From the NCBI RefSeq assembly GCF_004361735.1, contig NZ_SNVV01000001.1:186001-250000 (forward strand): 64,000 nt of DNA, in the 5' to 3' direction. Source of the stretch: Azoarcus indigens. GTDB taxonomy: Bacteria; Pseudomonadota; Gammaproteobacteria; Burkholderiales; Rhodocyclaceae. This document shows positions 1 to 64,000 of this stretch, piece after piece (the first letter of the stretch is position 1; each line of letters opens with the position of its first letter). The notes beneath the pieces were generated by a model. The model had not been told where the DNA came from and did no database searches. It was given only the letters and a program-made list of their open reading frames with translations. The position numbers and the translations under genes were made by a program.

Positions 1-39
1 GATACCGGCCGCTCGTCGTCCTTCCTGTCCTGCATCGGC

Positions 40-561
40 TCATTCCACCTTGCCGAAGCGCAACTCGTAGCACTGCCGCGCCACCTTGGCGAGGTATTGC
101 CGCACCCGCGGCACCGAAACGCCGAGCAGCGCCGCGATCTCGGCATGCGGCAAGCCGTCGAGGCGGCTGTACAGCCAGGCGGCGCGGGCCCTGGCGGAGA
201 GGCCCTGCAGCAACCGGTCCATTTCCATCAAGGCCTCCAGCACCAGCTGACGCTGTTCGGGCGAGGGCGCGAACTGCTCCGGCTCGGCCGCCAGCGCTTC
301 CAGGTAGGCGCGCTCCAGGTCCCGCCGGCGGTACTGGTCCACCACCAGCCCGCGGGCGACCGCGGTCAGGTAGGCGCGCGGCTCGCGCAACTCGGCGAGC
401 GCCGCCTGGCGGGCGCCGAGGATGCGCAGGAAGGTGTCGTGGGCGAGATCGGCCGCCTGCTGCTGGCAGCCCAGCTTGAGGCGCAGCCAGCCGACCAGCC
501 AGCCATGGTGCCCGGCATACAGGCGGGCGACGGAGTCGGGGGAAGCAGTGGCGTGGCTCAA
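40..561 (-). CDS. FecI-like ECF sigma-70 factor
   Basis: A 173-residue extracytoplasmic-function sigma factor. Region 2 lies at about residues 10-75 (with DLAHDTFLRIL) and the region 4 helix-turn-helix at about 115-165 (LPHAEIAALLGVSVPRVRQYL). This architecture and sequence are those of FecI-type iron-starvation sigma factors, which switch on TonB-receptor genes. The start codon is TTG at 561, preceded by a GGAGA Shine-Dalgarno seven bases upstream; no in-frame ATG fits. A Fur-box-like sequence lies about 62 bases upstream. A FecR anti-sigma gene would be expected downstream, which is beyond the window edge, so it cannot be judged. Confidence 0.88.
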   Translation of the reverse strand: MSHATASPDSVARLYAGHHGWLVGWLRLKLGCQQQAADLAHDTFLRILGARQAALAELREPRAYLTAVARGLVVDQYRRRDLERAYLEALAAEPEQFAPSPEQRQLVLEALMEMDRLLQGLSARARAAWLYSRLDGLPHAEIAALLGVSVPRVRQYLAKVARQCYELRFGKVE

Positions 562-622
562 GCGGATTCTCCGGGAGGTCCTGGCTGGCTGAGCCCACGA
601 ACTGCGTCGGTCTCGCTGGCTA

Positions 623-641
623 ATTAGGAATGCTTCTTATT
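623..641 (-). promoter_or_regulatory. Fur-box-like site before the sigma factor gene
   Basis: Read on the minus strand the site is AATAAGAAGCATTCCTAAT. It agrees at 14 of 19 positions with the Fur-type consensus AATGAGAATCATTCTCATT. Iron repression through Fur is the usual control of fecI genes, so this is a plausible operator. The surrounding stretch 562-966 shows no other gene. Confidence 0.45.
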
Positions 642-966
642 ATTGCTTTGATGGCCAGAGACGGTCAATGCACGGTCACGCCAAGGCGCCGCGTCGCCAC
701 GGTCCCTCACCACCCGCTGTAGTTCTTTCCGCCAGATGTAAATACGGCCAGTGCCCGGCCCTCCCCCCCGTGCCGGATGCGCCGGCGCTGCCGGCGGCGC
801 ACAAGCCGCCAACGGCACGTCGCTTGCTGCACTTCTGCCGAGACCGGGCAAGGCCGCTCCCCCTCCTCCCCCTGCTCCTGCTGCCCGGCGCCGGAAGCGC
901 TGCGCTTCCCCTCCCTTTTTTCCCTACGCGAGCGCCCCGGACCATTCCAACTGGAGACCGAAGATC

Positions 967-2175
967 ATGAAGGCTGTCGTATTCCACGCCGTCGGCGACA
1001 TCCGCCTGGAAGACGTCGCGGACCCGGTGATCGAGCAGGACACCGATGCCATCGTCCGCCTCACCACCAGCGCCATCTGCGGCACCGATCTGCATTTCAT
1101 CCGCGGCACCATGGAAGGCCTGCAGCCGGGCACCATCCTCGGCCACGAGGGCACCGGCGTGGTCGAGGAGATCGGCCCCGGCGTGCGCAACCTCAAGGCC
1201 GGCGACCGGGTCGTCATTCCCTCCACCATCGCCTGCGGCTTCTGCGCCTACTGCCGCGCCGGCTACTACGCCCAGTGCGACAACGCCAACCCCAACGGCA
1301 AGCAGGCCGGCACCTCCTTCTACGGCGGACCGCAGCAGACCGGCCCCTTCCAGGGCCTGCAAGCGGAAAAGGCCCGCATTCCCTACGCCAGCGTGAACCT
1401 GGTGAAAATCCCGGACGCGGTGAGCGACGAGCAGGCCCTGATGCTGTCGGACATCTTCCCCACCGGCTACTTCGGCGCCGACATGGCCGGCATCAAGCCC
1501 GGCCACACGGTGGCGGTGTTCGGTTGCGGACCGGTGGGCCAGTTCGTCATCGCCTCCGCCCGGCTGATGCATGCCGGCCGCATCTTCGCGGTGGACGCGG
1601 TGCCGGACCGCCTGGAAATGGCCCGCGCCCAGGGCGCCGAGGTCGTGGATTTCGACGCCGAAGACCCGGTGGCCACCCTGCTGGCGCTCACCGGCGGCAT
1701 CGGGGTGGATTGCGCCATCGACGCGGTGGGTGTGGACGCGGTGCATGCCCACCACGGCCCCGCCGCCGCCGACCCCGCCATTCCGGAGCAGGAAGCGCTG
1801 GCCCCCCGGCTCGCCCCCCACGCCCGTCCCGACGACGGCAACTGGCAGCCGGGCGACGCCCCGGCGCAGGCGCTGGACTGGGCAGTGCGGGCGCTGGCGA
1901 AGGCCGGCACGCTGTCCATCATTGGCGTCTACCCGCCCACCGACAAGGTCTTCCCCATCGGCGCGGCGATGAACAAGAACCTCACGGTGCGCATGGGCAA
2001 CTGCAACCACCGCAAGTACATCCCCGAACTGCTGGAGCTGGTGCGCGCCGGCGTGATCGACCCCGAAGCCATCCTTACCCGCCGCGAACCGCTGACCTCG
2101 GCCACCGAGGCCTACGCCGCCTTCGACAAGCGCAAACCCGGCTGGATGAAAGTGAAGCTGCAGCCGGACACCTGA
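967..2175 (+). CDS. Zinc-dependent alcohol dehydrogenase (MDR family)
   Basis: A 402-residue medium-chain dehydrogenase oxidising an alcohol or aldehyde with NAD(P). Catalytic zinc ligands sit in CGTDLH (about residue 38) and GHEGTG (about 60). The structural-zinc cysteines are in CGFCAYCRAGYYAQC (about 90-104), and the cofactor loop is GCGPVGQ (about 180). An insertion at about 258-300 resembles that of glutathione-independent formaldehyde-dehydrogenase-like members. The ATG at 967 follows GGAGA; a longer frame upstream lacks family similarity. The gene stands alone, followed by a MerR regulator with its own promoter. The natural substrate cannot be told. Confidence 0.88.
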   Translation: MKAVVFHAVGDIRLEDVADPVIEQDTDAIVRLTTSAICGTDLHFIRGTMEGLQPGTILGHEGTGVVEEIGPGVRNLKAGDRVVIPSTIACGFCAYCRAGYYAQCDNANPNGKQAGTSFYGGPQQTGPFQGLQAEKARIPYASVNLVKIPDAVSDEQALMLSDIFPTGYFGADMAGIKPGHTVAVFGCGPVGQFVIASARLMHAGRIFAVDAVPDRLEMARAQGAEVVDFDAEDPVATLLALTGGIGVDCAIDAVGVDAVHAHHGPAAADPAIPEQEALAPRLAPHARPDDGNWQPGDAPAQALDWAVRALAKAGTLSIIGVYPPTDKVFPIGAAMNKNLTVRMGNCNHRKYIPELLELVRAGVIDPEAILTRREPLTSATEAYAAFDKRKPGWMKVKLQPDT

Positions 2176-2284
2176 ACCTCCACCTCCCCCGCCTCCCCGC
2201 GCCTCCGCCGCCCGCCGGCGCGGCGGCGCCTTCCACCCGGCAGGAGCGTGCGGTCCCCCCGGCGGATGCGTCCGTGAAAACGGC

Positions 2285-2315
2285 TTGACTTAGAGCGTGC
2301 TCGAACGCCTAGCAT
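2285..2315 (+). promoter_or_regulatory. MerR-type promoter with 19-bp spacer and operator
   Basis: A -35 TTGACT (2285-2290) and a -10-like TAGCAT (2310-2315) are separated by 19 bp, the stretched spacing typical of MerR-controlled promoters. The dyad GAGC-GT-GCTC (2293-2302) sits inside the spacer, where MerR proteins bind. Transcription would start at about 2322, directly at the ATG at 2323, so the message is probably leaderless. Confidence 0.75.
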
Positions 2316-2322
2316 GCCTTCC

Positions 2323-2727
2323 ATGGACACCTTCCTCAGCATCGACGAAGTCGCCCGCCGCACCGGGCTCAGCGCGCACACCCTGCGCTACTACGAACGC
2401 ATCGGCCTGATCGGGCCTGTGGCGCGCGGCAGCGACGGCCGCCGCCGCTACAGCGCCGCCGATCTGGCCTGGATCGGCTTCCTGCTGCGCCTGCGCGGCA
2501 CCCGCATGCCGGTCGCCAGCATGCAGGCCTTCGCCCGCCTGCGCGTCGCCGGCGACCAGACCGCCGGCGAGCGCCGGCAGATGCTGGAGAAGCACCTGGC
2601 GACGGTAGTAGCCGAGATCGCCACCCTGCAGCAATCGGCGGCCGCGCTGGCCGACAAGATCGCCCACTACCGACGGCTGGAAGACACCGGCGCCGCCCCC
2701 CAACCAACCTCCCGGAGAAAAGAATGA
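2323..2727 (+). CDS. MerR family transcriptional regulator
   Basis: A 134-residue regulator. The N-terminal winged helix-turn-helix is typical (SIDEVARRTGLSAHTLRYYERIGLI, beginning about residue 5) and is followed by a coiled dimerisation helix (about 75-115). It lacks the cysteine cluster of metal-sensing MerR members, so an organic or redox signal is more likely. I chose the ATG at 2323 over the one at 2314, because 2314 overlaps the -10 box of the promoter just upstream. The stop overlaps the start of the next gene (ATGA), so the two are co-transcribed and the regulator very likely controls itself and its partner. Confidence 0.85.
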   Translation: MDTFLSIDEVARRTGLSAHTLRYYERIGLIGPVARGSDGRRRYSAADLAWIGFLLRLRGTRMPVASMQAFARLRVAGDQTAGERRQMLEKHLATVVAEIATLQQSAAALADKIAHYRRLEDTGAAPQPTSRRKE

Positions 2728-3146
2728 GCCCCCTCCCCCTGCCCGAGCCCACCCCGGCCGCCGCCCCCGAAGCCGACCGCTACGCCCGCGGCCTCGCCCG
2801 CCTGCGCGAAATCGACGGCGACGCCGGCGAACGGGTGGTGGACAGCCTCTCCGCCATCGCCCCGGACTTCGCCCGCTATCTGATCGAATTTCCCTTCGGC
2901 GACATCTACTCCCGCCCCGCCCTCGGCCTGCGCGAGCGCGAGATCGCCACCGTGGCCGCGCTCACCGCGCTGGGCAATGCGGCGCCCCAGCTCAAGGTCC
3001 ACATACAGGCGGCGCTGAACGTCGGCGTGTCACGGGACGAAGTGGTGGAAACCATCATGCAGATGGCGGTCTACGCCGGCTTCCCGGCCGCCCTCAACGG
3101 CCTCTCCGCGGCCAGGGAAGTGTTCGCCGCGCCCGCCGCGGGCTGA
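2724..3146 (+). CDS. Carboxymuconolactone decarboxylase family protein
   Basis: A 140-residue alpha-helical protein of the CMD/AhpD fold. The conserved stretch is at about residues 70-125 (REIATVAALTALG, then LKVHIQAALNVGVSRDEVVETIMQMAVYAGFPAALNGL). No CxxC pair is visible, so it is closer to the decarboxylase branch than to peroxidase-active AhpD. It is translationally coupled to the MerR regulator by a 4-base overlap, an arrangement common for small CMD proteins induced by reactive compounds. The exact reaction is not evident. Confidence 0.85.
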   Translation: MSPLPLPEPTPAAAPEADRYARGLARLREIDGDAGERVVDSLSAIAPDFARYLIEFPFGDIYSRPALGLREREIATVAALTALGNAAPQLKVHIQAALNVGVSRDEVVETIMQMAVYAGFPAALNGLSAAREVFAAPAAG

Positions 3147-3175
3147 GCAAGCCGCCGCTGCGCGCCGGCGCCCGG

Positions 3176-3201
3176 GTGGCCGCATCGCAGCAGCGCTGCT
3201 C
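3176..3201 (+). promoter_or_regulatory. Weak candidate enhancer for the first flavoprotein operon
   Basis: CAGCAG at 3188-3193, about 150 bp before the predicted transcription start, is one good half-site of the dyad seen before the other sigma-54 promoters. The left half (GTGGCC, 3176-3181) is poor. CAGCAG also pairs with CTGCTC at 3196-3201 in the opposite arrangement. Confidence 0.25.
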
Positions 3202-3308
3202 CGATCCGGTCACTCCGCCCGCCCCGCCGCTGCGGGAGCGATTCCCCCGGCGCCGACGATTTCCCCGCCAGCGCTGGCACTGCCGCCCACCCGCAAACGC
3301 CCGGCATA

Positions 3309-3325
3309 CCGGCACAACCTTTGCC
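3309..3325 (+). promoter_or_regulatory. Sigma-54 promoter, flavoprotein/ferredoxin pair 1
   Basis: The sequence CCGGCACAACCTTTGCC has GG and GC exactly ten bases apart. It matches the -24/-12 consensus TGGCACG-N4-TTGCW at 9 of 12 defined positions. The predicted start is about 3336, 56 bases before the ATG. Confidence 0.7.
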
Positions 3326-3391
3326 TGACACCCCGCTTCCCCATACGGCGCGCCGCTGTCCGCGTGCCGGAAAACGACAGAGAGAAGCGAG

Positions 3392-4960
3392 ATGCGAGAC
3401 GAAGCGGAATTGCGCCTGCAGGCGGACGTGCTGGTGATAGGCGGCGGGCCGGCCGGAGCGTGGGCGGCATGGAATGCGGCCAGGGCCGGGGCCAGGGTGG
3501 TGCTGGCGGAAAAGGGCTACCTCGGCTCCAGCGGCGCCACCGCGCCGGGCGGCACCAACCTGCTCTACCTGCCGCCGGATGCGGCATTGCGTGAAGCGGC
3601 GGTGCAGCAGCGCATGGAGGGCGGCGGCCAGCTCTCCGAGGCGCGCTGGATACACCGGGTGCTGGACCAGGTCTACGAAAGCCTGCAGCTGGTGGAAGCC
3701 TGGGGCTACCCCTTCCGCCGCGACGAGCACGGCGTGCCGCTGCGCGACCACCTGCAGGGGCCGGAGTACCTGAAGCTGATGCGCAAGGCGGTGCACAGGG
3801 CGGGCGTGCGCATCCTCGACCAGTCGCCGGCGCTGGAGCTGCTGGTGGACGAGCACGGCGTGGGCGGCGCCCGTGGCCTCAGCCGACTGGACGGCCGCCG
3901 CTGGGAAGTACGCGCCGGCGCGGTGGTGATCGCCACCGGCGGCTGCGCCTTCCTCAGCAAGGGCCTGGGCTGCAACGTGCTCACCGGCGAGGGCCTGCTG
4001 ATGGCGGCGGAGACCGGCGCCGAGCTCTCCGGCATGGAGTTCAGCCGTGCCTACGCCCCCAGCGCCGCCTTCGGCACCAACACCCGCGGCCGCACGCTGG
4101 GCTGGGCGAGCTACTACGATCAGCACGGCAAGGTGCTGCATGCAGGCGGCCCGCGCTCGCGCGACTTCCTCGCCAAGGCACTGCTGCAGGGGCCGGTGTA
4201 CGCGGTGCTGGACAAGGCCGACACGCCGGAGAAGCGCGCCATCCTGCGGCGGGCGCACGCCATCTTCTTCCTGCCGCTGGAGCGCGCCGGCATCGACCCC
4301 TTCACCCAGCCCTTCCCGCTGACGCTGCGCTACGAAGGCACGCTGCGCGGCACCGGCGGCCTGCGCCTGACCAGCGACGACTGCGCCACCAGCGTACCCG
4401 GCCTGTACGCCGCCGGCGACGCGGCCACCCGCGAGCGGGTATGCGGCGGCCTCTCCGGCGGCGGCGCCTACAACGCCTCCTGGGCGATCTGCTCCGGCAG
4501 CTGGGCCGGCCACGGCGCGGCGCTGCATGCGCTGGACGCACCGCGGGAACGCAGGCTGCGCCCGGCTGGCGGCGCCGGTCTGCGGCCAGTGCAGGGCAGC
4601 GCACCGATAGACAGCGCCGCCCTGGTCGCCGCGGTGCAATCCCAGGTGCTGCCGCTGGAGATCAACTACTTCCGCAGCGAAGCCGGCCTGCGCCAGGCGC
4701 TGGGCGCGGTGGACGCGCTGTGGCCGGAAGCCGGCGGACTGCCGGACACCCGCACACCGCAGGCAGCGCTGCGCGCCCGCGAGGCAGCGGCGATGGTCGC
4801 CGCCTCGCGCTGGATCTTCAACGCCGCGCTGGGGCGCAAGGAAACACGCGCCTCCCACACCCTGGCCGAGTACCCCGAACTGGACCCGGCGCAGCGCCAC
4901 CGGCTGATCGTCTCCGGGCTGGAGCGCATCGCGCTGCGTACCGAGCCGGTGCCGGCATGA
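3392..4960 (+). CDS. FAD-dependent oxidoreductase, AprA/fumarate-reductase-like (copy 1)
   Basis: A 522-residue soluble flavoprotein of the succinate dehydrogenase/fumarate reductase/adenylylsulfate reductase alpha superfamily. The FAD fingerprint GGGPAG is at residues 17-22 and the second FAD contact LYAAGDAATRERV at about 336. The helical C-terminus contains SRWIFNAALGRKETRASH, which recurs in the other three copies of this window. No signal peptide or transmembrane segment is seen, so it is cytoplasmic. It is followed after 139 bases by a two-cluster ferredoxin, the same layout as AprA-AprB. It probably passes electrons between FAD and the ferredoxin; the substrate is unknown. A sigma-54 promoter lies just upstream. 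Confidence 0.85.
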   Translation: MRDEAELRLQADVLVIGGGPAGAWAAWNAARAGARVVLAEKGYLGSSGATAPGGTNLLYLPPDAALREAAVQQRMEGGGQLSEARWIHRVLDQVYESLQLVEAWGYPFRRDEHGVPLRDHLQGPEYLKLMRKAVHRAGVRILDQSPALELLVDEHGVGGARGLSRLDGRRWEVRAGAVVIATGGCAFLSKGLGCNVLTGEGLLMAAETGAELSGMEFSRAYAPSAAFGTNTRGRTLGWASYYDQHGKVLHAGGPRSRDFLAKALLQGPVYAVLDKADTPEKRAILRRAHAIFFLPLERAGIDPFTQPFPLTLRYEGTLRGTGGLRLTSDDCATSVPGLYAAGDAATRERVCGGLSGGGAYNASWAICSGSWAGHGAALHALDAPRERRLRPAGGAGLRPVQGSAPIDSAALVAAVQSQVLPLEINYFRSEAGLRQALGAVDALWPEAGGLPDTRTPQAALRAREAAAMVAASRWIFNAALGRKETRASHTLAEYPELDPAQRHRLIVSGLERIALRTEPVPA

Positions 4961-5099
4961 GCTGGCGATCCACCCGCGCCGGTGGCCAAGGCCGTACGGC
5001 CGGCCGATCCGCACCGGTACCGCGCCTGTCCGCCCTCGTCCCCCATCGCCTGCGCCAGGCTTCACCCCAGGCCCGGCCCACCTTCCCAGGAAACGCCCG

Positions 5100-5498
5100 A
5101 TGATCGAACTCGTCAGCACCTCCCGCTGCACCGAATGCGGACTGTGCGTCCGCGTCTGCCCCACCAACGTCTTCGACGACCACGACGGCCTGCCGGTGAT
5201 CGCCCGCCAGCACGACTGCCAGACCTGCTACATCTGCGAGGTGTATTGCCCGGTGGATGCGCTCTACGTCGCCCCCTACGGCGATCAGGCGGTGACGGTG
5301 GACGAGGATGCCCTGGCCGCCGACGGCACCCTGGGCAGCTGGCGCGCCGCCATAGGCTGGGGGCGCAAGCGCGTCACCCTGGCGGCGCTGGACACCACGC
5401 CTTTCATCGACCGCATCCTGCCCTCGCAGCCGGCGCTGCCGGCGGAGGAAATCGCCTTCATCCTGGCTGCGCCGGCCAAGGAGCCGGCAGAGGCTTGA
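5100..5498 (+). CDS. 2x[4Fe-4S] ferredoxin, AprB-like (copy 1)
   Basis: A 132-residue ferredoxin with two complete CxxCxxCxxxCP motifs (cysteines 10, 13, 16, 20 and 40, 43, 46, 50), enough for two 4Fe-4S clusters. It then carries a roughly 70-residue tail with the sequence GSWRAAIGWGRKR, a motif shared with the other three ferredoxins here. The ATG at 5100 has AGGAAA upstream. It belongs to the same operon as the preceding flavoprotein and is its likely electron partner. The tail probably docks onto the flavoprotein, as the AprB tail does on AprA; that is inference. Confidence 0.88.
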   Translation: MIELVSTSRCTECGLCVRVCPTNVFDDHDGLPVIARQHDCQTCYICEVYCPVDALYVAPYGDQAVTVDEDALAADGTLGSWRAAIGWGRKRVTLAALDTTPFIDRILPSQPALPAEEIAFILAAPAKEPAEA

Positions 5499-5655
5499 AG
5501 TGCCCCGCTGCCCGCAGCCGGACGGCAGGACGATGATTCGCTTCGCGCTGCTGGCGCCAGCCAGGGGACTTTTGCGGCGCACCCAGCCCAGCGCCGGGGC
5601 CGGCTTCCCCCGGCGGCCTTTCTTCGCGGAGCACCAATACCGCTCGGCGAGGGGC

Positions 5656-5698
5656 GCAACACGCCCTCCCCGCGCAAGGGCCGGGGAGAGCGTGTTGC
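5656..5698. terminator. Bidirectional terminator-like hairpin
   Basis: Left arm GCAACACGC-C-CTCCCC (5656-5671) pairs with GGGGAG-A-GCGTGTTGC (5683-5698) around an 11-base loop. It lies between the convergent ferredoxin and nitroreductase genes. There is no clear T-run, so termination is inferred from position and stem strength. Confidence 0.5.
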
Positions 5699-5726
5699 CC
5701 CGCCAGGGGCGGCAGGGCCTATCGGC

Positions 5727-6305
5727 TCACAGCACTTCGACAACCTGCTCGAAACCCAAGCGCTCCGCGCGCGGGGCGGGCGAGCCGGCAAGGCCGTAGC
5801 CGAGGTTGGCGATGAGGTTGACCCTGTAGCGGCCGTCCGGGAAGAAGGTCTGGTTCAGCAAGTCCGCGTTGAAGCCGCTCATGGGGCCGACGTCCAGGCC
5901 GAGAGCGCGGGCGGCGACGATGAGGTAGGCGGCCTGCAGCGAGCTGTTGCGGAAGGCGGTGGGGTCGACGAGCGCAGGATTGGCCTCGAACAGCTCGCGG
6001 ATCTTGGGGTTGGCCACATGTTCGAAGAAGCGGCTGTCCTGGGCGACGATGACCGTCACCGGCGCGGCCAGGGTCTTCTCCTTGTTGCCGGCGGACAGGG
6101 CTGGCTCCAGCCTGGCCTTGGCCTCGGCGCTGCGCACGAAGACGTAGCGGCCAGGCTGGGCGTTGAAGGCGGTCGGGCCCCATTTCAGCAGTTCGTAGAG
6201 CTGCTGCAGGGTTTCGTCGCCCACGGCGGTGGCTTCGAATTTGCCGTAGGTGCGGGCCTGCACGAAGAGCTGGTCGAGTGCGGCCTGGTGGAGGGGAGTG
6301 CCCAT
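5727..6305 (-). CDS. Nitroreductase family protein, RutE/malonic semialdehyde reductase-like
   Basis: A 192-residue FMN-binding nitroreductase-fold protein. The sequence LLKWGPTAFNAQPGRYVFVRS at about residues 38-58 (serine replaced by threonine in the usual SPSxxN loop) and the C-terminal NLIANLGYG are typical of the RutE/YdfG-linked subgroup. That subgroup reduces aldehydes, quinones or nitro groups with NAD(P)H. The ATG at 6305 follows CAGGAG. It is the last gene of the minus-strand cluster that starts with the TonB receptor at 14384. Its role there is likely reduction of an imported compound or its breakdown product. Confidence 0.85.
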   Translation of the reverse strand: MGTPLHQAALDQLFVQARTYGKFEATAVGDETLQQLYELLKWGPTAFNAQPGRYVFVRSAEAKARLEPALSAGNKEKTLAAPVTVIVAQDSRFFEHVANPKIRELFEANPALVDPTAFRNSSLQAAYLIVAARALGLDVGPMSGFNADLLNQTFFPDGRYRVNLIANLGYGLAGSPAPRAERLGFEQVVEVL

Positions 6306-6384
6306 GGTTTCTCCTGTTGGATGGGTATGGAAACGCGGGGGAAGATCCGGCCTCGCCGGCCGGGTTGGAAAGTCGGGAAGGCGT

Positions 6385-7485
6385 TCAGGCCACGGCCAGC
6401 GCCACGCCGCGGGAAGCCAGCAGCGCGCGGGCGTTGGCGCTGAAGATGCGCTCGCGCTGGGCGGGCTGCAGCGGCGCCCGCAGGATCTGGTCTATCACCG
6501 GCCGCACACTGGGCGCCGGCGCGTAGTCGGTGCCGAGGACGATGCGGTCCTCGCCCAGCACCCGCGCCGCCAGCGCGATGGCCTCGGCGCCGCGGCCGGC
6601 GGCGCCGGTGTCGAACCACAGCCGGTGGAAGCGGGCGCGCACCTCGTCCGCACCGGCGCCCACGCCCAGGCGCTCGGCGTTGAGCGCCACCTGCTCGGCT
6701 ACCAGGGCGATGGTGCCGGCGCCGCCCAGCATGGCGATCTGCACGGTGACGTCAGGGTAGGCGTCGAGGAAATCGCTGAAAGCCAGGGTGATGGCGGCGG
6801 CGGCGAAGCTCCAGCCGGTGTCCAGCAGCGCGCGGATCTCGGCGTTGTCGCTGTGCAGGTGCAGCGGCGGCTGGCCGGGCACCGAGGGGTGGGCGTAGCC
6901 GGTGTGCAGGTAGAGGTGGCTGCGGTTGCGCTGGGCGACCTCGAACAGCGGCCGGAAGCGCTCGGCGCCGGCCAGGCTGGTGAAGCCATTGACCGGCAGC
7001 ACGCCGCCTATCAACCCCAGCTCGGCATGCGCCCGCGCCAGCTCGCGCGCCGACCAGGCCACGTCCGAGCTGGACAGCGCCGCCACCGCGCTGAAGCGCC
7101 GCGGGTGGCGCCGCACCAGCGCGGCGAGGTCATCGTTGTAGGCGGCCCACAGCGGCAGGGTTTCCGCCGCCGGCAGCGCGGCGTCCACGCCCAGCGTGGT
7201 CGGCCAGGACAGCAGCTGGTGCGCGATGCCGTGGGTGTCCAGGTGGTCCAGCCGGGCGTCGATGTCGAACCACTGCGGCCCCACCGGGAAGGCCTCGGAG
7301 CGGCCGTGCGGCGTGCCGGGGCCGGCGCGGTGCAGGTGGCGGCGGCCATCTTCGCCGCCGACGAAGCGCGGCGCCACGCCACGGGCGCTCAGCAGTTCCA
7401 CCGCGCGCGGCGAGAACCAATGGCTGTGGAGGTCGATGAGGCCGCGCGGGGCGGCGGGCGGCGATGCGTCTGAAATCGTGCTCAT
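6385..7485 (-). CDS. Amidohydrolase family (ACMSD-like) protein
   Basis: A 366-residue metal-dependent TIM-barrel hydrolase or decarboxylase. Metal ligands are recognisable as HSH in LIDLHSHWF (about residue 17), a histidine in YLHTGYAHPS (about 190), and the aspartate in VLGTDYAP (about 310). This is the pattern of the amidohydrolase-2 group, which includes aminocarboxymuconate-semialdehyde decarboxylase. I chose the ATG at 7485, preceded by GAGGA, over the GTG two codons upstream. It sits between the ABC binding protein and the nitroreductase, suggesting it acts on the imported substrate. Confidence 0.82.
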   Translation of the reverse strand: MSTISDASPPAAPRGLIDLHSHWFSPRAVELLSARGVAPRFVGGEDGRRHLHRAGPGTPHGRSEAFPVGPQWFDIDARLDHLDTHGIAHQLLSWPTTLGVDAALPAAETLPLWAAYNDDLAALVRRHPRRFSAVAALSSSDVAWSARELARAHAELGLIGGVLPVNGFTSLAGAERFRPLFEVAQRNRSHLYLHTGYAHPSVPGQPPLHLHSDNAEIRALLDTGWSFAAAAITLAFSDFLDAYPDVTVQIAMLGGAGTIALVAEQVALNAERLGVGAGADEVRARFHRLWFDTGAAGRGAEAIALAARVLGEDRIVLGTDYAPAPSVRPVIDQILRAPLQPAQRERIFSANARALLASRGVALAVA

Positions 7486-7509
7486 GGGCACAGTCCTCTG
7501 GGCGGGGGG

Positions 7510-8688
7510 TCAGGTCGGCTTGGGGCGGAAGAAGATGTCGCGCAGCATGCCCCGCTGGGCTTCGAGATCGGCCACCAGGGCATCCGGCGGCGGGCTGCGG
7601 TGCAGGCGCCCGCGCTCGGCGGCGCTGCCGGGGTAGAAGGGCGGCGGCGGCGCGTCCGGCATGGTGCCGAGCTGGTAGGCCTGCTGCGCCACCGCCGCCT
7701 GGCCGCGCGGCGAAAACAGCCAGCTCTTCAGCAGCCGGGCGCTCGCCGGGTGCGGCGCGCCGCCGACCACGCCGAAGCCGAAGGGCACGTTCACCGAGAA
7801 GTCGGGCACGAAACGGATGGCCACCGGCGCGCCCAGCGCCCGCTGCCGCACCACCACCGCCAGGTAGCCCCAGGGGTTGAGCGCCAGCCGGCCCTGGCTG
7901 ACGTAGGTCACGCCGGCATCCGGCCCGGTGAACAGGCCGGCGCGGTGCAGCGCCTGCAAGCGCGGCCGATCCACCACGCCATCGCGCAGCAGGGTGGCGA
8001 AGGCGACGTCGGTGGTGCCGACGGCGGTCACCGGCTTGATGTAGGAGAAGCGGCCCTGCCAGGCCGGCGCCAGCAGCTCGTCGAAGCGCTGCGGCAGCGC
8101 ATCCGCTTCCACCTGCTGGCTGTTGTAGGCGAGGCCGAAGACCTTGGAGAAGGGGTAGTGGGCGCGGTCCGCCTCGTCTCGGTATTCATCCGCCAGCCCT
8201 TCGGCGCTGGCCGGGCGCCAGGGTTCGAAGTAGCCGCGGCGGGCGATCAGCGGCAGCACGTTCACCGGCTGCATCAGCAGGTCGCCCATGCGGTTGCCGG
8301 CCTGGCGCTCGGCGTCTATGCGCGACATCACCTGGGTGGGCGAGACGTGCATGTAGATCACCCGCAGGCCGGGGAAGTCCGCCTGGAAGGCCAGCCACAG
8401 CGGCTCCCATTCGGCATCCACCGCGGCGCCGTAGACCACCACGGTGCGCTGCCCGCCCTGCAGCGCCTCGCGGTACAGGCCGGCGAGTTCGTCGCGGGTA
8501 GCGGCGTTGCCGAACAGGGTGGCTTCGGCTGCTTCGGAAGTCTTAGCGCCCTGCCCTGCTCCGCCGCCCCCACCCTCCGCGCCGCAGCCGGCCAGCGCCC
8601 AGCCGGCGGCACCGGCGAGGCCGGCGCGCAGCAGGCGGCGGCGGCCGGCATCCGCATGGGCAAGGCCGGGGATGAAGAAGCGCTTCAT
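7510..8688 (-). CDS. ABC transporter substrate-binding lipoprotein (family 1)
   Basis: A 392-residue periplasmic binding protein resembling those for iron, thiamine or polyamines (FbpA/PotD group). The N-terminus has twin arginines in RRRLLRAGLAGAAG and a lipobox LAGC (about residue 30), so it is probably a lipoprotein, perhaps Tat-exported. A glycine-rich linker follows. The start at 8688 overlaps the ATPase stop (ATGA), showing translational coupling. Together with the ATPase and the double-domain permease it makes one importer. The ligand cannot be read from sequence. Confidence 0.85.
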   Translation of the reverse strand: MKRFFIPGLAHADAGRRRLLRAGLAGAAGWALAGCGAEGGGGGAGQGAKTSEAAEATLFGNAATRDELAGLYREALQGGQRTVVVYGAAVDAEWEPLWLAFQADFPGLRVIYMHVSPTQVMSRIDAERQAGNRMGDLLMQPVNVLPLIARRGYFEPWRPASAEGLADEYRDEADRAHYPFSKVFGLAYNSQQVEADALPQRFDELLAPAWQGRFSYIKPVTAVGTTDVAFATLLRDGVVDRPRLQALHRAGLFTGPDAGVTYVSQGRLALNPWGYLAVVVRQRALGAPVAIRFVPDFSVNVPFGFGVVGGAPHPASARLLKSWLFSPRGQAAVAQQAYQLGTMPDAPPPPFYPGSAAERGRLHRSPPPDALVADLEAQRGMLRDIFFRPKPT

Positions 8689-9881
8689 GCCGCCTCCGCC
8701 ACCGCGTCCAGCGCCGCGGCCGCTTCCGGCAGGATCACCGCGTCGCCCGGCGCCAGCGTCACATGGGCTTCGTGCCAGCCTGGCGGGTGATGCAGGTCGC
8801 CACGGCCATCCCAGGCGGCCAGCGGCAGGCTGGCGAGCAAGCGCTGGCCTTCCACCGTCACCTCCGCCTGGAAGCGCTCGCCCAGGTAGGCGATGGCGCC
8901 GGCGCGGGCGGCGAAGGCATTGGCCGCGCCCTGCGCCGCCACGCCGGCTTCCAGCCGCAGGTTGGCGCTGCGGAAGGCGAGCAGGCCGCGCTGGCCCACC
9001 GCCAGGGCGGCCGGCGCGCGGCCAACCACCTCGCGGCGCCATCCATCGGGGAGGAAGGAGGCGCGCTCGCCGTCGCGGCGGGTCAAGCGGCCGGGCAGCA
9101 GGTTGTCGAAGCCGACGAACTCGGCGACGAAGCGGGTGGCCGGCGACAGGAAGATCTCGGTGGGCGTGCCCAGCTGCTCCAGCCGGCCCAGGCGCATCAC
9201 CGCCACCCGGTCGGCCAGCGCCAGCGCCTCCGCCTGGTCGTGGGTAACGTAGATGGAGGTGCCGCCGGCCTCCTCGTGCACCCGCCGCAGGTCCTGCCGC
9301 AGGCGCTGGCGCAGCTGGGCATCCAGGTTGGACAGCGGCTCGTCGAACAGCAGCAGGCTGGGCCGCGCCACCACCGCCCGCGCCAGCGCCACCCGCTGCT
9401 GCTGGCCGCCGGAAAGCTCGGCCGGGCCGCGGCCCTCCAGCCCGTCCAGGCCGACCAGCTCCAGCGCCGCGCCCACCTCGCGCGCCAGCTGCTCGCGCGA
9501 CAGGCCCTTGCGCCGGTGGCGCAGCGGATAGGCGACGTTGTCGAACACACTCATGTGCGGCCACAGCGCATAGCTCTGGAACACCATGCCGATGGCGCGC
9601 TTCTCCGGCGGCACGAACAAGCCCGCCGCCGGATCGGCGACCACGCCGCCGCCCAGCGCGATGCGGCCGGCGGAGGGTTCCTCCAGCCCGGCGATGCAGC
9701 GCAGCGTGGTCGTCTTGCCGCAGCCGCTGGGGCCGAGCAGGACGAAGAATTCGCCGTCGCGTATCTCCAGGTCCAGGCCGTCGATGGCGCCGCGCTTGGG
9801 CGCGGTGGTGACCCGCTTGCCGGCGGCGAAATACTTGCGCAGGCCCTGCAGGCTCACGCCACTGCCATTGCTTGCTGTCAC
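8685..9881 (-). CDS. ABC importer ATP-binding protein (FbpC/PotA type)
   Basis: A 398-residue ATPase with Walker A GPSGCGKT (about residues 53-60), Q-loop, signature LSGGQQQR (about 155), Walker [13 protein letters not shown] (about 175), and the H-loop histidine in [10 protein letters not shown]-terminal TOBE-type regulatory domain occupies about 260-390. The start codon is GTG at 9881 with AGGAG upstream. It energises the permease encoded just before it and is coupled to the binding-protein gene after it. Confidence 0.92.
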
Positions 9882-9935
9882 TTCTCGGATGCTCCTGTGG
9901 GAAATCGGGGAATCGGGGTGTTCATCGGCATGGCC

Positions 9936-11744
9936 TCAGGCGGAAGCCGCCGCCGGGCGGGAAAGCGGCGCGCCGCTGCCGCCGGCAAGCACGCCCAGCA
10001 GGCGGCGACGGCGCTGGCTGCGCACCACCACCCAGGCGCGGTAGCCGGCCCAAGCGATGCCCCAGATGGCCGCCTTGGCCAGCAGCAGGATCACCAGCAG
10101 CGCCGAGGCGGCGGAAAAGTCGCCGGAGGAATACAGGCTGTACACCACCGAGGAGATCGGGTTCAGCCCCGGCGCGCGCAGCAGCAGCGGCACCTCCAGG
10201 TTGCCGGAGACGATGATGGCGGCCATGAACCAGCCAGCGAGGAAGCTGGGCGCGATCAGCCGCAGCACCACGTCGATGGCGGCGCGGAACGGCGAGGCGC
10301 CGGCGATGCGGGCGGCCTCCTGCAGTTCCGGCGACAGCTGCGCCACCGAGGCGTTGGCCACCTGGATGGCGAAGGGGGTGACCACCACCACCAGCGCCAG
10401 GGTGACCAGCCAGAAGCTGCCGTAGAGCTGCTTCAGCCCCGGCACGCTCACCACCGCCCAGGACACCGCCAGCGCGGTCACCACGCCCGGCATGGCCAGC
10501 GGAATCAGGCTGACGAAGCGCAGCAGCGCCGCCCGCCGCGGCGGCAGCGCCCGCGCCAGCAGCGCCACCGACACCGCCAGCGCCATCGCCGCGAAGCCGG
10601 ACAGCAGCGCCACCGCGAAGGTGGTCTGGATGGCGTCCACCACCCGCGGCAGCGCCAGGATGTTGCGGTAGTGCTGCAGCGAATAGCCTTCGTAGATGCC
10701 AGGGAAAGGCTGGAAGGAGGAGAACACCACCGAGCCTGTCGGCAGGATGGCCGCCAGCAGGAGGTAGAGCCCCACCAGCGCCGCCAGCGGCCAGCGCGCG
10801 CGGCCCAGGCGGATGCGGCGGCGGCCGCCGCTCTTGCCGGCCACGGTGACGAAGCTGCGGCGCCCCAGCAGGCGCGACTGCAGGATGCACAGCAGCGCCA
10901 CCACCGCCAGCAGGGCGATGGAAAGCACGCTGGCGCGGGCGTAGTCCGGCGGTGCGGCGCCGTTGATGAAGCTCATGATGCGGGTGGCGACGACGTCGAT
11001 GTCCTGCGGCCAGCCCAGGATCAGCACCATGTCGAAGGCCTGCAGGCCGGCCACCACGCCGAGCAGGATGGCGCCGGTGATGGCCGGCGTCAGCGTCGGC
11101 AGGTCGATGCGGAGGAAGGTGCCGAACTGGCCGACGCCGGAGACCAGCGAGGCGTCGTTGTGGCTGGGATCCAGCGCGCGGAAGGGGCCGATGAGGAAGA
11201 GATAGATCACCGAGGCCTTCTTCAGCACCATCACGGTGATCAGGCCGGTCCAGGTCTCGACGTCGAACCAGGCGGCGCCGGCGCCGAACAGGGTCTGCAG
11301 CAGCTTGTTGGCCGAGCCGGTGTAGGCGTTGCCCAGCATGGCGTAGCCCAGGGCATAGAACAGCGCCGGGGTGGCGAACATCAGCATCAGGCAGGGGGTG
11401 ACGCCGCGCCGCAGCGGCAGGTCGGTGCGCTCGGAGAGAAAGGCCAGGCCCGCGGCGATCAGGGTGGCGGCCAGGGTGCTCACCAGCGACAGCACCAGCG
11501 AGTTGCCCATCGCCCGGCCGGTACCCGGGCTGTCGAAGGTGCCGGTCCACGCGGCCAGCGTCCACGCCCCGTCGAAGCCGGGCGCGGCGGAACGGAAGGA
11601 ACCGGCCACCAGCATCAGCACCGGCCACACCAGGATGAAGAACAGCGCCGCATACAGCGCCAGCCGGGCCAGCGGCCAGCGCCGCCGCGGGCGGAAGTTG
11701 GAAGGCGGCAGGCGCAGCGCGCCGGCCGGGGTATCTACTGACAT
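9936..11744 (-). CDS. ABC importer permease, double-domain FbpB type
   Basis: A protein of about 602 residues holding two copies of the binding-protein-dependent permease domain, roughly residues 20-290 and 310-590, with about twelve hydrophobic segments. Such fused permeases are usual for ferric-iron and related family-1 importers. The ATG at 11744 is preferred over 11780 because the N-terminal cytoplasmic segment then has normal length; the upstream ribosome site is weak. It is followed by the ATPase gene 54 bases later. Confidence 0.88.
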   Translation of the reverse strand: MSVDTPAGALRLPPSNFRPRRRWPLARLALYAALFFILVWPVLMLVAGSFRSAAPGFDGAWTLAAWTGTFDSPGTGRAMGNSLVLSLVSTLAATLIAAGLAFLSERTDLPLRRGVTPCLMLMFATPALFYALGYAMLGNAYTGSANKLLQTLFGAGAAWFDVETWTGLITVMVLKKASVIYLFLIGPFRALDPSHNDASLVSGVGQFGTFLRIDLPTLTPAITGAILLGVVAGLQAFDMVLILGWPQDIDVVATRIMSFINGAAPPDYARASVLSIALLAVVALLCILQSRLLGRRSFVTVAGKSGGRRRIRLGRARWPLAALVGLYLLLAAILPTGSVVFSSFQPFPGIYEGYSLQHYRNILALPRVVDAIQTTFAVALLSGFAAMALAVSVALLARALPPRRAALLRFVSLIPLAMPGVVTALAVSWAVVSVPGLKQLYGSFWLVTLALVVVVTPFAIQVANASVAQLSPELQEAARIAGASPFRAAIDVVLRLIAPSFLAGWFMAAIIVSGNLEVPLLLRAPGLNPISSVVYSLYSSGDFSAASALLVILLLAKAAIWGIAWAGYRAWVVVRSQRRRRLLGVLAGGSGAPLSRPAAASA

Positions 11745-11791
11745 GGGTTCCAGCCTTGATGCTGTTCGGATGAATTGCATGTGCGGCCCTT

Positions 11792-11827
11792 GCCGCCATT
11801 GCCGCCATTACGGCCATTACGGCCATT
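11792..11827. repeat. Four 9-bp tandem repeats
   Basis: Four direct units (GCCGCCATT twice, then ACGGCCATT twice) lie between the permease gene and the TonB receptor gene. They are of simple-sequence type and could vary in number. No promoter was recognised in them. Confidence 0.7.
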
Positions 11828-11894
11828 ACGGCCCGCCCTCCCCCGCGCGGGAGAGCGGCGGGCCGGGGCCGCAGCGCGGGCGATGCCGCCCGCA

Positions 11895-14384
11895 TCAGAA
11901 GATGAAGTTGGCCCCCGCATACACGAAGCGGCCGGACGCCCCGTTCGGTGCGATGAAGGAGTACGGGTTGATGCCGCTGGCGCGGTTGGTGGTGTCGTAC
12001 TTGTCCGGGTACTTGTTGAACAGGTTCTGCGCGCCCAGCTCCAGCCGCAGGTTGCTGGTGATGCGGTAGCCGAGGTTGAGGTCCACATACCATTCCGGCG
12101 AGAAGGTCTGGTCGTGGTTGCCGTTCACCGCGCCGGCGGCGGCGTTGTAGGTGTATTCGCCGTAGCGCGTCACCGTGGTGTCCACCGTCCAGTCGCGGTA
12201 GGTGTAGCGGCCGCCCAGCACCAGCTTGTTCTTGGGCACGCCGTCCTCGATGTCGCGCACGCGGTAGTCGTTCACCACCGTCACCGTGGTGCCGTTCACC
12301 GTCACCGTGTCCTTCACGTTGCTGGCCTTGGTGCGCAGGAAGCTGAGGCCGAGGCTGAGGTCCAGCACGCCGGCGCCATCGAAGCGCAGCTTCTTGCGGC
12401 CGACGAAGTCGATGCCTTTGGTGGTGGTGTCCCAGCCGTTGAAGTAGTAGCTGGCCTGGGTGTAGCCGTTCAGGCCGATGCCGTTGAAGGCGCTGGTGAC
12501 GCCGGCGCCGCGCAGGGCGTCGGTGATGATCACCTGGTCCTTGATCTTCAGGTAGTAGGCATCCACCGTCAGCGAGGTGGTGGAATCCGGCGTGAACACG
12601 AAGCCGAGGGAGACGCTGTCGGACTTTTCCGGGTCCAGCGACTTGGCGCCGAACACCGCCGCCAGCGGATCGTCCGGCCGGAACTGGCGGGTGCGGCCGG
12701 GTTCGGCGAGGCCCAGGCCGGTGTTGGTCCAGTTGCTGGTGAAGGCGGTGGTCTGGGTGCCGAGCTGGCCCAGGCTGGGGGCGTGGAAGCCGGTGCTGAC
12801 GGTGCCGCGGAAGGCCAGCGCCTTGTTCACCTCGTAGCGGCCGGAAACCTTGCCGTTCACCGTATCGCCGAAGTCGGAATAGTCCTCGTAGCGGCCGGTG
12901 ACGCCGATCTGGAGTTTCTCGGTGATGTCGGTTTCGAAGCCGAGGTAGGCGCCCTTGACGTTGCGGTCCACCGTGCCGCCGTCGATCGGCATCAGGCCGG
13001 CGGAGCTGGAGGCGGTCACCGGGATGCCGTTGCTGGAGTTGGAGAGGCCGCCGTTGGTGTAGGAGGCTTCGTCGCCGAAGGAGTCTATGCCCCAGGTTTC
13101 GCGCCGCGTCAGCAGGCCGGCGTTGATCAGGATGGGCGCCGGCGCCCAGCTGGGGCTGATGCTGCGCACGTAGTCCGCCGTCACGCTGGTCTGGGTGGAG
13201 CGCCAGCCGCCCATGTCGAAGGTGGTCGGGCTGGCCGCGCCCCAGCTCGGGTTGGTGGTGTCCAGGCCCTTGATCCAGGTGACGTTCTCGCCCCAGCTCA
13301 CGCCGATGTCCAGCTTGCCGGTGGCTTCCTCGCCGAAGCGGTAGCCGAGCACGCCGGCCCAGTCGGTGGAGTAGTAGTTGCGCCGCGGCTGGTAGCCGTT
13401 GGGGTAGATGGCGAGGTTGTTGGAGGTGTTGTCGCGGATGAGGTCGCCGGGCAGCCCGGTGCCGATGACGAGGCGCTCCGGGTTCACATAGTTGCCGGTG
13501 CGCTTGTCGGCGTAGTTCACCCAGGCGTAGGCGGTGCCATCGCCCAGCTTCAGCTCGGAGTTGGCGAGGAAGCTGAAGTTTTCCCGCGAGGCCTGGCCCC
13601 AGTGGCCGTAGTCCTTGTCATAGGTCTGGTTGCGGGCATCGCCTGTGGGGAAGAGCTGACGCCAGTCGTCCTCGGCGCGGTCCACCTGGCCGCTCTTGAG
13701 GTAGTCGAAGCTGAGGTTGACGAAGCCGGCGTCCTGGCCGAGCTGGAAGCCCTTCCAGCCATTCACCGCATGGGTTTCGCCGCCGCCGTCGGTGTAGCCG
13801 CCGTAGCGCACGTTCACCGCGCCGCCCTCGGCGGCATCGTTCAGCACGATGTTGATGACGCCGGCAATGGCGTCGGAGCCGTACTGGGCGGCGGCGCCAT
13901 CGCGCAGCACTTCGACGCGGGCGATGGCGCTGATGGGGATGGTGTTCACATCCACCACGTTGTTCGCCGGCCACGGGTCGGTGCCCTGCAGCAGCGCCTG
14001 GGTGTGGCGGCGCTTGCCGTTCACCAGCACCAGCGTATAGGCCGGGCTGACGCCGCGCAGCGAGGCGGAGCGGGTGGCCTGGCCCTTCACCGCGTTCTGG
14101 CCCTGGGAGAAGTTGAACGAGGGGTGCAGCTTGCTCAGGGCCTGGTTCAGCGTTACCGCGCCGGTTTCTTCCAGCTCGCGGGCGCTGATCACTTCCACCG
14201 GGGCCGAGCTCTTCAGCGTGGTCTGGTCCTGGCGGGAGGAGCCCAGCACCACCACCGCATCCAGCCGGGCGGAATCCTCGCCACCGGCCTCGGCCGCCCG
14301 CGGCACCTGCTGCGCATGGGCCGCCGGGATCATGGCGCTGCAAAATGCCGCAATCGCGGTCAGCGCAAACTTTTGCATATACAT
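11895..14384 (-). CDS. TonB-dependent outer-membrane receptor 1
   Basis: An 829-residue receptor. It has a signal peptide (cleavage near AHA-QQ, about residue 24), a plug domain (LDAVVVLGSSR through the LRGVSPAYTLVLVNGKRRH and VEVLRDGAAAQYGSDAIAGVINIVL motifs, about 40-170), and a long beta-barrel ending in the C-terminal phenylalanine expected for outer-membrane insertion. No FecA-type signalling extension is present. A strong sigma-54 promoter and an enhancer-like dyad precede it. It heads a minus-strand cluster with an ABC importer, amidohydrolase and nitroreductase, so it probably brings their substrate across the outer membrane. Confidence 0.93.
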   Translation of the reverse strand: MYMQKFALTAIAAFCSAMIPAAHAQQVPRAAEAGGEDSARLDAVVVLGSSRQDQTTLKSSAPVEVISARELEETGAVTLNQALSKLHPSFNFSQGQNAVKGQATRSASLRGVSPAYTLVLVNGKRRHTQALLQGTDPWPANNVVDVNTIPISAIARVEVLRDGAAAQYGSDAIAGVINIVLNDAAEGGAVNVRYGGYTDGGGETHAVNGWKGFQLGQDAGFVNLSFDYLKSGQVDRAEDDWRQLFPTGDARNQTYDKDYGHWGQASRENFSFLANSELKLGDGTAYAWVNYADKRTGNYVNPERLVIGTGLPGDLIRDNTSNNLAIYPNGYQPRRNYYSTDWAGVLGYRFGEEATGKLDIGVSWGENVTWIKGLDTTNPSWGAASPTTFDMGGWRSTQTSVTADYVRSISPSWAPAPILINAGLLTRRETWGIDSFGDEASYTNGGLSNSSNGIPVTASSSAGLMPIDGGTVDRNVKGAYLGFETDITEKLQIGVTGRYEDYSDFGDTVNGKVSGRYEVNKALAFRGTVSTGFHAPSLGQLGTQTTAFTSNWTNTGLGLAEPGRTRQFRPDDPLAAVFGAKSLDPEKSDSVSLGFVFTPDSTTSLTVDAYYLKIKDQVIITDALRGAGVTSAFNGIGLNGYTQASYYFNGWDTTTKGIDFVGRKKLRFDGAGVLDLSLGLSFLRTKASNVKDTVTVNGTTVTVVNDYRVRDIEDGVPKNKLVLGGRYTYRDWTVDTTVTRYGEYTYNAAAGAVNGNHDQTFSPEWYVDLNLGYRITSNLRLELGAQNLFNKYPDKYDTTNRASGINPYSFIAPNGASGRFVYAGANFIF

Positions 14385-14502
14385 CCTTTGTCTGATTGGT
14401 TTTCCTGCCTGCGGAAGCGGCGGACCTCCAGTCCGCCCGCACGCCGGGTGAGGCGCCGCTCTATCCAGATAGTCATAGATACGGGAACGCGGGGAGGCTC
14501 TT

Positions 14503-14519
14503 AGCGGAAACCGTGCCAG
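14503..14519 (-). promoter_or_regulatory. Sigma-54 promoter of TonB receptor 1
   Basis: Minus-strand CTGGCACGGTTTCCGCT keeps GG-N10-GC and matches 10 of 12 defined consensus positions, including a perfect -24 block. The predicted start is about 14492, 108 bases before the ATG. Confidence 0.8.
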
Positions 14520-14579
14520 GAAATAATCTCTTTTATTTCAGCATGTTGAAGAGACGATACTGAGCCGCGGCCAGCAAAG

Positions 14580-14597
14580 CTGCTGCCTGCGCAACTG
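14580..14597. promoter_or_regulatory. Candidate sigma-54 activator site (enhancer)
   Basis: The dyad CTGCTG-CCTGCG-CAACTG is centred about 97 bp upstream of the predicted start of the TonB receptor message. It shares the CTGYTG-N6-CARCAG pattern found before the other sigma-54 promoters, with one mismatch. Confidence 0.55.
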
Positions 14598-14720
14598 GGC
14601 TGCTGGGAATGGGTCAGGCGCTGCCGGCGGGCACCGCCTTGCTGGGTGGAAGCGGCGGCTTGCGGACAGGCGCACCCGCCGGGCGGCGACGCTGAGTACG
14701 CACCGCCCCGCTGACGCGTC

Positions 14721-14813
14721 AGCCGCCCCGGCCGATGTCCCGCTCCGACCCATGCTCCGACCCATGCCCCGACCTATTCCCCGCCCGGCCCATGCCCCGC
14801 CCTATTCCCCCGC
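14721..14813. repeat. Degenerate CCGACCCATGC repeats
   Basis: Several imperfect copies of a roughly 12-base pyrimidine-rich unit (CCGACCCATGC, CCGACCTATTC and similar) fill the space after the flavoprotein gene end. No gene or clear terminator is seen in them. Confidence 0.5.
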
Positions 14814-16436
14814 TCAGGCCGGCAGCGCCTCGCGCCGCGCGATGCGGATTTCATCCACGCCGCTCAGCACCAGGTGATGGCGCTGCGCCGGATCTTCCTC
14901 GGGGAAATCGCTGCGCCGGTGCAGGCCACGGCTCTCGGTGCGGGCGAGCGCGGCGCGGTAGATCCAGCGCGCCGAGGCCGCCAGCGCGGCCGCCTCGCGT
15001 GCCTTCAGCAGTTCGCGCGGGCCGGCGGCGGACAGCTCCGCGCGGGCCGCGGTCCACAGCGCATCCAGGCGGCCGAGCGAGGCGGTCAGCTGCTTGCCGT
15101 CGCGGAAGAAGTTCTTCTCCAGCGGCAGGATCTCCTCCTGCACCCGGGCGATGGTCTCGCGGCCGCCGGGGCCTTTGCCGGCGCCAGTGGCGCCGCCGCC
15201 CGGCCGCAGCCCGCAGGCGCCCGCGCCCTTCACCTGCCGCGCATGCGCGCCCTTGCCCAGCGCGCGGGCAAAGGCGGCGGCGCCCTGCCCCGCCCACTCG
15301 CCGGAGGCCACGCACCAGGCCACCGCCGGGCCGGCGCCGCTGAGGAAGGCGCCGGTGAGGCGGCAGCGGTCGGTGACGTCGCCGGCGGCGTACAGGCCGG
15401 GCACGCCGGTGGCGCAGCCCTCATCCACCAGCAGGCCGCCGGCGGCGCGCACCGTGCCTTCGTAGGTGAGCTTCACCGGCCAGCGCTGGCGGAAGGGATC
15501 GACGCCGCGGCGGCTGAAGTACTGGTAGAAGTTGGGGCTCTGGCGGCGGTGGGTGTCGTGCTGCTCCGGCGCCGCCTTGTCCAGCACCACCCAGGCCTTG
15601 CCACCGGACAGCAGGGTGCGGGCGACGTTGGGCACCGCGAACCAGGACGGCAGCGGGTCCAGCCGCGCGCCGGCGTCGTCGTAGATGTGGCCGCTGAAGT
15701 ACATGCCGCCCTTGGTGCAGCTGCCCTCCGCCGGGGTGAGGCCGTAGTGGCCGGAGAACTCCATGCCCTGCAGGCGGGCGCCGGCCTCGGCGCCCATCAG
15801 GTAGCCGTCGCCGGTGAGGCCGTTGGTGCCCTGGGCGCCGGAAAGGAAGGCGTTGCCGCCGGTGGCCAGCACCACCGCGCCGGCGCGCACCCGCCAGGCC
15901 TCGCCGCTCTTGCGCTGGATGCCGGCGGCGCCGGCCACCGCGCCGTCGGCGGTCTGCAGCAGCTCCAGCGCCGGGCTGTGGTCCAGGATCTTCACCTTGG
16001 CCGCCAGCAGCTGGCGGCGCAGGAAGGCCATGCTGTCCGGCCCGGGGAAGGCGCCCAGGCGGGCGCTGGCGAAGCCGGCCGCGCGCAGTTCGGTGAAGCT
16101 GCGGTAGCTCTGGTCGTACACCCGCTCCACGTAGCCGAGGTCGTCCAGCCCGCGGGATTCCTGGTGCCGCACGCCGATCACGCCCTCGCGCTGGGCCGGG
16201 TCGTCCGGCAGCGCGTAGTAGCCGCCGACGCTGGCGGCGGCGACAACGCCGGCGGTGCCCATCCAGCCCTTCTCCGCCAGCACCACCCGGGCACCGGCGC
16301 GGGCCGCGGCCAGCGCCGCCCAGGCACCGGCCAGGCTGCCGCCTATGACCAGCACGTCCGCCTTGTGGTCGATCTCGTAGTCGCCGGCGGCGATGCGGCG
16401 GCCGCTGTCCGTCGTCACTTCGGTATAGGTACTCAT
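14814..16436 (-). CDS. FAD-dependent oxidoreductase, AprA-like (copy 2)
   Basis: A 540-residue paralogue of the other three flavoproteins here. The FAD fingerprint at residues 32-37 is GGSLAG: the third glycine of the usual GxGxxG is serine. The rest is conserved (AEKGWMGTAGVVAAA, LATGGNAF, LYAAGDVTDRCRLTGAFLSG, ARWIYRAALARTESRGLHRR). It is most similar to copy 3. It starts nine bases after the ferredoxin gene, so here the ferredoxin comes first, as in copy 3. It is cytoplasmic and presumably reduced or oxidised through that ferredoxin. Confidence 0.85.
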   Translation of the reverse strand: MSTYTEVTTDSGRRIAAGDYEIDHKADVLVIGGSLAGAWAALAAARAGARVVLAEKGWMGTAGVVAAASVGGYYALPDDPAQREGVIGVRHQESRGLDDLGYVERVYDQSYRSFTELRAAGFASARLGAFPGPDSMAFLRRQLLAAKVKILDHSPALELLQTADGAVAGAAGIQRKSGEAWRVRAGAVVLATGGNAFLSGAQGTNGLTGDGYLMGAEAGARLQGMEFSGHYGLTPAEGSCTKGGMYFSGHIYDDAGARLDPLPSWFAVPNVARTLLSGGKAWVVLDKAAPEQHDTHRRQSPNFYQYFSRRGVDPFRQRWPVKLTYEGTVRAAGGLLVDEGCATGVPGLYAAGDVTDRCRLTGAFLSGAGPAVAWCVASGEWAGQGAAAFARALGKGAHARQVKGAGACGLRPGGGATGAGKGPGGRETIARVQEEILPLEKNFFRDGKQLTASLGRLDALWTAARAELSAAGPRELLKAREAAALAASARWIYRAALARTESRGLHRRSDFPEEDPAQRHHLVLSGVDEIRIARREALPA

Positions 16437-16445
16437 CGCGGCCCC

Positions 16446-16838
16446 TCAGTGACGGTTGATGCCGTTGGCGTAGCTTTCGCTGCGATGCAGATCCTGCGGG
16501 CTGCCGGGGTGGCCGCGCTGTATCGCCGGCGCCGCCCCTGCGCGGGCGTCCAGCTCGCCGGGCTTGCGCTGGTCCCAGCCCAGGGCGCGGCGGAAGGCGC
16601 CGATGCGGCCGTCGGCCAGCAGCTGCGCGGCATCCAGGCCGGGCAGCGGATAGGCTTCCGGCGCCACGTAGAGGGCATCCGGCGCGCAATAGGCCTCGCA
16701 CAGGAAGCAGCTGCAGCAATCCTGCTGGCGGGCGACGTAGGGCAGGCCGTCGCCGTCGGCCTCCAGCACGTCGTTGGGACAGACACGCACGCAGGCAAGG
16801 CAGCGCACGCAGCGCGGCTCGAGTATCAGTTCGATCAC
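16446..16838 (-). CDS. 2x[4Fe-4S] ferredoxin, AprB-like (copy 2)
   Basis: A 130-residue ferredoxin. The two cluster motifs are CVRCLACVRVCP and CCSCFLCEAYCA; the final proline is alanine here but all eight cysteines are present. I set the start at the GTG at 16838, since VIELILEPRC then aligns with the MIEL/MIEY starts of the three sister ferredoxins; the ATG at 16943 lies upstream of the predicted sigma-54 transcription start and cannot be used. The tail contains GAFRRALGWDQRKPGEL, like its paralogues. It forms an operon with the following flavoprotein. Confidence 0.82.
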   Translation of the reverse strand: MIELILEPRCVRCLACVRVCPNDVLEADGDGLPYVARQQDCCSCFLCEAYCAPDALYVAPEAYPLPGLDAAQLLADGRIGAFRRALGWDQRKPGELDARAGAAPAIQRGHPGSPQDLHRSESYANGINRH

Positions 16839-16873
16839 TTCTCGCGGTTCCGGCAGTGGAAAAGCGCGGATTC

Positions 16874-16890
16874 CGCAAGGGGCGTGCCAA
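16874..16890 (-). promoter_or_regulatory. Sigma-54 promoter, ferredoxin/flavoprotein pair 2
   Basis: Minus-strand TTGGCACGCCCCTTGCG is a near-perfect -24/-12 element (11 of 12 defined positions, GG-N10-GC exact). The predicted start is about 16863, 25 bases before the GTG start codon. Confidence 0.88.
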
Positions 16891-16942
16891 AGACCACTCT
16901 CCCAGCAGGGCCGCCTCATGCGCCTGCCAGGGCGGCACGGCA

Positions 16943-16960
16943 CTGCTGCAGACGGGGCAG
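16943..16960. promoter_or_regulatory. Candidate sigma-54 activator site (partly degenerate)
   Basis: CTGCTG-CAGACG-GGGCAG has one perfect half-site and one with two mismatches, with the N6 spacing of the other candidate enhancers. It is centred about 89 bp upstream of the predicted start. Confidence 0.4.
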
Positions 16961-17040
16961 CAATTGCTGCGCGGCGGGCAGCGCTGGCCGTAGAAAAGCA
17001 GCCCCGCCGGCCCCAGTTTCAGGCCAGCTCCAGACCAGCC

Positions 17041-18852
17041 TCAGACCGCCTCTACCGCCTTCTCCGCCCCTCCGAACTGGCTCCGGTACAGCCCGTGATA
17101 CACCCCTTGCCGCTGCAGCAATTCCGCATGGGTACCGGCTTCGGCGATGCGTCCCCCGGCAATCACCAGGATGCGGTCGGCCGTCTCTATGGTGCTCAGG
17201 CGGTGGGCGATGACGAAGCTGCTGCGGCCGCGCAGCAGCAGCTTCATCGCCGCCTGCAGCCTGGCCTCGCTGCGGCTGTCTATGCTGCTGGTGGCTTCGT
17301 CCAGGATGAGGATGGCGGGGTCGGCCAGCAGGGCGCGGGCGATGGTGAGCAGCTGGCGCTGGCCCTGGCTGAGATTGCCGCCGTTGCCGGCCACCGGGGT
17401 GTCGTAGCCCTGCGGCAGGCTGCGGATGAAGTCGTCCGCCTGCACCAGGCGGGCCACCTCCTCCACCTCGGCGTCGCTCGCCTGCGGCCGGCCGAAGCGG
17501 ATGTTCTCGCGCACGCTGACGGAGAACAGCTGCGCCTCCTGCAGCACCATGCCGCAGTGGGCGCGCAGGGCGTCGCGGTCCAGTTCGCGGATGTCGCGGC
17601 CATCCACCAGGATGGTGCCGGCATCCGGCTCGTAGAAGCGCATCAACAGGTTGACGATGGTGCTCTTGCCGGCGCCGGTGGGGCCGACCAGGGCGATGCT
17701 GCTGCCGGCCTCAGCATGGAAGTCGATGCCGCGCAGCACCGGCCTGTCCGGCTGGTAGCCGAAGGACACGCCGCGGAACTCGACCTCGCCGCGCACCGCC
17801 TGCGGCCGCGCGCCGCCGCCGGGCTCGCCGGCCTCGTCCAGGATGTCCAGCACCCGCTCGGCGCCGGCCAGCGCCGACTGGGCGAGGTTGAACTGGTTGG
17901 CGAAATCGTTGATCGGCCGCTCGATCTGGCGCGAATAGTTGAGGAAGGCGATGACCACGCCGAGGGAGGTGTGGCCCCGGAGCGCCAGCCAGCCGCCCAC
18001 CGCCGCCATCAGCGCGTAGGCGGCGTTGTTCATCGCATTCATCGCCGGCCCCATGGTGCCGGCCATGATCTGCGCCCGCGTCGCCGCCTCGCGCACCTGG
18101 GCGTTGAGGCCGGCGAAGGTACGCAGCGCCTCGCCCTCGCGGCGGCAGGCCTGCACCACTTTCTGGCCGGACAGGGTTTCCTCCATGAAACCGCTCAGCT
18201 CGCCCATGCTCGCCTGCTGGGCGGAGAAATGGCGCCGGGTGCGGCGCGCCACCGCGCGGGTGGCCAGCGCCACCAGCGGCACCACCAGCAGCGCCAGCAG
18301 GGTCAGCCAGGGGTCCAGCCACAGCATGATGGCGAGCGAGCCGAACAGCATCACCACGCTGGTGAGCAGCTGCGGCAGCGCCTGGTTGAGGAACAGCGCG
18401 ATCAGCTCGATGTCGTTGGTGGCGCGGCTCATCAGCTCACCGTGGCTGCGGCGGGCGAAGAAGGCCAGCGGCAGGCCCTGCAGGGTTGCGAACAGGCGGC
18501 TGCGCAGCGCGGTCACCGTGCGCTGCGAGACGATGATCATCAGCCGCGACTGCGCCCAGGTGAGGCCGGCGGCGCCGAGGTAGACCGCCAGCAGCCAGGC
18601 GCAGGCGCCGGCCAGGCCGTCCAGCGTGCGCGGCACCACGTTGGCATCCACCACCCGGCCGATCAGCCAGGGGCCGAGCAGGCCGAGGCCGGTGCCCAGC
18701 AGGGTGAGGACGAAGGCCAGCACCAGGCCGCCGCGCTGAGCGCCGATGCCGGCCCACAGCCGGCGCAGGGTGGAGCCGGTATCGCGGGCGCTGCCTCCGG
18801 CGCCGGCGGCGGGCTGGGGGGCGATGCCCTGCAAGGGTTGCGGCCTAATCAT
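17041..18852 (-). CDS. ABC exporter half-transporter (MdlB/LmrA type), catalytic-site subunit
   Basis: A 603-residue fused membrane-ATPase protein: six transmembrane helices (about residues 40-340), then an ATPase with Walker A GPTGAGKS (about 395), signature LSQGQRQ, and Walker B ILDEATSSID with the catalytic glutamate. Its start overlaps the end of the preceding half-transporter by eight bases, so the two are made together and probably form a heterodimeric exporter. The cargo is unknown (drug, lipid or peptide). Confidence 0.9.
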   Translation of the reverse strand: MIRPQPLQGIAPQPAAGAGGSARDTGSTLRRLWAGIGAQRGGLVLAFVLTLLGTGLGLLGPWLIGRVVDANVVPRTLDGLAGACAWLLAVYLGAAGLTWAQSRLMIIVSQRTVTALRSRLFATLQGLPLAFFARRSHGELMSRATNDIELIALFLNQALPQLLTSVVMLFGSLAIMLWLDPWLTLLALLVVPLVALATRAVARRTRRHFSAQQASMGELSGFMEETLSGQKVVQACRREGEALRTFAGLNAQVREAATRAQIMAGTMGPAMNAMNNAAYALMAAVGGWLALRGHTSLGVVIAFLNYSRQIERPINDFANQFNLAQSALAGAERVLDILDEAGEPGGGARPQAVRGEVEFRGVSFGYQPDRPVLRGIDFHAEAGSSIALVGPTGAGKSTIVNLLMRFYEPDAGTILVDGRDIRELDRDALRAHCGMVLQEAQLFSVSVRENIRFGRPQASDAEVEEVARLVQADDFIRSLPQGYDTPVAGNGGNLSQGQRQLLTIARALLADPAILILDEATSSIDSRSEARLQAAMKLLLRGRSSFVIAHRLSTIETADRILVIAGGRIAEAGTHAELLQRQGVYHGLYRSQFGGAEKAVEAV

Positions 18853-20599
18853 GGAACACCTTCTCCAGCGCGGCTTGGCCGCGGTGGATCTCGCGGTAGG
18901 CGGCGGAGGTGCTCATCAGCCCGGCATGGCTGCCCTGGGCGAGGATGCGGCCCTGCTCCAGCACCACGACGAAGTCGGCGGCCAGCGCGGCGGCGGCGCG
19001 CTGCGCCACCATCAGGCAGGTGGCCTGCGGCAGCAGCGCCTTGATGCCGCCGAGGATGCGCGCCTCGGTGGCGAGGTCCACCGCGCTGGTGGCGTCGTCC
19101 AGGATGAGGATGGGCGGCCGCGGCAGCAGCGCGCGGGCGATGGCGAGGCGCTGGCGCTGGCCGCCGGAGAGGTCGGCACCGCGCTGGCCGAGCACGGTGT
19201 CGTAGCCCTGCGGCAGGCGCAGGATGAAGTCGTGGGCCTGGGCGGCGCGGGCGGCGGCCTCCACCGCGGCTGCGTCCGCCGCCGGGCTGGCGTAGCGGAT
19301 GTTGTCGCGCACGCTGCCGGAGAACAGCACCGTCTCCTGCTGTACATAGCCGATCTGCCCACGCAGCCAGGCCGGGTCCAGCCGGCGCAGGTCCATGCCG
19401 GCCAGCCGCAGCGCGCCCTCGTCCGCATCGTAGAAGCGCGGCACCAGCCCCAGCAGCGCCGACTTGCCGGCGCCGACGCTGCCGAAGAGGGCGACGGTGG
19501 CGCCGGCCGGCACCGTCAGCGTCAGCGCGTCCAGCGCCGGCCGCAGCGCGCCGGGGTAGCGGAAGGTGACGCGGTCGAAGCAGATCTCCGGGCCGCAGCC
19601 GCGCTCCGCTACCGCCTGCAGCTCAGGCTGCTGCGGCTGCGCCGGCGCGACGATCTCCGGCCGCTCGGCGAACACCGCGTTCACCCGCTCCGCCGCCACC
19701 CTGGCGCGGGAATAGTTCATCAGCAGCATGCCGATGGAGGTGAGCGAGGACAGGATCATGGTGGCGTAGTTGATGAAGGCCACCAGCTCGCCGGCGCTCA
19801 GGCTGCCCGCCTCCACCCTCAGGCCGCCGAACCACAGCACGGCGACGATGGCGCAGTTGAGCGCGAAGGTGAGCAGCGGCACGTTGAGGGTGACGATGTG
19901 CCAGGCGCGTATCGCCGCCCCGGCGTAGTCGGCATTGGCGGCGTCGAAGCGCTGCCGCTCGCGCTCGCCGCCGACGAAGGCCTTCACCACCCGTATGCCG
20001 GCGAGGTTCTCCCGCAGCACCAGGTTCACCGCGTCCAGCTTCTGCTGCACCTGGGCGAACAGCGGCACCGACCAGCGGATCAGCAGGTAGAGCACGCCGA
20101 ACAGCGGCGGCACCACCGCGAGCAGGATGAGCGCCAGCGCCGGGCTGATGCCCACCGCCATCGCCATGCTGCCCAGCACCAGCAGCGGCGCGCGCACGAA
20201 GACGCGCAGCAGCATCATGACGAACTGCTGCAGCTGGGCGACGTCGCTGCCCAGCCGGGTGATCAGCGAGGCGGTGCCGATGCGCTCCAGGTTGCCGAAG
20301 CTGAAGGCCTGGGTGGCGGCGAAGAGATCGCGCCGCAGGTCGCTGGAGAAGGCCACCGCCGCCTTGCTCGAATACACCGTGCAGCCCACGCCGCCGACCA
20401 GGCCGAGCAGCGCGCACAGCAGCATCAGCAGGCCGCTCCGGCCGACATGAGCGAGATCGCCCTGCATCACGCCCTGGTCGACGATGCTCGCCATCAGCCG
20501 CGGCTGCATCAGGTCCATGGACACTTCCAGGACCATCAGCAGCGGCGCGAGCAGGCTCGCTACCCAGTACGGCCTGAGGTAGGAAAGGAGTTTCAGCAT
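18845..20599 (-). CDS. ABC exporter half-transporter (MdlA type), degenerate-site subunit
   Basis: A 584-residue half-transporter: six transmembrane helices (about residues 15-310) and an ATPase domain with Walker A GSVGAGKS, signature LSGGQRQ, and Walker [11 protein letters not shown]. The catalytic glutamate after Walker B is aspartate. In heterodimeric exporters one ATP site is naturally degenerate in this way, which fits pairing with the downstream subunit. I chose the ATG at 20599, where [12 protein letters not shown] begins the normal N-terminus; the upstream extension of the frame is not protein-like. Confidence 0.88.
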
Positions 20600-20832
20600 G
20601 CTTTCTTGTTGTTTGGGAAGGCTGGCGGGGTTGAGAGGGATGGGTTTCAGGCGGCGTGGCTGGCAAGCTTGGGGAGAGTATCGCAGCGACGGGCTTTGCC
20701 CCCTCGCCAGCCCCGCGGCTTGCCGGCCACAGAGCGCTGCGGGCGAAGCGATGCTTCGCCTTTTTCCGCCTTGGCCCCGCGAGGGGAAAGGGGAAAGAGG
20801 AAAACGCTCCCGTGTGCGCGGCAGCGCTCCCC

Positions 20833-21632
20833 TCAAATCCCCCCGCTCTCGATCAGCGCATACGCCGAATGGTTGTGGATGGATTCGAAGTTCTCCGACT
20901 CCACCCGCCACGCCGACAGCCTGCTGTCAGCACGCAGACGCAGCGCGATATCCCGCACCAGATCCTCGACGAACTTGGGGTTCTCGTAAGCCCGCTCCGT
21001 CACCCACTTTTCATCCGCGCGCTTGAGCAGGCCGTACAGCTCGGACGAAGCCTCCTCTTCCGCCACCCGCGCCAGTTCCTCCAGCGTCAGCGGTGCGCGC
21101 GGCGCCACCGTCAGGGTGATGTGGGAGCGCTGGTTGTGGGCGCCGTAGGCAGAGATTTCCTTGGAACAGGGACACAGGCTGGTCACCGGCACCACCAGGC
21201 TCAGCGTCTGCCGGGGCGGCTCGCCGAGGGCGCCGTCCACCTCCACCGTGGCGTCGATGTCCAGCAGGCTGGCGATGCCGGACACCGGCGCGCGCTTCTC
21301 CAGGAAGCAGGGAAAGCGGAACTGGATGCGGCCGCGCTCCGACTCCAGCCGCGCCAGCATGTGGGCATGCAGGGCGGCGAAGGCGGCGCTGTCGAACACG
21401 GTGCCGCGCGACTCCTCCAGCACGGCGACGAAGCGCGACATGTGCGCGCCCTTCACCGCGGCCGGCAGCGCCACCGTGCTCTCCACCGTGGCCACGGTGT
21501 GCGCCACCGTGCCGTCGGCGCCGCGCAGCGCCAGCGGATGGCGCAGGCCGCGGACGCCGACGCGCTGTATCGCCAGCGCGCGCTCGTCCGCACTCGCCTG
21601 CACATCCGGCAGGCGCAGGAAATCCGGTGCAT

Positions 21633-21636
<4 letters not shown>
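20833..21636 (-). CDS. folE2: GTP cyclohydrolase IB (FolE2)
   Basis: A 267-residue type IB GTP cyclohydrolase, the first enzyme of folate/pterin synthesis (GTP to dihydroneopterin triphosphate). Family hallmarks are LPDVQ near the start, KGAHMSRF (about 63-70), the metal-binding cysteine in [20 protein letters not shown] (about 145-165), and the C-terminal [13 protein letters not shown]. It starts with GTG overlapping the stop of the sigma-54 activator gene (GTGA), so translation of the two is coupled. FolE2 can use metals other than zinc and is often induced by zinc shortage elsewhere; its tie to a sigma-54 activator is unusual. Confidence 0.92.
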
Positions 21637-22784
<1,148 letters not shown>

Positions 22785-22797
22785 CGTCGATCCTTCG

Positions 22798-22812
22798 TTT
22801 TGCGTCGCAAAA
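22798..22812. promoter_or_regulatory. 15-bp palindrome before the activator gene
   Basis: TTTTGCG-T-CGCAAAA is a perfect inverted repeat placed 14-28 bases upstream of the activator start codon, in the leader. It may be an operator for a repressor of the activator gene. No known regulator was matched to it. Confidence 0.4.
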
Positions 22813-23105
22813 AGGATCGTCCACCGCCCGAGCGCGGCCAACCAAGATTAAGTGACTTGTAATCCATCGTTTCACGAATATGACCAACGTGTTGCGGCTG
22901 CAATGCCCGCCCCGCGCCAGTTCGCGCCCCCTGTTGTTTCGTTTTCGGTACAGGCGGGCGGCGCCCTTGCCCGCTGTTTCCGGGGTGTTCAGCAAGAAGC
23001 GCACCCAGTTGCGACCCGCGCGCTCCGCCGGGCCGCATCCCGCGTATCCATGCGGAATGCGCCATGCCAGGCGCGCTTCCGGCCGCTTCCCGTTCGCCGC
23101 GCCGG

Positions 23106-23123
23106 CTGCTGCAAGCGCAGCAA
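23106..23123. promoter_or_regulatory. Candidate sigma-54 activator site (enhancer)
   Basis: CTGCTG-CAAGCG-CAGCAA is centred about 118 bp upstream of the predicted start of the exporter operon. It carries the shared CTGYTG-N6-CARCAG pattern with one mismatch. Confidence 0.5.
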
Positions 23124-23204
23124 GTCACAACAGGAAATGCTGCGCCTGCAACATCGGCGCCGCCCCCGCAGCGCCGCCAGCCCGCTGCCTGCGGGCCTGG
23201 CGCC

Positions 23205-23221
23205 GTGGACCGCTAATTGCT
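23205..23221 (+). promoter_or_regulatory. Sigma-54 promoter, ABC/MFS exporter genes
   Basis: GTGGACCGCTAATTGCT has GG-N10-GC and a perfect TTGCT -12 block (10 of 12 defined positions). The predicted start is about 23232. A weaker GG-N10-GC match follows at 23229-23245. Confidence 0.6.
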
Positions 23222-23325
23222 GAAAGGCCGGCTTCGACTTTGCCGGTCGCACTTCCGTGTCCCTTCCGACTCTCAGTTCCTTGACTCACAGTTCCATTCC
23301 AGTCCCCAACGGTTCGCCCGCGCTG

Positions 23326-25377
<2,052 letters not shown>

Positions 25378-25378
25378 G

Positions 25379-26623
25379 ATGGCGGAGTCTGTCCATCCCG
25401 CCGTGCAAACCGATCCGCCCGCGCGCAACTTCATCCTCTTCAGCGTCGGCCACGGCCTCTCCTCCATCGGCTCCTGGGCGCAGAAGACCGGCGTCGGCTG
25501 GCTCACCTGGGAGCTGACCCACTCGGTGGCCTGGGTGGGCACCATCGCCATGGCGGACCTGATCGCCGCGCTGTGGGTGGCGCCGCTGGCCGGCGCGGTG
25601 GCCGACCGCAGCAATCCCTACCGCCTGTTCTGCCTTACCCAGGCGCTGACGCTGCTGCTGGCGCTGGTGCTGTGCGCGGCCACCGCCACCGGCGCCATCA
25701 CCATCCACGGCCTGCTGCTGTTCGCGGTGGCGGAATCCACGCTGCAGGGCTTCAACCAGCCGGTGCGCATGCTCATCAACGGCCTGCTGGCACCTCGCGA
25801 ACGCCTGTCGCAGGCCATCGCCGCCAACTCCATCGCGGTGGCGGTGGCGCGCAGCGTGGGGCCGGCCGCCGCCGGGCTGGCGATGTACTTCGGCCCGGTG
25901 GCGCTGGTGTTCGCCCTCAACGCCCTGTCCTTCCTCGCCATCCTGGGCGTGATCGTGCACCTGCGCCGCTGGCTGGACCGCCCGCCGCTGGCGCGCGGCG
26001 CGGCGCTGGCCGGCGACGTGGTGGAAGGCTTCCGCTACGTGCTGCGCACACCGGAGATCGCCGCGGTGATCTTCCTCGCGCTGGCCTTCTCGCTGCTGGC
26101 GCGCCCCTTCTCGGAGCTCTTCCCCGCCTTCGCTGGCGAAGTCTTCGGCGGCGGGCCGGAGATCCTTTCCATGCTGATGAGCGCCCAGGGCCTGGGCGCC
26201 CTGCTCGGCGCCCTGCTGATGCTGCGCGGCCGCGACAGCCAGGCGCTGGCGCGCAGTGTGCTCGTCACCGGCCTGGGCCTCGCCGCCTCCCTGCTGGCCT
26301 TCACCGCCACCCCCTCGCTGCAGGTGGCGCTGCCGGCCATGGTGGCCGCGGGCCTGTTCCACGTCATCTGCAACATCGCCATGCAGTCGCTGTGCCAGCT
26401 GCAGAGCGCGCCGGCGCTGCGCGGCCGGGTGGTGGCGCTGTACGGCCTGATCTTCCGCACCGGCCCGGCGGTGGGCGCCTTCCTGATCACCCAGGCAGCG
26501 CACTGGGCGGCGCTGAGCGCACTGGTGGCCGGCTGCGCCCTGGCCTACGGCGCCCTGCTGATCGCCACCCTGCCGGCTACCCGTCGCGCCGGGCTGCATG
26601 CGGCGGCGAGGGTGGAGGAGTGA
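25379..26623 (+). CDS. MFS exporter (MFS_3/EntS-like)
   Basis: A 414-residue transporter with about eleven to twelve hydrophobic segments. It has the features of the enterobactin-exporter-like group: a start of the type FILFSVGHGLSSIGSWAQKTGVGWLTWELT, a loop PLAGAVADRSNPYR, and AESTLQGFNQPVRMLINGL. The ATG follows the previous stop by one base. Members export siderophores or drugs. Lying behind a sigma-54 promoter with an ABC exporter, it may remove a toxic product of the pathway. Confidence 0.87.
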   Translation: MAESVHPAVQTDPPARNFILFSVGHGLSSIGSWAQKTGVGWLTWELTHSVAWVGTIAMADLIAALWVAPLAGAVADRSNPYRLFCLTQALTLLLALVLCAATATGAITIHGLLLFAVAESTLQGFNQPVRMLINGLLAPRERLSQAIAANSIAVAVARSVGPAAAGLAMYFGPVALVFALNALSFLAILGVIVHLRRWLDRPPLARGAALAGDVVEGFRYVLRTPEIAAVIFLALAFSLLARPFSELFPAFAGEVFGGGPEILSMLMSAQGLGALLGALLMLRGRDSQALARSVLVTGLGLAASLLAFTATPSLQVALPAMVAAGLFHVICNIAMQSLCQLQSAPALRGRVVALYGLIFRTGPAVGAFLITQAAHWAALSALVAGCALAYGALLIATLPATRRAGLHAAARVEE

Positions 26624-26698
26624 GTGCGGTCTTGCCCTCTCCCACCTCAGGCTCCCACCTCAGCCTCCCATCTCCCAAAACCATAAAACTCCCACCCG

Positions 26699-28108
26699 AT
26701 GGCTCCCCAAGAACTCCCCAAGCGCATTCCCCTAATCGTTGCCGGCGCCTTCTTCATGCAGGTGCTGGACGGCGCCATCATCAACACCTCGCTGCCGCAG
26801 ATGGCGGCCTCCTTCGGCGTGCAGGCGCTGGATCTCAGCCTGGGCGTGACCATCTACATGCTGGCGGTGGCGGCCTTCATTCCGGCCAGTGGCTGGCTGG
26901 CGGACCGCTTTGGCAGCCGCAACGTGTTCGCCGCCGCCATCCTCATCTTCAGCCTGGCCTCGCTGGCCTGTGGCATGGCGGACAGCCTGCCGGCCTTCGT
27001 CGCCGCCCGGGCGCTGCAGGGCGTGGGCGGGGCCTTGATGACGCCGGTGGGGCGCATGGTGGTGCTGCGCAACACCTCCAAGGCCGGGCTGCTGCAGGCC
27101 ACCGCGCTGATCACCTGGCCGGCCTTGATTGCGCCGGTGTTCGGGCCGGCGCTGGGTGGCTTCATCACCACCTATGCCTCCTGGCGCTGGAATTTCCTCA
27201 TCAACCTGCCGCTGGGCGTGGTGGGGCTGGGGCTGGTGCTGCGCTACATCCCCAACCTGCGGGACGAGGCGCACCGCCGCTTCGACGGCCGCGGCTTCGT
27301 GCTCGCCGCCTGCGCGCTGGTGCTGCTGCTCCGCGGCCTGGAATCGGTCGGCCGCGCCGGCGCCAACCTGGTCGTGGCGGCGCTGTGCTGCGCCATCGGC
27401 AGCCTGCTCGGCGTCGCCGCGCTACGCCACTTCCGCCGCGCCAGGGAGCCGCTGCTGGATCTCTCCGCCTTCGCCGCGCCCACCTTCACCCTGTCCACGC
27501 TGAGCGGCGGCTTTTTCTACCGCATCGCCATCAGCGCCACGCCCTTCCTGCTGCCGCTGCTGTTCCAGATCGGTTTCGGCCTGAATCCCTGGCAGTCCGG
27601 GCTGATGATCCTGGCCTATTTCGCCGGCAACCTCGGCATGAAGACGGTGACCACGCCGCTGCTGCGCCGCTTCGGCTTCCGCCAGGTGCTGGTGGGCAAC
27701 GGCGTGCTGGGCGCGCTCGCCATCGCCGCCTGCGGGCTGCTGCAGGCCGACACGCCGGGCTGGATCGCCGCCGCGCTGCTGGTGGCCGCCGGGCTGACGC
27801 GCTCCATGCAGCTCACCGCGCTGAGCACTCTCACCTTCGCAGACACCGAGCCGCGCCAGCGCAGCTCCGCCTCCACCCTTTCGAGCATGGTGCAGCAGGT
27901 GTCCATGATCCTCGGCGTGGCGGTGGCGGCGCTGGTGATGAAGCTCTCCCAGGCGCTGCATGGCGCCGACGCGCCGCTGCTGGCGGACTTCCGCAACGCC
28001 TTCTTCGTCGTCGGCCTGATCGGTCTGCTGGCGGCGCTGCGCTTCCTGCGGCTGGCGCCGGATGCCGGCGCGGAGGTGAGCGGCCAGGTCGCCCGGCAGG
28101 CGGCCTGA
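26699..28108 (+). CDS. MFS multidrug exporter, DHA2 (EmrB/HsrA) type
   Basis: A 469-residue, fourteen-helix-type proton antiporter. Typical motifs are FFMQVLDGAIINTSLPQMAASFG (helix 1), GWLADRFGSRNVF (motif A, about 65-77), and ARALQGVGGALMTPVGRMVVLR (motif B/C region, about 100-120). The gap of 75 bases after the previous gene suggests the same operon. It probably expels a hydrophobic compound. Confidence 0.88.
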   Translation: MAPQELPKRIPLIVAGAFFMQVLDGAIINTSLPQMAASFGVQALDLSLGVTIYMLAVAAFIPASGWLADRFGSRNVFAAAILIFSLASLACGMADSLPAFVAARALQGVGGALMTPVGRMVVLRNTSKAGLLQATALITWPALIAPVFGPALGGFITTYASWRWNFLINLPLGVVGLGLVLRYIPNLRDEAHRRFDGRGFVLAACALVLLLRGLESVGRAGANLVVAALCCAIGSLLGVAALRHFRRAREPLLDLSAFAAPTFTLSTLSGGFFYRIAISATPFLLPLLFQIGFGLNPWQSGLMILAYFAGNLGMKTVTTPLLRRFGFRQVLVGNGVLGALAIAACGLLQADTPGWIAAALLVAAGLTRSMQLTALSTLTFADTEPRQRSSASTLSSMVQQVSMILGVAVAALVMKLSQALHGADAPLLADFRNAFFVVGLIGLLAALRFLRLAPDAGAEVSGQVARQAA

Positions 28109-28170
28109 AGCCGGCCCGGCGGCCGGCCGGCAGCAGTGCTGCTGCGCGACCACCAATCCAGCGCCGCGGG

Positions 28171-28188
28171 CTGTTGAATCCGCAGCAG
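28171..28188. promoter_or_regulatory. Candidate sigma-54 activator site (enhancer)
   Basis: CTGTTG-AATCCG-CAGCAG is a full-score dyad, flanked by GGG and CCC that extend the inverted repeat. It is almost identical to the site before tonB (45001-45018). It is centred about 110 bp upstream of the predicted start. A second palindrome of CAGCAG/CTGCTG type lies at 28130-28145. Confidence 0.6.
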
Positions 28189-28262
28189 CCCGCGGCGGGG
28201 CGGTGGGTACGAAACGCAGCCAAGCACTTGTAGCGACAGGGAAATCCCGCTTTTCACCCCAG

Positions 28263-28278
28263 TGGTATGGCTCTTGCT
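28263..28278 (+). promoter_or_regulatory. Sigma-54 promoter of the sulfonate-type ABC importer
   Basis: TGGTATGGCTCTTGCT has GG-N10-GC and a perfect TTGCT -12 block (10 of 12 defined positions). The predicted start is about 28289, 81 bases before the first small ORF. Confidence 0.75.
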
Positions 28279-28369
28279 GACGGGGTAGCGGAACACGCCG
28301 GCGCCGGAGCGCCGCGCAGCCCTGGCCCACAGCGCTTGCCCACTACCTAGCCCCCAACAAGGAGCCATC

Positions 28370-28447
28370 ATGAATCCTCCCGCCGCTGCCCTTTCCCGCC
28401 CGGCCAGCCAGCCGCTGGCGGCCAACCCGGCGGGGCACGGACGATGA
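28370..28447 (+). CDS. 25-residue small ORF, probable leader peptide
   Basis: A short ORF with a strong Shine-Dalgarno (AAGGAG at 28359-28364, five bases before its ATG). Its TGA overlaps the ATG of the permease gene (ATGA), so ribosomes finishing it can start the permease. The peptide is rich in proline and alanine (MNPPAAALSRPASQ...) and has no recognisable domain. The permease itself has no separate ribosome site, which favours the small ORF being translated. It may serve only coupling, or may regulate expression. Confidence 0.55.
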   Translation: MNPPAAALSRPASQPLAANPAGHGR

Positions 28448-29376
28448 GCTCGGCGCTGGGCAGGAAGGTGGCGCCGGACGCCACCGGCGGCGCGGGGGCG
28501 CAGGCCCACGAGGCACCGGCGATGCATCTGGTGGCCAGCGGCAGCGAGGCGGCGCTGCAACTGCCCGCCGCCGCCGGCCAGGCGCCTTTCGTCTGGGAGC
28601 CGATGCTGGCGCGACTGCGGCATGGCGCGCCTCTGGCCGCCCAGTACGCACTGTTCCCGCTCTCGGTGCTGCTGGTGTGGTGGTACGCCAGCGGCACCGA
28701 GCTGCTGCCGTCCAACATCCTGCCCAGCCCGGGCGCGGTGTTCGCCAGCTTCCTCGATCTGCTGCATGGCGGCGACATCTCGGAGCATCTCTTCATCAGC
28801 CTGTGGCGGGTGGCGCAGGGCGCGGCGCTGGGGCTGGTACTCGGCCTGGCGCTGGGCGTCGCGCTGGGCGCCTCGCCGGCCTTCGAGAGCTGGATAGGGC
28901 CGAGCTTCCGCATCCTGGTGCAGATTCCCTCCATCGCCCTGATTCCGCTGCTGATGATGGTGCTGGGCATAGACGACAGCCTGAAGCTCTTCATCATGAC
29001 CAAGGCCTGCGTGGTGCCGCTGGCGCTGGTGACGGCCGACGGCATCCGCAACATTCCGCCCACCTACCTGGAAGTGGCGCGGGTGATGAAGCTGAGCCGG
29101 TGGACGCTGTACCGCCGGGTGGTGCTGCCGGGCGCGATGCCGGCCATCGCCACCGGCGTGCGCCAGGGCGTGGCCCATGTGTGGGTGGCGCTGGTGGCGG
29201 TGGAAGTGATGGCCTCTGCAGAAGGCATCGGCTACCTGATGACCTGGAGCCGGCAGATCTTCCAGCTGGACGTGGTGCTGGTATGCGTGGCCCTGATCGG
29301 CCTGATCGGCTTCAGCCTGGACTATGGCCTGCGCCGGGCGGAAAGCCGGCTGCTGCGCTGGCGGGGCCGGGAATGA
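28444..29376 (+). CDS. ABC importer permease 1 (SsuC/TauC family)
   Basis: A 310-residue permease of the nitrate/sulfonate/taurine class. It has about six transmembrane helices and the cytoplasmic coupling motif (ALVTADGIRNIPPTYLEVARVMKLSRWTLYRRVVLPGAMPAI, about 195-240; the EAA loop with its conserved glycine). An unusual N-terminal extension of about 45 residues precedes the first helix. It overlaps the small ORF upstream and another small ORF downstream, both through ATGA. The cognate ATPase is not in this operon; an SsuB-like ATPase lies at 44086. Confidence 0.88.
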   Translation: MSSALGRKVAPDATGGAGAQAHEAPAMHLVASGSEAALQLPAAAGQAPFVWEPMLARLRHGAPLAAQYALFPLSVLLVWWYASGTELLPSNILPSPGAVFASFLDLLHGGDISEHLFISLWRVAQGAALGLVLGLALGVALGASPAFESWIGPSFRILVQIPSIALIPLLMMVLGIDDSLKLFIMTKACVVPLALVTADGIRNIPPTYLEVARVMKLSRWTLYRRVVLPGAMPAIATGVRQGVAHVWVALVAVEVMASAEGIGYLMTWSRQIFQLDVVLVCVALIGLIGFSLDYGLRRAESRLLRWRGRE

Positions 29377-29597
29377 GCGGCGCCGCCCTGCCCATGCTGC
29401 TGGCCGGCCTGCGGGCGGATGGCGCGCTCGCCTTCTCGCTTGCCTCGATGGCTGGCAGCGAAGCCGCCCGGCTGGAGAGCGGCCGGCTGGAGAGCGGCCG
29501 GCTGGAGACCGGCCCGACGCCCGTTGCCGATGGCGGCCGCGCCACGCCACGGATGCCGGCCGCCCGGCCCGCTCCCGCTCAGGGAGGCGCGCGATGA
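29373..29597 (+). CDS. 74-residue small ORF between two permease genes
   Basis: This ORF begins in an ATGA overlap with permease 1 and ends in an ATGA overlap with permease 2, so it fills the gap exactly. The product has a weakly hydrophobic start (ALPMLLAGLRADGALAFSLA) and a central triple repeat of about five residues (LESGR, LESGR, LETGP), encoded by three 15-bp repeats at 29469-29513. No family is recognised. It might be only a translational bridge, but the double coupling suggests it is translated. Confidence 0.5.
   Translation: MSGAALPMLLAGLRADGALAFSLASMAGSEAARLESGRLESGRLETGPTPVADGGRATPRMPAARPAPAQGGAR
29469..29513. repeat. Three 15-bp tandem repeats
   Basis: Three in-frame copies of CGGCTGGAGAGCGGC (the last with one change) lie inside the 74-residue ORF. 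Unit length is a multiple of three, so number changes would keep the frame. Confidence 0.9.
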
Positions 29598-30391
29598 ACC
29601 AGTCCGCCGCGTTTTCCCCGCTGCACCGCCTGTGGCACAGCCGCCGTTTCCGCGGCCTGGTGCCGCCCGCCTTGCTGCTGGTGCTGTGGTGGCTGGCCAC
29701 CACGCATGAATGGGTGAGCCCGCTGGTGCTGGTGCCCTTCGGCCAGCTCTACGACGCCGCGCTGGACCCGCAGGTGTTCCATTCGCTGGCCGAGGGCATC
29801 GCCTCCACTTTCGGCCGCCTGCTGCAGGGCTACGGCATCGGCATTGGCATCGGTCTGGCGCTGGGCGTGGGCATGGGCCTGTCCAAAGCCTTCGACCGCA
29901 TCATGGGGCCCAGCTTCCACGCGGTACGGCAGGTCGCCATCCTGGCCTGGATCCCGCTGCTCACCGCCTGGTTCGGCACCGGCGACCTGTGCAAGATCGT
30001 GTTCGTCGCCATCGCCGCCGCCAAGCCGGTGGTCATGGGCGCCTTCGAGGGCGTGCGCAGCACCCCGGCGCAGCTGCTGGAGGTGGGCCGGGTGCTGGGC
30101 TTTTCCCGGCTGAAGATGCTGCGCTGGGTGATCCTGCCCTCGTCCGCGCCGGCCATCGTCACCGCGCTGCAACTGTCGCTGATCTATTCCTGGTTCGCCG
30201 CCATCGGCGCGGAGTACGTCATTGGCGTGATGTCCGGCGGCATCGGCTCGGTGGTCATGGGCGCACAGGAACACTTCCGCACCGACGTCGTGCTGCTGGG
30301 CGTGACCCTGATCGCCGCCACCGGCGTGGCCATGAACAAAGGCCTGCGCGGCCTGCCGGACTACCTGTTCCGCTGGCGCACGCGCGCTTGA
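29594..30391 (+). CDS. ABC importer permease 2 (SsuC/TauC family)
   Basis: A 265-residue permease with about six transmembrane helices and the family coupling loop (AFEGVRSTPAQLLEVGRVLGFSRLKMLRWVILPSSAPAI, about 150-190). Having two different permeases in one operon implies a heterodimeric channel. It begins in an ATGA overlap with the 74-residue ORF. It is followed 209 bases later by the binding-protein gene. Confidence 0.88.
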   Translation: MNQSAAFSPLHRLWHSRRFRGLVPPALLLVLWWLATTHEWVSPLVLVPFGQLYDAALDPQVFHSLAEGIASTFGRLLQGYGIGIGIGLALGVGMGLSKAFDRIMGPSFHAVRQVAILAWIPLLTAWFGTGDLCKIVFVAIAAAKPVVMGAFEGVRSTPAQLLEVGRVLGFSRLKMLRWVILPSSAPAIVTALQLSLIYSWFAAIGAEYVIGVMSGGIGSVVMGAQEHFRTDVVLLGVTLIAATGVAMNKGLRGLPDYLFRWRTRA

Positions 30392-30493
30392 ACATGCCGG
30401 GCGGAACGGCACACGGGCCTTGCCTTCTCCGGCACGCGCGCGGCGCCGGCTGGCGGCGCTTCGATCCGATCACCACGCCGCCACCGGCCTGAC

Positions 30494-30549
30494 TTCCCGT
30501 TTTCCCTTCCCGTTTTCCCTTCCCGTTTTCCCTTCCCGCTTTCCCTTCC
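30494..30549. repeat. Four 13-bp pyrimidine tandem repeats
   Basis: Four copies of a CCCGTTTTCCCTT unit (the last with one change) form an all-pyrimidine-like tract just ahead of the binding-protein gene. Such a tract can vary in length and could tune expression of the binding protein; that is inference. Confidence 0.85.
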
Positions 30550-30600
30550 CACTGCCGTCCCCCGACGGACCTCCCCTTCCCCCAGCCACGGAAACTCCCG

Positions 30601-31680
30601 ATGAAACGCGTCAGCTCCCTCTACCGCCGCGGCCTGCTGCTCCTGCTCGCCGCCCTGCTCCCCGCTGCCGCCAGCGCCGCAGCCAACACCAGCGATGTGC
30701 CGGACAAGATCGTGTTCGGCGAGGTCGGCGGCACCAACGTCACCACCACCGGTGGCAAGCCGGTCAGCGTCGGCCTGGTCGCGCTGAGTGAGCACCTGGG
30801 CTACTTCGAGCAGGAATTCGGCAAGAACGGGCCGAAGATCGAGCAGATCTTCTTCGCCGGCACCGGCCCGGCGCAGAACGAGGCGCTGGCCCAGGGCTCC
30901 ATCGACTTCGGCACCTACGGCGGCGTGCCCAACGTCATCGGCCTCGCCGGCGGCATTCCGGCGCACATCGTCCTCACCCGCCGCGCCACCGGCTCCGGCA
31001 CCTACTATCTGGCGGTGCAGTCCGGCTCGTCCTACAAGACGGTCGCCGATCTGAAAGGCAAGCGCATCACCGTGCAGAAGGGCACCAACCCCTATCGCTC
31101 GCTGATCCAGCTGCTGGAATCCAAGGGCCTGCAGGAGAAGGATGTGACGCTGGTGAACCTGCAGGGCGCCGAAGCGCTGGTGGCCTTCAACGCCGGCGCG
31201 GTGGACGCGGTGTTCGGCGGGGTGAACCTGCTGATCCTGCGCGACCAGGGCAAGCTGCGCGTGCTCGACGGCACCCGCGACTTCGCCAACGACAACAGCC
31301 AGAGCGGCATGCTGGTTTCCAGCAAGTTCGAGAAGGCCCACCCGGACACCGTCCGCCGGGTGGTGAAGGTGCTGCTGCGCACCGCCCACTGGGCCTCGGA
31401 AGAACAGAACCGCGAAACCCTGCTGCGCTTCGTCGCCGAACGCAGCGTGGGCTACCAGTACGTCAAGGAAGACTACGAAGGCTCGCTGAAGGCGCGCTTC
31501 AACCCGCTGGTGGACGAAACCTCGGTGGCCGCCTACGACGAGCTGGTGAAGTTCGCGGTGAAGCACAAGCTGATCCGCAAGGGCGCCGACGAGCAGACCA
31601 TACGCAGCTGGTTCAAGCCGGAGTATCAACAGGCGGCGGTGAAGGAGCTGAAGCTGGAGGGGTACTGGACGGCGGAGTGA
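30601..31680 (+). CDS. Sulfonate/nitrate/taurine-type ABC substrate-binding protein
   Basis: A 359-residue periplasmic protein with a signal peptide (cleavage near ASA-AA, about residue 24). It has the SsuA/TauA fold: AGTGPAQNEALAQGSIDFGTYGGVPNVIGLAGGIPAHIVL (about 95-135) is the conserved core, followed by VADLKGKRITVQKGTNPYRSL (about 147-167). It completes the importer with permeases 1 and 2. The relatives bind aliphatic sulfonates, taurine or similar anions, but binding residues cannot be assigned here, so the ligand is open. Confidence 0.88.
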   Translation: MKRVSSLYRRGLLLLLAALLPAAASAAANTSDVPDKIVFGEVGGTNVTTTGGKPVSVGLVALSEHLGYFEQEFGKNGPKIEQIFFAGTGPAQNEALAQGSIDFGTYGGVPNVIGLAGGIPAHIVLTRRATGSGTYYLAVQSGSSYKTVADLKGKRITVQKGTNPYRSLIQLLESKGLQEKDVTLVNLQGAEALVAFNAGAVDAVFGGVNLLILRDQGKLRVLDGTRDFANDNSQSGMLVSSKFEKAHPDTVRRVVKVLLRTAHWASEEQNRETLLRFVAERSVGYQYVKEDYEGSLKARFNPLVDETSVAAYDELVKFAVKHKLIRKGADEQTIRSWFKPEYQQAAVKELKLEGYWTAE

Positions 31681-31719
31681 GGAAAGGCAAGCCGCTCCCC
31701 CTGGGCGGCAGCGACGGAA

Positions 31720-31747
31720 GCCATCGGCGCCAGCCGGTGGCTTTTTT
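31720..31747 (+). terminator. Rho-independent terminator
   Basis: Stem GCCATCGG/CCGGTGGC (one T-G pair, 31720-31741) is followed by six T. It lies 40 bases after the binding-protein gene and closes the importer operon. Confidence 0.85.
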
Positions 31748-31783
31748 GTTGCCGACCGTCCAGACCCACCAACTGGACGCTCA

Positions 31784-31800
31784 TATCCATACTATGGATA
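31784..31800. promoter_or_regulatory. 17-bp palindromic operator of the toxin-antitoxin operon
   Basis: TATCCATA-C-TATGGATA is a perfect inverted repeat 34 bases before parD. ParD-type ribbon-helix-helix antitoxins normally repress their own operon at such sites. Confidence 0.65.
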
Positions 31801-31833
31801 CTTCCCGGATCTGAAGCGCCAAGGAGCTCCGCC

Positions 31834-32121
31834 ATGACCATGCACATCAATCTCTCGCCGGAGATGGAGAATTTCATCAAGGGCAAGGTCGCCAGCGGTT
31901 TCTATGGCAGCGCCACCGAGGTCATCCGCGACGCGATCCGGCGCATGCAGGCCGAGGAATCCCGGGTGCAGGCCTGGCACGCCGCGATCCAGCAAGGCGA
32001 TGCCGAACTGGACCGTGGCGAGGGCATCCCCTACACCGCGGATACCTTGGACGACATCACCGCGACAGCCATCAAGAGCCTACGCAGCGGCAAGCGGATG
32101 GACCCGGATGTCCTCCCCTGA
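31834..32121 (+). CDS. parD: ParD-type antitoxin
   Basis: A 95-residue antitoxin. The N-terminal ribbon-helix-helix (MHINLSPEMENFIKGKVASGFYGSATEVIRDAIRRMQ, about 3-42) binds DNA, and the acidic C-terminal half wraps the toxin. AAGGAG precedes the ATG. It overlaps the toxin gene by 14 bases, the normal antitoxin-first order. A perfect palindrome lies just upstream. Confidence 0.92.
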   Translation: MTMHINLSPEMENFIKGKVASGFYGSATEVIRDAIRRMQAEESRVQAWHAAIQQGDAELDRGEGIPYTADTLDDITATAIKSLRSGKRMDPDVLP

Positions 32122-32416
32122 AGCACCGCGCAGGATCGCCCTTTCACCGCGGGCGAAACAGGACTTCATCGACATCCTGCGCTACACCGGCGAAACCTGG
32201 GGACAGGAACAGCTGCATGCCTACCGGAACAAGCTCGACGGCGCCCTTCAGCGGATCGCCCGCAATCCCTCGATAGGAAACCGCGCCCCCGAACTGCCCG
32301 AAACCCACAGGCTGTATTTCGCCGGTTCGCACGTCATCGTTTATCGCGCTCAGGATTCGTCGATCGCGCTGGTGCGCATCCTTCATCAGCGCATGAGCCT
32401 GACAAGGCACCTCTAG
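32108..32416 (+). CDS. parE: ParE/RelE-family toxin
   Basis: A 102-residue toxin of the RelE/ParE superfamily: IALSPRAKQDFIDILRYTGETWG (about 9-31), the central RNPSIGNRAPEL, and the C-terminal VIVYRAQDSSIALVRILHQRM. This pattern matches ParE-type gyrase poisons more than RelE ribonucleases. It is co-translated with parD. The pair is a complete, apparently intact module. Confidence 0.9.
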   Translation: MSSPEAPRRIALSPRAKQDFIDILRYTGETWGQEQLHAYRNKLDGALQRIARNPSIGNRAPELPETHRLYFAGSHVIVYRAQDSSIALVRILHQRMSLTRHL

Positions 32417-32492
32417 CTCGGAAAGCAGTGCCCTGGCGCCGGCAGCACCTGCCTATCCCGCCGGAGGACACGCCCACCTGAACAGGAGGAAA

Positions 32493-32528
32493 GCCGCCGG
32501 GCAGCAAGCGACACTGCTGCCCGGCGGC
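32493..32528. terminator. Bidirectional terminator hairpin
   Basis: Perfect 14-bp stem (GCCGCCGGGCAGCA with its complement at 32515-32528) and an 8-base loop. On the minus strand it is followed by TTTCC. It separates the toxin gene from the convergent flavoprotein gene. Confidence 0.6.
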
Positions 32529-32641
32529 TGTTCGTTCATGCCAGTCCACTCCAGATGATGAAGGCCCGATGCAATCCGTGTCCGGCTTGAAAACCCTTGT
32601 CCATCAGGCACTGCTGCATCATCAGGGTGTGGAAGCGGTAC

Positions 32642-34291
32642 TCAAGCCGGCACCGCCTCCTCCGCCACCGCCCGCAAGGGCTCCCGCGACACCCGGATTT
32701 CGTCCAGCCCTTCGACCAGGATGCGGTCCCGCTGCGCTGGATCGGCTTGCGGATGCTCCTGCAGCCGGTGCAGGCCGCGTGTCTCGGTGCGCTGGCGGGC
32801 GGCGCGGTAGATCCAGCGGGCGCCGGCGAGCAGCGCTGCGGTTTCGCGCGCTTCCACCACCTCGCGCACGCTGCCGCCGAGCAGGCTGTGGCGGTGCTGG
32901 CCCCACAGGCCGTCGAGGCGCTGCAGCGAGGCCTGCATGCCGCCCAGGCTGCGGAACACGTTCTTCTCGATGGGCAGGATTTCCGCCTGCACCGCGGCGC
33001 GCAGCTCACGCACCTGCGCTATTCCGTTCGCAGCGCCCGGCGCGCGCAGGCCCAGGCCACCGAGGCCGACCGCCGGCCGCTGGCGCACCGCGGCGCCCGG
33101 TCCGGCGGCGAAGGCGGCGGCGGCGGCGCCCGCCCACTCGCCGGAGGCCAGGCACCAGGCCACCGCCGGGCCGGCGCCGCTCATCTGCGCGCCAGTCATG
33201 TGAGTGCGGTCGGTGACGTCGCCGGCGGCATAGAGGCCGGGCACGTCGGTGGCGCCCTCGCCATCCACCACCAGGCCGCCGACGCCGCGCACATGGCCTT
33301 CGTAGAGCAGGCCCAGCGGGAACTTGTCCTTGAAGGGGTCGATGCCGGCGCGCTCGAAGAACTGGAACAGGTTGGCGGTGCGGCGGGCGAAGCGCGGCAT
33401 CTCCGCGTTGCCGCGGTTGATGGTGGCGTAGGCGGCGCCGGTCTCCATCACCGCGCGGGCCACGTCCGGCACCGCGCCCCAGCCGTTCTCCGGCAGTTCG
33501 CGGCCGGCGCCGTCGTAGAAGGTGGCGCTGCCGTACCAGAAGCCCTTGGTGGTCTGGCTGCCGGCCGGGGTGATGCCGTAGTGGCCGCTGAACTCCACCG
33601 CCACCAGCCGGGCGCCGGCCTCGACGCCGAACAGGTGGCCGTCGCCGGTGACGCCGTTGGTGCCCATGGCGCCGGAACGGAAAGCGTTGCCGCCGGTGGC
33701 GAGGATCACCGCGCCGGCGCGCACCGCCCAGCTCTCCTCGCTCTGGCGGTTCACCCCGGCAGCGCCGGTGACGATGCCGTCGCTGGCGAGCAGCTCCAGC
33801 GCCGGGCTGTGATCCAGGATGCGCACGCCGGCCTTGAGCAGCGCGGTGCGCAGGAAGTGCAGCGAGTACGGGCCGTTGAAGCTGGTGAGGCGGGGCTCAC
33901 CGCCGAAGGGGTTGCCGCCCGGACGGCCGGGGTTGGGCTCGAAGCCCATCTCCTTCAGCCGCAGGCCGATGCGGTAGGTTTCGTCATACACCATGCGGGC
34001 GAGGCCGAGATCGTCCAGCCCGGCGGCGGCCTCGCGGCGGCCATGGAGCACCTTGTGGTTGTGCTCCTCCTTGCCCGGCACGGTATGCGCGCCACCGGCG
34101 GTGGCGGCGGCGACCACGCCGGCGGTGCCGACATAGCCCTTCTCGGCCAGGACCACGCTGGCGCCGGCGCGGCGCGCGGCCAGCGCCGCCCAACAGCCGG
34201 TGAGACTGCCGCCGATGACGAGTACATCAGTGCTGAGGTGGAGGTTGTGGCTGTCGCCGCCCACCTCCTGCTGTTGCGGATAGAAGCTCAT
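32642..34291 (-). CDS. FAD-dependent oxidoreductase, AprA-like (copy 3)
   Basis: A 549-residue flavoprotein. FAD fingerprint GGSLTG at residues 27-32, again with serine for the third glycine as in copy 2. Also visible are AEKGYVGTAGVVAAA, LATGGNAFRSG, LYAAGDVTDRTHMTGAQMSG, and the C-terminal ARWIYRAARQRTETRGLHRL. The DNA of its 3-prime part is nearly identical to copy 2 over short stretches, pointing to duplication. I chose the ATG at 34291; the longer upstream frame is a shadow of the ferredoxin gene. The ferredoxin gene precedes it by 17 bases. Confidence 0.85.
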   Translation of the reverse strand: MSFYPQQQEVGGDSHNLHLSTDVLVIGGSLTGCWAALAARRAGASVVLAEKGYVGTAGVVAAATAGGAHTVPGKEEHNHKVLHGRREAAAGLDDLGLARMVYDETYRIGLRLKEMGFEPNPGRPGGNPFGGEPRLTSFNGPYSLHFLRTALLKAGVRILDHSPALELLASDGIVTGAAGVNRQSEESWAVRAGAVILATGGNAFRSGAMGTNGVTGDGHLFGVEAGARLVAVEFSGHYGITPAGSQTTKGFWYGSATFYDGAGRELPENGWGAVPDVARAVMETGAAYATINRGNAEMPRFARRTANLFQFFERAGIDPFKDKFPLGLLYEGHVRGVGGLVVDGEGATDVPGLYAAGDVTDRTHMTGAQMSGAGPAVAWCLASGEWAGAAAAAFAAGPGAAVRQRPAVGLGGLGLRAPGAANGIAQVRELRAAVQAEILPIEKNVFRSLGGMQASLQRLDGLWGQHRHSLLGGSVREVVEARETAALLAGARWIYRAARQRTETRGLHRLQEHPQADPAQRDRILVEGLDEIRVSREPLRAVAEEAVPA

Positions 34292-34308
34292 GCTGTGGTT
34301 TTCCCTGT

Positions 34309-34596
34309 TCAGGCGCGGCGCGCGCCCGGCGCCCAGCCGATGGTGCGCACATAGCTGCCGATGAAGCCGCGCGCTTCCAGCTCGTCGGCGGAGAGGCCGG
34401 ATTCCGGCGTGGAATAAGGCGACACGTAGAGCGCCTCGGTGGGGCAATACACCTCGCACAGGAAACAGGTATGGCAGTCGGCCTGGCGGCCTATCGCCGG
34501 CAGGTCGCCGGGCACGGCCTCGAAAACTTCGTTCGGGCAGACCTGCACGCACTTGTCGCAGCGGATGCAGCGATCATCAAGTATCAGTTCGATCAT
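34309..34596 (-). CDS. 2x[4Fe-4S] ferredoxin, AprB-like (copy 3)
   Basis: A 95-residue ferredoxin, the shortest of the four. The cluster motifs are CIRCDKCVQVCP and CHTCFLCEVYCP, all eight cysteines present. The tail holds only the shared FIGSYVRTIGW motif and ends soon after. The start is the ATG at 34596, aligning MIELILDDRC with the paralogues. It is followed directly by its flavoprotein and preceded by a sigma-54 promoter. Confidence 0.88.
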   Translation of the reverse strand: MIELILDDRCIRCDKCVQVCPNEVFEAVPGDLPAIGRQADCHTCFLCEVYCPTEALYVSPYSTPESGLSADELEARGFIGSYVRTIGWAPGARRA

Positions 34597-34669
34597 CGGC
34601 GGGAGAGAACGGCGCCGCGCTGGAAGCCGCCGGGATGGCCCTTCGACAGACGCGGTTTCCCGAGCGGTC

Positions 34670-34685
34670 AGCCAGAACCATGCCA
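34670..34685 (-). promoter_or_regulatory. Sigma-54 promoter, ferredoxin/flavoprotein pair 3
   Basis: Minus-strand TGGCATGGTTCTGGCT has GG-N10-GC and matches 10 of 12 defined positions. The predicted start is about 34659, 63 bases before the ferredoxin ATG. Confidence 0.78.
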
Positions 34686-34757
34686 TCCCGCAGAATCAAG
34701 GAGTTGGCCTCATCCCAGCTACCGAGGTGATGAGTACGCAGCAGTTTCGCGCCGCGG

Positions 34758-34775
34758 CTGCTCCGGATTCAGCAG
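34758..34775. promoter_or_regulatory. Candidate sigma-54 activator site for pair 3
   Basis: CTGCTC-CGGATT-CAGCAG has one mismatch to the shared dyad and is centred about 108 bp upstream of the predicted pair 3 start. Confidence 0.5.
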
Positions 34776-34866
34776 CTGGCCGACAGGGCCACGGCACCCG
34801 CCCTTGCAGCGCGCTTTCCCCGCCCTTTCACCGGCTACTCCATAAGCAACACTTCCATGCTTGGAA

Positions 34867-34884
34867 CTGCTGCCGAAGCAGCAG
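34867..34884. promoter_or_regulatory. Candidate sigma-54 activator site for pair 4
   Basis: CTGCTG-CCGAAG-CAGCAG is a full-score dyad, centred about 146 bp upstream of the predicted pair 4 start. It lies between the two divergent flavoprotein operons and could serve both. Confidence 0.6.
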
Positions 34885-34993
34885 CACCGCATGCCGCAGC
34901 GAACCGGTGTGCGCCACATCCGGGGTGGAGCACAGAACACAAGCCACTGATTCAAATAAGCAATTCAAGCGCCATCTGCTGCAGAAACACGCC

Positions 34994-35010
34994 CTGGCAG
35001 GCTTTATGCG
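34994..35010 (+). promoter_or_regulatory. Sigma-54 promoter, flavoprotein/ferredoxin pair 4
   Basis: CTGGCAGGCTTTATGCG keeps GG-N10-GC and matches 9 of 12 defined positions. The predicted start is about 35021, 80 bases before the ATG. Confidence 0.65.
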
Positions 35011-35100
35011 TTTTGTCCCGGACTTTCCGCCCGCAGCGGAGAGACGACAAGGCCCCGCCCCTCCAACCGAACTGTTCGCAAGAACGATGGGAGCAAGTAG

Positions 35101-36759
35101 ATGGCAAACAGCAACATCGTGGATTTCCCCGCGCCCTCCGCGCAGGAGAGTTTCGACATCAACCTGGTGGCCGACGTACTCATCATCGGCGGCGGTCCGG
35201 CCGGTGCCTGGGCCGGCCTTGCCGCCGCCCGCGCCGGCGCCCGCGTGGTCGTGGCCGAAAAGGGCTACCTCGGCACCTCGGGCGCGCAGGCGGCGGCCGG
35301 CACCGGCGCCTACTACATCAAGCCGGACGATCCGCAGCACCGCGAAGGCATGGTCAATTCCCGCCTGCCCATCGCCTTCGGCTTCGCCGAAACCGAGTGG
35401 ATCGCCAAGGTGTATGACCAGAGCTTCATCAACCAGGATCTGATGTCGCGCTGGGGCTATGCCTTCCCCCGCACCCAGGACGGCAAGCAGGAGCGCTGGG
35501 GCGGCCTGCGCGCCGGCGACGCGGTGCTGTTCCTGCGCAAGCAGCTGGAGCAGCACGGGGTGACCATCCTCGACCACAGCCCGGCGCTGGAACTGCTGCT
35601 GGCCGACGGCGCCGCCGCCGGCGCCACCGGCTGGAACCGCCGCACCGGCAAGCGCTGGCAGGTGCGCGCCGGCGCGGTGGTGCTGGCCACCGGCGGCACC
35701 GCCTTCCGCTCCGGCATCGCCGGCGGCAACAACAACACCGGCGACGGCTACCTGCTGGCGGTGGAGGCCGGCGCCCAGCTCTCCGGCATGGAGTTCAGCG
35801 GCCAGTACGGCATCGTGCCCAAGGGCAGCGCCTGCTCCAAGACAGCGGTATATGGCTCGGCCACCCTCACCGACGCCCACGGCCAGGTGGTGAGCCGCGG
35901 CAAGGGCACCACCATCGCCGAGATCCAGACCGGCCACCTCTACTGCAAGCTGGACAAGTACGACGACATCGGCCGCCAGCGCATCCAGGCCGGCCAGCCG
36001 ATGACCTTCCAGTACTTCAAGCGCCACCTGCACATCGACCCCTTCACCCAGGAATACGAGGTGGAGCACATCCTGGAAGGCACCATACGCGCCTCCGGCG
36101 GCATCGAAGTGGGCGACGGCGCCACCACCACCGTGCCCGGCCTGTTCGCCGCCGGCGACACCACCTCGCGGGAAAAGCTGGTGGGCGCCAACCAGTCCGG
36201 CGCCGGCCCGGCCACCGCCTGGGCGCTGGCTTCCGGCTCCTGGGCCGGCCATTCGGCCACGCTGTTCGCGCGCAAGTACGGCGCCGACGCCGCCACCCGC
36301 AAGGTGAGCTACGCCGGCACCGCCGGGCTGCGGCCGAGCGAGCAGGCCCGCGCCGATCTGGATGTGAACGCGCTGATCGCCGGCGTGCAGGAGGAAGTGC
36401 TGCCGGTGGCCAAGTTCTACCGCCGTGACGGCAAGGTGATGAGCGCCGCGCTGGAGAAGCTGGACGGCCTGTGGCGGGATGCCCGCGGCAGCCTGGCCGG
36501 CAACGGCGGCCTGCGGGGCGCCGACTACGCCCGCTCGGTGGTGCGCGCCCGCGAGGCGGCCGCGCTGATCGCCGCCGCGCGCTGGATCTTCGCCAGCGCG
36601 CTGGAGCGCAAGGAGAGCCGCGGCCTGCAGCGCCGCGCCGACTACCCGGTGATCGACGAGAAGCAGTACAGCCACGTCATCGCCGGCGGGCTGGACCAGG
36701 TGTGGGTAAAGCGCAAGCCCGTCTCCAGCAACGCCCACCTGCATGCGAGGGCCTCATGA
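35101..36759 (+). CDS. FAD-dependent oxidoreductase, AprA-like (copy 4)
   Basis: A 552-residue flavoprotein with the canonical FAD fingerprint GGGPAG (residues 30-35), AEKGYLGTSGAQAAAG, LATGGTAFRSG, LFAAGDTTSREKLVGANQSG, and the C-terminal ARWIFASALERKESRGLQRR. Like copy 1 it precedes its ferredoxin and has the intact glycine motif, so copies 1 and 4 form one subgroup and copies 2 and 3 another. The stop overlaps the ferredoxin start (ATGA). No export signal is seen. The likely role is two-electron redox chemistry on an unknown cytoplasmic substrate. Confidence 0.86.
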   Translation: MANSNIVDFPAPSAQESFDINLVADVLIIGGGPAGAWAGLAAARAGARVVVAEKGYLGTSGAQAAAGTGAYYIKPDDPQHREGMVNSRLPIAFGFAETEWIAKVYDQSFINQDLMSRWGYAFPRTQDGKQERWGGLRAGDAVLFLRKQLEQHGVTILDHSPALELLLADGAAAGATGWNRRTGKRWQVRAGAVVLATGGTAFRSGIAGGNNNTGDGYLLAVEAGAQLSGMEFSGQYGIVPKGSACSKTAVYGSATLTDAHGQVVSRGKGTTIAEIQTGHLYCKLDKYDDIGRQRIQAGQPMTFQYFKRHLHIDPFTQEYEVEHILEGTIRASGGIEVGDGATTTVPGLFAAGDTTSREKLVGANQSGAGPATAWALASGSWAGHSATLFARKYGADAATRKVSYAGTAGLRPSEQARADLDVNALIAGVQEEVLPVAKFYRRDGKVMSAALEKLDGLWRDARGSLAGNGGLRGADYARSVVRAREAAALIAAARWIFASALERKESRGLQRRADYPVIDEKQYSHVIAGGLDQVWVKRKPVSSNAHLHARAS

Positions 36760-37208
36760 TCGAGTACGTGTTCGAGGACCGCTGCACCGGCTGCGGCAAA
36801 TGCGAGGAGCTCTGCCCCACCGGCACCTTCGACCTGCGCGCCGACGGCGTGCCGGTGATCGCCCGCCAGGCGGAATGCCACACCTGCTACCTGTGCGAGG
36901 CCCACTGCCCCGCCGACGCGCTCTACGTCGGCCCGCTGCGCACGCCGCAGCCCACCAGCCGGGAGGAAATCCTGGCGCTGGACGTGCTCGGCAACTTCCG
37001 CCGCGCGCTGGGCTTCGATCGCCATGAACCCGGCAGCTACTGTTACGCCGGCAACGAGGACAGCCGCTACGCCCCCGAGGGCAGCCGGACGCAGCAGAAC
37101 CCCAACAGTCCGGATGCGGCCATCTACGCCAGCCTCGCCATCGCCCGCGAACGCGGCCTGATCGAGGTGCACCAGCGCCCGCCGATCACGAACGAGATCG
37201 TTCCGTGA
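36756..37208 (+). CDS. 2x[4Fe-4S] ferredoxin, AprB-like (copy 4), long tail
   Basis: A 150-residue ferredoxin with motifs CTGCGKCEELCP and CHTCYLCEAHCP. After the shared LGNFRRALGFDRHEPG motif it has an extra roughly 55-residue extension (with NPNSPDAAIYASLAIARERGLIEVH), the longest of the four. It is translationally coupled to copy 4 of the flavoprotein by ATGA. A TonB receptor gene follows 211 bases later on the same strand and may share the message. Confidence 0.88.
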   Translation: MIEYVFEDRCTGCGKCEELCPTGTFDLRADGVPVIARQAECHTCYLCEAHCPADALYVGPLRTPQPTSREEILALDVLGNFRRALGFDRHEPGSYCYAGNEDSRYAPEGSRTQQNPNSPDAAIYASLAIARERGLIEVHQRPPITNEIVP

Positions 37209-37419
37209 GGCAGCGCCCGGCGGCACGGGCGGCGATGCCCTGAGCCTCCGCGCCGGCTGCGGCCGGCGCTCTCCCAAAACCCCAGACGGCACGTCCGGGC
37301 CTGCCCTCGGCGGCAGGCCCAGGACCTCTGCTGCCCGTGTTTCCGCATGTTCTTCCCAAAACACAAAAGCCCGCACGCATAAAACCCGCTCCCCACCCCC
37401 GACAAGGATTTTCACCACC

Positions 37420-39960
37420 ATGGCAGACCGACAGCCCCCCGGCCTCCCCCACCCCCTGCTGAAGGAACTCACCCGCCACGTCGCCGCCGCCCTGCTCGGC
37501 GGCACGGTGGCCGGCGCCGCGCTGGCGCAGCAAGGCGCCCAGGCGCCCTCGGCCGCCGCCGGCGGCGAAGCCACCACGGTGGTCCAGGCTGCACCCACCA
37601 CCTCATCCACCAACCCGCCGGCGGCCAGCGACGCCGACAGCGAGCAGGCGCTCGATACCGTCGTCATCCGCGCCCGCAACCGCGAAGAACGCCTGCAAGA
37701 TGTGCCGATCCCGGTCTCGGTCGTCACCGGCCGCGAGTTGGAGCGCGACCATGCGGTGAACATCACCGACTTCGCCCGCCGCACCACCAACGTCCAGGCG
37801 GCGGAGCTCAACTCCCGCCGCTCCAGCGTCTCCATCCGCGGCGTGGGCAAGAACGTCAATGGCGAGGAATACGAGGCGGCGGTCGGCGTCATCATCGACA
37901 ACGTCTTCCAGCCCTATGTCGGCGCCTCATGGACCAACTTCGCCGACCTGGAAAACATCGAAGTCGCCCGCGGCCCGCAAGGCACCCTGCTGGGCAAGAA
38001 CACCACCCTGGGCGTACTCAACATCAGCACCCGCAAACCCAGCTTCACCCCCAGCAACACGGTGGAACTCACCGTCGGCGAGCGCGACCTCCGCCGCATC
38101 CAGGGCACGCTCACCGGCCCCATCGTGGATGAGGTGCTCGCCTACCGCTTCTCCTTCTTCGACGAAAAGGGCGAAGGCAGCATCAAGAACAGCAACCAGA
38201 ACGACTCCACCTGGTACGACCGCGACCGCTCCGGCGCGCGGCTGCAGTTCCTGCTGCTGCCCAGCGCCGACGTCTCGGCGCGCATCATCCTTCACCACAG
38301 CCAGGCGCGGGAGAACATCAACATGAGCCCGCCAGTGGAAGACCCCGCCACCTACCTGGACGGCAGCGCCCGCGCCATCAGCTTCAGCTCCCGCCTGGGC
38401 CGCGACTGGTTCGGCAACTACAGCCCGCTGCTGGATAAATTCAAGGTGGATGCCAACTACGTGACGCCATCCAAGGACGACCAGAACGGCATCTCCGCCG
38501 AGGTGAACTGGGAGCTGGCCAGGCACACCCTCACCTCCATCACCGCCTACAAGGACAACGAGTTCGTCGCCGACAACGACTTCGACACCACCCGCTTCGA
38601 CATCCGCCGCGGCGGCGGCGCCCGCACCGACCAGCAGCAGTTCTCCCAGGAAGTGCGGCTGAGCTCCCACCCCGGCGAAGTCATCGACTACCAGGTCGGC
38701 CTCTACGCCCTGTACAACGCCTTCGACCTCTCCTCCCACACCCCCTATGGCTCGGACGCCGGCGCCTTCTACGCCAGCAACGCCCAGTACAGCACACTGA
38801 ACACCAGCGCCGCCGGCCGCGAACTGCTGGGCGCCTCGCTCAACAACGTCTACACCATCCAGAAGAAGAAACCGGAAACCACCAGCCTCGCCGCCTTCGG
38901 CCAGCTCAACTGGCACTTCACCGAAAAGGCGACGCTCACCGCCGGCCTGCGCCAGACCTGGGAATACAAGAAGAACACCTGGGAATTCGTCGAACTCGGC
39001 CAAGGCGCCGACCTGGACGCCCTGGGCGCCTCCAACAGCGCCACCGCCGCGCAGATCGCCGCCGCCAAGGCCATACGCGCCGCGCAGACCGGCGCCAGCG
39101 CCAAGTACGGCGCCGAGCGCTCCATCGACGACCGCAGCACCGCCACCTCGCTGCTGCTCAGCCCCAGCTACAAGCTGAACGAGGACACCCTGCTCTACGC
39201 CTCCTTCGCCCGTGGCGTGAAATCCGGCGCGGTGAGCTGGAACACCTCCGACGGCAGCCCCAACGTCACCGAACCGGAAACCGCGCTGGACCTGGAACTG
39301 GGCGCCAAGCTCGCGCTGCTCAACCGCAAGCTCATCCTGAACGTGAACCTCTACGCCACCGACATCAGGGACTTCCAGACCGAGCAGATCGTGCCCGATG
39401 CCAACACCACCACCGGCACCCGCAACATCATCGGCAACGCCAAGAAGGTGACCCTGCGCGGGCTGGAGGTGGATGGCGCCTGGTCCGCCACCAACACCCT
39501 CACCATCCGCTTCGGCGGTGCCATCAACCACGCCCGCTACGACAGCTACAAGGACGCCCCTTGCCCCGGCGACCTTACCGCCAGCCCGCCGGCCCAGTGC
39601 GACTACTCCGGCCGCACCCTGCCCGGCGCGCCCAAGTACTCCTTCAACCTCGGCGCCGACTACCGCAAACCGCTGGGCAACGGCCTGGTCTTCGACGCCC
39701 ACATCCACGACAACTACGCCTCCCGCCACAACGTCGCCCTCAACCTGTCCGACTACGGCGAGGAAGACGCCCGCCACCTCACCGACGTCGGCCTCGGCAT
39801 AGGCGCCGCCTCCGGCGCCTGGCACCTCGGCCTGTACGCCAAGAACGTGTTCGACGTGGAATACGCGGTGGACGCCAGCACCTTCTCCGGCAACTCGGCG
39901 GTGACCAAGCGCTGGGGCGACAGACGCCAGGTGGGAGCGACTTTCAGGGTCAGTTTCTGA
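37420..39960 (+). CDS. TonB-dependent outer-membrane receptor 2
   Basis: An 846-residue receptor. The N-terminus (to about residue 37, ending near LAQQG) looks like a signal peptide with a long leading part. It is followed by a low-complexity linker and a TonB-box/plug start (LDTVVIRARNREERLQDVPIPVSVVTGREL, about 85-115). The plug contains IEVARGPQGTLLGKNTTLGVLNISTRKP (about 180-207). The barrel ends with a terminal phenylalanine. It groups with siderophore- or small-molecule-type receptors. No sigma-54 promoter was found directly before it, so it is probably expressed from the pair 4 promoter. Confidence 0.92.
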   Translation: MADRQPPGLPHPLLKELTRHVAAALLGGTVAGAALAQQGAQAPSAAAGGEATTVVQAAPTTSSTNPPAASDADSEQALDTVVIRARNREERLQDVPIPVSVVTGRELERDHAVNITDFARRTTNVQAAELNSRRSSVSIRGVGKNVNGEEYEAAVGVIIDNVFQPYVGASWTNFADLENIEVARGPQGTLLGKNTTLGVLNISTRKPSFTPSNTVELTVGERDLRRIQGTLTGPIVDEVLAYRFSFFDEKGEGSIKNSNQNDSTWYDRDRSGARLQFLLLPSADVSARIILHHSQARENINMSPPVEDPATYLDGSARAISFSSRLGRDWFGNYSPLLDKFKVDANYVTPSKDDQNGISAEVNWELARHTLTSITAYKDNEFVADNDFDTTRFDIRRGGGARTDQQQFSQEVRLSSHPGEVIDYQVGLYALYNAFDLSSHTPYGSDAGAFYASNAQYSTLNTSAAGRELLGASLNNVYTIQKKKPETTSLAAFGQLNWHFTEKATLTAGLRQTWEYKKNTWEFVELGQGADLDALGASNSATAAQIAAAKAIRAAQTGASAKYGAERSIDDRSTATSLLLSPSYKLNEDTLLYASFARGVKSGAVSWNTSDGSPNVTEPETALDLELGAKLALLNRKLILNVNLYATDIRDFQTEQIVPDANTTTGTRNIIGNAKKVTLRGLEVDGAWSATNTLTIRFGGAINHARYDSYKDAPCPGDLTASPPAQCDYSGRTLPGAPKYSFNLGADYRKPLGNGLVFDAHIHDNYASRHNVALNLSDYGEEDARHLTDVGLGIGAASGAWHLGLYAKNVFDVEYAVDASTFSGNSAVTKRWGDRRQVGATFRVSF

Positions 39961-39978
39961 TCGGGATGTTCACGTAAT

Positions 39979-40011
39979 AACGGCCCCGCGAGCTTCGCTC
40001 GCAGAGCCGTT
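39979..40011 (+). terminator. Terminator hairpin after TonB receptor 2
   Basis: An outer stem AACGGC/GCCGTT and inner stem GCGAGC/GCTCGC with a small internal loop lie 19 bases after the stop codon. The T-rich stretch that follows is short (CTCATCTTT). Confidence 0.6.
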
Positions 40012-40043
40012 CTCATCTTTGGCAATGCCCGTCACAAGCGCTA

Positions 40044-40238
40044 TCACCGCGCTTCCGGATTCCGAGCCCCCTCACTAAGCCTTTTAGCAGGCTCGATCCT
40101 AAACCCCATCACACCAACCACCCATCCCGCAGCAACCAGGACCTTTGCAGCCTTTCTGTTGAGCAGCAACAGACCGAGCGTGTTGATGAAAGGGCAAAGC
40201 ATCAACAAAAGCAGTCCAATCAGGGCAAATCGGTTCAT
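40044..40238 (-). CDS. Small membrane protein, unknown (64 residues)
   Basis: A short protein with two hydrophobic segments (FALIGLLLLMLCPFINTLGLLLL and KVLVAAGWVVGVMGF) and a charged tail. Its ATG overlaps the stop of the 50-residue ORF upstream (ATGA), so the two are either coupled or halves of one frame-shifted gene. It lies in the AT-richer island between 40 and 42.2 kb. No family is recognised. Confidence 0.5.
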   Translation of the reverse strand: MNRFALIGLLLLMLCPFINTLGLLLLNRKAAKVLVAAGWVVGVMGFRIEPAKRLSEGARNPEAR

Positions 40239-40387
40239 TCCCAGGAGCCGCCCCATTCGGAAAAAAAGTACAAATGGAAAGGCACCGCGGCCAGGAGAAG
40301 GTAATAGCTCGAACACAGCCCAACAAAGCCGAGAAGCACCGTGCACACAGAAAACTTGTAAGTCCGGGCAAGCCTCTCCACATTCAT
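40235..40387 (-). CDS. Small membrane protein, unknown (50 residues)
   Basis: A 50-residue ORF starting MNVERLARTYKF, with one hydrophobic segment (about residues 13-38: VCTVLLGFVGLC then YYLLLAAVPFHLYFF). Its TGA overlaps the next ATG. Codon use fits a protein gene better than the competing frames on the other strand. It may be one half of a split three-helix membrane protein together with 40044-40238. Confidence 0.45.
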   Translation of the reverse strand: MNVERLARTYKFSVCTVLLGFVGLCSSYYLLLAAVPFHLYFFSEWGGSWE

Positions 40388-40521
40388 AGCCAAGACCTCA
40401 GCAATAGAGTCAAGCCAAGAAACGGCCTTTTATACATTCCCTTTACTCCACCTTCTCTACTTTCAAAATCATGACCACCACCGGGTTTGAAGAACTCAAT
40501 TTAGAGCCAAACACCCTGACG

Positions 40522-40710
40522 CTACCCACATCGCCCCCTTATTTCTCCCCATACCTTTCTCATCCTGAAGTAGCGGAGGGCCAAAACTAGCAAAGACAAA
40601 AACCATGCGAAGCCAGCCACACTCTCAGGCATCTCGTCTTCAGAAACTGATTCGACAACACCAGCAGAAGCAGCGCCGCAAAGAACACGTACAGAAAACA
40701 AGGCCTGCAA
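40522..40710 (-). CDS. Hypothetical 62-residue ORF, PEP-CTERM-tail-like
   Basis: A short ORF with a C-terminal pattern MPES, a hydrophobic segment (AGFAWFLSLLVLALRYF), then RMRK. This loosely resembles the proline-glutamate/helix/arginine tail of exosortase-sorted proteins. No signal peptide precedes it. It may be a remnant or chance ORF. The surrounding 40388-40826 is AT-rich and otherwise featureless. Confidence 0.25.
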   Translation of the reverse strand: MQALFSVRVLCGAASAGVVESVSEDEMPESVAGFAWFLSLLVLALRYFRMRKVWGEIRGRCG

Positions 40711-40826
40711 ACAACCTCGATTTCATTTTCATTTTCATTTCTTTAAAAGAAAAATCATAGCCACTCAAAAAAATCAAATCCGATAATATTAGATCCATTT
40801 CAATAAATTAAGAAGACACCTCAAAG

Positions 40827-41252
40827 TCATACAAGAAGCCCTCTACTTTTCAACCTCAGCACATAGAAAACGACTGTACACATGACAATCATGCCAACAA
40901 GAATTGACATGATCACTCCTTTCCAACCCAGCGCCTCTACCGCGTACCCAGCAATCCATCCACTTGTTACCTGAACGGCTGCATTCAGGATTCCAAGCAC
41001 AAGCACCCCTATAAAAAGTGGAGCGGCTATTTTTCGCATCATAAAAAGAGAAACTGCCGCAGAGAGAGCCAGCAGGGAACTAAAAGAGAAATAGATGATT
41101 TGCCAAAGGCTGAGTGACCTGTAGTAGTCACGCCCCCATTGAGCATCGGGATCGCCCGAAAGGAAGGCGTATGCAATACCTATGAGTGAGCCGACCGCCG
41201 TCCACGCGATATACGCACAGATTAGCCACACTCCCAATGGACGATTTTTCAT
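40827..41252 (-). CDS. Four-helix membrane protein, unknown
   Basis: A 141-residue integral membrane protein with four hydrophobic segments (about residues 8-30, 47-68, 74-95 and 110-132). GAGGAA precedes its ATG, and the N-terminus MKNRPLGVWLICAYIAWTAVGS is of a common small-membrane-protein type. Base composition is lower in GC than the flanking operons, suggesting acquisition. It has no evident partner; the neighbours in the island are other small genes. Confidence 0.65.
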   Translation of the reverse strand: MKNRPLGVWLICAYIAWTAVGSLIGIAYAFLSGDPDAQWGRDYYRSLSLWQIIYFSFSSLLALSAAVSLFMMRKIAAPLFIGVLVLGILNAAVQVTSGWIAGYAVEALGWKGVIMSILVGMIVMCTVVFYVLRLKSRGLLV

Positions 41253-41335
41253 TACGTTTCCTCTTCAAAATTCATGCGCTGAGCTTGGCTACAGACAGCC
41301 CGACAGCAATTGGAGGCCGTCAGGCTGCCTGAAAG

Positions 41336-41704
41336 CTAATCTGCGGAGTGAACCGACGAAAGAAATCTGAGCCTCTCAGTGTTCCAGACGCCATCGCGGG
41401 CGGCAGACTCAAGCATCCCAAGGGTGATGAGCAGCTTCGGCTTTCTCTTTTTCCATCGGGGAAGAATCCAGAGACTCTCCGGCTCGAAGTAATTCGATGA
41501 ATCATAGTCCCCCCTATCTACGCCGAACTCCTCTGCATATCTCTCCATGAAGGCGAACGCATCGTCTCCGGTAAGGCCGAGGTCGGAGACGAGATCAGTA
41601 GTCCTCTCAAGCGACTTCGAGCCAGTAAGAGATGAAACTCCCACTGTGGGAATTTCCTCAATCAGCGTTAGTAATCGGGGCCAAATGGCGTCTTCTGTAT
41701 TCAC
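41336..41704 (-). CDS. DUF1493 family protein (acyl-carrier-like fold)
   Basis: A 122-residue acidic protein. The segment DLGLTGDDAFAFMERYAEEFGVDRGDYDSSNYFEPE (about 36-72) is characteristic of DUF1493, a family related in fold to acyl-carrier proteins. I set the start at the GTG at 41704: it overlaps the stop of the upstream gene (GTGA) and avoids a 94-base overlap implied by the ATG at 41794. The two genes therefore form a coupled pair. Function is unknown. Confidence 0.65.
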   Translation of the reverse strand: MNTEDAIWPRLLTLIEEIPTVGVSSLTGSKSLERTTDLVSDLGLTGDDAFAFMERYAEEFGVDRGDYDSSNYFEPESLWILPRWKKRKPKLLITLGMLESAARDGVWNTERLRFLSSVHSAD

Positions 41705-42129
41705 CACAACCTGTCTTCCTGACGGACTCGTGCGTTGTACAGGGATATGGATTTCCGCATTATCTGCAGCACATCGTAAGCCAGAACAGCCCATCCAACA
41801 CCGGGAACCAGACGACCGACAAATGCACCCAGGCTTCTGGTGAAGGTGATTCTCAGCGTGGTCAGCGTCGCCCCCGTAAGCGTAGGCAAGGCAAACGGAA
41901 GTCTCTGTTTGATGAGACGCCGGGAAACGACCGACGCGACTGAGGTTCCCTTTGTTGCTCCAGCAAACTTCCCTCGTGTCGGAAGGAATGGCTGCCCGGA
42001 AAGAACAGCAATCGCTGCAACCACATCCTCACCGCCCAGTTGTTCTAATGTCTGATCTACGGCAATCCAGAGGAATAACTCTTCACGGCTGAGGCCAGCA
42101 AGGTCGTTATAGGTATATAGATTCAGCAT
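41701..42129 (-). CDS. Hypothetical protein paired with DUF1493 gene
   Basis: A 142-residue protein with a soluble, acidic N-terminal half (LSREELFLWIAVDQTLEQLGGEDVVAAIAVLSGQPFLPTRGKF) and a hydrophobic glycine-rich segment near the end (FVGRLVPGVGWAVLAYDVLQI, about 103-123). No family is firmly recognised. Pairing with a DUF1493 gene, small size, and lower GC suggest a mobile two-gene module, possibly a toxin/immunity or phage-defence pair; that is speculation. Confidence 0.6.
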   Translation of the reverse strand: MLNLYTYNDLAGLSREELFLWIAVDQTLEQLGGEDVVAAIAVLSGQPFLPTRGKFAGATKGTSVASVVSRRLIKQRLPFALPTLTGATLTTLRITFTRSLGAFVGRLVPGVGWAVLAYDVLQIMRKSISLYNARVRQEDRLW

Positions 42130-42214
42130 AATTCCCTGAGAAGATAGCTAAAACCTTGATGAGGCACGTCTGCGAACCCGGCTCAAGCACTATTTCAATC
42201 ATCTGCGGGGGTGG

Positions 42215-42244
42215 ACTATATGTTTTATATATATCCAATATCAA
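42215..42244 (-). promoter_or_regulatory. Sigma-70-type promoter of the DUF1493 module
   Basis: Minus-strand TTGATA (42239-42244) and TATAGT (42215-42220) are 18 bp apart in a strikingly AT-rich stretch (TATATATAAAAC between them). It lies about 85 bases before the 42129 start codon. Confidence 0.55.
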
Positions 42245-42363
42245 TAACCCCATCTCCATTCATCTATTTCCCCGACAGGCGCCTCCAAAACCGAAAGCGT
42301 CGAAGCGGACAGCACGCTTGAACTGATTAAGCACTACCCCCTTCCGCCAACCTCTGACTGCAT

Positions 42364-42384
42364 CTGCTGCTGCAACAGCAGCAG
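42364..42384. promoter_or_regulatory. Candidate sigma-54 activator site before the fusion gene
   Basis: CTGCTG-CTGCAA-CAGCAG is a full-score dyad inside a longer perfect inverted repeat (CTGCTGCTG-CAA-CAGCAGCAG). It is centred about 110 bp upstream of the predicted start. Confidence 0.6.
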
Positions 42385-42454
42385 CCACGTTGCCTCTGCT
42401 GCCCGCCACGCAGCACCCATCCTTCTCCTGCTTCACAAAAACAATCACTTACCG

Positions 42455-42471
42455 CAGGCACAGGACTTGCC
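42455..42471 (+). promoter_or_regulatory. Sigma-54 promoter of the hydrolase-nitroreductase fusion
   Basis: CAGGCACAGGACTTGCC has GG-N10-GC and a perfect TTGC block (9 of 12 defined positions), very like the pair 1 promoter. The predicted start is about 42482, 122 bases before the ATG. Confidence 0.65.
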
Positions 42472-42603
42472 CCTGCGCTCGGCAGAAGCGCGTGCCGGTC
42501 AGCCTGCTGGCCGGGCACGGACGCGACTCACCCGGCACCGGCATCCCCGCTCCACCTGCCCGCCTCCCCCATTCCAACACCCTCATCTCCCCACAGGACA
42601 ACC

Positions 42604-43929
42604 ATGAGCCTCCAACGCCATCTGCATTCCTCGCCGCGCGGCGAGCTGCCTTATCTGCGTGCCGTCGCCAGCGGCAATCCGCCTTCAAGCCCGCTGGTGG
42701 TACTGCTGCACGGCGCGCGCGACCGTGGCCGTGATCCGGAGAAGCTGCTTGCCCATGGTCTGGGGCGGCATGTTTCCCAGGCGGCGGAGCGGCCTTACCA
42801 CTTTCTTGCCTTGCAGATTCCGGAGGAGACCGCCTGGGCGGACTGGGAGGACGAATTGCTGGCGCGGCTGGATGCGGTGATCGCCGAGGCCAATGTGGAC
42901 AAGCAGCGCATCGTGCTGGCCGGCTTCAGTGCCGGGTCGGCGGCGGTGTGGCACTTCGCCAGCCGTCATCCGGAGCGCTTCGCGGCGCTGGTGGTGGTGG
43001 CGGGCCGGCTGCCGGAGACGGTGATCGACGATGGCCTGGCTGCGCTGAAGCGCACGCCGGTGTGGGTCTTCCACGGCGGCCGGGATGAGCGGGTGCCGGA
43101 GAGCCAGTTCCGCGCCGATCTCGCCCGCCTGCAGGCGCTAGGGCTGCCGGTGCGCGTCACCTTCTACCCGGATGCGGATCACTTCATCTCGGATGCCGCC
43201 TACAGCGATCCGGCGCTGCAGCGCTGGCTGGCCAGCGTGCCGCGGCGCACGCCGGGCGCGGCGCGGCTGGCCCATGGCGACGCCGATCCGCTGTTCGTGA
43301 ACCGCTGGTCGCCGCGCGCCCTCAGTGGCGAGGCGATAGACGACGCCACCCTGTTCCGCCTGCTGGAAGCCGCGCGCTGGGCGCCCTCGGCCAGCAATTC
43401 CCAGCCCTGGCGCTTCATCTATGTGAAGAACGGTTCGCCGCAATGGGCCGAGCTCTCGACGCTGCTCTCCGACAGCAACCGCCTGTGGGCGCCCAAGGTG
43501 TCGGCGCTGGTGCTGCTGCTCTCCCGCACCACCTTCGTCCGGCCGGGCGAGAGCGATCCCAGCCCGGCGCGCAACCACAGCTTCGATGCCGGCGCCGCCT
43601 GGGCCCACTTCGCGCTGCAGGCCAACCTGGCCGGCTGGCATACCCGCGCCATCGCCGGCTTCGACAAGGAAGCCGCGCGCTCCCTGTTCGAGGTGCCGGA
43701 GGACTACAAGCTGGAGATCCTGATCGCTGTCGGCCAGCTAGGCGACGAGGCCGAATTGCCGCCGCAGCTGCGCGAGCGCGAAACCCTCACCCCGCGCCGG
43801 CCGCTGGCCGACCTGGTGGCCGAAGGCCGCTTCTTCTTCCCCAACGATGCCGCCCCCGGCACGCCCGTCGGCGCCAGCCGCGGCCAGACCGCCGCCGCCG
43901 CGGGCACGCTGGTCGGCACCACCGGCTGA
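42604..43929 (+). CDS. Alpha/beta hydrolase - nitroreductase fusion protein
   Basis: A 441-residue protein of two joined enzymes. Residues about 1-215 form a carboxylesterase/phospholipase-like alpha/beta hydrolase with nucleophile serine in GFSAGS (about 102), acid in HGGRDERVP (about 163) and histidine in PDADHF (about 195). Residues about 235-425 are a nitroreductase with the FMN/substrate loop RWAPSASNSQPWRF (about 258-271) and a late NLAGWHTRAI. All hydrolase catalytic residues appear intact. The frame runs through without stop, so the fusion is real. It probably hydrolyses and then reduces one compound in the sigma-54 regulon. An SsuB-like ATPase follows on the same strand. Confidence 0.85.
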   Translation: MSLQRHLHSSPRGELPYLRAVASGNPPSSPLVVLLHGARDRGRDPEKLLAHGLGRHVSQAAERPYHFLALQIPEETAWADWEDELLARLDAVIAEANVDKQRIVLAGFSAGSAAVWHFASRHPERFAALVVVAGRLPETVIDDGLAALKRTPVWVFHGGRDERVPESQFRADLARLQALGLPVRVTFYPDADHFISDAAYSDPALQRWLASVPRRTPGAARLAHGDADPLFVNRWSPRALSGEAIDDATLFRLLEAARWAPSASNSQPWRFIYVKNGSPQWAELSTLLSDSNRLWAPKVSALVLLLSRTTFVRPGESDPSPARNHSFDAGAAWAHFALQANLAGWHTRAIAGFDKEAARSLFEVPEDYKLEILIAVGQLGDEAELPPQLRERETLTPRRPLADLVAEGRFFFPNDAAPGTPVGASRGQTAAAAGTLVGTTG

Positions 43930-43941
43930 GCGCAGTGCAAG

Positions 43942-43972
43942 GATGCGACGGCCTGCGAGACGCCGTCGCATC
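43942..43972. other. Intergenic hairpin
   Basis: GATGCGACGGC pairs with GCCGTCGCATC around a 9-base loop, 12 bases after the fusion gene. There is no T-run, so it could be a message-stabilising hairpin or partial terminator before the ATPase gene. Confidence 0.5.
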
Positions 43973-44085
43973 GGGCAATACGATCGCGCCCAAGGCCATG
44001 CCACTCCAAGACCGCCCCCTCAAGGCCGTCCTCCCCTCAAGGCGTACTCCCTTCAAAGCCGCGGCACACCCAGCAAGGACACTCG

Positions 44086-44976
44086 ATGAGCAGCCTCACC
44101 CAGCCCCCACCGCCCGCCGCCCAGCCCATTCCGCTGCGCCCTCACTTCAACCTGCAGGCCGCCGGCCTTGTCGCGGAGGGCGAGCGCGGCCAGCGGCCCG
44201 GCTCCGCCAGCGCCCGGGCCGAGGGGCAAGGCAGCTTCATCCTCGAGCTCGATGGCGTCGGCAAGACCTTCCAGGTGGATGGCCAGCCGCTGGAGGTGCT
44301 GCGCGGCATCGACCTGCAGGTGAAGCCGGCGGAGTTCGTCTGCCTGGTGGGCGCTTCCGGCTGCGGCAAATCCACCATCCTGCGGCTCATCGTCGGCCTG
44401 GACTCGCCCTCGGCCGGCCGGTTGGCGGTGGCCGGCAAGCCGGTGGATGGGCCGGGGCGGGACCGCGGCATCGTGTTCCAGGAGCACCGCCTCTTCCCCT
44501 GGCTGACGGTGGAGCAGAACGTGCTGCTGGGGCTGGATGCCATCGCCCTGCCGGAGGCGGAAAAGAAGCGCGCGGTGGCGGAGCACATCCGCCTGGTGGG
44601 GCTGAGCGGCTTCGAGAAGGCTTTCCCCAGCCAGCTCTCCGGCGGCATGTCGCAGCGCGCGGCCATCGCCCGCGGGCTGGTGGCGCGGCCGCAGATATTG
44701 CTGCTGGACGAGCCGCTGGGCGCGCTGGATGCCCTCACCCGCACCTACCTGCAGGAAGAGCTGCTGCGCATCTGGGAGCAGAACCGCATCACCACCATCA
44801 TGGTGACGCACGACGTGGAAGAGGCGGTCTACCTCTCCGACCGGGTGGTGGTGCTGGACCCGCGGCCGGGCCGCATCCGCACGGTGATCGACGTGGATCT
44901 GCCGCGCCCGCGCGCCCGCGGCAGCGCTGCCTTCGCCGCGGTGAAGGACGCGGTGCTGAGCGAACTCCGCCACTGA
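44086..44976 (+). CDS. ABC importer ATPase, SsuB/TauB type
   Basis: A 296-residue ATPase of the nitrate/sulfonate/taurine class. After a roughly 45-residue nonconserved start come Walker A GASGCGKS (about 87), the Q-loop VFQEHRLFPWLTVEQNVLLGL (about 127), signature LSGGMSQR, Walker B LLLDEPLGALD, and the H-loop in VTHDVEEAVYLSDR. AAGGA precedes the ATG. No permease or binding-protein gene is nearby; the ATPase-less sulfonate-type importer at 28.4-31.7 kb is the natural partner. Confidence 0.9.
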   Translation: MSSLTQPPPPAAQPIPLRPHFNLQAAGLVAEGERGQRPGSASARAEGQGSFILELDGVGKTFQVDGQPLEVLRGIDLQVKPAEFVCLVGASGCGKSTILRLIVGLDSPSAGRLAVAGKPVDGPGRDRGIVFQEHRLFPWLTVEQNVLLGLDAIALPEAEKKRAVAEHIRLVGLSGFEKAFPSQLSGGMSQRAAIARGLVARPQILLLDEPLGALDALTRTYLQEELLRIWEQNRITTIMVTHDVEEAVYLSDRVVVLDPRPGRIRTVIDVDLPRPRARGSAAFAAVKDAVLSELRH

Positions 44977-45000
44977 GGCGCCAACGCGCCCCCGGCAGGG

Positions 45001-45018
45001 CTGTTGCTAGCGCAGCAG
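45001..45018. promoter_or_regulatory. Candidate sigma-54 activator site before tonB
   Basis: CTGTTG-CTAGCG-CAGCAG is a full-score dyad flanked by GGG/CCC and nearly identical to the site at 28171. It is centred about 155 bp upstream of the predicted start. The extended repeat (44995-45024) could also act as a terminator hairpin for the ATPase gene. Confidence 0.58.
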
Positions 45019-45136
45019 CCCTGCTCCCCCGCCTGACTCCCCACCATCACCCAGGCACGTCCAGCCTTCCGCCCCAACCAGCGCAAAACCCTTTTCCGAC
45101 AAGCGCTTGCACCTCCCGCCCCGCGCCGGCGCCCGA

Positions 45137-45153
45137 CTGGCACGAAGCCTGCT
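45137..45153 (+). promoter_or_regulatory. Sigma-54 promoter of tonB-exbB-exbD-exbD
   Basis: CTGGCACGAAGCCTGCT has a perfect -24 block, GG-N10-GC, and 11 of 12 defined positions. The predicted start is about 45164, 60 bases before tonB. Confidence 0.85.
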
Positions 45154-45223
45154 GAAAGACAGGTGGGCGCAGATGCCCACCGGTGGCATTTCCACCGCCA
45201 TCGCAGAACACGCAGGAAACCCC

Positions 45224-45874
45224 ATGAGTTACGCCCTCCGCCAGCGCGACCCGCGCCGCCACCTCACCGGCATCGCCTTCGTCGTCCTCTTCCACCTCGT
45301 CCTCGCCTATGCCCTGCTCAACGGCCTCGCCCGCGAAGTCGTCAAGGTGTTCAAGGACCCGCTGGACGTGCGCCTGATCGAGGAGATCAAGCCACCGCCT
45401 CCGCCCCCTCCGCCGCCGCCCGAGCCGGTGAAGAAGATCCTCGCCCAGCCCAGCCCGGTGCCGCCCCCGCCCGCCTATGTGCCGCCGCCGGAAGTGCCGG
45501 TGCAGCCCCAGCCCGCGCCCACCATCGCGGTGGTGCAGGCCGAGCCGCCCCCGCCGGCTCCGCCCGCGCCGCCGGCGCCAGTCGCCCCGCCCGAGCCGGT
45601 GGCCGCCGCCATCGGCGTCACCTGCCCCAACCACCTCGGCATCCGCAGCTCGGTGCCCTACCCGCCCCAGGCCCTGCGCCTGAACAAAAGCGGCGAGGTA
45701 CTGGTGGAGTTTGTGGTTGAGACCTCCGGGGCCATCACCGGCGTGCGCATCGCGAAGTCTTCCGATCCGGTGTTCAACAAGGTCGTCACCGATGCGGTCG
45801 GCCGCTTCCAGTGCGTCGGCCAGGGGCGGCCGGTGCGGGTGACCGTGCCCTTCCAGTTCGCCCTGGACAACTGA
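45224..45874 (+). CDS. tonB: TonB energy transducer
   Basis: A 216-residue TonB. One N-terminal membrane anchor (about residues 15-38) is followed by a long proline-rich periplasmic spacer (about 58-130, with KPPPPPPPPPPEPVKK) and the C-terminal domain that touches receptor TonB boxes (SVPYPPQALRLNKSGEVLVEFVVETSGAITGVRI, about 143-175). The ATG at 45224 has AGGAAA upstream. It heads a four-gene operon with exbB and two exbD genes under a sigma-54 promoter. This fits a dedicated energiser for the TonB receptors in this window. Confidence 0.93.
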   Translation: MSYALRQRDPRRHLTGIAFVVLFHLVLAYALLNGLAREVVKVFKDPLDVRLIEEIKPPPPPPPPPPEPVKKILAQPSPVPPPPAYVPPPEVPVQPQPAPTIAVVQAEPPPPAPPAPPAPVAPPEPVAAAIGVTCPNHLGIRSSVPYPPQALRLNKSGEVLVEFVVETSGAITGVRIAKSSDPVFNKVVTDAVGRFQCVGQGRPVRVTVPFQFALDN

Positions 45875-45967
45875 ATGGCGGCCGGCGCGAGCCGGCTTCC
45901 TTTCCCCGATTCCTTCGCCTTCCTTTTTTGTCCTTTCCCCCGCTTCCTGCTTCCCCGGAGAACCCCC

Positions 45968-46834
45968 ATGTCTGCTTCCCCCACCCTGCGGCGCCTGCGC
46001 CGCTTCCTCGCCGCCGCCCTGGCGCTGGCGACCTTCTCGTTCTCTTCCGCGCCGGCGGTGTACGCCCAGGCGGCAGCGTCCGCTCCTGCCGAGGCCGCCG
46101 CGCCGGCACCGCTCGCGCCCACGCCCGCCGGCGAGACCGTCACCAACCCCTACGGCCTGGATGCGCTGTGGGCGCAGGGCGATGCGGTGGCCAAGGGCAC
46201 GCTGGTGATCCTGGTGATCATGTCCGCCGCCAGCTGGTATGTGATCGTCACCAAGCTCTACGAGCAGCAGAAGCTGCGCCGCCATGCGCGCGAGGCCAAG
46301 GCCAAGTTCTGGACCGCCGGCGGCGTGCAGCAGGCCACCCAGGCGCTCAACCCCGATGGCGCCTTCCACTTCATCGCCCAGTCCGGCCTGGAGGCGAAGG
46401 AGCACCATACCGGTCTGCTGGAGCACATCGACCTGAACACCTGGGTGGGCCAGTCCATCCAGCGCGCCATCGACAATGTGCAGGCCCGCCTGCAGGACGG
46501 CCTGGCGCTGCTGGCCACCGTCGGTTCCACCGCGCCCTTCATCGGTCTGTTCGGCACGGTGTGGGGGATCTACCACGCCCTCACCGCCATCGGCATCGCC
46601 GGCCAGGCCTCCATCGACAAGGTGGCCGGCCCGGTGGGCGAGGCGCTGATCATGACCGCCATCGGCCTCGCCGTCGCGGTGCCGGCGGTGCTGGGCTACA
46701 ACTGGCTGGTCCGCCGCAACAAGGCATCGCTGGACGAGGTGCGCGCCTTCGGCGTGGATCTGCACGCGGTGCTGCTGGGCGGGGGCAATGCCCGCACGGC
46801 GGCAGCCAAGGTGGTCGCGGTGGCGCGGGGCTGA
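45968..46834 (+). CDS. exbB: ExbB proton-channel protein
   Basis: A 288-residue ExbB/TolQ/MotA-family protein. An N-terminal cleavable-looking segment (to about AQA, residue 36) precedes the first inner-membrane helix (about 75-95). The family core with two more helices includes LLATVGSTAPFIGLFGTVWGIYHAL (about 178-202) and EALIMTAIGLAVAVPAVLGYN (about 220-240). With ExbD it uses the proton gradient to power TonB. GGAGA precedes the ATG; exbD starts two bases after its stop. Confidence 0.93.
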   Translation: MSASPTLRRLRRFLAAALALATFSFSSAPAVYAQAAASAPAEAAAPAPLAPTPAGETVTNPYGLDALWAQGDAVAKGTLVILVIMSAASWYVIVTKLYEQQKLRRHAREAKAKFWTAGGVQQATQALNPDGAFHFIAQSGLEAKEHHTGLLEHIDLNTWVGQSIQRAIDNVQARLQDGLALLATVGSTAPFIGLFGTVWGIYHALTAIGIAGQASIDKVAGPVGEALIMTAIGLAVAVPAVLGYNWLVRRNKASLDEVRAFGVDLHAVLLGGGNARTAAAKVVAVARG

Positions 46835-46836
46835 TC

Positions 46837-47259
46837 ATGGGCATGAACGTGGGCCAGGCCGAGGAGGAGGATGGCGTCATCTCCACCATCAACACCACGC
46901 CGCTGGTGGATGTGATGCTGGTGCTGCTGATCATCTTCCTGATCACCATCCCGGTGGCGACGCATACGGTGCCGGTGAGTCTGCCCAAGGAGGTGAACCA
47001 GCCGCGGCTGACCAAGCCGGAGAACGTGAATCTGTCGGTGACCCGCGACGGCGGGGTGTTCTGGAACCAGGAGCGGCTGTCGAACGCGGCGCTGGTCGAG
47101 CGCCTGAAGACGGTGGCGGTGGCCCAGCCCCAGCCGGAGGTGCAGATCCGCGGCGATGGCGCGGCGCCCTATGAGCATGTGGGCCGGGTGGTGCTGGCCT
47201 GCCAGCGCGCCGGAATACTCAAGATCGGCTTCATCACCGAGCCGCCGCCGCGCGGCTGA
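46837..47259 (+). CDS. exbD: ExbD protein 1
   Basis: A 140-residue ExbD/TolR protein. One transmembrane helix (about 24-43) carries the conserved aspartate in TTPLVDVMLVLLIIFLITIP, which takes part in proton transfer. A periplasmic domain follows. It starts two bases after exbB. Confidence 0.92.
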   Translation: MGMNVGQAEEEDGVISTINTTPLVDVMLVLLIIFLITIPVATHTVPVSLPKEVNQPRLTKPENVNLSVTRDGGVFWNQERLSNAALVERLKTVAVAQPQPEVQIRGDGAAPYEHVGRVVLACQRAGILKIGFITEPPPRG

Positions 47260-47276
47260 ACAAGGAGGGGAACACC

Positions 47277-47705
47277 ATGGGCATGAACGTGGGTACGCCG
47301 TCCACCTCGGCCGAACCCGAGGTGATGCTGGACATCAACACCACGCCGCTGATCGATGTGATGCTGGTGCTGCTGATCATGTTGATCGTGACCATCCCGA
47401 TCCAGCTGCATTCGGTGGAGCTGAACCTGCCGCAGGGCAATCCGCCGCCGCAGGTGGTGGAGCCGGAGGTGGTGCGGATCAACATCGAGGCCAATGGCGA
47501 CATCCTGTGGAATGCGGAGCCGGTGGCCGGGGGGGCGGCGCTGGAAGCGAGACTGGCCGCCGCGGCCGCGCAGGCGGTGCAGCCGGAGCTGCATGTGCGC
47601 CCGGACCGGGCGGTGGCTTATGAGACGGTGGCGGCGGTGATGGCGGCGATACAGCGCAATCACCTGACCAAGATCGGGCTGGTGGGGGCCGAGCAGTTTC
47701 TGTAA
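47277..47705 (+). CDS. exbD: ExbD protein 2
   Basis: A second 142-residue ExbD with the same start (MGMNVG) and the conserved aspartate in TTPLIDVMLVLLIMLIVTIP. It has the strongest ribosome site of the operon (AAGGAGG). The periplasmic parts of the two ExbD proteins differ, so they may form mixed complexes. Double exbD genes occur in several betaproteobacteria and xanthomonads. Confidence 0.92.
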   Translation: MGMNVGTPSTSAEPEVMLDINTTPLIDVMLVLLIMLIVTIPIQLHSVELNLPQGNPPPQVVEPEVVRINIEANGDILWNAEPVAGGAALEARLAAAAAQAVQPELHVRPDRAVAYETVAAVMAAIQRNHLTKIGLVGAEQFL

Positions 47706-48028
47706 GGGCGACGGGGGCCGGCGATCTGGTCGCATCATGCAGGTCGCGCGATCGGCTCCCGGTAGCCGATGCCCGGGGAGCCCCGCCACCGCACTCCCTC
47801 TCCCCTCGCGGGAGGAGCCCGGGGAGAAGAGGCGTCCGTGAGGGCGTCAGCGCTCATCCAGAGGCTACGCCCCCTCTCTCGCCCCCGCTCCGTGGCCTGC
47901 CTGCCACGGGAGCGCTCCAGCGGCCGCAGCAGCGCATCCCCTTGTTCGCCAGCGCCCGGCCACCGCAATAGCGAAACCCTTGCTGGAACGCCGCAGTGCC
48001 TGTCATCCCGCCGGCAGGTCGCCCGGGC

Positions 48029-48697
48029 TCAAACCGTCCTCCGGCGACCGAACCACTCGCCGCACAGCTCCGGCGCGCCTTCCAGCGAACTCAGCAGCAT
48101 GCATTGCGCCGCCACCTCCTCGCCCGGCTGCACCAGGTCCGGCACCAGGATGACCTGCATGCCGGCCGCCAGCGCCGCGCGGGCGCCGTTCTCGCTGTCC
48201 TCGAAGGCGAGGCAGGCGCGCGGGTCCACGCCGAGGCGCTCGGCGGCGAGCAGATACACGTCCGGCGCCGGTTTGCCGTGGGTAACCTCGTCGCCGGCAG
48301 CCAGCGCATCGAAGAAGTCCAGCAGCTGCGCCTGCGCCAGCCGGCGCTCCACCTTGTCGCGGTGGCTGGAAGACGCCAGCCCGCAGGCCACCTCGATGCC
48401 GCCCAGCCAGCGCAGCAGATCGTGGGCGCCGGCCTTGGCGGCGTAACCCCGGGCGGCGTGGCGCGCCTCCAGCATGTCGGCGACGCGGCTTGCCGCGCGC
48501 TGGTAGGCCTCGACGCCGAACACCTCGCCCAGGATCGCGTGCACTTCCTTCATCGTGCGGCCGATGACGCGCTGGTAGGTGGCCACTTCCAGCACCACGC
48601 CCAGCTCGCGGCCCACTTCCACCCAGGCGTCGCGTATCGGCCGCTCGGAATCCAGCAGCAGGCCATCCATGTCGAAAATCACTGCCTCGAACTTCAC
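48029..48697 (-). CDS. HAD-family phosphatase, beta-phosphoglucomutase-like
   Basis: A 222-residue HAD hydrolase. Motif I is FDMDGLLLDSE (about 6-16), motif II serine is in ASSSHRDKV (about 109), the motif III lysine is in GKPAPDVYLLAA (about 141), and motif IV is FEDSENG (about 163). A helical cap lies between motifs I and II. The start is GTG at 48697, preceded by GGGAG. Substrate is probably a sugar phosphate or similar small phosphate ester. The 323 bases between exbD and this convergent gene hold no recognised feature. Confidence 0.88.
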   Translation of the reverse strand: MKFEAVIFDMDGLLLDSERPIRDAWVEVGRELGVVLEVATYQRVIGRTMKEVHAILGEVFGVEAYQRAASRVADMLEARHAARGYAAKAGAHDLLRWLGGIEVACGLASSSHRDKVERRLAQAQLLDFFDALAAGDEVTHGKPAPDVYLLAAERLGVDPRACLAFEDSENGARAALAAGMQVILVPDLVQPGEEVAAQCMLLSSLEGAPELCGEWFGRRRTV

Positions 48698-48824
48698 TCG
48701 CTCTCCCTGTCCGCGCCCGTGGGCGTGCCTCATCCGCTGAACCTTACACCAGCGGGCGGAAGCCAGACCACGCCCGGCGCCATCCTCGCGCCGTCGCGCG
48801 TCGCGGACTCCGCCGCCGGGCGCT

Positions 48825-50135
48825 TCAGCCCTGCCGGCCCTCCACCTCGGAAGAGCCCCCGGCCGCCACCTTTTCCTGCCGCGCCGGGGGCTCCCGCTTC
48901 GCCGCCCCGGCCGCCAGATGCGGGAAGCCGTCCATCCGCGCCAGCGTCGGGAACAGCTTTACCCAGCTGCCGGCCACCGCCAGCGTGGCCGCGCCGCCGA
49001 AGATCACCGCCGGCACCAGGCCCATCCAGCGCGCGGTGACACCGGACTCGAACTCGCCCAGTTCGTTGGAAGCGCCGATGAACACCGAATTGACCGCGCT
49101 GACGCGACCGCGGATCTCGTCCGGCGTCTCGTGCTGCACCAGGATGTGGCGCACATACACGCTCACCATGTCGCCGGCGCCGCTCAAGGCCAGTGCCGCC
49201 ACCGACAGCGGCAGGCTGGTGGACAGGCCGAACACCACCATGGCGACGCCGAAGGCCGCCACGCCGCCCAGCATCCAAGCGCCCACATGCCGCCGCAGCG
49301 GCCGCCACACCAGCACCGCCGCCGCCAGCCCGGCACCCACCGCCGGCGCCGCCCGCAGCAGGCCCATGCCGGCGGAATCGACCTGCAGCACGTCGTGCGC
49401 CATCGCCGGCAGCAGCGCCACCGCGCCGCCGAACAGCACCGCGAACAAGTCCAGCGAGATCGCTCCCAGCACCACCGGGCGCGAGAACACGAAGCGCAGG
49501 CCCTCGAACACCGCGCCGGCGCCGCGCGCCGCGCCGGGCGACTGCTCCGCCGGCCGGGTGCGCACCCGGCTCATCAACCACACCGAGCAGCCGAACAGCG
49601 CCGCCGCCGACAAGTACACCGCATGCGCGCCGCCGAGATAGATCACGCCGCCCAACAACGGCCCGACGATCACCGCCACATGAAAGGAGGAGGAATGCAC
49701 CGCCACCGCCTGGGCGAAGCGCGCCGGCGACACCAGGTTGATCAGCACCGCCTGGCTGGCCGGCATCATGAAGGCGCGGGCGCAGCCCAGCAGCACCAGC
49801 ACCGCGTAGATCAGCCCGACCCGGCCCACATCCGCCAGCGTGATCGCCAATAGCAGCATCGCCGCCAGGCACTGCACCACGTAGCACCAGCCGATGATGC
49901 GGCTGCGCGCGGCGCGGTCCGCCACCTGGCCGGCGGGCAGGATGAGCACGATGAAGGGCGCGAACTGCGCCAGGCCGACGAAGCCCAGCGCCAGCACATC
50001 GCCGGTGAGCTGATAGACCTGCCAGCCCACCGCCACGCCCACCATCTGCGCCGCCAGCGTGGCCAGCAGCTTGGCCGCCAGGAAGTGCAGGAAAGCCCTC
50101 TCCTTGAGGACTTCCAGACGCGATCCGGCGCTCAT
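48825..50135 (-). CDS. MFS transporter (MFS_3, EntS-like)
   Basis: A 436-residue transporter with about twelve hydrophobic segments and an N-terminus of the enterobactin-exporter-like group (FLAAKLLATLAAQMVGVAVGWQVYQLTGDVLALGFVGLAQFAPFIVL). It is related to, but not closely like, the MFS at 25379. It is transcribed away from the PadR/siderophore-interacting genes; a link to siderophore export is possible but not shown. Confidence 0.87.
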   Translation of the reverse strand: MSAGSRLEVLKERAFLHFLAAKLLATLAAQMVGVAVGWQVYQLTGDVLALGFVGLAQFAPFIVLILPAGQVADRAARSRIIGWCYVVQCLAAMLLLAITLADVGRVGLIYAVLVLLGCARAFMMPASQAVLINLVSPARFAQAVAVHSSSFHVAVIVGPLLGGVIYLGGAHAVYLSAAALFGCSVWLMSRVRTRPAEQSPGAARGAGAVFEGLRFVFSRPVVLGAISLDLFAVLFGGAVALLPAMAHDVLQVDSAGMGLLRAAPAVGAGLAAAVLVWRPLRRHVGAWMLGGVAAFGVAMVVFGLSTSLPLSVAALALSGAGDMVSVYVRHILVQHETPDEIRGRVSAVNSVFIGASNELGEFESGVTARWMGLVPAVIFGGAATLAVAGSWVKLFPTLARMDGFPHLAAGAAKREPPARQEKVAAGGSSEVEGRQG

Positions 50136-50477
50136 CGCCCGGCTCCACCACGATCAACAGGGCACACGCCCGCATGCAGCTTCAAATTCCTTCTCCATGA
50201 GACAAAAAAGCGGCCCGCCTCTGTGCGGGCCGCCGCACCGGCTCCTGTCGCATCGCCAGCAGCCGGCGCAAGGGCCGCTACGATACGGGCAGCACGCCCG
50301 ACATCAGCGCAGTTTTCCCGCCAAGCAATGCAGGCCGCGTTCCCAAGCCGGGCGCCTGCGCGCGCGGCCCCGCCGGAAACAAGCCGGGGCACCCTACCAG
50401 AGCGCCCCAGCGCTCGCGGCGGGACGCGTCCCGCAACTCAGCCGGCCCTCGATCTTCCCGCAGAATACCGCCTTGAA

Positions 50478-50503
50478 TTATCGTACGATACATCTTACGA
50501 TAA
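50478..50503. promoter_or_regulatory. Operator-like triple half-site before the PadR gene
   Basis: TTATCGTA (50478-50485) and TACGATAA (50496-50503) form an inverted repeat with a 10-base gap. The left half also belongs to the perfect palindrome TATCGTACGATA (50479-50490). It lies 27-52 bases before the start codon and is the likely site of autoregulation. The rest of 50136-50477 shows no gene. Confidence 0.65.
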
Positions 50504-50529
50504 AAAGCATCATCACTCAGGAGCACTTC

Positions 50530-51165
50530 ATGCACGGACATCACGAAGGCCGCGGCCGCCGCTTCGCGGGCGGATTCGGCGGCGGCATGGGAGGCCGCGG
50601 GTTGCGCAGCGGTCGCAAGCTGGGCGGCAAGGACCTGCAGGTGGTCATCCTCGCCCTGCTGGCCGAAGCCCCCGCCCATGGCTACGAACTCATACGCAAG
50701 CTGGAGGAACACTCCGCCGGCTTCTACACGCCCAGCCCCGGCGTGATCTACCCCGCCCTCACCTACCTGGAGGAACTCGGCCAGGCGGTGGTGGAAACCG
50801 AAGGCAACAAGAAGCGCTACAGCCTCACCGACATCGGCCGCGGCCGCCTCGCCGCCCACCGCGAGGTGGCCGACAGCGTGCTCGCCGAGCTGGCCCGCGT
50901 CGGCGCGCGCATGGAGCGCGCCCGCCGCGCCTTCGATGGCGAAGAAGCCGGCGCCGGGGCGGGTGCGGAGACAGGCGCGGAAGCCGGGGACGATGAAGAC
51001 GATGCCGTCGCCGGCGAACTGCACGCCGCCCGCCATGCGCTCAAGCAGGCGCTGTACGGCACCCTGCCCGCCTGTAGCGGCGAACAGGCTGCGCGCATCG
51101 CCGCCATCCTGCGCCACGCCGCGGACGAGATCCTCGCCCTGCGCCAACCCGACCAGCCGGCCTGA
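50530..51165 (+). CDS. PadR-family regulator, YqjI-like
   Basis: A 211-residue regulator. A histidine- and glycine-rich start (MHGHHEGRGRRFAGGFGGG) precedes a PadR winged helix (about 35-110, with HGYELIRKLEEHSAGFYTPSPGVIYPALTYLEE). This is the build of E. coli YqjI, a nickel-responsive repressor of the ferric-reductase gene yqjH. The C-terminus contains an acidic, low-complexity stretch (EEAGAGAGAETGAEAGDDEDD) and a helical tail absent in short PadR proteins. A siderophore-interacting gene follows after 32 bases, the same pairing as yqjI-yqjH. Confidence 0.85.
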   Translation: MHGHHEGRGRRFAGGFGGGMGGRGLRSGRKLGGKDLQVVILALLAEAPAHGYELIRKLEEHSAGFYTPSPGVIYPALTYLEELGQAVVETEGNKKRYSLTDIGRGRLAAHREVADSVLAELARVGARMERARRAFDGEEAGAGAGAETGAEAGDDEDDAVAGELHAARHALKQALYGTLPACSGEQAARIAAILRHAADEILALRQPDQPA

Positions 51166-51197
51166 ACGCCGGCCCACCCCGACAGGAACGAAAAGAC

Positions 51198-51992
51198 ATG
51201 ACAGATACAGAACGCATCAGCCGCCGCGTCCGCCACGAACTGCGCTTCCGCCTGCTGCAGGTGAAGCAGGTTCAGCAACTGCGCCCCAGCATGCTGCGCA
51301 TCACCCTGGCCGGCGACGAGCTGGAGGGCTTTGCCAGCGCCGCCCATGACGACCATGTAAAGCTCTTTTTCCCGGAGCCCGGCCAGCTCAAGCCACCGCT
51401 GCCGGTCGCCACACCGGAGGGCATGAGCTTCCCGGACGGCCGCCCGCAGGCGCGCGACTACACCCCGCGCCGCTACGATGCAGCCGCCGGCGAGCTGGAC
51501 ATCGACTTCGCCCTGCACGAGGCCGGCCCCGCCACCGCCTGGGCGCTGCAGGCCAAGCCGGGCGACTGGCTGGGCGTCGGCGGCCCGCGCGGCTCCTTCG
51601 TGCTGGAAAAGACCTTCGACTGGTACCTGCTGGCGGGCGACGAAACCGCCCTGCCCGCCATCGCCCGGCGGCTGGAAGAACTGCCCGCCGGCGCGCGCGC
51701 CCTCGTCGTCGCCGAGGTGGACAAGGCCGCCGAGGAACTGGACCTCCACAGCGCCGCCACGCTGGCGCTGCACTGGGTACACCGCCGCGCCGGCGCCAGC
51801 CTGCACGAGGCGGTGGCGGCGCTGCAGCTGCCGCCGGGCGAAGGCTATGCCTGGGTGGCGTGCGAATCCGACACCGCCCGCCAGCTGCGCCATCTGCTGG
51901 TGGAGGAGCGCGGCCTGCCCAAGAACCGGGTGAAGGCCGCCGGCTACTGGAAACGCGGCGCCGCCGCCACGCATGAGAGCCACGACGACTGA
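51198..51992 (+). CDS. Siderophore-interacting protein (YqjH/ViuB family)
   Basis: A 264-residue FAD-dependent ferric-siderophore reductase that frees iron in the cytoplasm. The FAD-binding barrel has ARDYTPRRYD (about 84-93) and the NAD(P)H-side motifs are WLGVGGPRGSFV (about 122-133) and AGDETALPAIARRLEEL (about 148-164). The family-typical VACESDTARQLRHLL lies near the end. It is co-transcribed with the YqjI-like repressor. Confidence 0.9.
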   Translation: MTDTERISRRVRHELRFRLLQVKQVQQLRPSMLRITLAGDELEGFASAAHDDHVKLFFPEPGQLKPPLPVATPEGMSFPDGRPQARDYTPRRYDAAAGELDIDFALHEAGPATAWALQAKPGDWLGVGGPRGSFVLEKTFDWYLLAGDETALPAIARRLEELPAGARALVVAEVDKAAEELDLHSAATLALHWVHRRAGASLHEAVAALQLPPGEGYAWVACESDTARQLRHLLVEERGLPKNRVKAAGYWKRGAAATHESHDD

Positions 51993-52072
51993 GCTCCGGC
52001 CCTCAGCCGGCAGCGTTTCCCACGCCAGGTCGCCAGCCTTGAATCCGGCTCAGGCCGGCCCGCCGGAGCGGA

Positions 52073-52095
52073 GCGGATTCCCCCGCGGAATCCGC
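52073..52095. other. Hairpin between convergent genes
   Basis: GCGGATTC/GAATCCGC with a 7-base loop lies between the siderophore-interacting and MATE genes. There is no T-run; it may help end both messages. Confidence 0.4.
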
Positions 52096-52097
52096 GC

Positions 52098-53468
52098 TCA
52101 GGTGCCGGCCGAAGCCGGCAGCGCCAGATCCCGCGCTATGCGCGGCAGCATCAGCCCCAGCACCAGCCCGCGCAACACCATGAACAGCAGCAGCGCCAGC
52201 CACAGGCCGTGGTTGCCCCACAGCGCCTTGAGGCCGAAAGCCAGGACGACGAAGCTGATGGAGCACAGCACCATGGCCTGCATCAGCTCGCGGGTGCGGG
52301 TGGCGCCGATGAACACGCCATCGAGCAGGAAGCCGGCCACCGAGGCCAGCGGCAGCAGCGCCGCCCAGGGCAGATAGCTGACGGCGGCGGCGCGCAGTTC
52401 GGCCTGGTCGGTCAACAGGCCGATGATGCCCTCGCCCGCCAGCGCATACACCAGCGAGAAGCACGCCGCGCCTATCGCCGCCCACAGCATGGAGACGCGG
52501 ATGGACGCCCGCAGCGCAGCACGGTCGCGCGCGCCCACCGCCGCGCCCACCAGCGCCTCCGAAGCGTGGGCGAAGCCATCCAGCCCGCAGGCCATGAAGC
52601 TCTGGAAGTTCAGCAGCACCGCATTCGCCGCCAGCACCAGGTCGCCCTGGTCGGCGCCGGCGCGGGCGAACCAGGCGAAGCTACCGAGCAGGCAGACGGT
52701 GCGCAGGAAAATGTCGCGGTTGATCAGCATCATCCGGCTCAGCGCCGCCGGCGCCAGCAGCCCGGCCCAGGACGGCGGCCCGGCGCTGCGCTCCGGTGCA
52801 CGCTCCCGCGTCAGCCACAGCAGCGCGATGCCGAGCGCGAAGCCGGCGCCATCCGCCACCGCGGTCGCCGCGCCTATGCCGCCGACGCCGAGGTCGAAGC
52901 GATACACCAGCAGCAGCACCACCAGGATGTTCACCAGGTTGATCCACACCTGCAGCAGCAGGCCCACCCGCACCCGCTGGCGGCCCAGCAGGTAGCCCAG
53001 GATCACGTAGTTGCCCAGCGCCAGCGGCGCCGACCAGATGCGCGCCGAGGAGTAAGCCAGCGCATGCGCCTGCACCGCCTCGCTGCCGCCCAGCAGCGAC
53101 AGCCCGCCGCCGATCAGCGGCCCGTGCAGCAGCAGCACGACGGCGCCGATGGCGAAGGCCAGCAGCAGCGCACGCAACAGCGCGTCCCGCAGCCCGGCGG
53201 CGTCACGCGCGCCGTGGGCCTGCGCCACCAGGCCGGTGGTGCCCATGCGCAGGAAGCCGAAGCCCCAGAACAGGAAGCTGAACAGCACCCCGCCCAGCGC
53301 CACGCCGCCGAGCGCCGCCGGGTCCGGCAGATGGCCGGCCACCGCGGTATCCACCGCCGCCAGGATGGGCTGCGTCAGGTTGGCGAGGACGATGGGAAAG
53401 GCGAGGAAGAGCACATGGCGGTGCCACTCGGCACGGCTGGCGGGAAAACGGTGGGCGGTTGCGGACAT
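52098..53468 (-). CDS. MATE family efflux transporter (DinF-like)
   Basis: A 456-residue, twelve-helix cation antiporter. The N-terminal half begins FLAFPIVLANLTQPILAAVDTAVAGHL (about 20-46), the classic MATE start; GTTGLVAQAHGARD (about 82-95) follows. Length and sequence fit the DinF subgroup. It probably expels cationic drugs or oxidants. The 203 bases after its start to the next gene show nothing recognisable. Confidence 0.9.
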   Translation of the reverse strand: MSATAHRFPASRAEWHRHVLFLAFPIVLANLTQPILAAVDTAVAGHLPDPAALGGVALGGVLFSFLFWGFGFLRMGTTGLVAQAHGARDAAGLRDALLRALLLAFAIGAVVLLLHGPLIGGGLSLLGGSEAVQAHALAYSSARIWSAPLALGNYVILGYLLGRQRVRVGLLLQVWINLVNILVVLLLVYRFDLGVGGIGAATAVADGAGFALGIALLWLTRERAPERSAGPPSWAGLLAPAALSRMMLINRDIFLRTVCLLGSFAWFARAGADQGDLVLAANAVLLNFQSFMACGLDGFAHASEALVGAAVGARDRAALRASIRVSMLWAAIGAACFSLVYALAGEGIIGLLTDQAELRAAAVSYLPWAALLPLASVAGFLLDGVFIGATRTRELMQAMVLCSISFVVLAFGLKALWGNHGLWLALLLFMVLRGLVLGLMLPRIARDLALPASAGT

Positions 53469-53671
53469 CGGCTACGAATGGGGAGATGGGAAGGTATTTT
53501 TTGGAGGATAAGACCGGTTTCTACCGGCTCAGCGCGGATCGTCCATCGTCTGCCCCGGCGCCGCAAGAAGAAAAACCGCAGGCCGGTCGCGCGCCCGCGG
53601 TTCTTGTCGATCCCGCCACGGCCGCCGGCGCGGGGCACGGCCGCGCCCGCTGCGCCGCGGCCGTGCGAACG

Positions 53672-54043
53672 TCAGACGAGGGGGGCTGCGCCCTGCTTCA
53701 TCCGTTTCACCAGTACCTCGCCCAGGCCAATGGCACAGAAGCCCAGCGCCACATGCACCACCTGGGTCAGCGCCCGGCTGTCGAACAGCGGCGCCATCAG
53801 CTGCATCATGCCGACCACCGGCACCAGCACCGCCACCGCCGCGAGGGCCAGCGCCAGGCCGGGACGCCGGCTCAGGCCCAGCAGGGCGATGCCCAGCAGC
53901 GACAGCACCATCAGGCCACCCAGGCCCATGTGGGCATGCAGCGGCACGCCCCAGCCCAGCCAGAACGCCACCCCGGTGCCCAGCGCCAGCAACCAGCTCA
54001 GGCGGGCGATCATCAGCAGGATGCGTGCAGTGTTTCCGTTCAT
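53672..54043 (-). CDS. Four-helix membrane protein, unknown
   Basis: A 123-residue membrane protein with four hydrophobic segments. Histidines at the membrane edges (HAHMG about residue 35, VVHVALGF about 99) would suit heme or metal binding, but no family is certain. I chose the ATG at 54043 with GAGGA upstream; the longer frame overlaps the glutathione peroxidase gene. It lies 29 bases after that gene and is probably in the same operon. Confidence 0.75.
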   Translation of the reverse strand: MNGNTARILLMIARLSWLLALGTGVAFWLGWGVPLHAHMGLGGLMVLSLLGIALLGLSRRPGLALALAAVAVLVPVVGMMQLMAPLFDSRALTQVVHVALGFCAIGLGEVLVKRMKQGAAPLV

Positions 54044-54072
54044 CTTTCGTCCTCGGTAGGGGGAATCGGCGA

Positions 54073-54618
54073 TCAGGCCTTGGCCAGTTCGGCATCTATC
54101 GCCTGCAGCAGGCGGGGATCGTCGGCAGTGACGTCCGGCGAGAAGCGCCCCACCACCTCGCCGTTGCGGCCGACCAGGAATTTCTCGAAGTTCCACAGCA
54201 CCGCGGTGCGATCCACCGGGGCCAGGCCGGCACCCGCCAGCCGCTCGCGGAACGGTCCCTCGCCGGTGGCCGCCGGCTGCGCCTGCACCAGCGCGGTGTA
54301 GAGCGGATGGCGGTCAGGGCCGCTCACCGAGATCTTGGAGAACAGCGGGAAGTGCACGTCGTAGCTGAGCGTGCAGAACTGCTGGATCTCGGCATCGCTG
54401 CCCGGCTCCTGGCCCTTGAAGTTGTTCGCCGGGAAACCCAGCACCGCCAGCCCCTGGGCCTTGCGCGACCGGTACAGCTTCTCCAGCCCCTCGTACTGCG
54501 CCGTGAGGCCACACTTGCTGGCGACGTTGACCACCAGCAGCACCTGGCCGCGGAAGCTGGCGAGGGAGTCCGCGCTGCCATCGATGCGCTTGAGGGGGAT
54601 GTCGTAGACGGTGCTCAT
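54073..54618 (-). CDS. Glutathione peroxidase family protein
   Basis: A 181-residue thiol peroxidase. The catalytic cysteine is in NVASKCGLTAQY (about residue 36), the glutamine in FPANNFKGQEPGS (about 80), and the tryptophan-asparagine pair in VLWNFEKFLV (about 140). The second cysteine often found in the FPCNQF position is alanine, so it may not use an internal disulfide of that type. AGGAG precedes the ATG. It protects against peroxides in the cytoplasm. It is followed by a small membrane-protein gene. Confidence 0.9.
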   Translation of the reverse strand: MSTVYDIPLKRIDGSADSLASFRGQVLLVVNVASKCGLTAQYEGLEKLYRSRKAQGLAVLGFPANNFKGQEPGSDAEIQQFCTLSYDVHFPLFSKISVSGPDRHPLYTALVQAQPAATGEGPFRERLAGAGLAPVDRTAVLWNFEKFLVGRNGEVVGRFSPDVTADDPRLLQAIDAELAKA

Positions 54619-55254
54619 GGGGTCTCCTGGGGGAAATGTTGGGGGAAATATGGGACGCAGGCGGGAAGATAGCAGGCACCAGCGGCGGCGGCGCTGGGCG
54701 GGGTGGATCGAGGGGCGAGGGCTGGACGGCTCGGACCGGCTTTCTGTTCGGCGGAGTTCGGTGTGCGCCCTCTCCCGCTGCGCGCCGCGGCCCTGCCGCC
54801 GCCCTTGCGCTCGCACGAGCAAAGCGGAGCTTCGCTCTCCCCGCCAGCACCCGGCGCGGGGCCGGGAGATGCGCCGCTCGGCAGGGGCGGCTGCGAGTCG
54901 GGCTCGCGCGGCGTTCCCCTCTCCCCCCGCCCCTCTCCCGCGAGGGGAGAAAAGCTGCGGCTGCACGGGTTTCGGGGGCGACTCTTCTCAAGGAGGCAAC
55001 TCTTCCGGGGACCTAGGCCTTTCGGAAGGGTTGCGCTCCTGGTCGCGGCTTGCACCTTTTGCCGCAGTTGTGCCGTTCCAGCCCGTTGTTTTTTCGGGGC
55101 CGTTGCGCCTTCCGGCGCGACTGCTTTGAACGAAGCCGGGGGCCTGAGGCGTATGGAGTCCGGTGTTCTCGAACAGTGCGCGGCGCTTCCGGGAAAATAC
55201 GCCCGGCAGGCTCTCTCGCCCGCCCGAACCGGGCCTGAGGGCCCGGGACAACGC
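54619..55254. other. Gene-poor stretch before glutathione peroxidase
   Basis: About 640 bases without a supportable gene. It holds GC-rich low-complexity sequence and a CTCTCCC...GCGAGGGGAG inverted motif (about 54920-54950) of a kind seen in several intergenic gaps of this window. The promoter of the peroxidase gene must lie at its left end but was not identified. Confidence 0.5.
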
Positions 55255-55285
55255 AAAAACGCCGTTCGGCATGCGAACGGCGTTT
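55255..55285 (-). terminator. Rho-independent terminator of map
   Basis: On the minus strand, stem AAACGCCGTTCG/CGAACGGCGTTT with a 5-base loop is followed by T residues (TTTTT at the end of the stem). It lies about 50 bases past the map stop codon. Confidence 0.85.
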
Positions 55286-55332
55286 GGTCCTGCAGCCCTG
55301 CAAGCGGCCGCGCGCCTATCCCGCCAGGGCGA

Positions 55333-56163
55333 TCAGACCACCGCGACCGCGGGCCTGGCGTCCATCTCTATCGGCGCGTACTCGCCGTAGCCATCCGGCC
55401 AGGGGGTGAGGATTTCGAAGCCGGTTTCGGTGACGGCCACCATGTGCTCCCACTGGGCGGACAGGGAGCGGTCCTTGGTCACCACCGTCCAGCCGTCGGG
55501 CAGTTGCTTGGTGTCGGCGCGGCCGGCGTTGATCATCGGTTCGATGGTGAACACCATGCCCGGCTCCAGCTTCAGGCCGGTACCGGCGCGGCCGAAGTGC
55601 AGCACTTGCGGCTCGCCGTGGTAGACCTGCCCGATGCCGTGGCCGCAGTACTCCCGCACCACCGTGAAGCCTTCGCGGTGCGCCACCGTCTGGATGGCGT
55701 GGCCGACGTCGCCCAGGCTGGCGCCGGGGCGCACCGCGCGAATACCGGCGCGCATCGCCTCGTAGGTGGTATGCACCAGCCGGCGGGCGAGGATGCCGGG
55801 CTTGCCGACGAAGTACATGCGGCTGCTGTCGCCGTACCAGCCGTCCTTGATGACGGCGACGTCGATGTTGACGATATCGCCCGCCGCCAGCCGCTTGGCC
55901 GAGGGGATGCCGTGGCAGACCACATGGTTGACCGAAGCGCAGACGGTCTTCGGGTAGCCGTGGTAGCCGATGTTGGCGGGGATGGCGCCCTGGACCTTGA
56001 CGATGTAGTCGTGGCACAGGCGGTCCAGCTCGTCGGTGGTGACGCCCGGCTTCACGTGCTCGCCTATCATGCGCAGCACATCGGCCGCCAGCGCGCCGGC
56101 CTGGCGCAGCTTGGCAAGTTCTTCCGGGGTACGCAGCGGGATGTCTTCCTTGGCGGCCATCAT
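55333..56163 (-). CDS. map: Methionine aminopeptidase type I
   Basis: A 276-residue enzyme that removes the first methionine from new proteins. Metal ligands are recognisable in NIDVAVIKDGWYGDSSRMYFVG (two aspartates, about 98-112), CGHGIGQVYHGEPQV (histidine, about 175), FTIEPMI (glutamate, about 208) and the late WEHMVAVTE (glutamate, about 241). No N-terminal zinc-finger extension is present. The ATG at 56163 overlaps the stop of the ParD-like gene (ATGA), so its translation depends on that gene. Confidence 0.95.
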   Translation of the reverse strand: MMAAKEDIPLRTPEELAKLRQAGALAADVLRMIGEHVKPGVTTDELDRLCHDYIVKVQGAIPANIGYHGYPKTVCASVNHVVCHGIPSAKRLAAGDIVNIDVAVIKDGWYGDSSRMYFVGKPGILARRLVHTTYEAMRAGIRAVRPGASLGDVGHAIQTVAHREGFTVVREYCGHGIGQVYHGEPQVLHFGRAGTGLKLEPGMVFTIEPMINAGRADTKQLPDGWTVVTKDRSLSAQWEHMVAVTETGFEILTPWPDGYGEYAPIEMDARPAVAVV

Positions 56164-56399
56164 GCGGCCCTGCCCAGGGTGTCGGCCGCGAGCCCGGTGC
56201 CGGCCAGCGCGGAGGCGGCCTCGCCGTCCGGCGTCAGCAGCAGGCGGCAGATCTCGCCGTAGTTCAGGCCGGGGTTCAGTTCGGCCAGCATGCCGACGCG
56301 CAGCCAATGCTCCGCCTGCGCATTGATGGAGCGGCTGAACGCGCCGCTGGTGTGGCGCAGCGCTTCATGCATCTGCTCCGAAATCTTGACGATGCCCAT
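56160..56399 (-). CDS. ParD-like antitoxin-family protein
   Basis: A 79-residue protein with a ribbon-helix-helix start ([40 protein letters not shown]), like the ParD-like antitoxin family. No toxin gene is next to it; instead it is coupled to map by a 4-base overlap. A perfect 17-bp palindrome lies 22-38 bases before its start and is the probable self-operator. It may therefore regulate a map gene rather than neutralise a toxin. Confidence 0.75.
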
Positions 56400-56420
56400 G
56401 GCTCACCCGATGTATGGTTT

Positions 56421-56437
56421 GTATATGGTTCATATAC
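56421..56437. promoter_or_regulatory. 17-bp palindromic operator before the ParD-like/map operon
   Basis: GTATATG-GTT-CATATAC is a perfect inverted repeat in an AT-rich pocket directly upstream of the ParD-like gene. It fits binding by a ribbon-helix-helix protein. Confidence 0.65.
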
Positions 56438-56586
56438 TACCAGACGCACTGGCCACCTGACAGGCCATGTTCGCGGCGAGACCTCCCCATCGGCGCCTCA
56501 AGCCATTCGCATATCTGCGGAAACGCCAATCCAAATCGGAATAAATCGGAACGCAGCGGCGGCTGGCGATGCATGATGAGGCCCGC

Positions 56587-56613
56587 TTGGCACTCCCCGG
56601 TGCCGAGTGCTAA
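56587..56613. promoter_or_regulatory. CIRCE element (HrcA operator)
   Basis: TTGGCACTC-N9-GAGTGCTAA differs from the CIRCE consensus TTAGCACTC-N9-GAGTGCTAA at one base. It lies 77 bases before groES and indicates repression by HrcA until heat shock. Confidence 0.95.
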
Positions 56614-56689
56614 CAGATGGCGCGCAGCCACCGGTGGCTGCGCGCGGCCGGCGGCGCATCGGCGCCGCATCGCTAACAGGAGCCCCTAC

Positions 56690-56977
56690 ATGGCCATTCG
56701 CCCTCTCCACGACCGTGTCATCGTCAAGCGCACCGAGCCCGAACGCACCACCGCCAGCGGCATCGTCATTCCCGATTCCGCCGGCGAGAAGCCGGACCAG
56801 GGCGAAGTCATCGCCGTCGGCCGCGGCAAGGCGCTGGACAACGGCGAGATCCGCCCGCTGCAACTGAAGGTCGGCGACCGCGTGCTGTTCGGCAAGTACG
56901 CCGGCCAGGCGGTGAAGCTGGAAGGCGAGGAAGTGCTGGTCGTGCGCGAAGAGGACATCTTCGCGGTGATCGAGTAA
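56690..56977 (+). CDS. groES: Co-chaperonin GroES
   Basis: A 95-residue GroES with the usual start ([11 protein letters not shown]), the mobile loop region ([29 protein letters not shown], about 16-44) and the end [21 protein letters not shown] precedes the ATG. It caps the GroEL folding chamber. It is the first gene of the groESL operon under a CIRCE operator. Confidence 0.97.
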
Positions 56978-58672
<1,695 letters not shown>

Positions 58673-58709
58673 GGCGCCGCCTGCCCTGAAGCGCGCGGGC
58701 AGATACTGG

Positions 58710-58751
58710 AAGAGCGGGGCCGGGATGCACTCCCGGCCCCGCTCTTCCTTT
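58710..58751 (+). terminator. Rho-independent terminator of groESL
   Basis: A perfect 16-bp stem (58710-58725 with 58731-58746) and a 5-base loop are followed by CCTTTT. It lies 38 bases after the groEL stop. Confidence 0.9.
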
Positions 58752-58831
58752 TACGGCTCCCGCCCGCAAGATTCCGGGCGCCGCGATTCATTCAAGGACG
58801 CCGCTCGTCGCGGCGCAGCGCCTTCGCCGGC

Positions 58832-59599
58832 CTAGCGCGGCTCGCCACCATCCACGCCGTCGCCCGCGCCCTGTACGCGCTCCCCGCCCTTCTCCGGCGG
58901 CAGCGATTGCAGCCAGTCGCGCAGGATGGCGGTGACCTTGTCCGGCTGCTCCAGCGGCGAGAGGTGGCCGCACTCCGGAATGATCTCCAGCCGCGCGCCG
59001 GGAATGGCCTCGGCCATCTCCTTGTGCACCTCGGGCGGCGTCAGGCTGTCGTCGGCACCGCAGAGGATCAGCGTCGGGCAGCGGATGGCGGCGAGCGAGG
59101 GGCGGCTGTCTGGCCGGCCGATGATGGCGCGCTGCTGCTGCACGAAGACCTCGTAGCCCACGCTGATCGCCATCGACTGGAAGGCGCTGCCCACCTCCGG
59201 CGTGTCCGCGTGCTCGGGCAGCGCCAGCTTGGCCAGCAGGGTCTCGACCACCTTGGGAAATTCCGTCCTGCCCCGCGCTATCAGCGCCTCCCGCCCGGCG
59301 GTGGCCTCCTCGGTGTCCGGCCGGGCGCTGGTATCCAGCAGCGCCAGCGCGCTCACCCGTTTCGGCGCGCGGCGCATGATCTCCAGCGCCACGTATCCGC
59401 CCATGGACATGCCGACCAGCACGAAGGGCGTCTCCGGCGCCGCCGCCAGCACGTCGTCCGCCATGTCGGCGATGGTGCTGGAGCGGGTGAGATCGCCCAC
59501 GGTGCATTTGGCGACATCCGCGAGTGCGCTCACCTGGTTCTCGTACAGGGTGGCGTCGTTGAGCAGGCCCGGCAGCATCAGTATTGTCTTTCTATCCAT
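58832..59599 (-). CDS. Alpha/beta hydrolase
   Basis: A 255-residue hydrolase. The nucleophile serine is in VGMSMGGYVALE (about residue 84), the acid in LILCGADDSLTPPEVHKEM (about 191), and the histidine in PECGHLSPLEQPDKV (about 220). This is the layout of BioH/3-oxoadipate-enol-lactonase-like enzymes, but the substrate is not evident. The ATG at 59599 has GGGAG upstream. The 305-base divergent gap to the PEP-CTERM gene shows no clear promoter. Confidence 0.88.
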   Translation of the reverse strand: MDRKTILMLPGLLNDATLYENQVSALADVAKCTVGDLTRSSTIADMADDVLAAAPETPFVLVGMSMGGYVALEIMRRAPKRVSALALLDTSARPDTEEATAGREALIARGRTEFPKVVETLLAKLALPEHADTPEVGSAFQSMAISVGYEVFVQQQRAIIGRPDSRPSLAAIRCPTLILCGADDSLTPPEVHKEMAEAIPGARLEIIPECGHLSPLEQPDKVTAILRDWLQSLPPEKGGERVQGAGDGVDGGEPR

Positions 59600-59904
59600 G
59601 TCGTGTCTCCCTCGACGATGGCGCGGAGTGACCGCGCAGAGGCCCGGAATGCCAAGGCAGCAGCGGGTTCCGGACGGGCGGCCGCGCACGCACCGGACGC
59701 GGCCGTGCCTCTTCGACAGCGCGGGCCGGCGCGCAGGTTCCCGTCGCCCGGCAGGGAAATGCCCGGAAACACCTTCGCCGGAACCCACTACGGGTACATC
59801 CGCCCCACGCCTGGGCTTGCCGGCTGGGCTACATTGAATGCGGATATTCCTGCCGTATTCCTGCCGGGCGCCGGGCGCGCCCGCTTCAATGACTAGGAGA
59901 TGTC

Positions 59905-60597
59905 ATGCCGTATTCCGCCGTCCTCCTCCAGCCATCCTGCAACTCCGGCACAGGCTTGCGGCGCGCGCTGGCCGCCGCGCTGCTCGCCCTGCTGCCCGGC
60001 CTTGCCTCCCTCGCGCACGCGGCGCCGCTCTACCGCTACACCTACACCGGGCTGCCCTACAGCCAGGGCGACGGCAACACCTATGGCGGCGGCAACACCG
60101 CGGAGAGCTTCCTGTCCGCCGAGATCACCTCGCGCATCCCGCTCGCCGCCGGGCTGGGCAATCTGATCAACACGCCGGGCCTGAGCTTCCGCATGTGGGA
60201 CGACAATAGCGATTTCACCTACCAGAAGACGGTGACGCCCTACCACTTCGAGGCCAGCATCATCTTTGCCGAGCTGGATGCTGCCGGCGTGCCCATCTCG
60301 TGGGAACTGAGCCTGCAGCTCATCACTTACGACCCGGATCGCCTCGACCCATACACCCACGGGCTCTACAGCAGCAACTGGGCCGGCGCCTGGCTTGAAC
60401 CCCAGGCGGATACCAACTCGGCCGGCGGCAGGGGCGGCGCCGATACCTTCGGCGCCTCCTTCAACAACCCCGGCAGTTGGCAGCTCACCGTCCTGAATGT
60501 GCAGGCGCTGCCGGAACCGGCCTCCTCAGCCCTGCTGCTCGGCGGCCTGGGCGCCCTCGCCCTGCTGCGCAAGCGCCGCCGCGCCGCTCAGCCCTGA
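59905..60597 (+). CDS. PEP-CTERM sorting-domain protein
   Basis: A 230-residue exported protein. A signal peptide (cleavage near AHA-AP, about residue 40) is followed by a beta-rich domain of unknown function and the PEP-CTERM tail: LPEPASSALLLGGLGALALLRKRRR (about 203-227), with the Pro-Glu-Pro, a hydrophobic helix and an arginine cluster. Exosortase recognises this tail and anchors or secretes the protein, often linked to exopolysaccharide. TAGGAG precedes the ATG. A decayed relative lies at 61683-62036. Confidence 0.9.
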   Translation: MPYSAVLLQPSCNSGTGLRRALAAALLALLPGLASLAHAAPLYRYTYTGLPYSQGDGNTYGGGNTAESFLSAEITSRIPLAAGLGNLINTPGLSFRMWDDNSDFTYQKTVTPYHFEASIIFAELDAAGVPISWELSLQLITYDPDRLDPYTHGLYSSNWAGAWLEPQADTNSAGGRGGADTFGASFNNPGSWQLTVLNVQALPEPASSALLLGGLGALALLRKRRRAAQP

Positions 60598-61355
60598 TAA
60601 GCCAGAACCTCGCCGATGGAGCGCGCACCCGGCGCCCAGGCCTCCATCGCCAGGCCCGTCAGCACCAGGAAGACCGCCGTCAGCAGGAAAGGCAGCGCCG
60701 TGCGGCGGCAGGCGGTCACCAGCCAGTGGTCCGCGTCGTCCCCGGTGCGCCGCAGGCGGCGGTAGAGCGAGTAGGAGAGCACGCCGTCGAACAGCAGTTC
60801 GGCGAACAAGGCCGGCGCGAGGTAGATCAGGTAGAAGGACGCCAGCATCAGGCCGAGGCAGAAAACCACTACCGCCAGCGGAATCGCCAGTTCGTCCGCG
60901 TCCGCCACCGAGGCCGCGCCCTTGCCCAGGGACCAGCCGCTGTCCGCCTCCGCCGGCAAGGGCACGGCCGCCGGAGCCTCGAAGGAAGCGCTGGCGCCGC
61001 CGCCGGCGAAATCACCGCCACCTCCGCTGCGCGGCGCCGCCAGCCGGCCGCCGCTCCCCGGATTCCAGTTGAAATCGCCGCTCACCAGGTCGCCGAAGCC
61101 GGGATCGTCGCCGCGGTTGCGCAGCCACAGCCACAGCATGAAGAGGAAGAAACCGTAGGCCAGGCCCAGCGCCAGCGGATAACGCACCGCCATGGAGTCG
61201 ATCCCGGCCAGCAGCATCAGGAAGGAGCACAGCAGGCCGGCCAGGCCGGTGAGCAGCACGATCAAGGCCATCTGCAGCCGGGGCCAGCCATTCTGTTCCA
61301 GCCGGTGTTGCAGGCGCAGCACCGCTTTCGATCGAATCCGCAGTTTTCGGCCCAT
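60588..61355 (-). CDS. Membrane protein with glycine-rich linker, unknown
   Basis: A 255-residue protein with two transmembrane helices near the N-terminus (about 27-80), a long soluble glycine/serine-rich linker (about 93-150), and two or three helices in the C-terminal half (about 160-200 and 222-245). GGAGA precedes the ATG at 61355. Its end overlaps the PEP-CTERM gene end by ten bases, tail to tail. No family is recognised with confidence. Confidence 0.75.
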   Translation of the reverse strand: MGRKLRIRSKAVLRLQHRLEQNGWPRLQMALIVLLTGLAGLLCSFLMLLAGIDSMAVRYPLALGLAYGFFLFMLWLWLRNRGDDPGFGDLVSGDFNWNPGSGGRLAAPRSGGGGDFAGGGASASFEAPAAVPLPAEADSGWSLGKGAASVADADELAIPLAVVVFCLGLMLASFYLIYLAPALFAELLFDGVLSYSLYRRLRRTGDDADHWLVTACRRTALPFLLTAVFLVLTGLAMEAWAPGARSIGEVLAYQG

Positions 61356-61682
61356 GAAATCTCCATAGGGGATGAAGGCGAGATTGAAGGCAAACACCGC
61401 CGTCCGCAGGGGCAGGCGGCGGCGGATTCTAATCAATCTGCGTTTTTCCCTCTCCCCAACCGGTCACGCTCCATGTCTTTTCCACGGCAAACCCGCGGAC
61501 ATCGCAGCACCAGGCCCGAACCTCCGGGCCGCCCAGCCCTAGGAGGAACACGCCGTGACGAACGCGCCGCCCCGCAGTCGTGCCATCACGAAGCCCCTGT
61601 CGAATCCCCAGTCCACCGTGGACAGGTTCGAGATCGACCCCGAGTGGTGCAGCACCTTCTACCCTGCTTTCCCTAGCGGCTG

Positions 61683-62036
61683 GTGACAGCGGGCTGCATT
61701 TATGTCTCCAGCATTTTCCTCTACGAGTTGGATGTCCTCGGCGCGCCGACGCTGTGGAGCGTGGTGCTGGATTACGAGTACAGCGCGGACGATGACCCCG
61801 ACGTATTCCGCGGGAGATACATGCTCACCGAGAACTGGGGCCCTCCGGCGCGGTCGAGCCGCAGGATCTGCATGTCGCCGGTGCCTGGCCCGCCGGCTGG
61901 AGCCCGGTAGGCGCCAGCCGCGACAACCCCGGCTACTGGACGCCGGAAATCCTCGGCGTGCCCGAACCCTCGGCCCTCGCCCCGAGCCTGAACGGCCTGA
62001 TGGGACTGATCGGCCTGCGGACCGGGGTGCAGCAAC
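61683..62036 (+). pseudogene. Frameshifted PEP-CTERM gene remnant
   Basis: From 61683 one frame reads GCIYVSSIFLYELDVLGAPTLW and onward, resembling the segment ASIIFAELDAAGVPISW of the intact gene at 59905. Near 61840-61850 the coding sense moves to another frame, which continues to ILGVPEPSALAPSLNGLMGLIGLR, a recognisable PEP-CTERM tail (VPEP at 61958-61969) whose arginine cluster has decayed to a single arginine. No intact signal peptide is found upstream (61356-61682). I read this as a decayed tandem paralogue. Confidence 0.7.
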
Positions 62037-62143
62037 GATCTCCGGGTCACCATCCACGATCGAATGACGGCTTCTCGACGCCCGGGCCCCCGGGGGAACG
62101 CCGTTTGCTGTATCAGCGCACCGTCTCCTGACTCCGGCCGTCG

Positions 62144-62836
62144 ATGCGCTACTTCGCCCTCGCCTTTCTCCTCGCCCTGCTCGTCCTCGCCTGGCAGTTG
62201 CACAGCGGCCGCATCGCCATTCCGCCGCAGTGGAACCCCTGGGCGCCGCTGGAGGTGGCTGCCGCACCCAACTGGCTCACCCGCTACAAGCTGCAGCGCC
62301 TGAACGGCGACCCGGTGCGCTGCCGGGCGGTGCTGGAACAGGCCGGGCTGCGGCAAACGGCGGTGCCGGATCGGGACATGGGCAATGGCTGTGGCTGGAA
62401 GAACGCGGTGCGCGTCAGCGACGAGCGCTTTGCGCCCGCTTTCACACTTACCTGCACCGCGGCGGTGTCGCTGGCGATGTGGGAGCGCCACACGCTGCAA
62501 CCCGCCGCCCAGGCCCACTTCGGCCAGCCGCTCACGCGGGTCGAACATCTGGGCAGCTACGCCTGCCGCAATGTGCGCGGCGGCGCCGGCGAAGGAAGCC
62601 GCCGCAGCCAGCATGCCACTGCCAATGCCTTCGATGCCGCCGCCTTCCGCCTCGAAAACGGCCGCCGCATCCGCATCCTCGGCCACTGGCACGGCAGCGG
62701 CGCCGAAGCGGCCTTCCTGCGCGACGCCCGCGACGGCGCCTGCCGCTTCTTCAACGGCACCCTGAGCCCGGACTACAACCAGGCCCACCAGGACCACTTC
62801 CACCTGGACTGGGGCGGCTACCGGATGTGCCGTTAG
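62144..62836 (+). CDS. Extensin-like family protein (M15-type peptidase fold)
   Basis: A 230-residue protein with an N-terminal membrane anchor or signal (MRYFALAFLLALLVLAWQL). The extensin-like domain has conserved cysteines (GNGCGWKNAVRV, YACRNV) and the zinc-peptidase-like pair SQHATANAFDAAAFRL (about 155-170) and DHFHLDWGG (about 215-223). These histidine/aspartate motifs resemble D-Ala-D-Ala carboxypeptidases, so a cell-wall role in the periplasm is likely. Confidence 0.85.
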   Translation: MRYFALAFLLALLVLAWQLHSGRIAIPPQWNPWAPLEVAAAPNWLTRYKLQRLNGDPVRCRAVLEQAGLRQTAVPDRDMGNGCGWKNAVRVSDERFAPAFTLTCTAAVSLAMWERHTLQPAAQAHFGQPLTRVEHLGSYACRNVRGGAGEGSRRSQHATANAFDAAAFRLENGRRIRILGHWHGSGAEAAFLRDARDGACRFFNGTLSPDYNQAHQDHFHLDWGGYRMCR

Positions 62837-62864
62837 CGGCGCCCCGGCATGTCAGGCAGGCACC

Positions 62865-63905
62865 TCAGTTCGCCCGGGTAAGATGCTTGTTGCTGATCTC
62901 CCGCGCGGCCGCAATCAACGCGGCGCCGTCCAGCCCCTTGGCCTTCACCTCCTCGATCCACTCGGCTTCCACGCTTTCCGCCGCCTTGCGCATCGCCTCA
63001 TAGTCTTCCAGCTTCTGTACCACCAGCGTGTTGCCCAGCGCGGCGGCGCGCTTGCGCGAGGCTTCGGTGGCGCGGTCCCAGGAGGCGCCGAACTTCTCGA
63101 CCAACGGCAGGCCGCTGTTGCGGTCTATGACCGCCTTCAGCTCGGCCGGCAGCCCCTCGTATTTCTTCTTGTTCATCAGCAGCGCCATGGAGACGGCGAA
63201 ATAGGCCGGCTTGCCGGCGGGCGGTTCGGTATGGAAACGGGCGATCTCGTCGAGCTTGATCGCGGTGACCAGTTCCCACGGCGCCAGCGCGCCGTCGGCC
63301 ACCCCGCGGGAGACGCTCTCGGTGATGGCACTGGCGGGCATGTTCACCGGCGCGGCGCCAAGAGCGGAGAGCAGCCTGGAAGATACGCGCGAAGGCGAGC
63401 GCAGCTTCATCCCCTTCATGTCCGCCAGCGTCTGCACCGGCGCCTTCACCGCGTTCAGGTTCTGGCCGCTGCCGCTGTGCAGGGCCAGCACCTTGTAGCG
63501 CTCGAAATCCTTGCGTGCGTGCTGCTCGTAGTAGGCCCACATCGCCCGGCTGCCGCCCAGGCCGTCCGCCGGCACCACGAAGGGCAGCTCGATGGCCTCC
63601 ATCGCCGGGAACAGGTTGGGGGTGTAGCTGGGAGAGGTCCACACCACGTCGGCGATGCCGTCGCGCACATGGCTGATCAGGTTGGGCGGCGTGCCGCCTA
63701 TGGCCATCGCCGGATACAGCTCGCATTGCAGGCCGCCACTGGATTCCTCGCGCAGGGTTTCGCACCAGGGCTCCAGCACATCGCGCTGCAGGTTGGAAAT
63801 CGAGGGCAGGAAGTGGGCGACCTTGATCTTCACCGGCGCGGTCTGCGCCTGGGCCGCCACGGCGGTTGCGGCCAGGACGGCGGCGAGGATGAGCTTGAGC
63901 TTCAT
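62865..63905 (-). CDS. TRAP transporter substrate-binding protein (DctP family)
   Basis: A 346-residue periplasmic binding protein with a signal peptide (cleavage near AQA-QT, about residue 21). The DctP fold is shown by IKVAHFLPSISNLQRDVLEPWCETL (about 27-51), GIADVVWTSPSYTPNLFP (about 84-101) and the carboxylate-binding arginine region MKGMKLRSPSRVSSRLLSALGAAPVNMP (about 162-190). AAGGAG precedes the ATG at 63905. It would deliver an organic acid to DctQM permeases, which are not in the window. Confidence 0.9.
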   Translation of the reverse strand: MKLKLILAAVLAATAVAAQAQTAPVKIKVAHFLPSISNLQRDVLEPWCETLREESSGGLQCELYPAMAIGGTPPNLISHVRDGIADVVWTSPSYTPNLFPAMEAIELPFVVPADGLGGSRAMWAYYEQHARKDFERYKVLALHSGSGQNLNAVKAPVQTLADMKGMKLRSPSRVSSRLLSALGAAPVNMPASAITESVSRGVADGALAPWELVTAIKLDEIARFHTEPPAGKPAYFAVSMALLMNKKKYEGLPAELKAVIDRNSGLPLVEKFGASWDRATEASRKRAAALGNTLVVQKLEDYEAMRKAAESVEAEWIEEVKAKGLDGAALIAAAREISNKHLTRAN

Positions 63906-64000
63906 GCGGTGTCTCCTTGTTCTGAGATGGGAAAGCGGCCCGTCACCGCGGGCCTTGCGTGGCAAAGTGGGCGCGCGGCCCCGGGGCGCTGCGGCCGGGG

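Follow-up and report, generated by a model that had tools for sequence, protein, structure and literature searches.

A predicted SfnR-type sigma-54 regulon of unusual gene content in Azoarcus indigens

Background

The question raised by this locus is whether nine sigma-54-like sites spread over 42 kb mark a single regulon, and what such a regulon would serve. The locus lies in a window of 64,000 nucleotides, which is the whole stretch of DNA analysed here (Azoarcus indigens, GCF_004361735.1, contig NZ_SNVV01000001.1, forward strand, 186,001-250,000); all positions below are window positions. An earlier note had defined the sites as GG-N10-GC matches agreeing with at least 9 of 12 consensus positions, and had read them as one regulon of an undescribed system under an SfnR-type activator.

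Results

Sigma-54 sites and the genes behind them

Each of the nine sites was found again, at most one base from where the earlier note had placed it (for minus-strand sites, its coordinates denote the low end of the motif), with the consensus scores that it had given, and each precedes the operon assigned to it. Below, each site is given with its match to the 12-position consensus and its position weight matrix (PWM) score; both the consensus and the PWM weights were set by hand.

Four of the nine sites face a flavoprotein/ferredoxin pair, and in all four pairs the two genes adjoin. The site at 3310..3325 (plus strand; 9/12, PWM 11.7) precedes pair 1 at 3392..5498 on the plus strand, which consists of flavoprotein 1 (3392-4960) and ferredoxin 1 (5100-5498) with the Pfam domains FAD_binding_2 and Fer4. 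The site at 16874..16889 (minus; 11/12, PWM 14.75) precedes ferredoxin 2 (about 16446-16880) and flavoprotein 2 (14814-16436), together 14814..16880 on the minus strand. Pairs 3 and 4 are divergent: the site at 34670..34685 (minus; 10/12, PWM 13.0) serves ferredoxin 3 (34309-34686, start uncertain) and flavoprotein 3, at 32642..34686 on the minus strand, and a weak site at 34995..35010 (plus; 9/12, PWM 9.1) serves flavoprotein 4 (35101-36759) and ferredoxin 4 (36744-37208), at 35101..37208 on the plus strand.

The other five sites face transport and hydrolase genes. The site at 14503..14518 (minus; 10/12, PWM 11.1) precedes minus-strand genes at 5727..14384 that encode, by Pfam, TonB receptor 1, a fused ABC permease, an ATPase, a binding protein, an amidohydrolase and a nitroreductase; from their order and strand, we infer that these genes form one operon. 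The remaining four operons are all on the plus strand. The site at 23206..23221 (plus; 10/12, PWM 11.55) precedes ABC exporter-type protein 3 and two MFS transporters (23257..28108), and that at 28263..28278 (plus; 10/12), which has the best PWM score of the window (16.4), precedes the sulfonate-type importer with two ABC permeases and an SsuA-like binding protein (28444..31680; Pfam BPD_transp_1, NMT1). A hydrolase-nitroreductase fusion and an ABC ATPase (42604..44976) follow the site at 42456..42471 (plus; 9/12, PWM 12.6), and tonB (start uncertain), exbB and exbD (45107..47705; Pfam TonB_C, MotA_ExbB, ExbD) follow that at 45138..45153 (plus; 11/12, PWM 15.6).

The window contains two TonB receptors and three exporter-type ABC proteins. 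A gene of the siderophore-interacting protein (SIP) family lies at 51198-51992, outside the promoter set. The binding protein of the importer scores below the family cut-off of SsuA (TIGR01728, 142.7 vs 163.5 bits), and the scanned island genes include no recognisable C-S cleaving monooxygenase.

Two details of the earlier description need correction. First, the distance from site to gene, given there as 25-125 bases, is 36-166 bp for six sites when measured from the motif end to the start of the longest ORF; the other three (16889-, 34685-, 45138+) fall within over-long ORFs, so the true gene starts must be further downstream. Second, unrelated genes were said to have no such site. Outside the nine, 813+ before an ADH gene scores PWM 15.3 and 62094+ scores 11.6, and 56399+, ahead of the groES/groEL ORFs, scores 10.4, lower than both.

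Enrichment and conservation of the sites

In the window, 53 sites on both strands contain GG..GC and reach 9/12, so the consensus threshold is weak when used alone and significance has to come from position. Plain consensus counting was therefore rejected as a test. Strong matches also occur in coding DNA: 26397- (PWM 15.8) was rejected because it lies antisense within an MFS gene (25376-26623). We scored gaps of at least 60 bp for a gene-facing site with a PWM score of at least 11. The result was positive in 8/20 island gaps vs 15/315 in an 800-kb background from the same genome (Fisher p = 1e-5). Seven of the eight positive gaps hold sites of the original list, and the eighth holds 41783-, ahead of an ORF that is itself doubtful; 23206 and 34995 lie in gaps that were left out because over-called ORFs hide them. 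In addition, the pattern TGGCAYGN4TTGCW with at most one mismatch has 126 matches in the genome (38 for the backward control), five of them in the window, a count that is supportive and weaker than the gap test.

In the sister genome G003 the nine sites are identical at 142/142 aligned bases (14/14 at 3310 and 16/16 at each of the others). For the eight comparable sites, the chance of such identity is about 6e-7, given the per-gap rates of identical 16-mers. An alternative site, 34974-, keeps just 12/16 bases in G003 and was set aside. Together with the dyads described below, the gap enrichment and the complete conservation make it very improbable that G+C-rich gaps produced the nine sites by chance, as the 53 window sites and the matches in coding DNA might otherwise suggest.

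The activator

As the earlier note had observed, the window encodes a single sigma-54 activator (bEBP), at 21633..22841 on the minus strand. The 402-aa protein consists of a Sigma54_activat domain (AAA+, residues 59-221), an AAA lid (227-297) and a Fis-type HTH (HTH_8, 342-380). About 58 residues precede the AAA+ domain, and no sensor domain was found, in agreement with a sensor-less, SfnR-type protein. When a homologue from Pseudomonas aeruginosa PA7 is compared with this genome by bit scores, the window activator is the best match, with 414 bits; the runner-up reaches 251. Two homologues lie in neighbouring positions in PA7, and calling the PA7 protein SfnR is a provisional naming based on its MsuE-family neighbour. 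The HTH is alike in the five named activators in which it could be read. The title of Endoh 2003 reportedly calls P. putida SfnR CysB-regulated.

The whole genome encodes 22 strong sigma-54 activators and has two rpoN genes. With so many activators, control of the island by a common one needs separate evidence, and an enhancer dyad supplies it.

The enhancer dyad

Six of the nine promoters have the dyad TGYTG-N6-CARCA at a distance of 60-191 bp upstream, and this dyad is the likely binding site of the SfnR-type activator. Two putative enhancer dyads (23106..23154) lie in the gap between the activator gene and the exporter operon, 60 and 91 bp upstream of 23206; their cores, at 23107 and 23138, are exact, and 18/18 and 17/18 bases, respectively, are conserved in G003, with the change in the spacer. 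The putative enhancer dyad of the importer operon (28171..28188; exact CTGYTGN6CARCAG, 18/18 conserved) is 83 bp upstream of 28263. A single exact dyad (34867..34884, 18/18 conserved) is predicted to be common to the divergent pairs 3 and 4, 191 bp from 34685 and 119 bp from 34995; a second candidate in the same gap (34758..34775) has one mismatch and is exact in G003. Two overlapping exact dyads (42364..42384, fully conserved) lie 80 and 83 bp upstream of 42456, and another (45001..45018) lies before the tonB operon, 128 bp upstream of 45138; it is exact, and its two G003 differences keep the consensus. The site 44993+, which has no dyad upstream, was not retained.

At a seventh promoter, 14518, a candidate dyad with one core mismatch lies 70 bp upstream (14580..14597); 17/18 bases are conserved in G003, and the change is in the spacer. 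Promoter 3310 has no dyad within 260 bp, and 16889 has no clear dyad upstream. When two mismatches are allowed, the dyad is found in 14/21 upstream regions vs 1/314 background regions, figures that are optimistic because the dyad was chosen by a search over many dyads.

Genome-wide, there are 64 copies of the dyad in 5.46 Mb. Eight of these are in the window, and 7/8 lie in island gaps and are matched to sigma-54 sites. Outside the window, 46 of 56 copies were examined: 41/46 are within genes, and 5/46 have a sigma-54-like site, four of these being in genes and the fifth, a weak one, in a gap, so a wider regulon was not found in this set. Twelve exact 18-mer places outside the window likewise have no sigma-54-like site.

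The dyad at other activator loci

For validation we used 80 named activator loci that had played no part in the discovery of the dyad; the single locus overlapping the window (L069) is without a pair. The combination of dyad and sigma-54 site occurs at 87 promoters in 45/80 loci, four of which are close Methylophilus relatives that inflate the counts, and is not found in the other 35/80. Eight control dyads gave 0, 12, 0, 0, 0, 0, 1 and 0 pairs in the same loci. In PA7, the homologue's own locus has such a pair before the MsuE-family gene.

Among 67 distinct genes after paired promoters, 38 belong to clusters in which the representative has a sulfur-family match (SfnB/DszC-like 12, MsuE 12, SsuD-like 9, SsuA-like 3, sulfate-binding 2), the SfnB-like, SsuD-like and SsuA-like matches scoring under their curated cut-offs; the clusters of the other 29 have no sulfur-named family or are not annotated. 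Some paired promoters recall the island itself: a pair adjoins tonB in genomes G001 and G002, and in G016 pairs precede binding-protein genes and a hydrolase-nitroreductase. Among 12 flavoprotein-pair loci in other genomes, G261 alone has an exact dyad and sigma-54 pair, and G401 has a near pair; such control of flavoprotein pairs is thus not general. Neither a dyad nor a sigma-54 site was found near the canonical ssuD (C18) and two weaker relatives. A literature search of limited reach did not meet an SfnR binding site, and we do not claim novelty for the dyad.

Discussion

One regulon or mixed control

Most probably, the nine sites are real sigma-54 (-24/-12) promoters. At least seven of the units behind them are predicted to be co-activated by the island's SfnR-type activator, probably through the dyad. 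The earlier reading stands in part. A single sigma-54 regulon under this activator is well supported, by the dyad and by the G003 conservation; 3310 and 16889 are joined to it only by promoter type and proximity.

Mixed control is the alternative that survives best, and we regard it as possible. Here, the activator would serve the clear-dyad operons, and 3310, 16889 and perhaps 14518 would be used by others of the 22 activators, as the missing or imperfect dyads of these promoters might suggest. Against this, the three promoters share one island and precede paralogous genes, and the 14518 dyad is well conserved outside its spacer.

Relation to known systems

"Undescribed", the word used earlier for this system, is too strong, given the PA7 homologue with its paired promoter before an MsuE-family gene; moreover, a role in organosulfur use has been described both for sulfonate importers and for reductase/ferredoxin (AsfAB) pairs (PMC4267179). 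The Pseudomonas SfnR regulons (sfn, msu genes) share with the island a sensor-less sigma-54 activator, probably of the same group, and, at the PA7 locus, the dyad and sigma-54 pair. Unlike them, the island has no SfnG, MsuD or SsuD match among the genes scanned; it has four flavoprotein/ferredoxin pairs, TonB receptors and its own TonB-ExbBD, and adds exporter-type ABC proteins and the hydrolase-nitroreductase, all in one 42-kb stretch.

The asfRABC arylsulfonate cluster of Pseudomonas putida S-313 and relatives also places a flavoprotein (reductase) by a ferredoxin and has sulfonate-type transport. Unlike that cluster, the island has four paralogous pairs and sigma-54 promoters with a bEBP, and no LysR (AsfR) match was found among the window proteins scanned, which include some of the small ORFs. 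Pair 1 is 52% (flavoprotein) and 54% (ferredoxin) identical to an unannotated pair on the Cupriavidus metallidurans CH34 megaplasmid, which we presume to be asfAB from PMC2864759; among the matches listed, flavoprotein 1 has closer relatives in Paenibacillus. Naming pair 1 from database names was tried and abandoned, with no "AsfA" among 120 listed of 4244 homologues. Like SsuABC/TauABC importers, the island has an NMT1/SsuA-like binding protein and two BPD permeases; unlike them, its binding protein is below the SsuA cut-off, and the ATPase is not in the importer operon.

Proposed function

On these sequence comparisons, the best interpretation of the island is an SfnR-type regulon for organosulfur scavenging, the unusual part of which is its gene content: four AsfAB-like pairs, the sulfonate-type importer, a TonB receptor and its own TonB-ExbBD. 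In the mechanism that we infer, RNA polymerase with sigma-54 would be held closed at the island promoters. A shortage of sulfur would lead to synthesis of the sensor-less activator, which, bound to the dyads, would then open these promoters via looping and ATP hydrolysis. Organosulfur compounds would then enter by the TonB-dependent receptor, powered by the island's own TonB-ExbBD, and the sulfonate-type ABC importer would take them across the inner membrane; sulfur would be freed by the AsfAB-like pairs and the hydrolase-nitroreductase.

A bolder form of this reading, which we hold to be somewhat unlikely, is a self-contained regulon with one activator, one island-confined dyad, a full line from outer membrane to cytosol and its own TonB motor, in which the four pairs would be C-S cleaving reductases for different sulfonates and not SsuD helpers. 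Less probable still is metallophore or other TonB-linked uptake instead of sulfur, with the exporter-type ABC proteins, the receptors, TonB-ExbBD and the SIP as its core. The number of receptors and exporter-type proteins and the SIP-family gene fit it, and it is opposed by the SsuA-like binding protein, by the AsfAB-type pairs, by the place of the SIP outside the promoter set, and by the activator's relatives, which have dyads before MsuE, SfnB-like and SsuD-like genes.

With the dyad, what was a list of genes becomes a predicted regulon, and the dyad would offer a testable handle on the sensor-less sigma-54 activator group in beta- and gamma-proteobacterial records. The island, with its dedicated TonB system and four paralogous flavoprotein/ferredoxin pairs that are predicted to be controlled together, would provide a setting for dissecting the chemistry of these pairs.

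Sigma-54 sites in the intergenic gaps

The window, positions 186001-250000 of contig C1, belongs to the genome of Azoarcus indigens (5.46 Mb in 76 contigs, about 70% G+C), which contains two rpoN genes and 22 genes for strong sigma-54 activators. All nine GG-N10-GC sites reported in the earlier note were found in the window with the scores given there (3310+, 14518-, 16889-, 23206+, 28263+, 34685-, 34995+, 42456+ and 45138+), and five of the eight top-scoring places in the window are among them when a position weight matrix (PWM) set from general sigma-54 frequencies is used. To avoid picking, all gaps measuring 60 bp or more were scored in the direction of the gene they precede, and a gene-facing site scoring at least 11 was present in 8 of 20 gaps of the island, the stretch of about 42 kb of uptake and redox genes, and in 10 of 34 gaps of the window, versus 15 of 315 in 800 kb of background DNA from this genome (Fisher p = 1e-5, island versus background). 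Over-called ORFs mask two further gaps, those of 23206 and 34995, which therefore fell outside this test. The eight scoring island gaps correspond to seven of the nine sites and to 41783-, which faces a doubtful ORF within a low-G+C stretch. This stretch (40000-42000, G+C 0.50 vs about 0.70), perhaps acquired DNA, contains a DUF1493 ORF, with receptor 2 on one side and the hydrolase-nitroreductase operon on the other. Other high-scoring sites absent from the note are 813-828 (+; PWM 15.3), within an alcohol dehydrogenase ORF called too long at its 5' end; 62094-62109 (+; PWM 11.6), ahead of the ORF at 62144-62836 outside the island; and 26397-, an antisense coding site.

Conservation in the sister genome

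Not one of the 142 aligned bases of the nine sites differs in G003, a sister genome of the same genus. Six gaps give long alignments, and there the identity outside the sites is 74-90%; just 66 non-site bases align in the 3310 gap (64 identical) and 20 in the 16889 gap (18 identical). When the rate of identical 16-mers in other parts of these gaps is taken as reference, conservation of the eight sites open to comparison, all but 16889, has a chance probability of about 6e-7. The weakest site of the note, 34995, is kept in G003; an alternative site at 34974 is not.

A candidate enhancer dyad

Sigma-54 promoters require an activator, which is usually bound upstream. The 260-bp regions preceding 21 candidate promoters, 11 from the window (including 813 and 44993) and 10 from relatives, were searched for dyads. 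When up to two mismatches are allowed, CTGTTG-N6-CAACAG is present in 14 of the 21, versus 1 of 314 background regions. The core of this dyad, TGYTG-N6-CARCA, occurs eight times in the window. Seven of these copies are distributed over five island gaps, where they precede the sites 23206, 28263, 34685, 34995, 42456 and 45138 by 60-191 bp. None of the eight copies in the 800-kb background has a sigma-54 site scoring at least 9 at that distance. No dyad accompanies 813-828 (+). The exact 16-mer of site 16889 has a second genomic copy (locus L229, position 1853; contig C14, near 126337), with no dyad in the surrounding 4 kb.

A weak sigma-54-like site at 22991-23006 (-; score 9.2), which is kept in G003, faces the SfnR-type activator gene (21633..22841, -) and is paired with both dyads there, a hint of possible autoregulation.

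Genome-wide, the core occurs 64 times and its backward control 18 times. Among the 46 examined of the 56 copies outside the window, 41 are in coding sequence and five in gaps; five of the 46 have a sigma-54-like site, and only one of these five, a weak one, is in a gap. As far as these 46 copies go, the predicted regulon is limited to its own island.

Dyad and sigma-54 pairs in other loci

For validation, we took 80 named loci that surround relatives of the activator and had no part in dyad discovery, and defined a pair as a dyad with a sigma-54 site scoring at least 12. These loci contain 87 pairs, in 45 loci; eight control dyads gave 0, 12, 0, 0, 0, 0, 1 and 0. A further 16 loci, five of which had supplied discovery sites, contain eight pairs in five loci (controls 0-2). 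Of the 87 paired promoters, 69 have a supported gene downstream; these genes, 67 of them distinct, fall into 16 clusters, and ten cluster representatives, standing for 61 of the 67, were annotated: SfnB/DszC-like (12 genes, below cut-offs), MsuE FMN reductase (12, including the PA7 locus; above cut-off), SsuD-like (9, below cut-off), PSCyt2/PSD1 (8), two unknown families (5 and 4), secretory-lipase-like (4), SsuA-like (3, below cut-off), sulfate-binding (2, above cut-off) and DegP-like (2). For 38 of the 67 genes, the representative of the cluster has a match to a sulfur family. These counts are not independent, because four Methylophilus loci feed several clusters. The PSCyt2/PSD1 (DUF1549/DUF1553) genes stand behind pairs in eight named loci (e.g., L089, 1365-3704); we know of no sulfur role for this family. 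The HTH region of the activator is similar in Thauera, Polaromonas, Rhizobacter, Methylophilus and Pseudomonas taiwanensis.

Parts of the island recur elsewhere. In two genomes of the same genus (G001 and G002), the activator, tonB, exbB and exbD genes adjoin, with a pair between activator and tonB. In G016, of the same family, the activator gene lies with genes for the importer, a nitroreductase, an MFS protein, ABC exporter-type 3 and the hydrolase-nitroreductase, and pairs precede the binding-protein genes and the hydrolase-nitroreductase gene. In G261, of the same order, it is near a methyltransferase-flavoprotein-ferredoxin operon, a second operon ends in importer genes, and each operon has one pair. 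Among 12 flavoprotein-pair loci elsewhere, G261 has an exact pair of dyad and site and G401 a near one; none was seen within 14-25 kb in the other ten. A close match to flavoprotein 2 (14814-16436) occurs in 12 of 399 genomes sampled from the order, the present genome being one of the 12; no more than three candidates were scored in each.

Function of the island genes

Identity among the four flavoproteins is 41-55%, and a ferredoxin gene adjoins each. By sequence, these pairs resemble AsfA/AsfB, a reductase/ferredoxin pair described for P. putida S-313 as required for aromatic sulfonate use, complementing ssu (PMC4267179). The closest counterpart to pair 1 (3392..5498) is encoded on the megaplasmid of Cupriavidus metallidurans CH34; that counterpart, whose record is without annotation, is probably the asfAB listed in PMC2864759. 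Among the matches listed, Azoarcus- and Thauera-like proteins aside, the nearest named relatives of flavoprotein 1 (3392-4960) are from Paenibacillus and Cohnella (about 70-73% identity, vs 52% to the Cupriavidus protein), which suggests transfer between phyla. The activator gene is directly followed by a folE2-type GTP cyclohydrolase gene (20833-21636, -), which is unexpected in a sulfur regulon, and then by genes for two exporter-type ABC proteins.

A canonical ssuD is located elsewhere (C18, 623 bits, above cut-off), with neither dyad nor sigma-54 site within the surrounding 4 kb. The importer binding protein is SsuA-like but scores under the family cut-off. It is therefore from the activator, the dyad and the gene families combined that we infer a sulfur role for the island.

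The central claim of the note, one sigma-54 regulon, holds as a prediction on the gap enrichment, the conservation in G003 and the dyad pairing. Its description of the system as undescribed suits the unusual gene content but not the type of regulon, SfnR-type activators being known; for the dyad as candidate activator site, we found no published counterpart in the literature searched. The island is thus predicted to be a conserved sigma-54 regulon under an SfnR-type activator.
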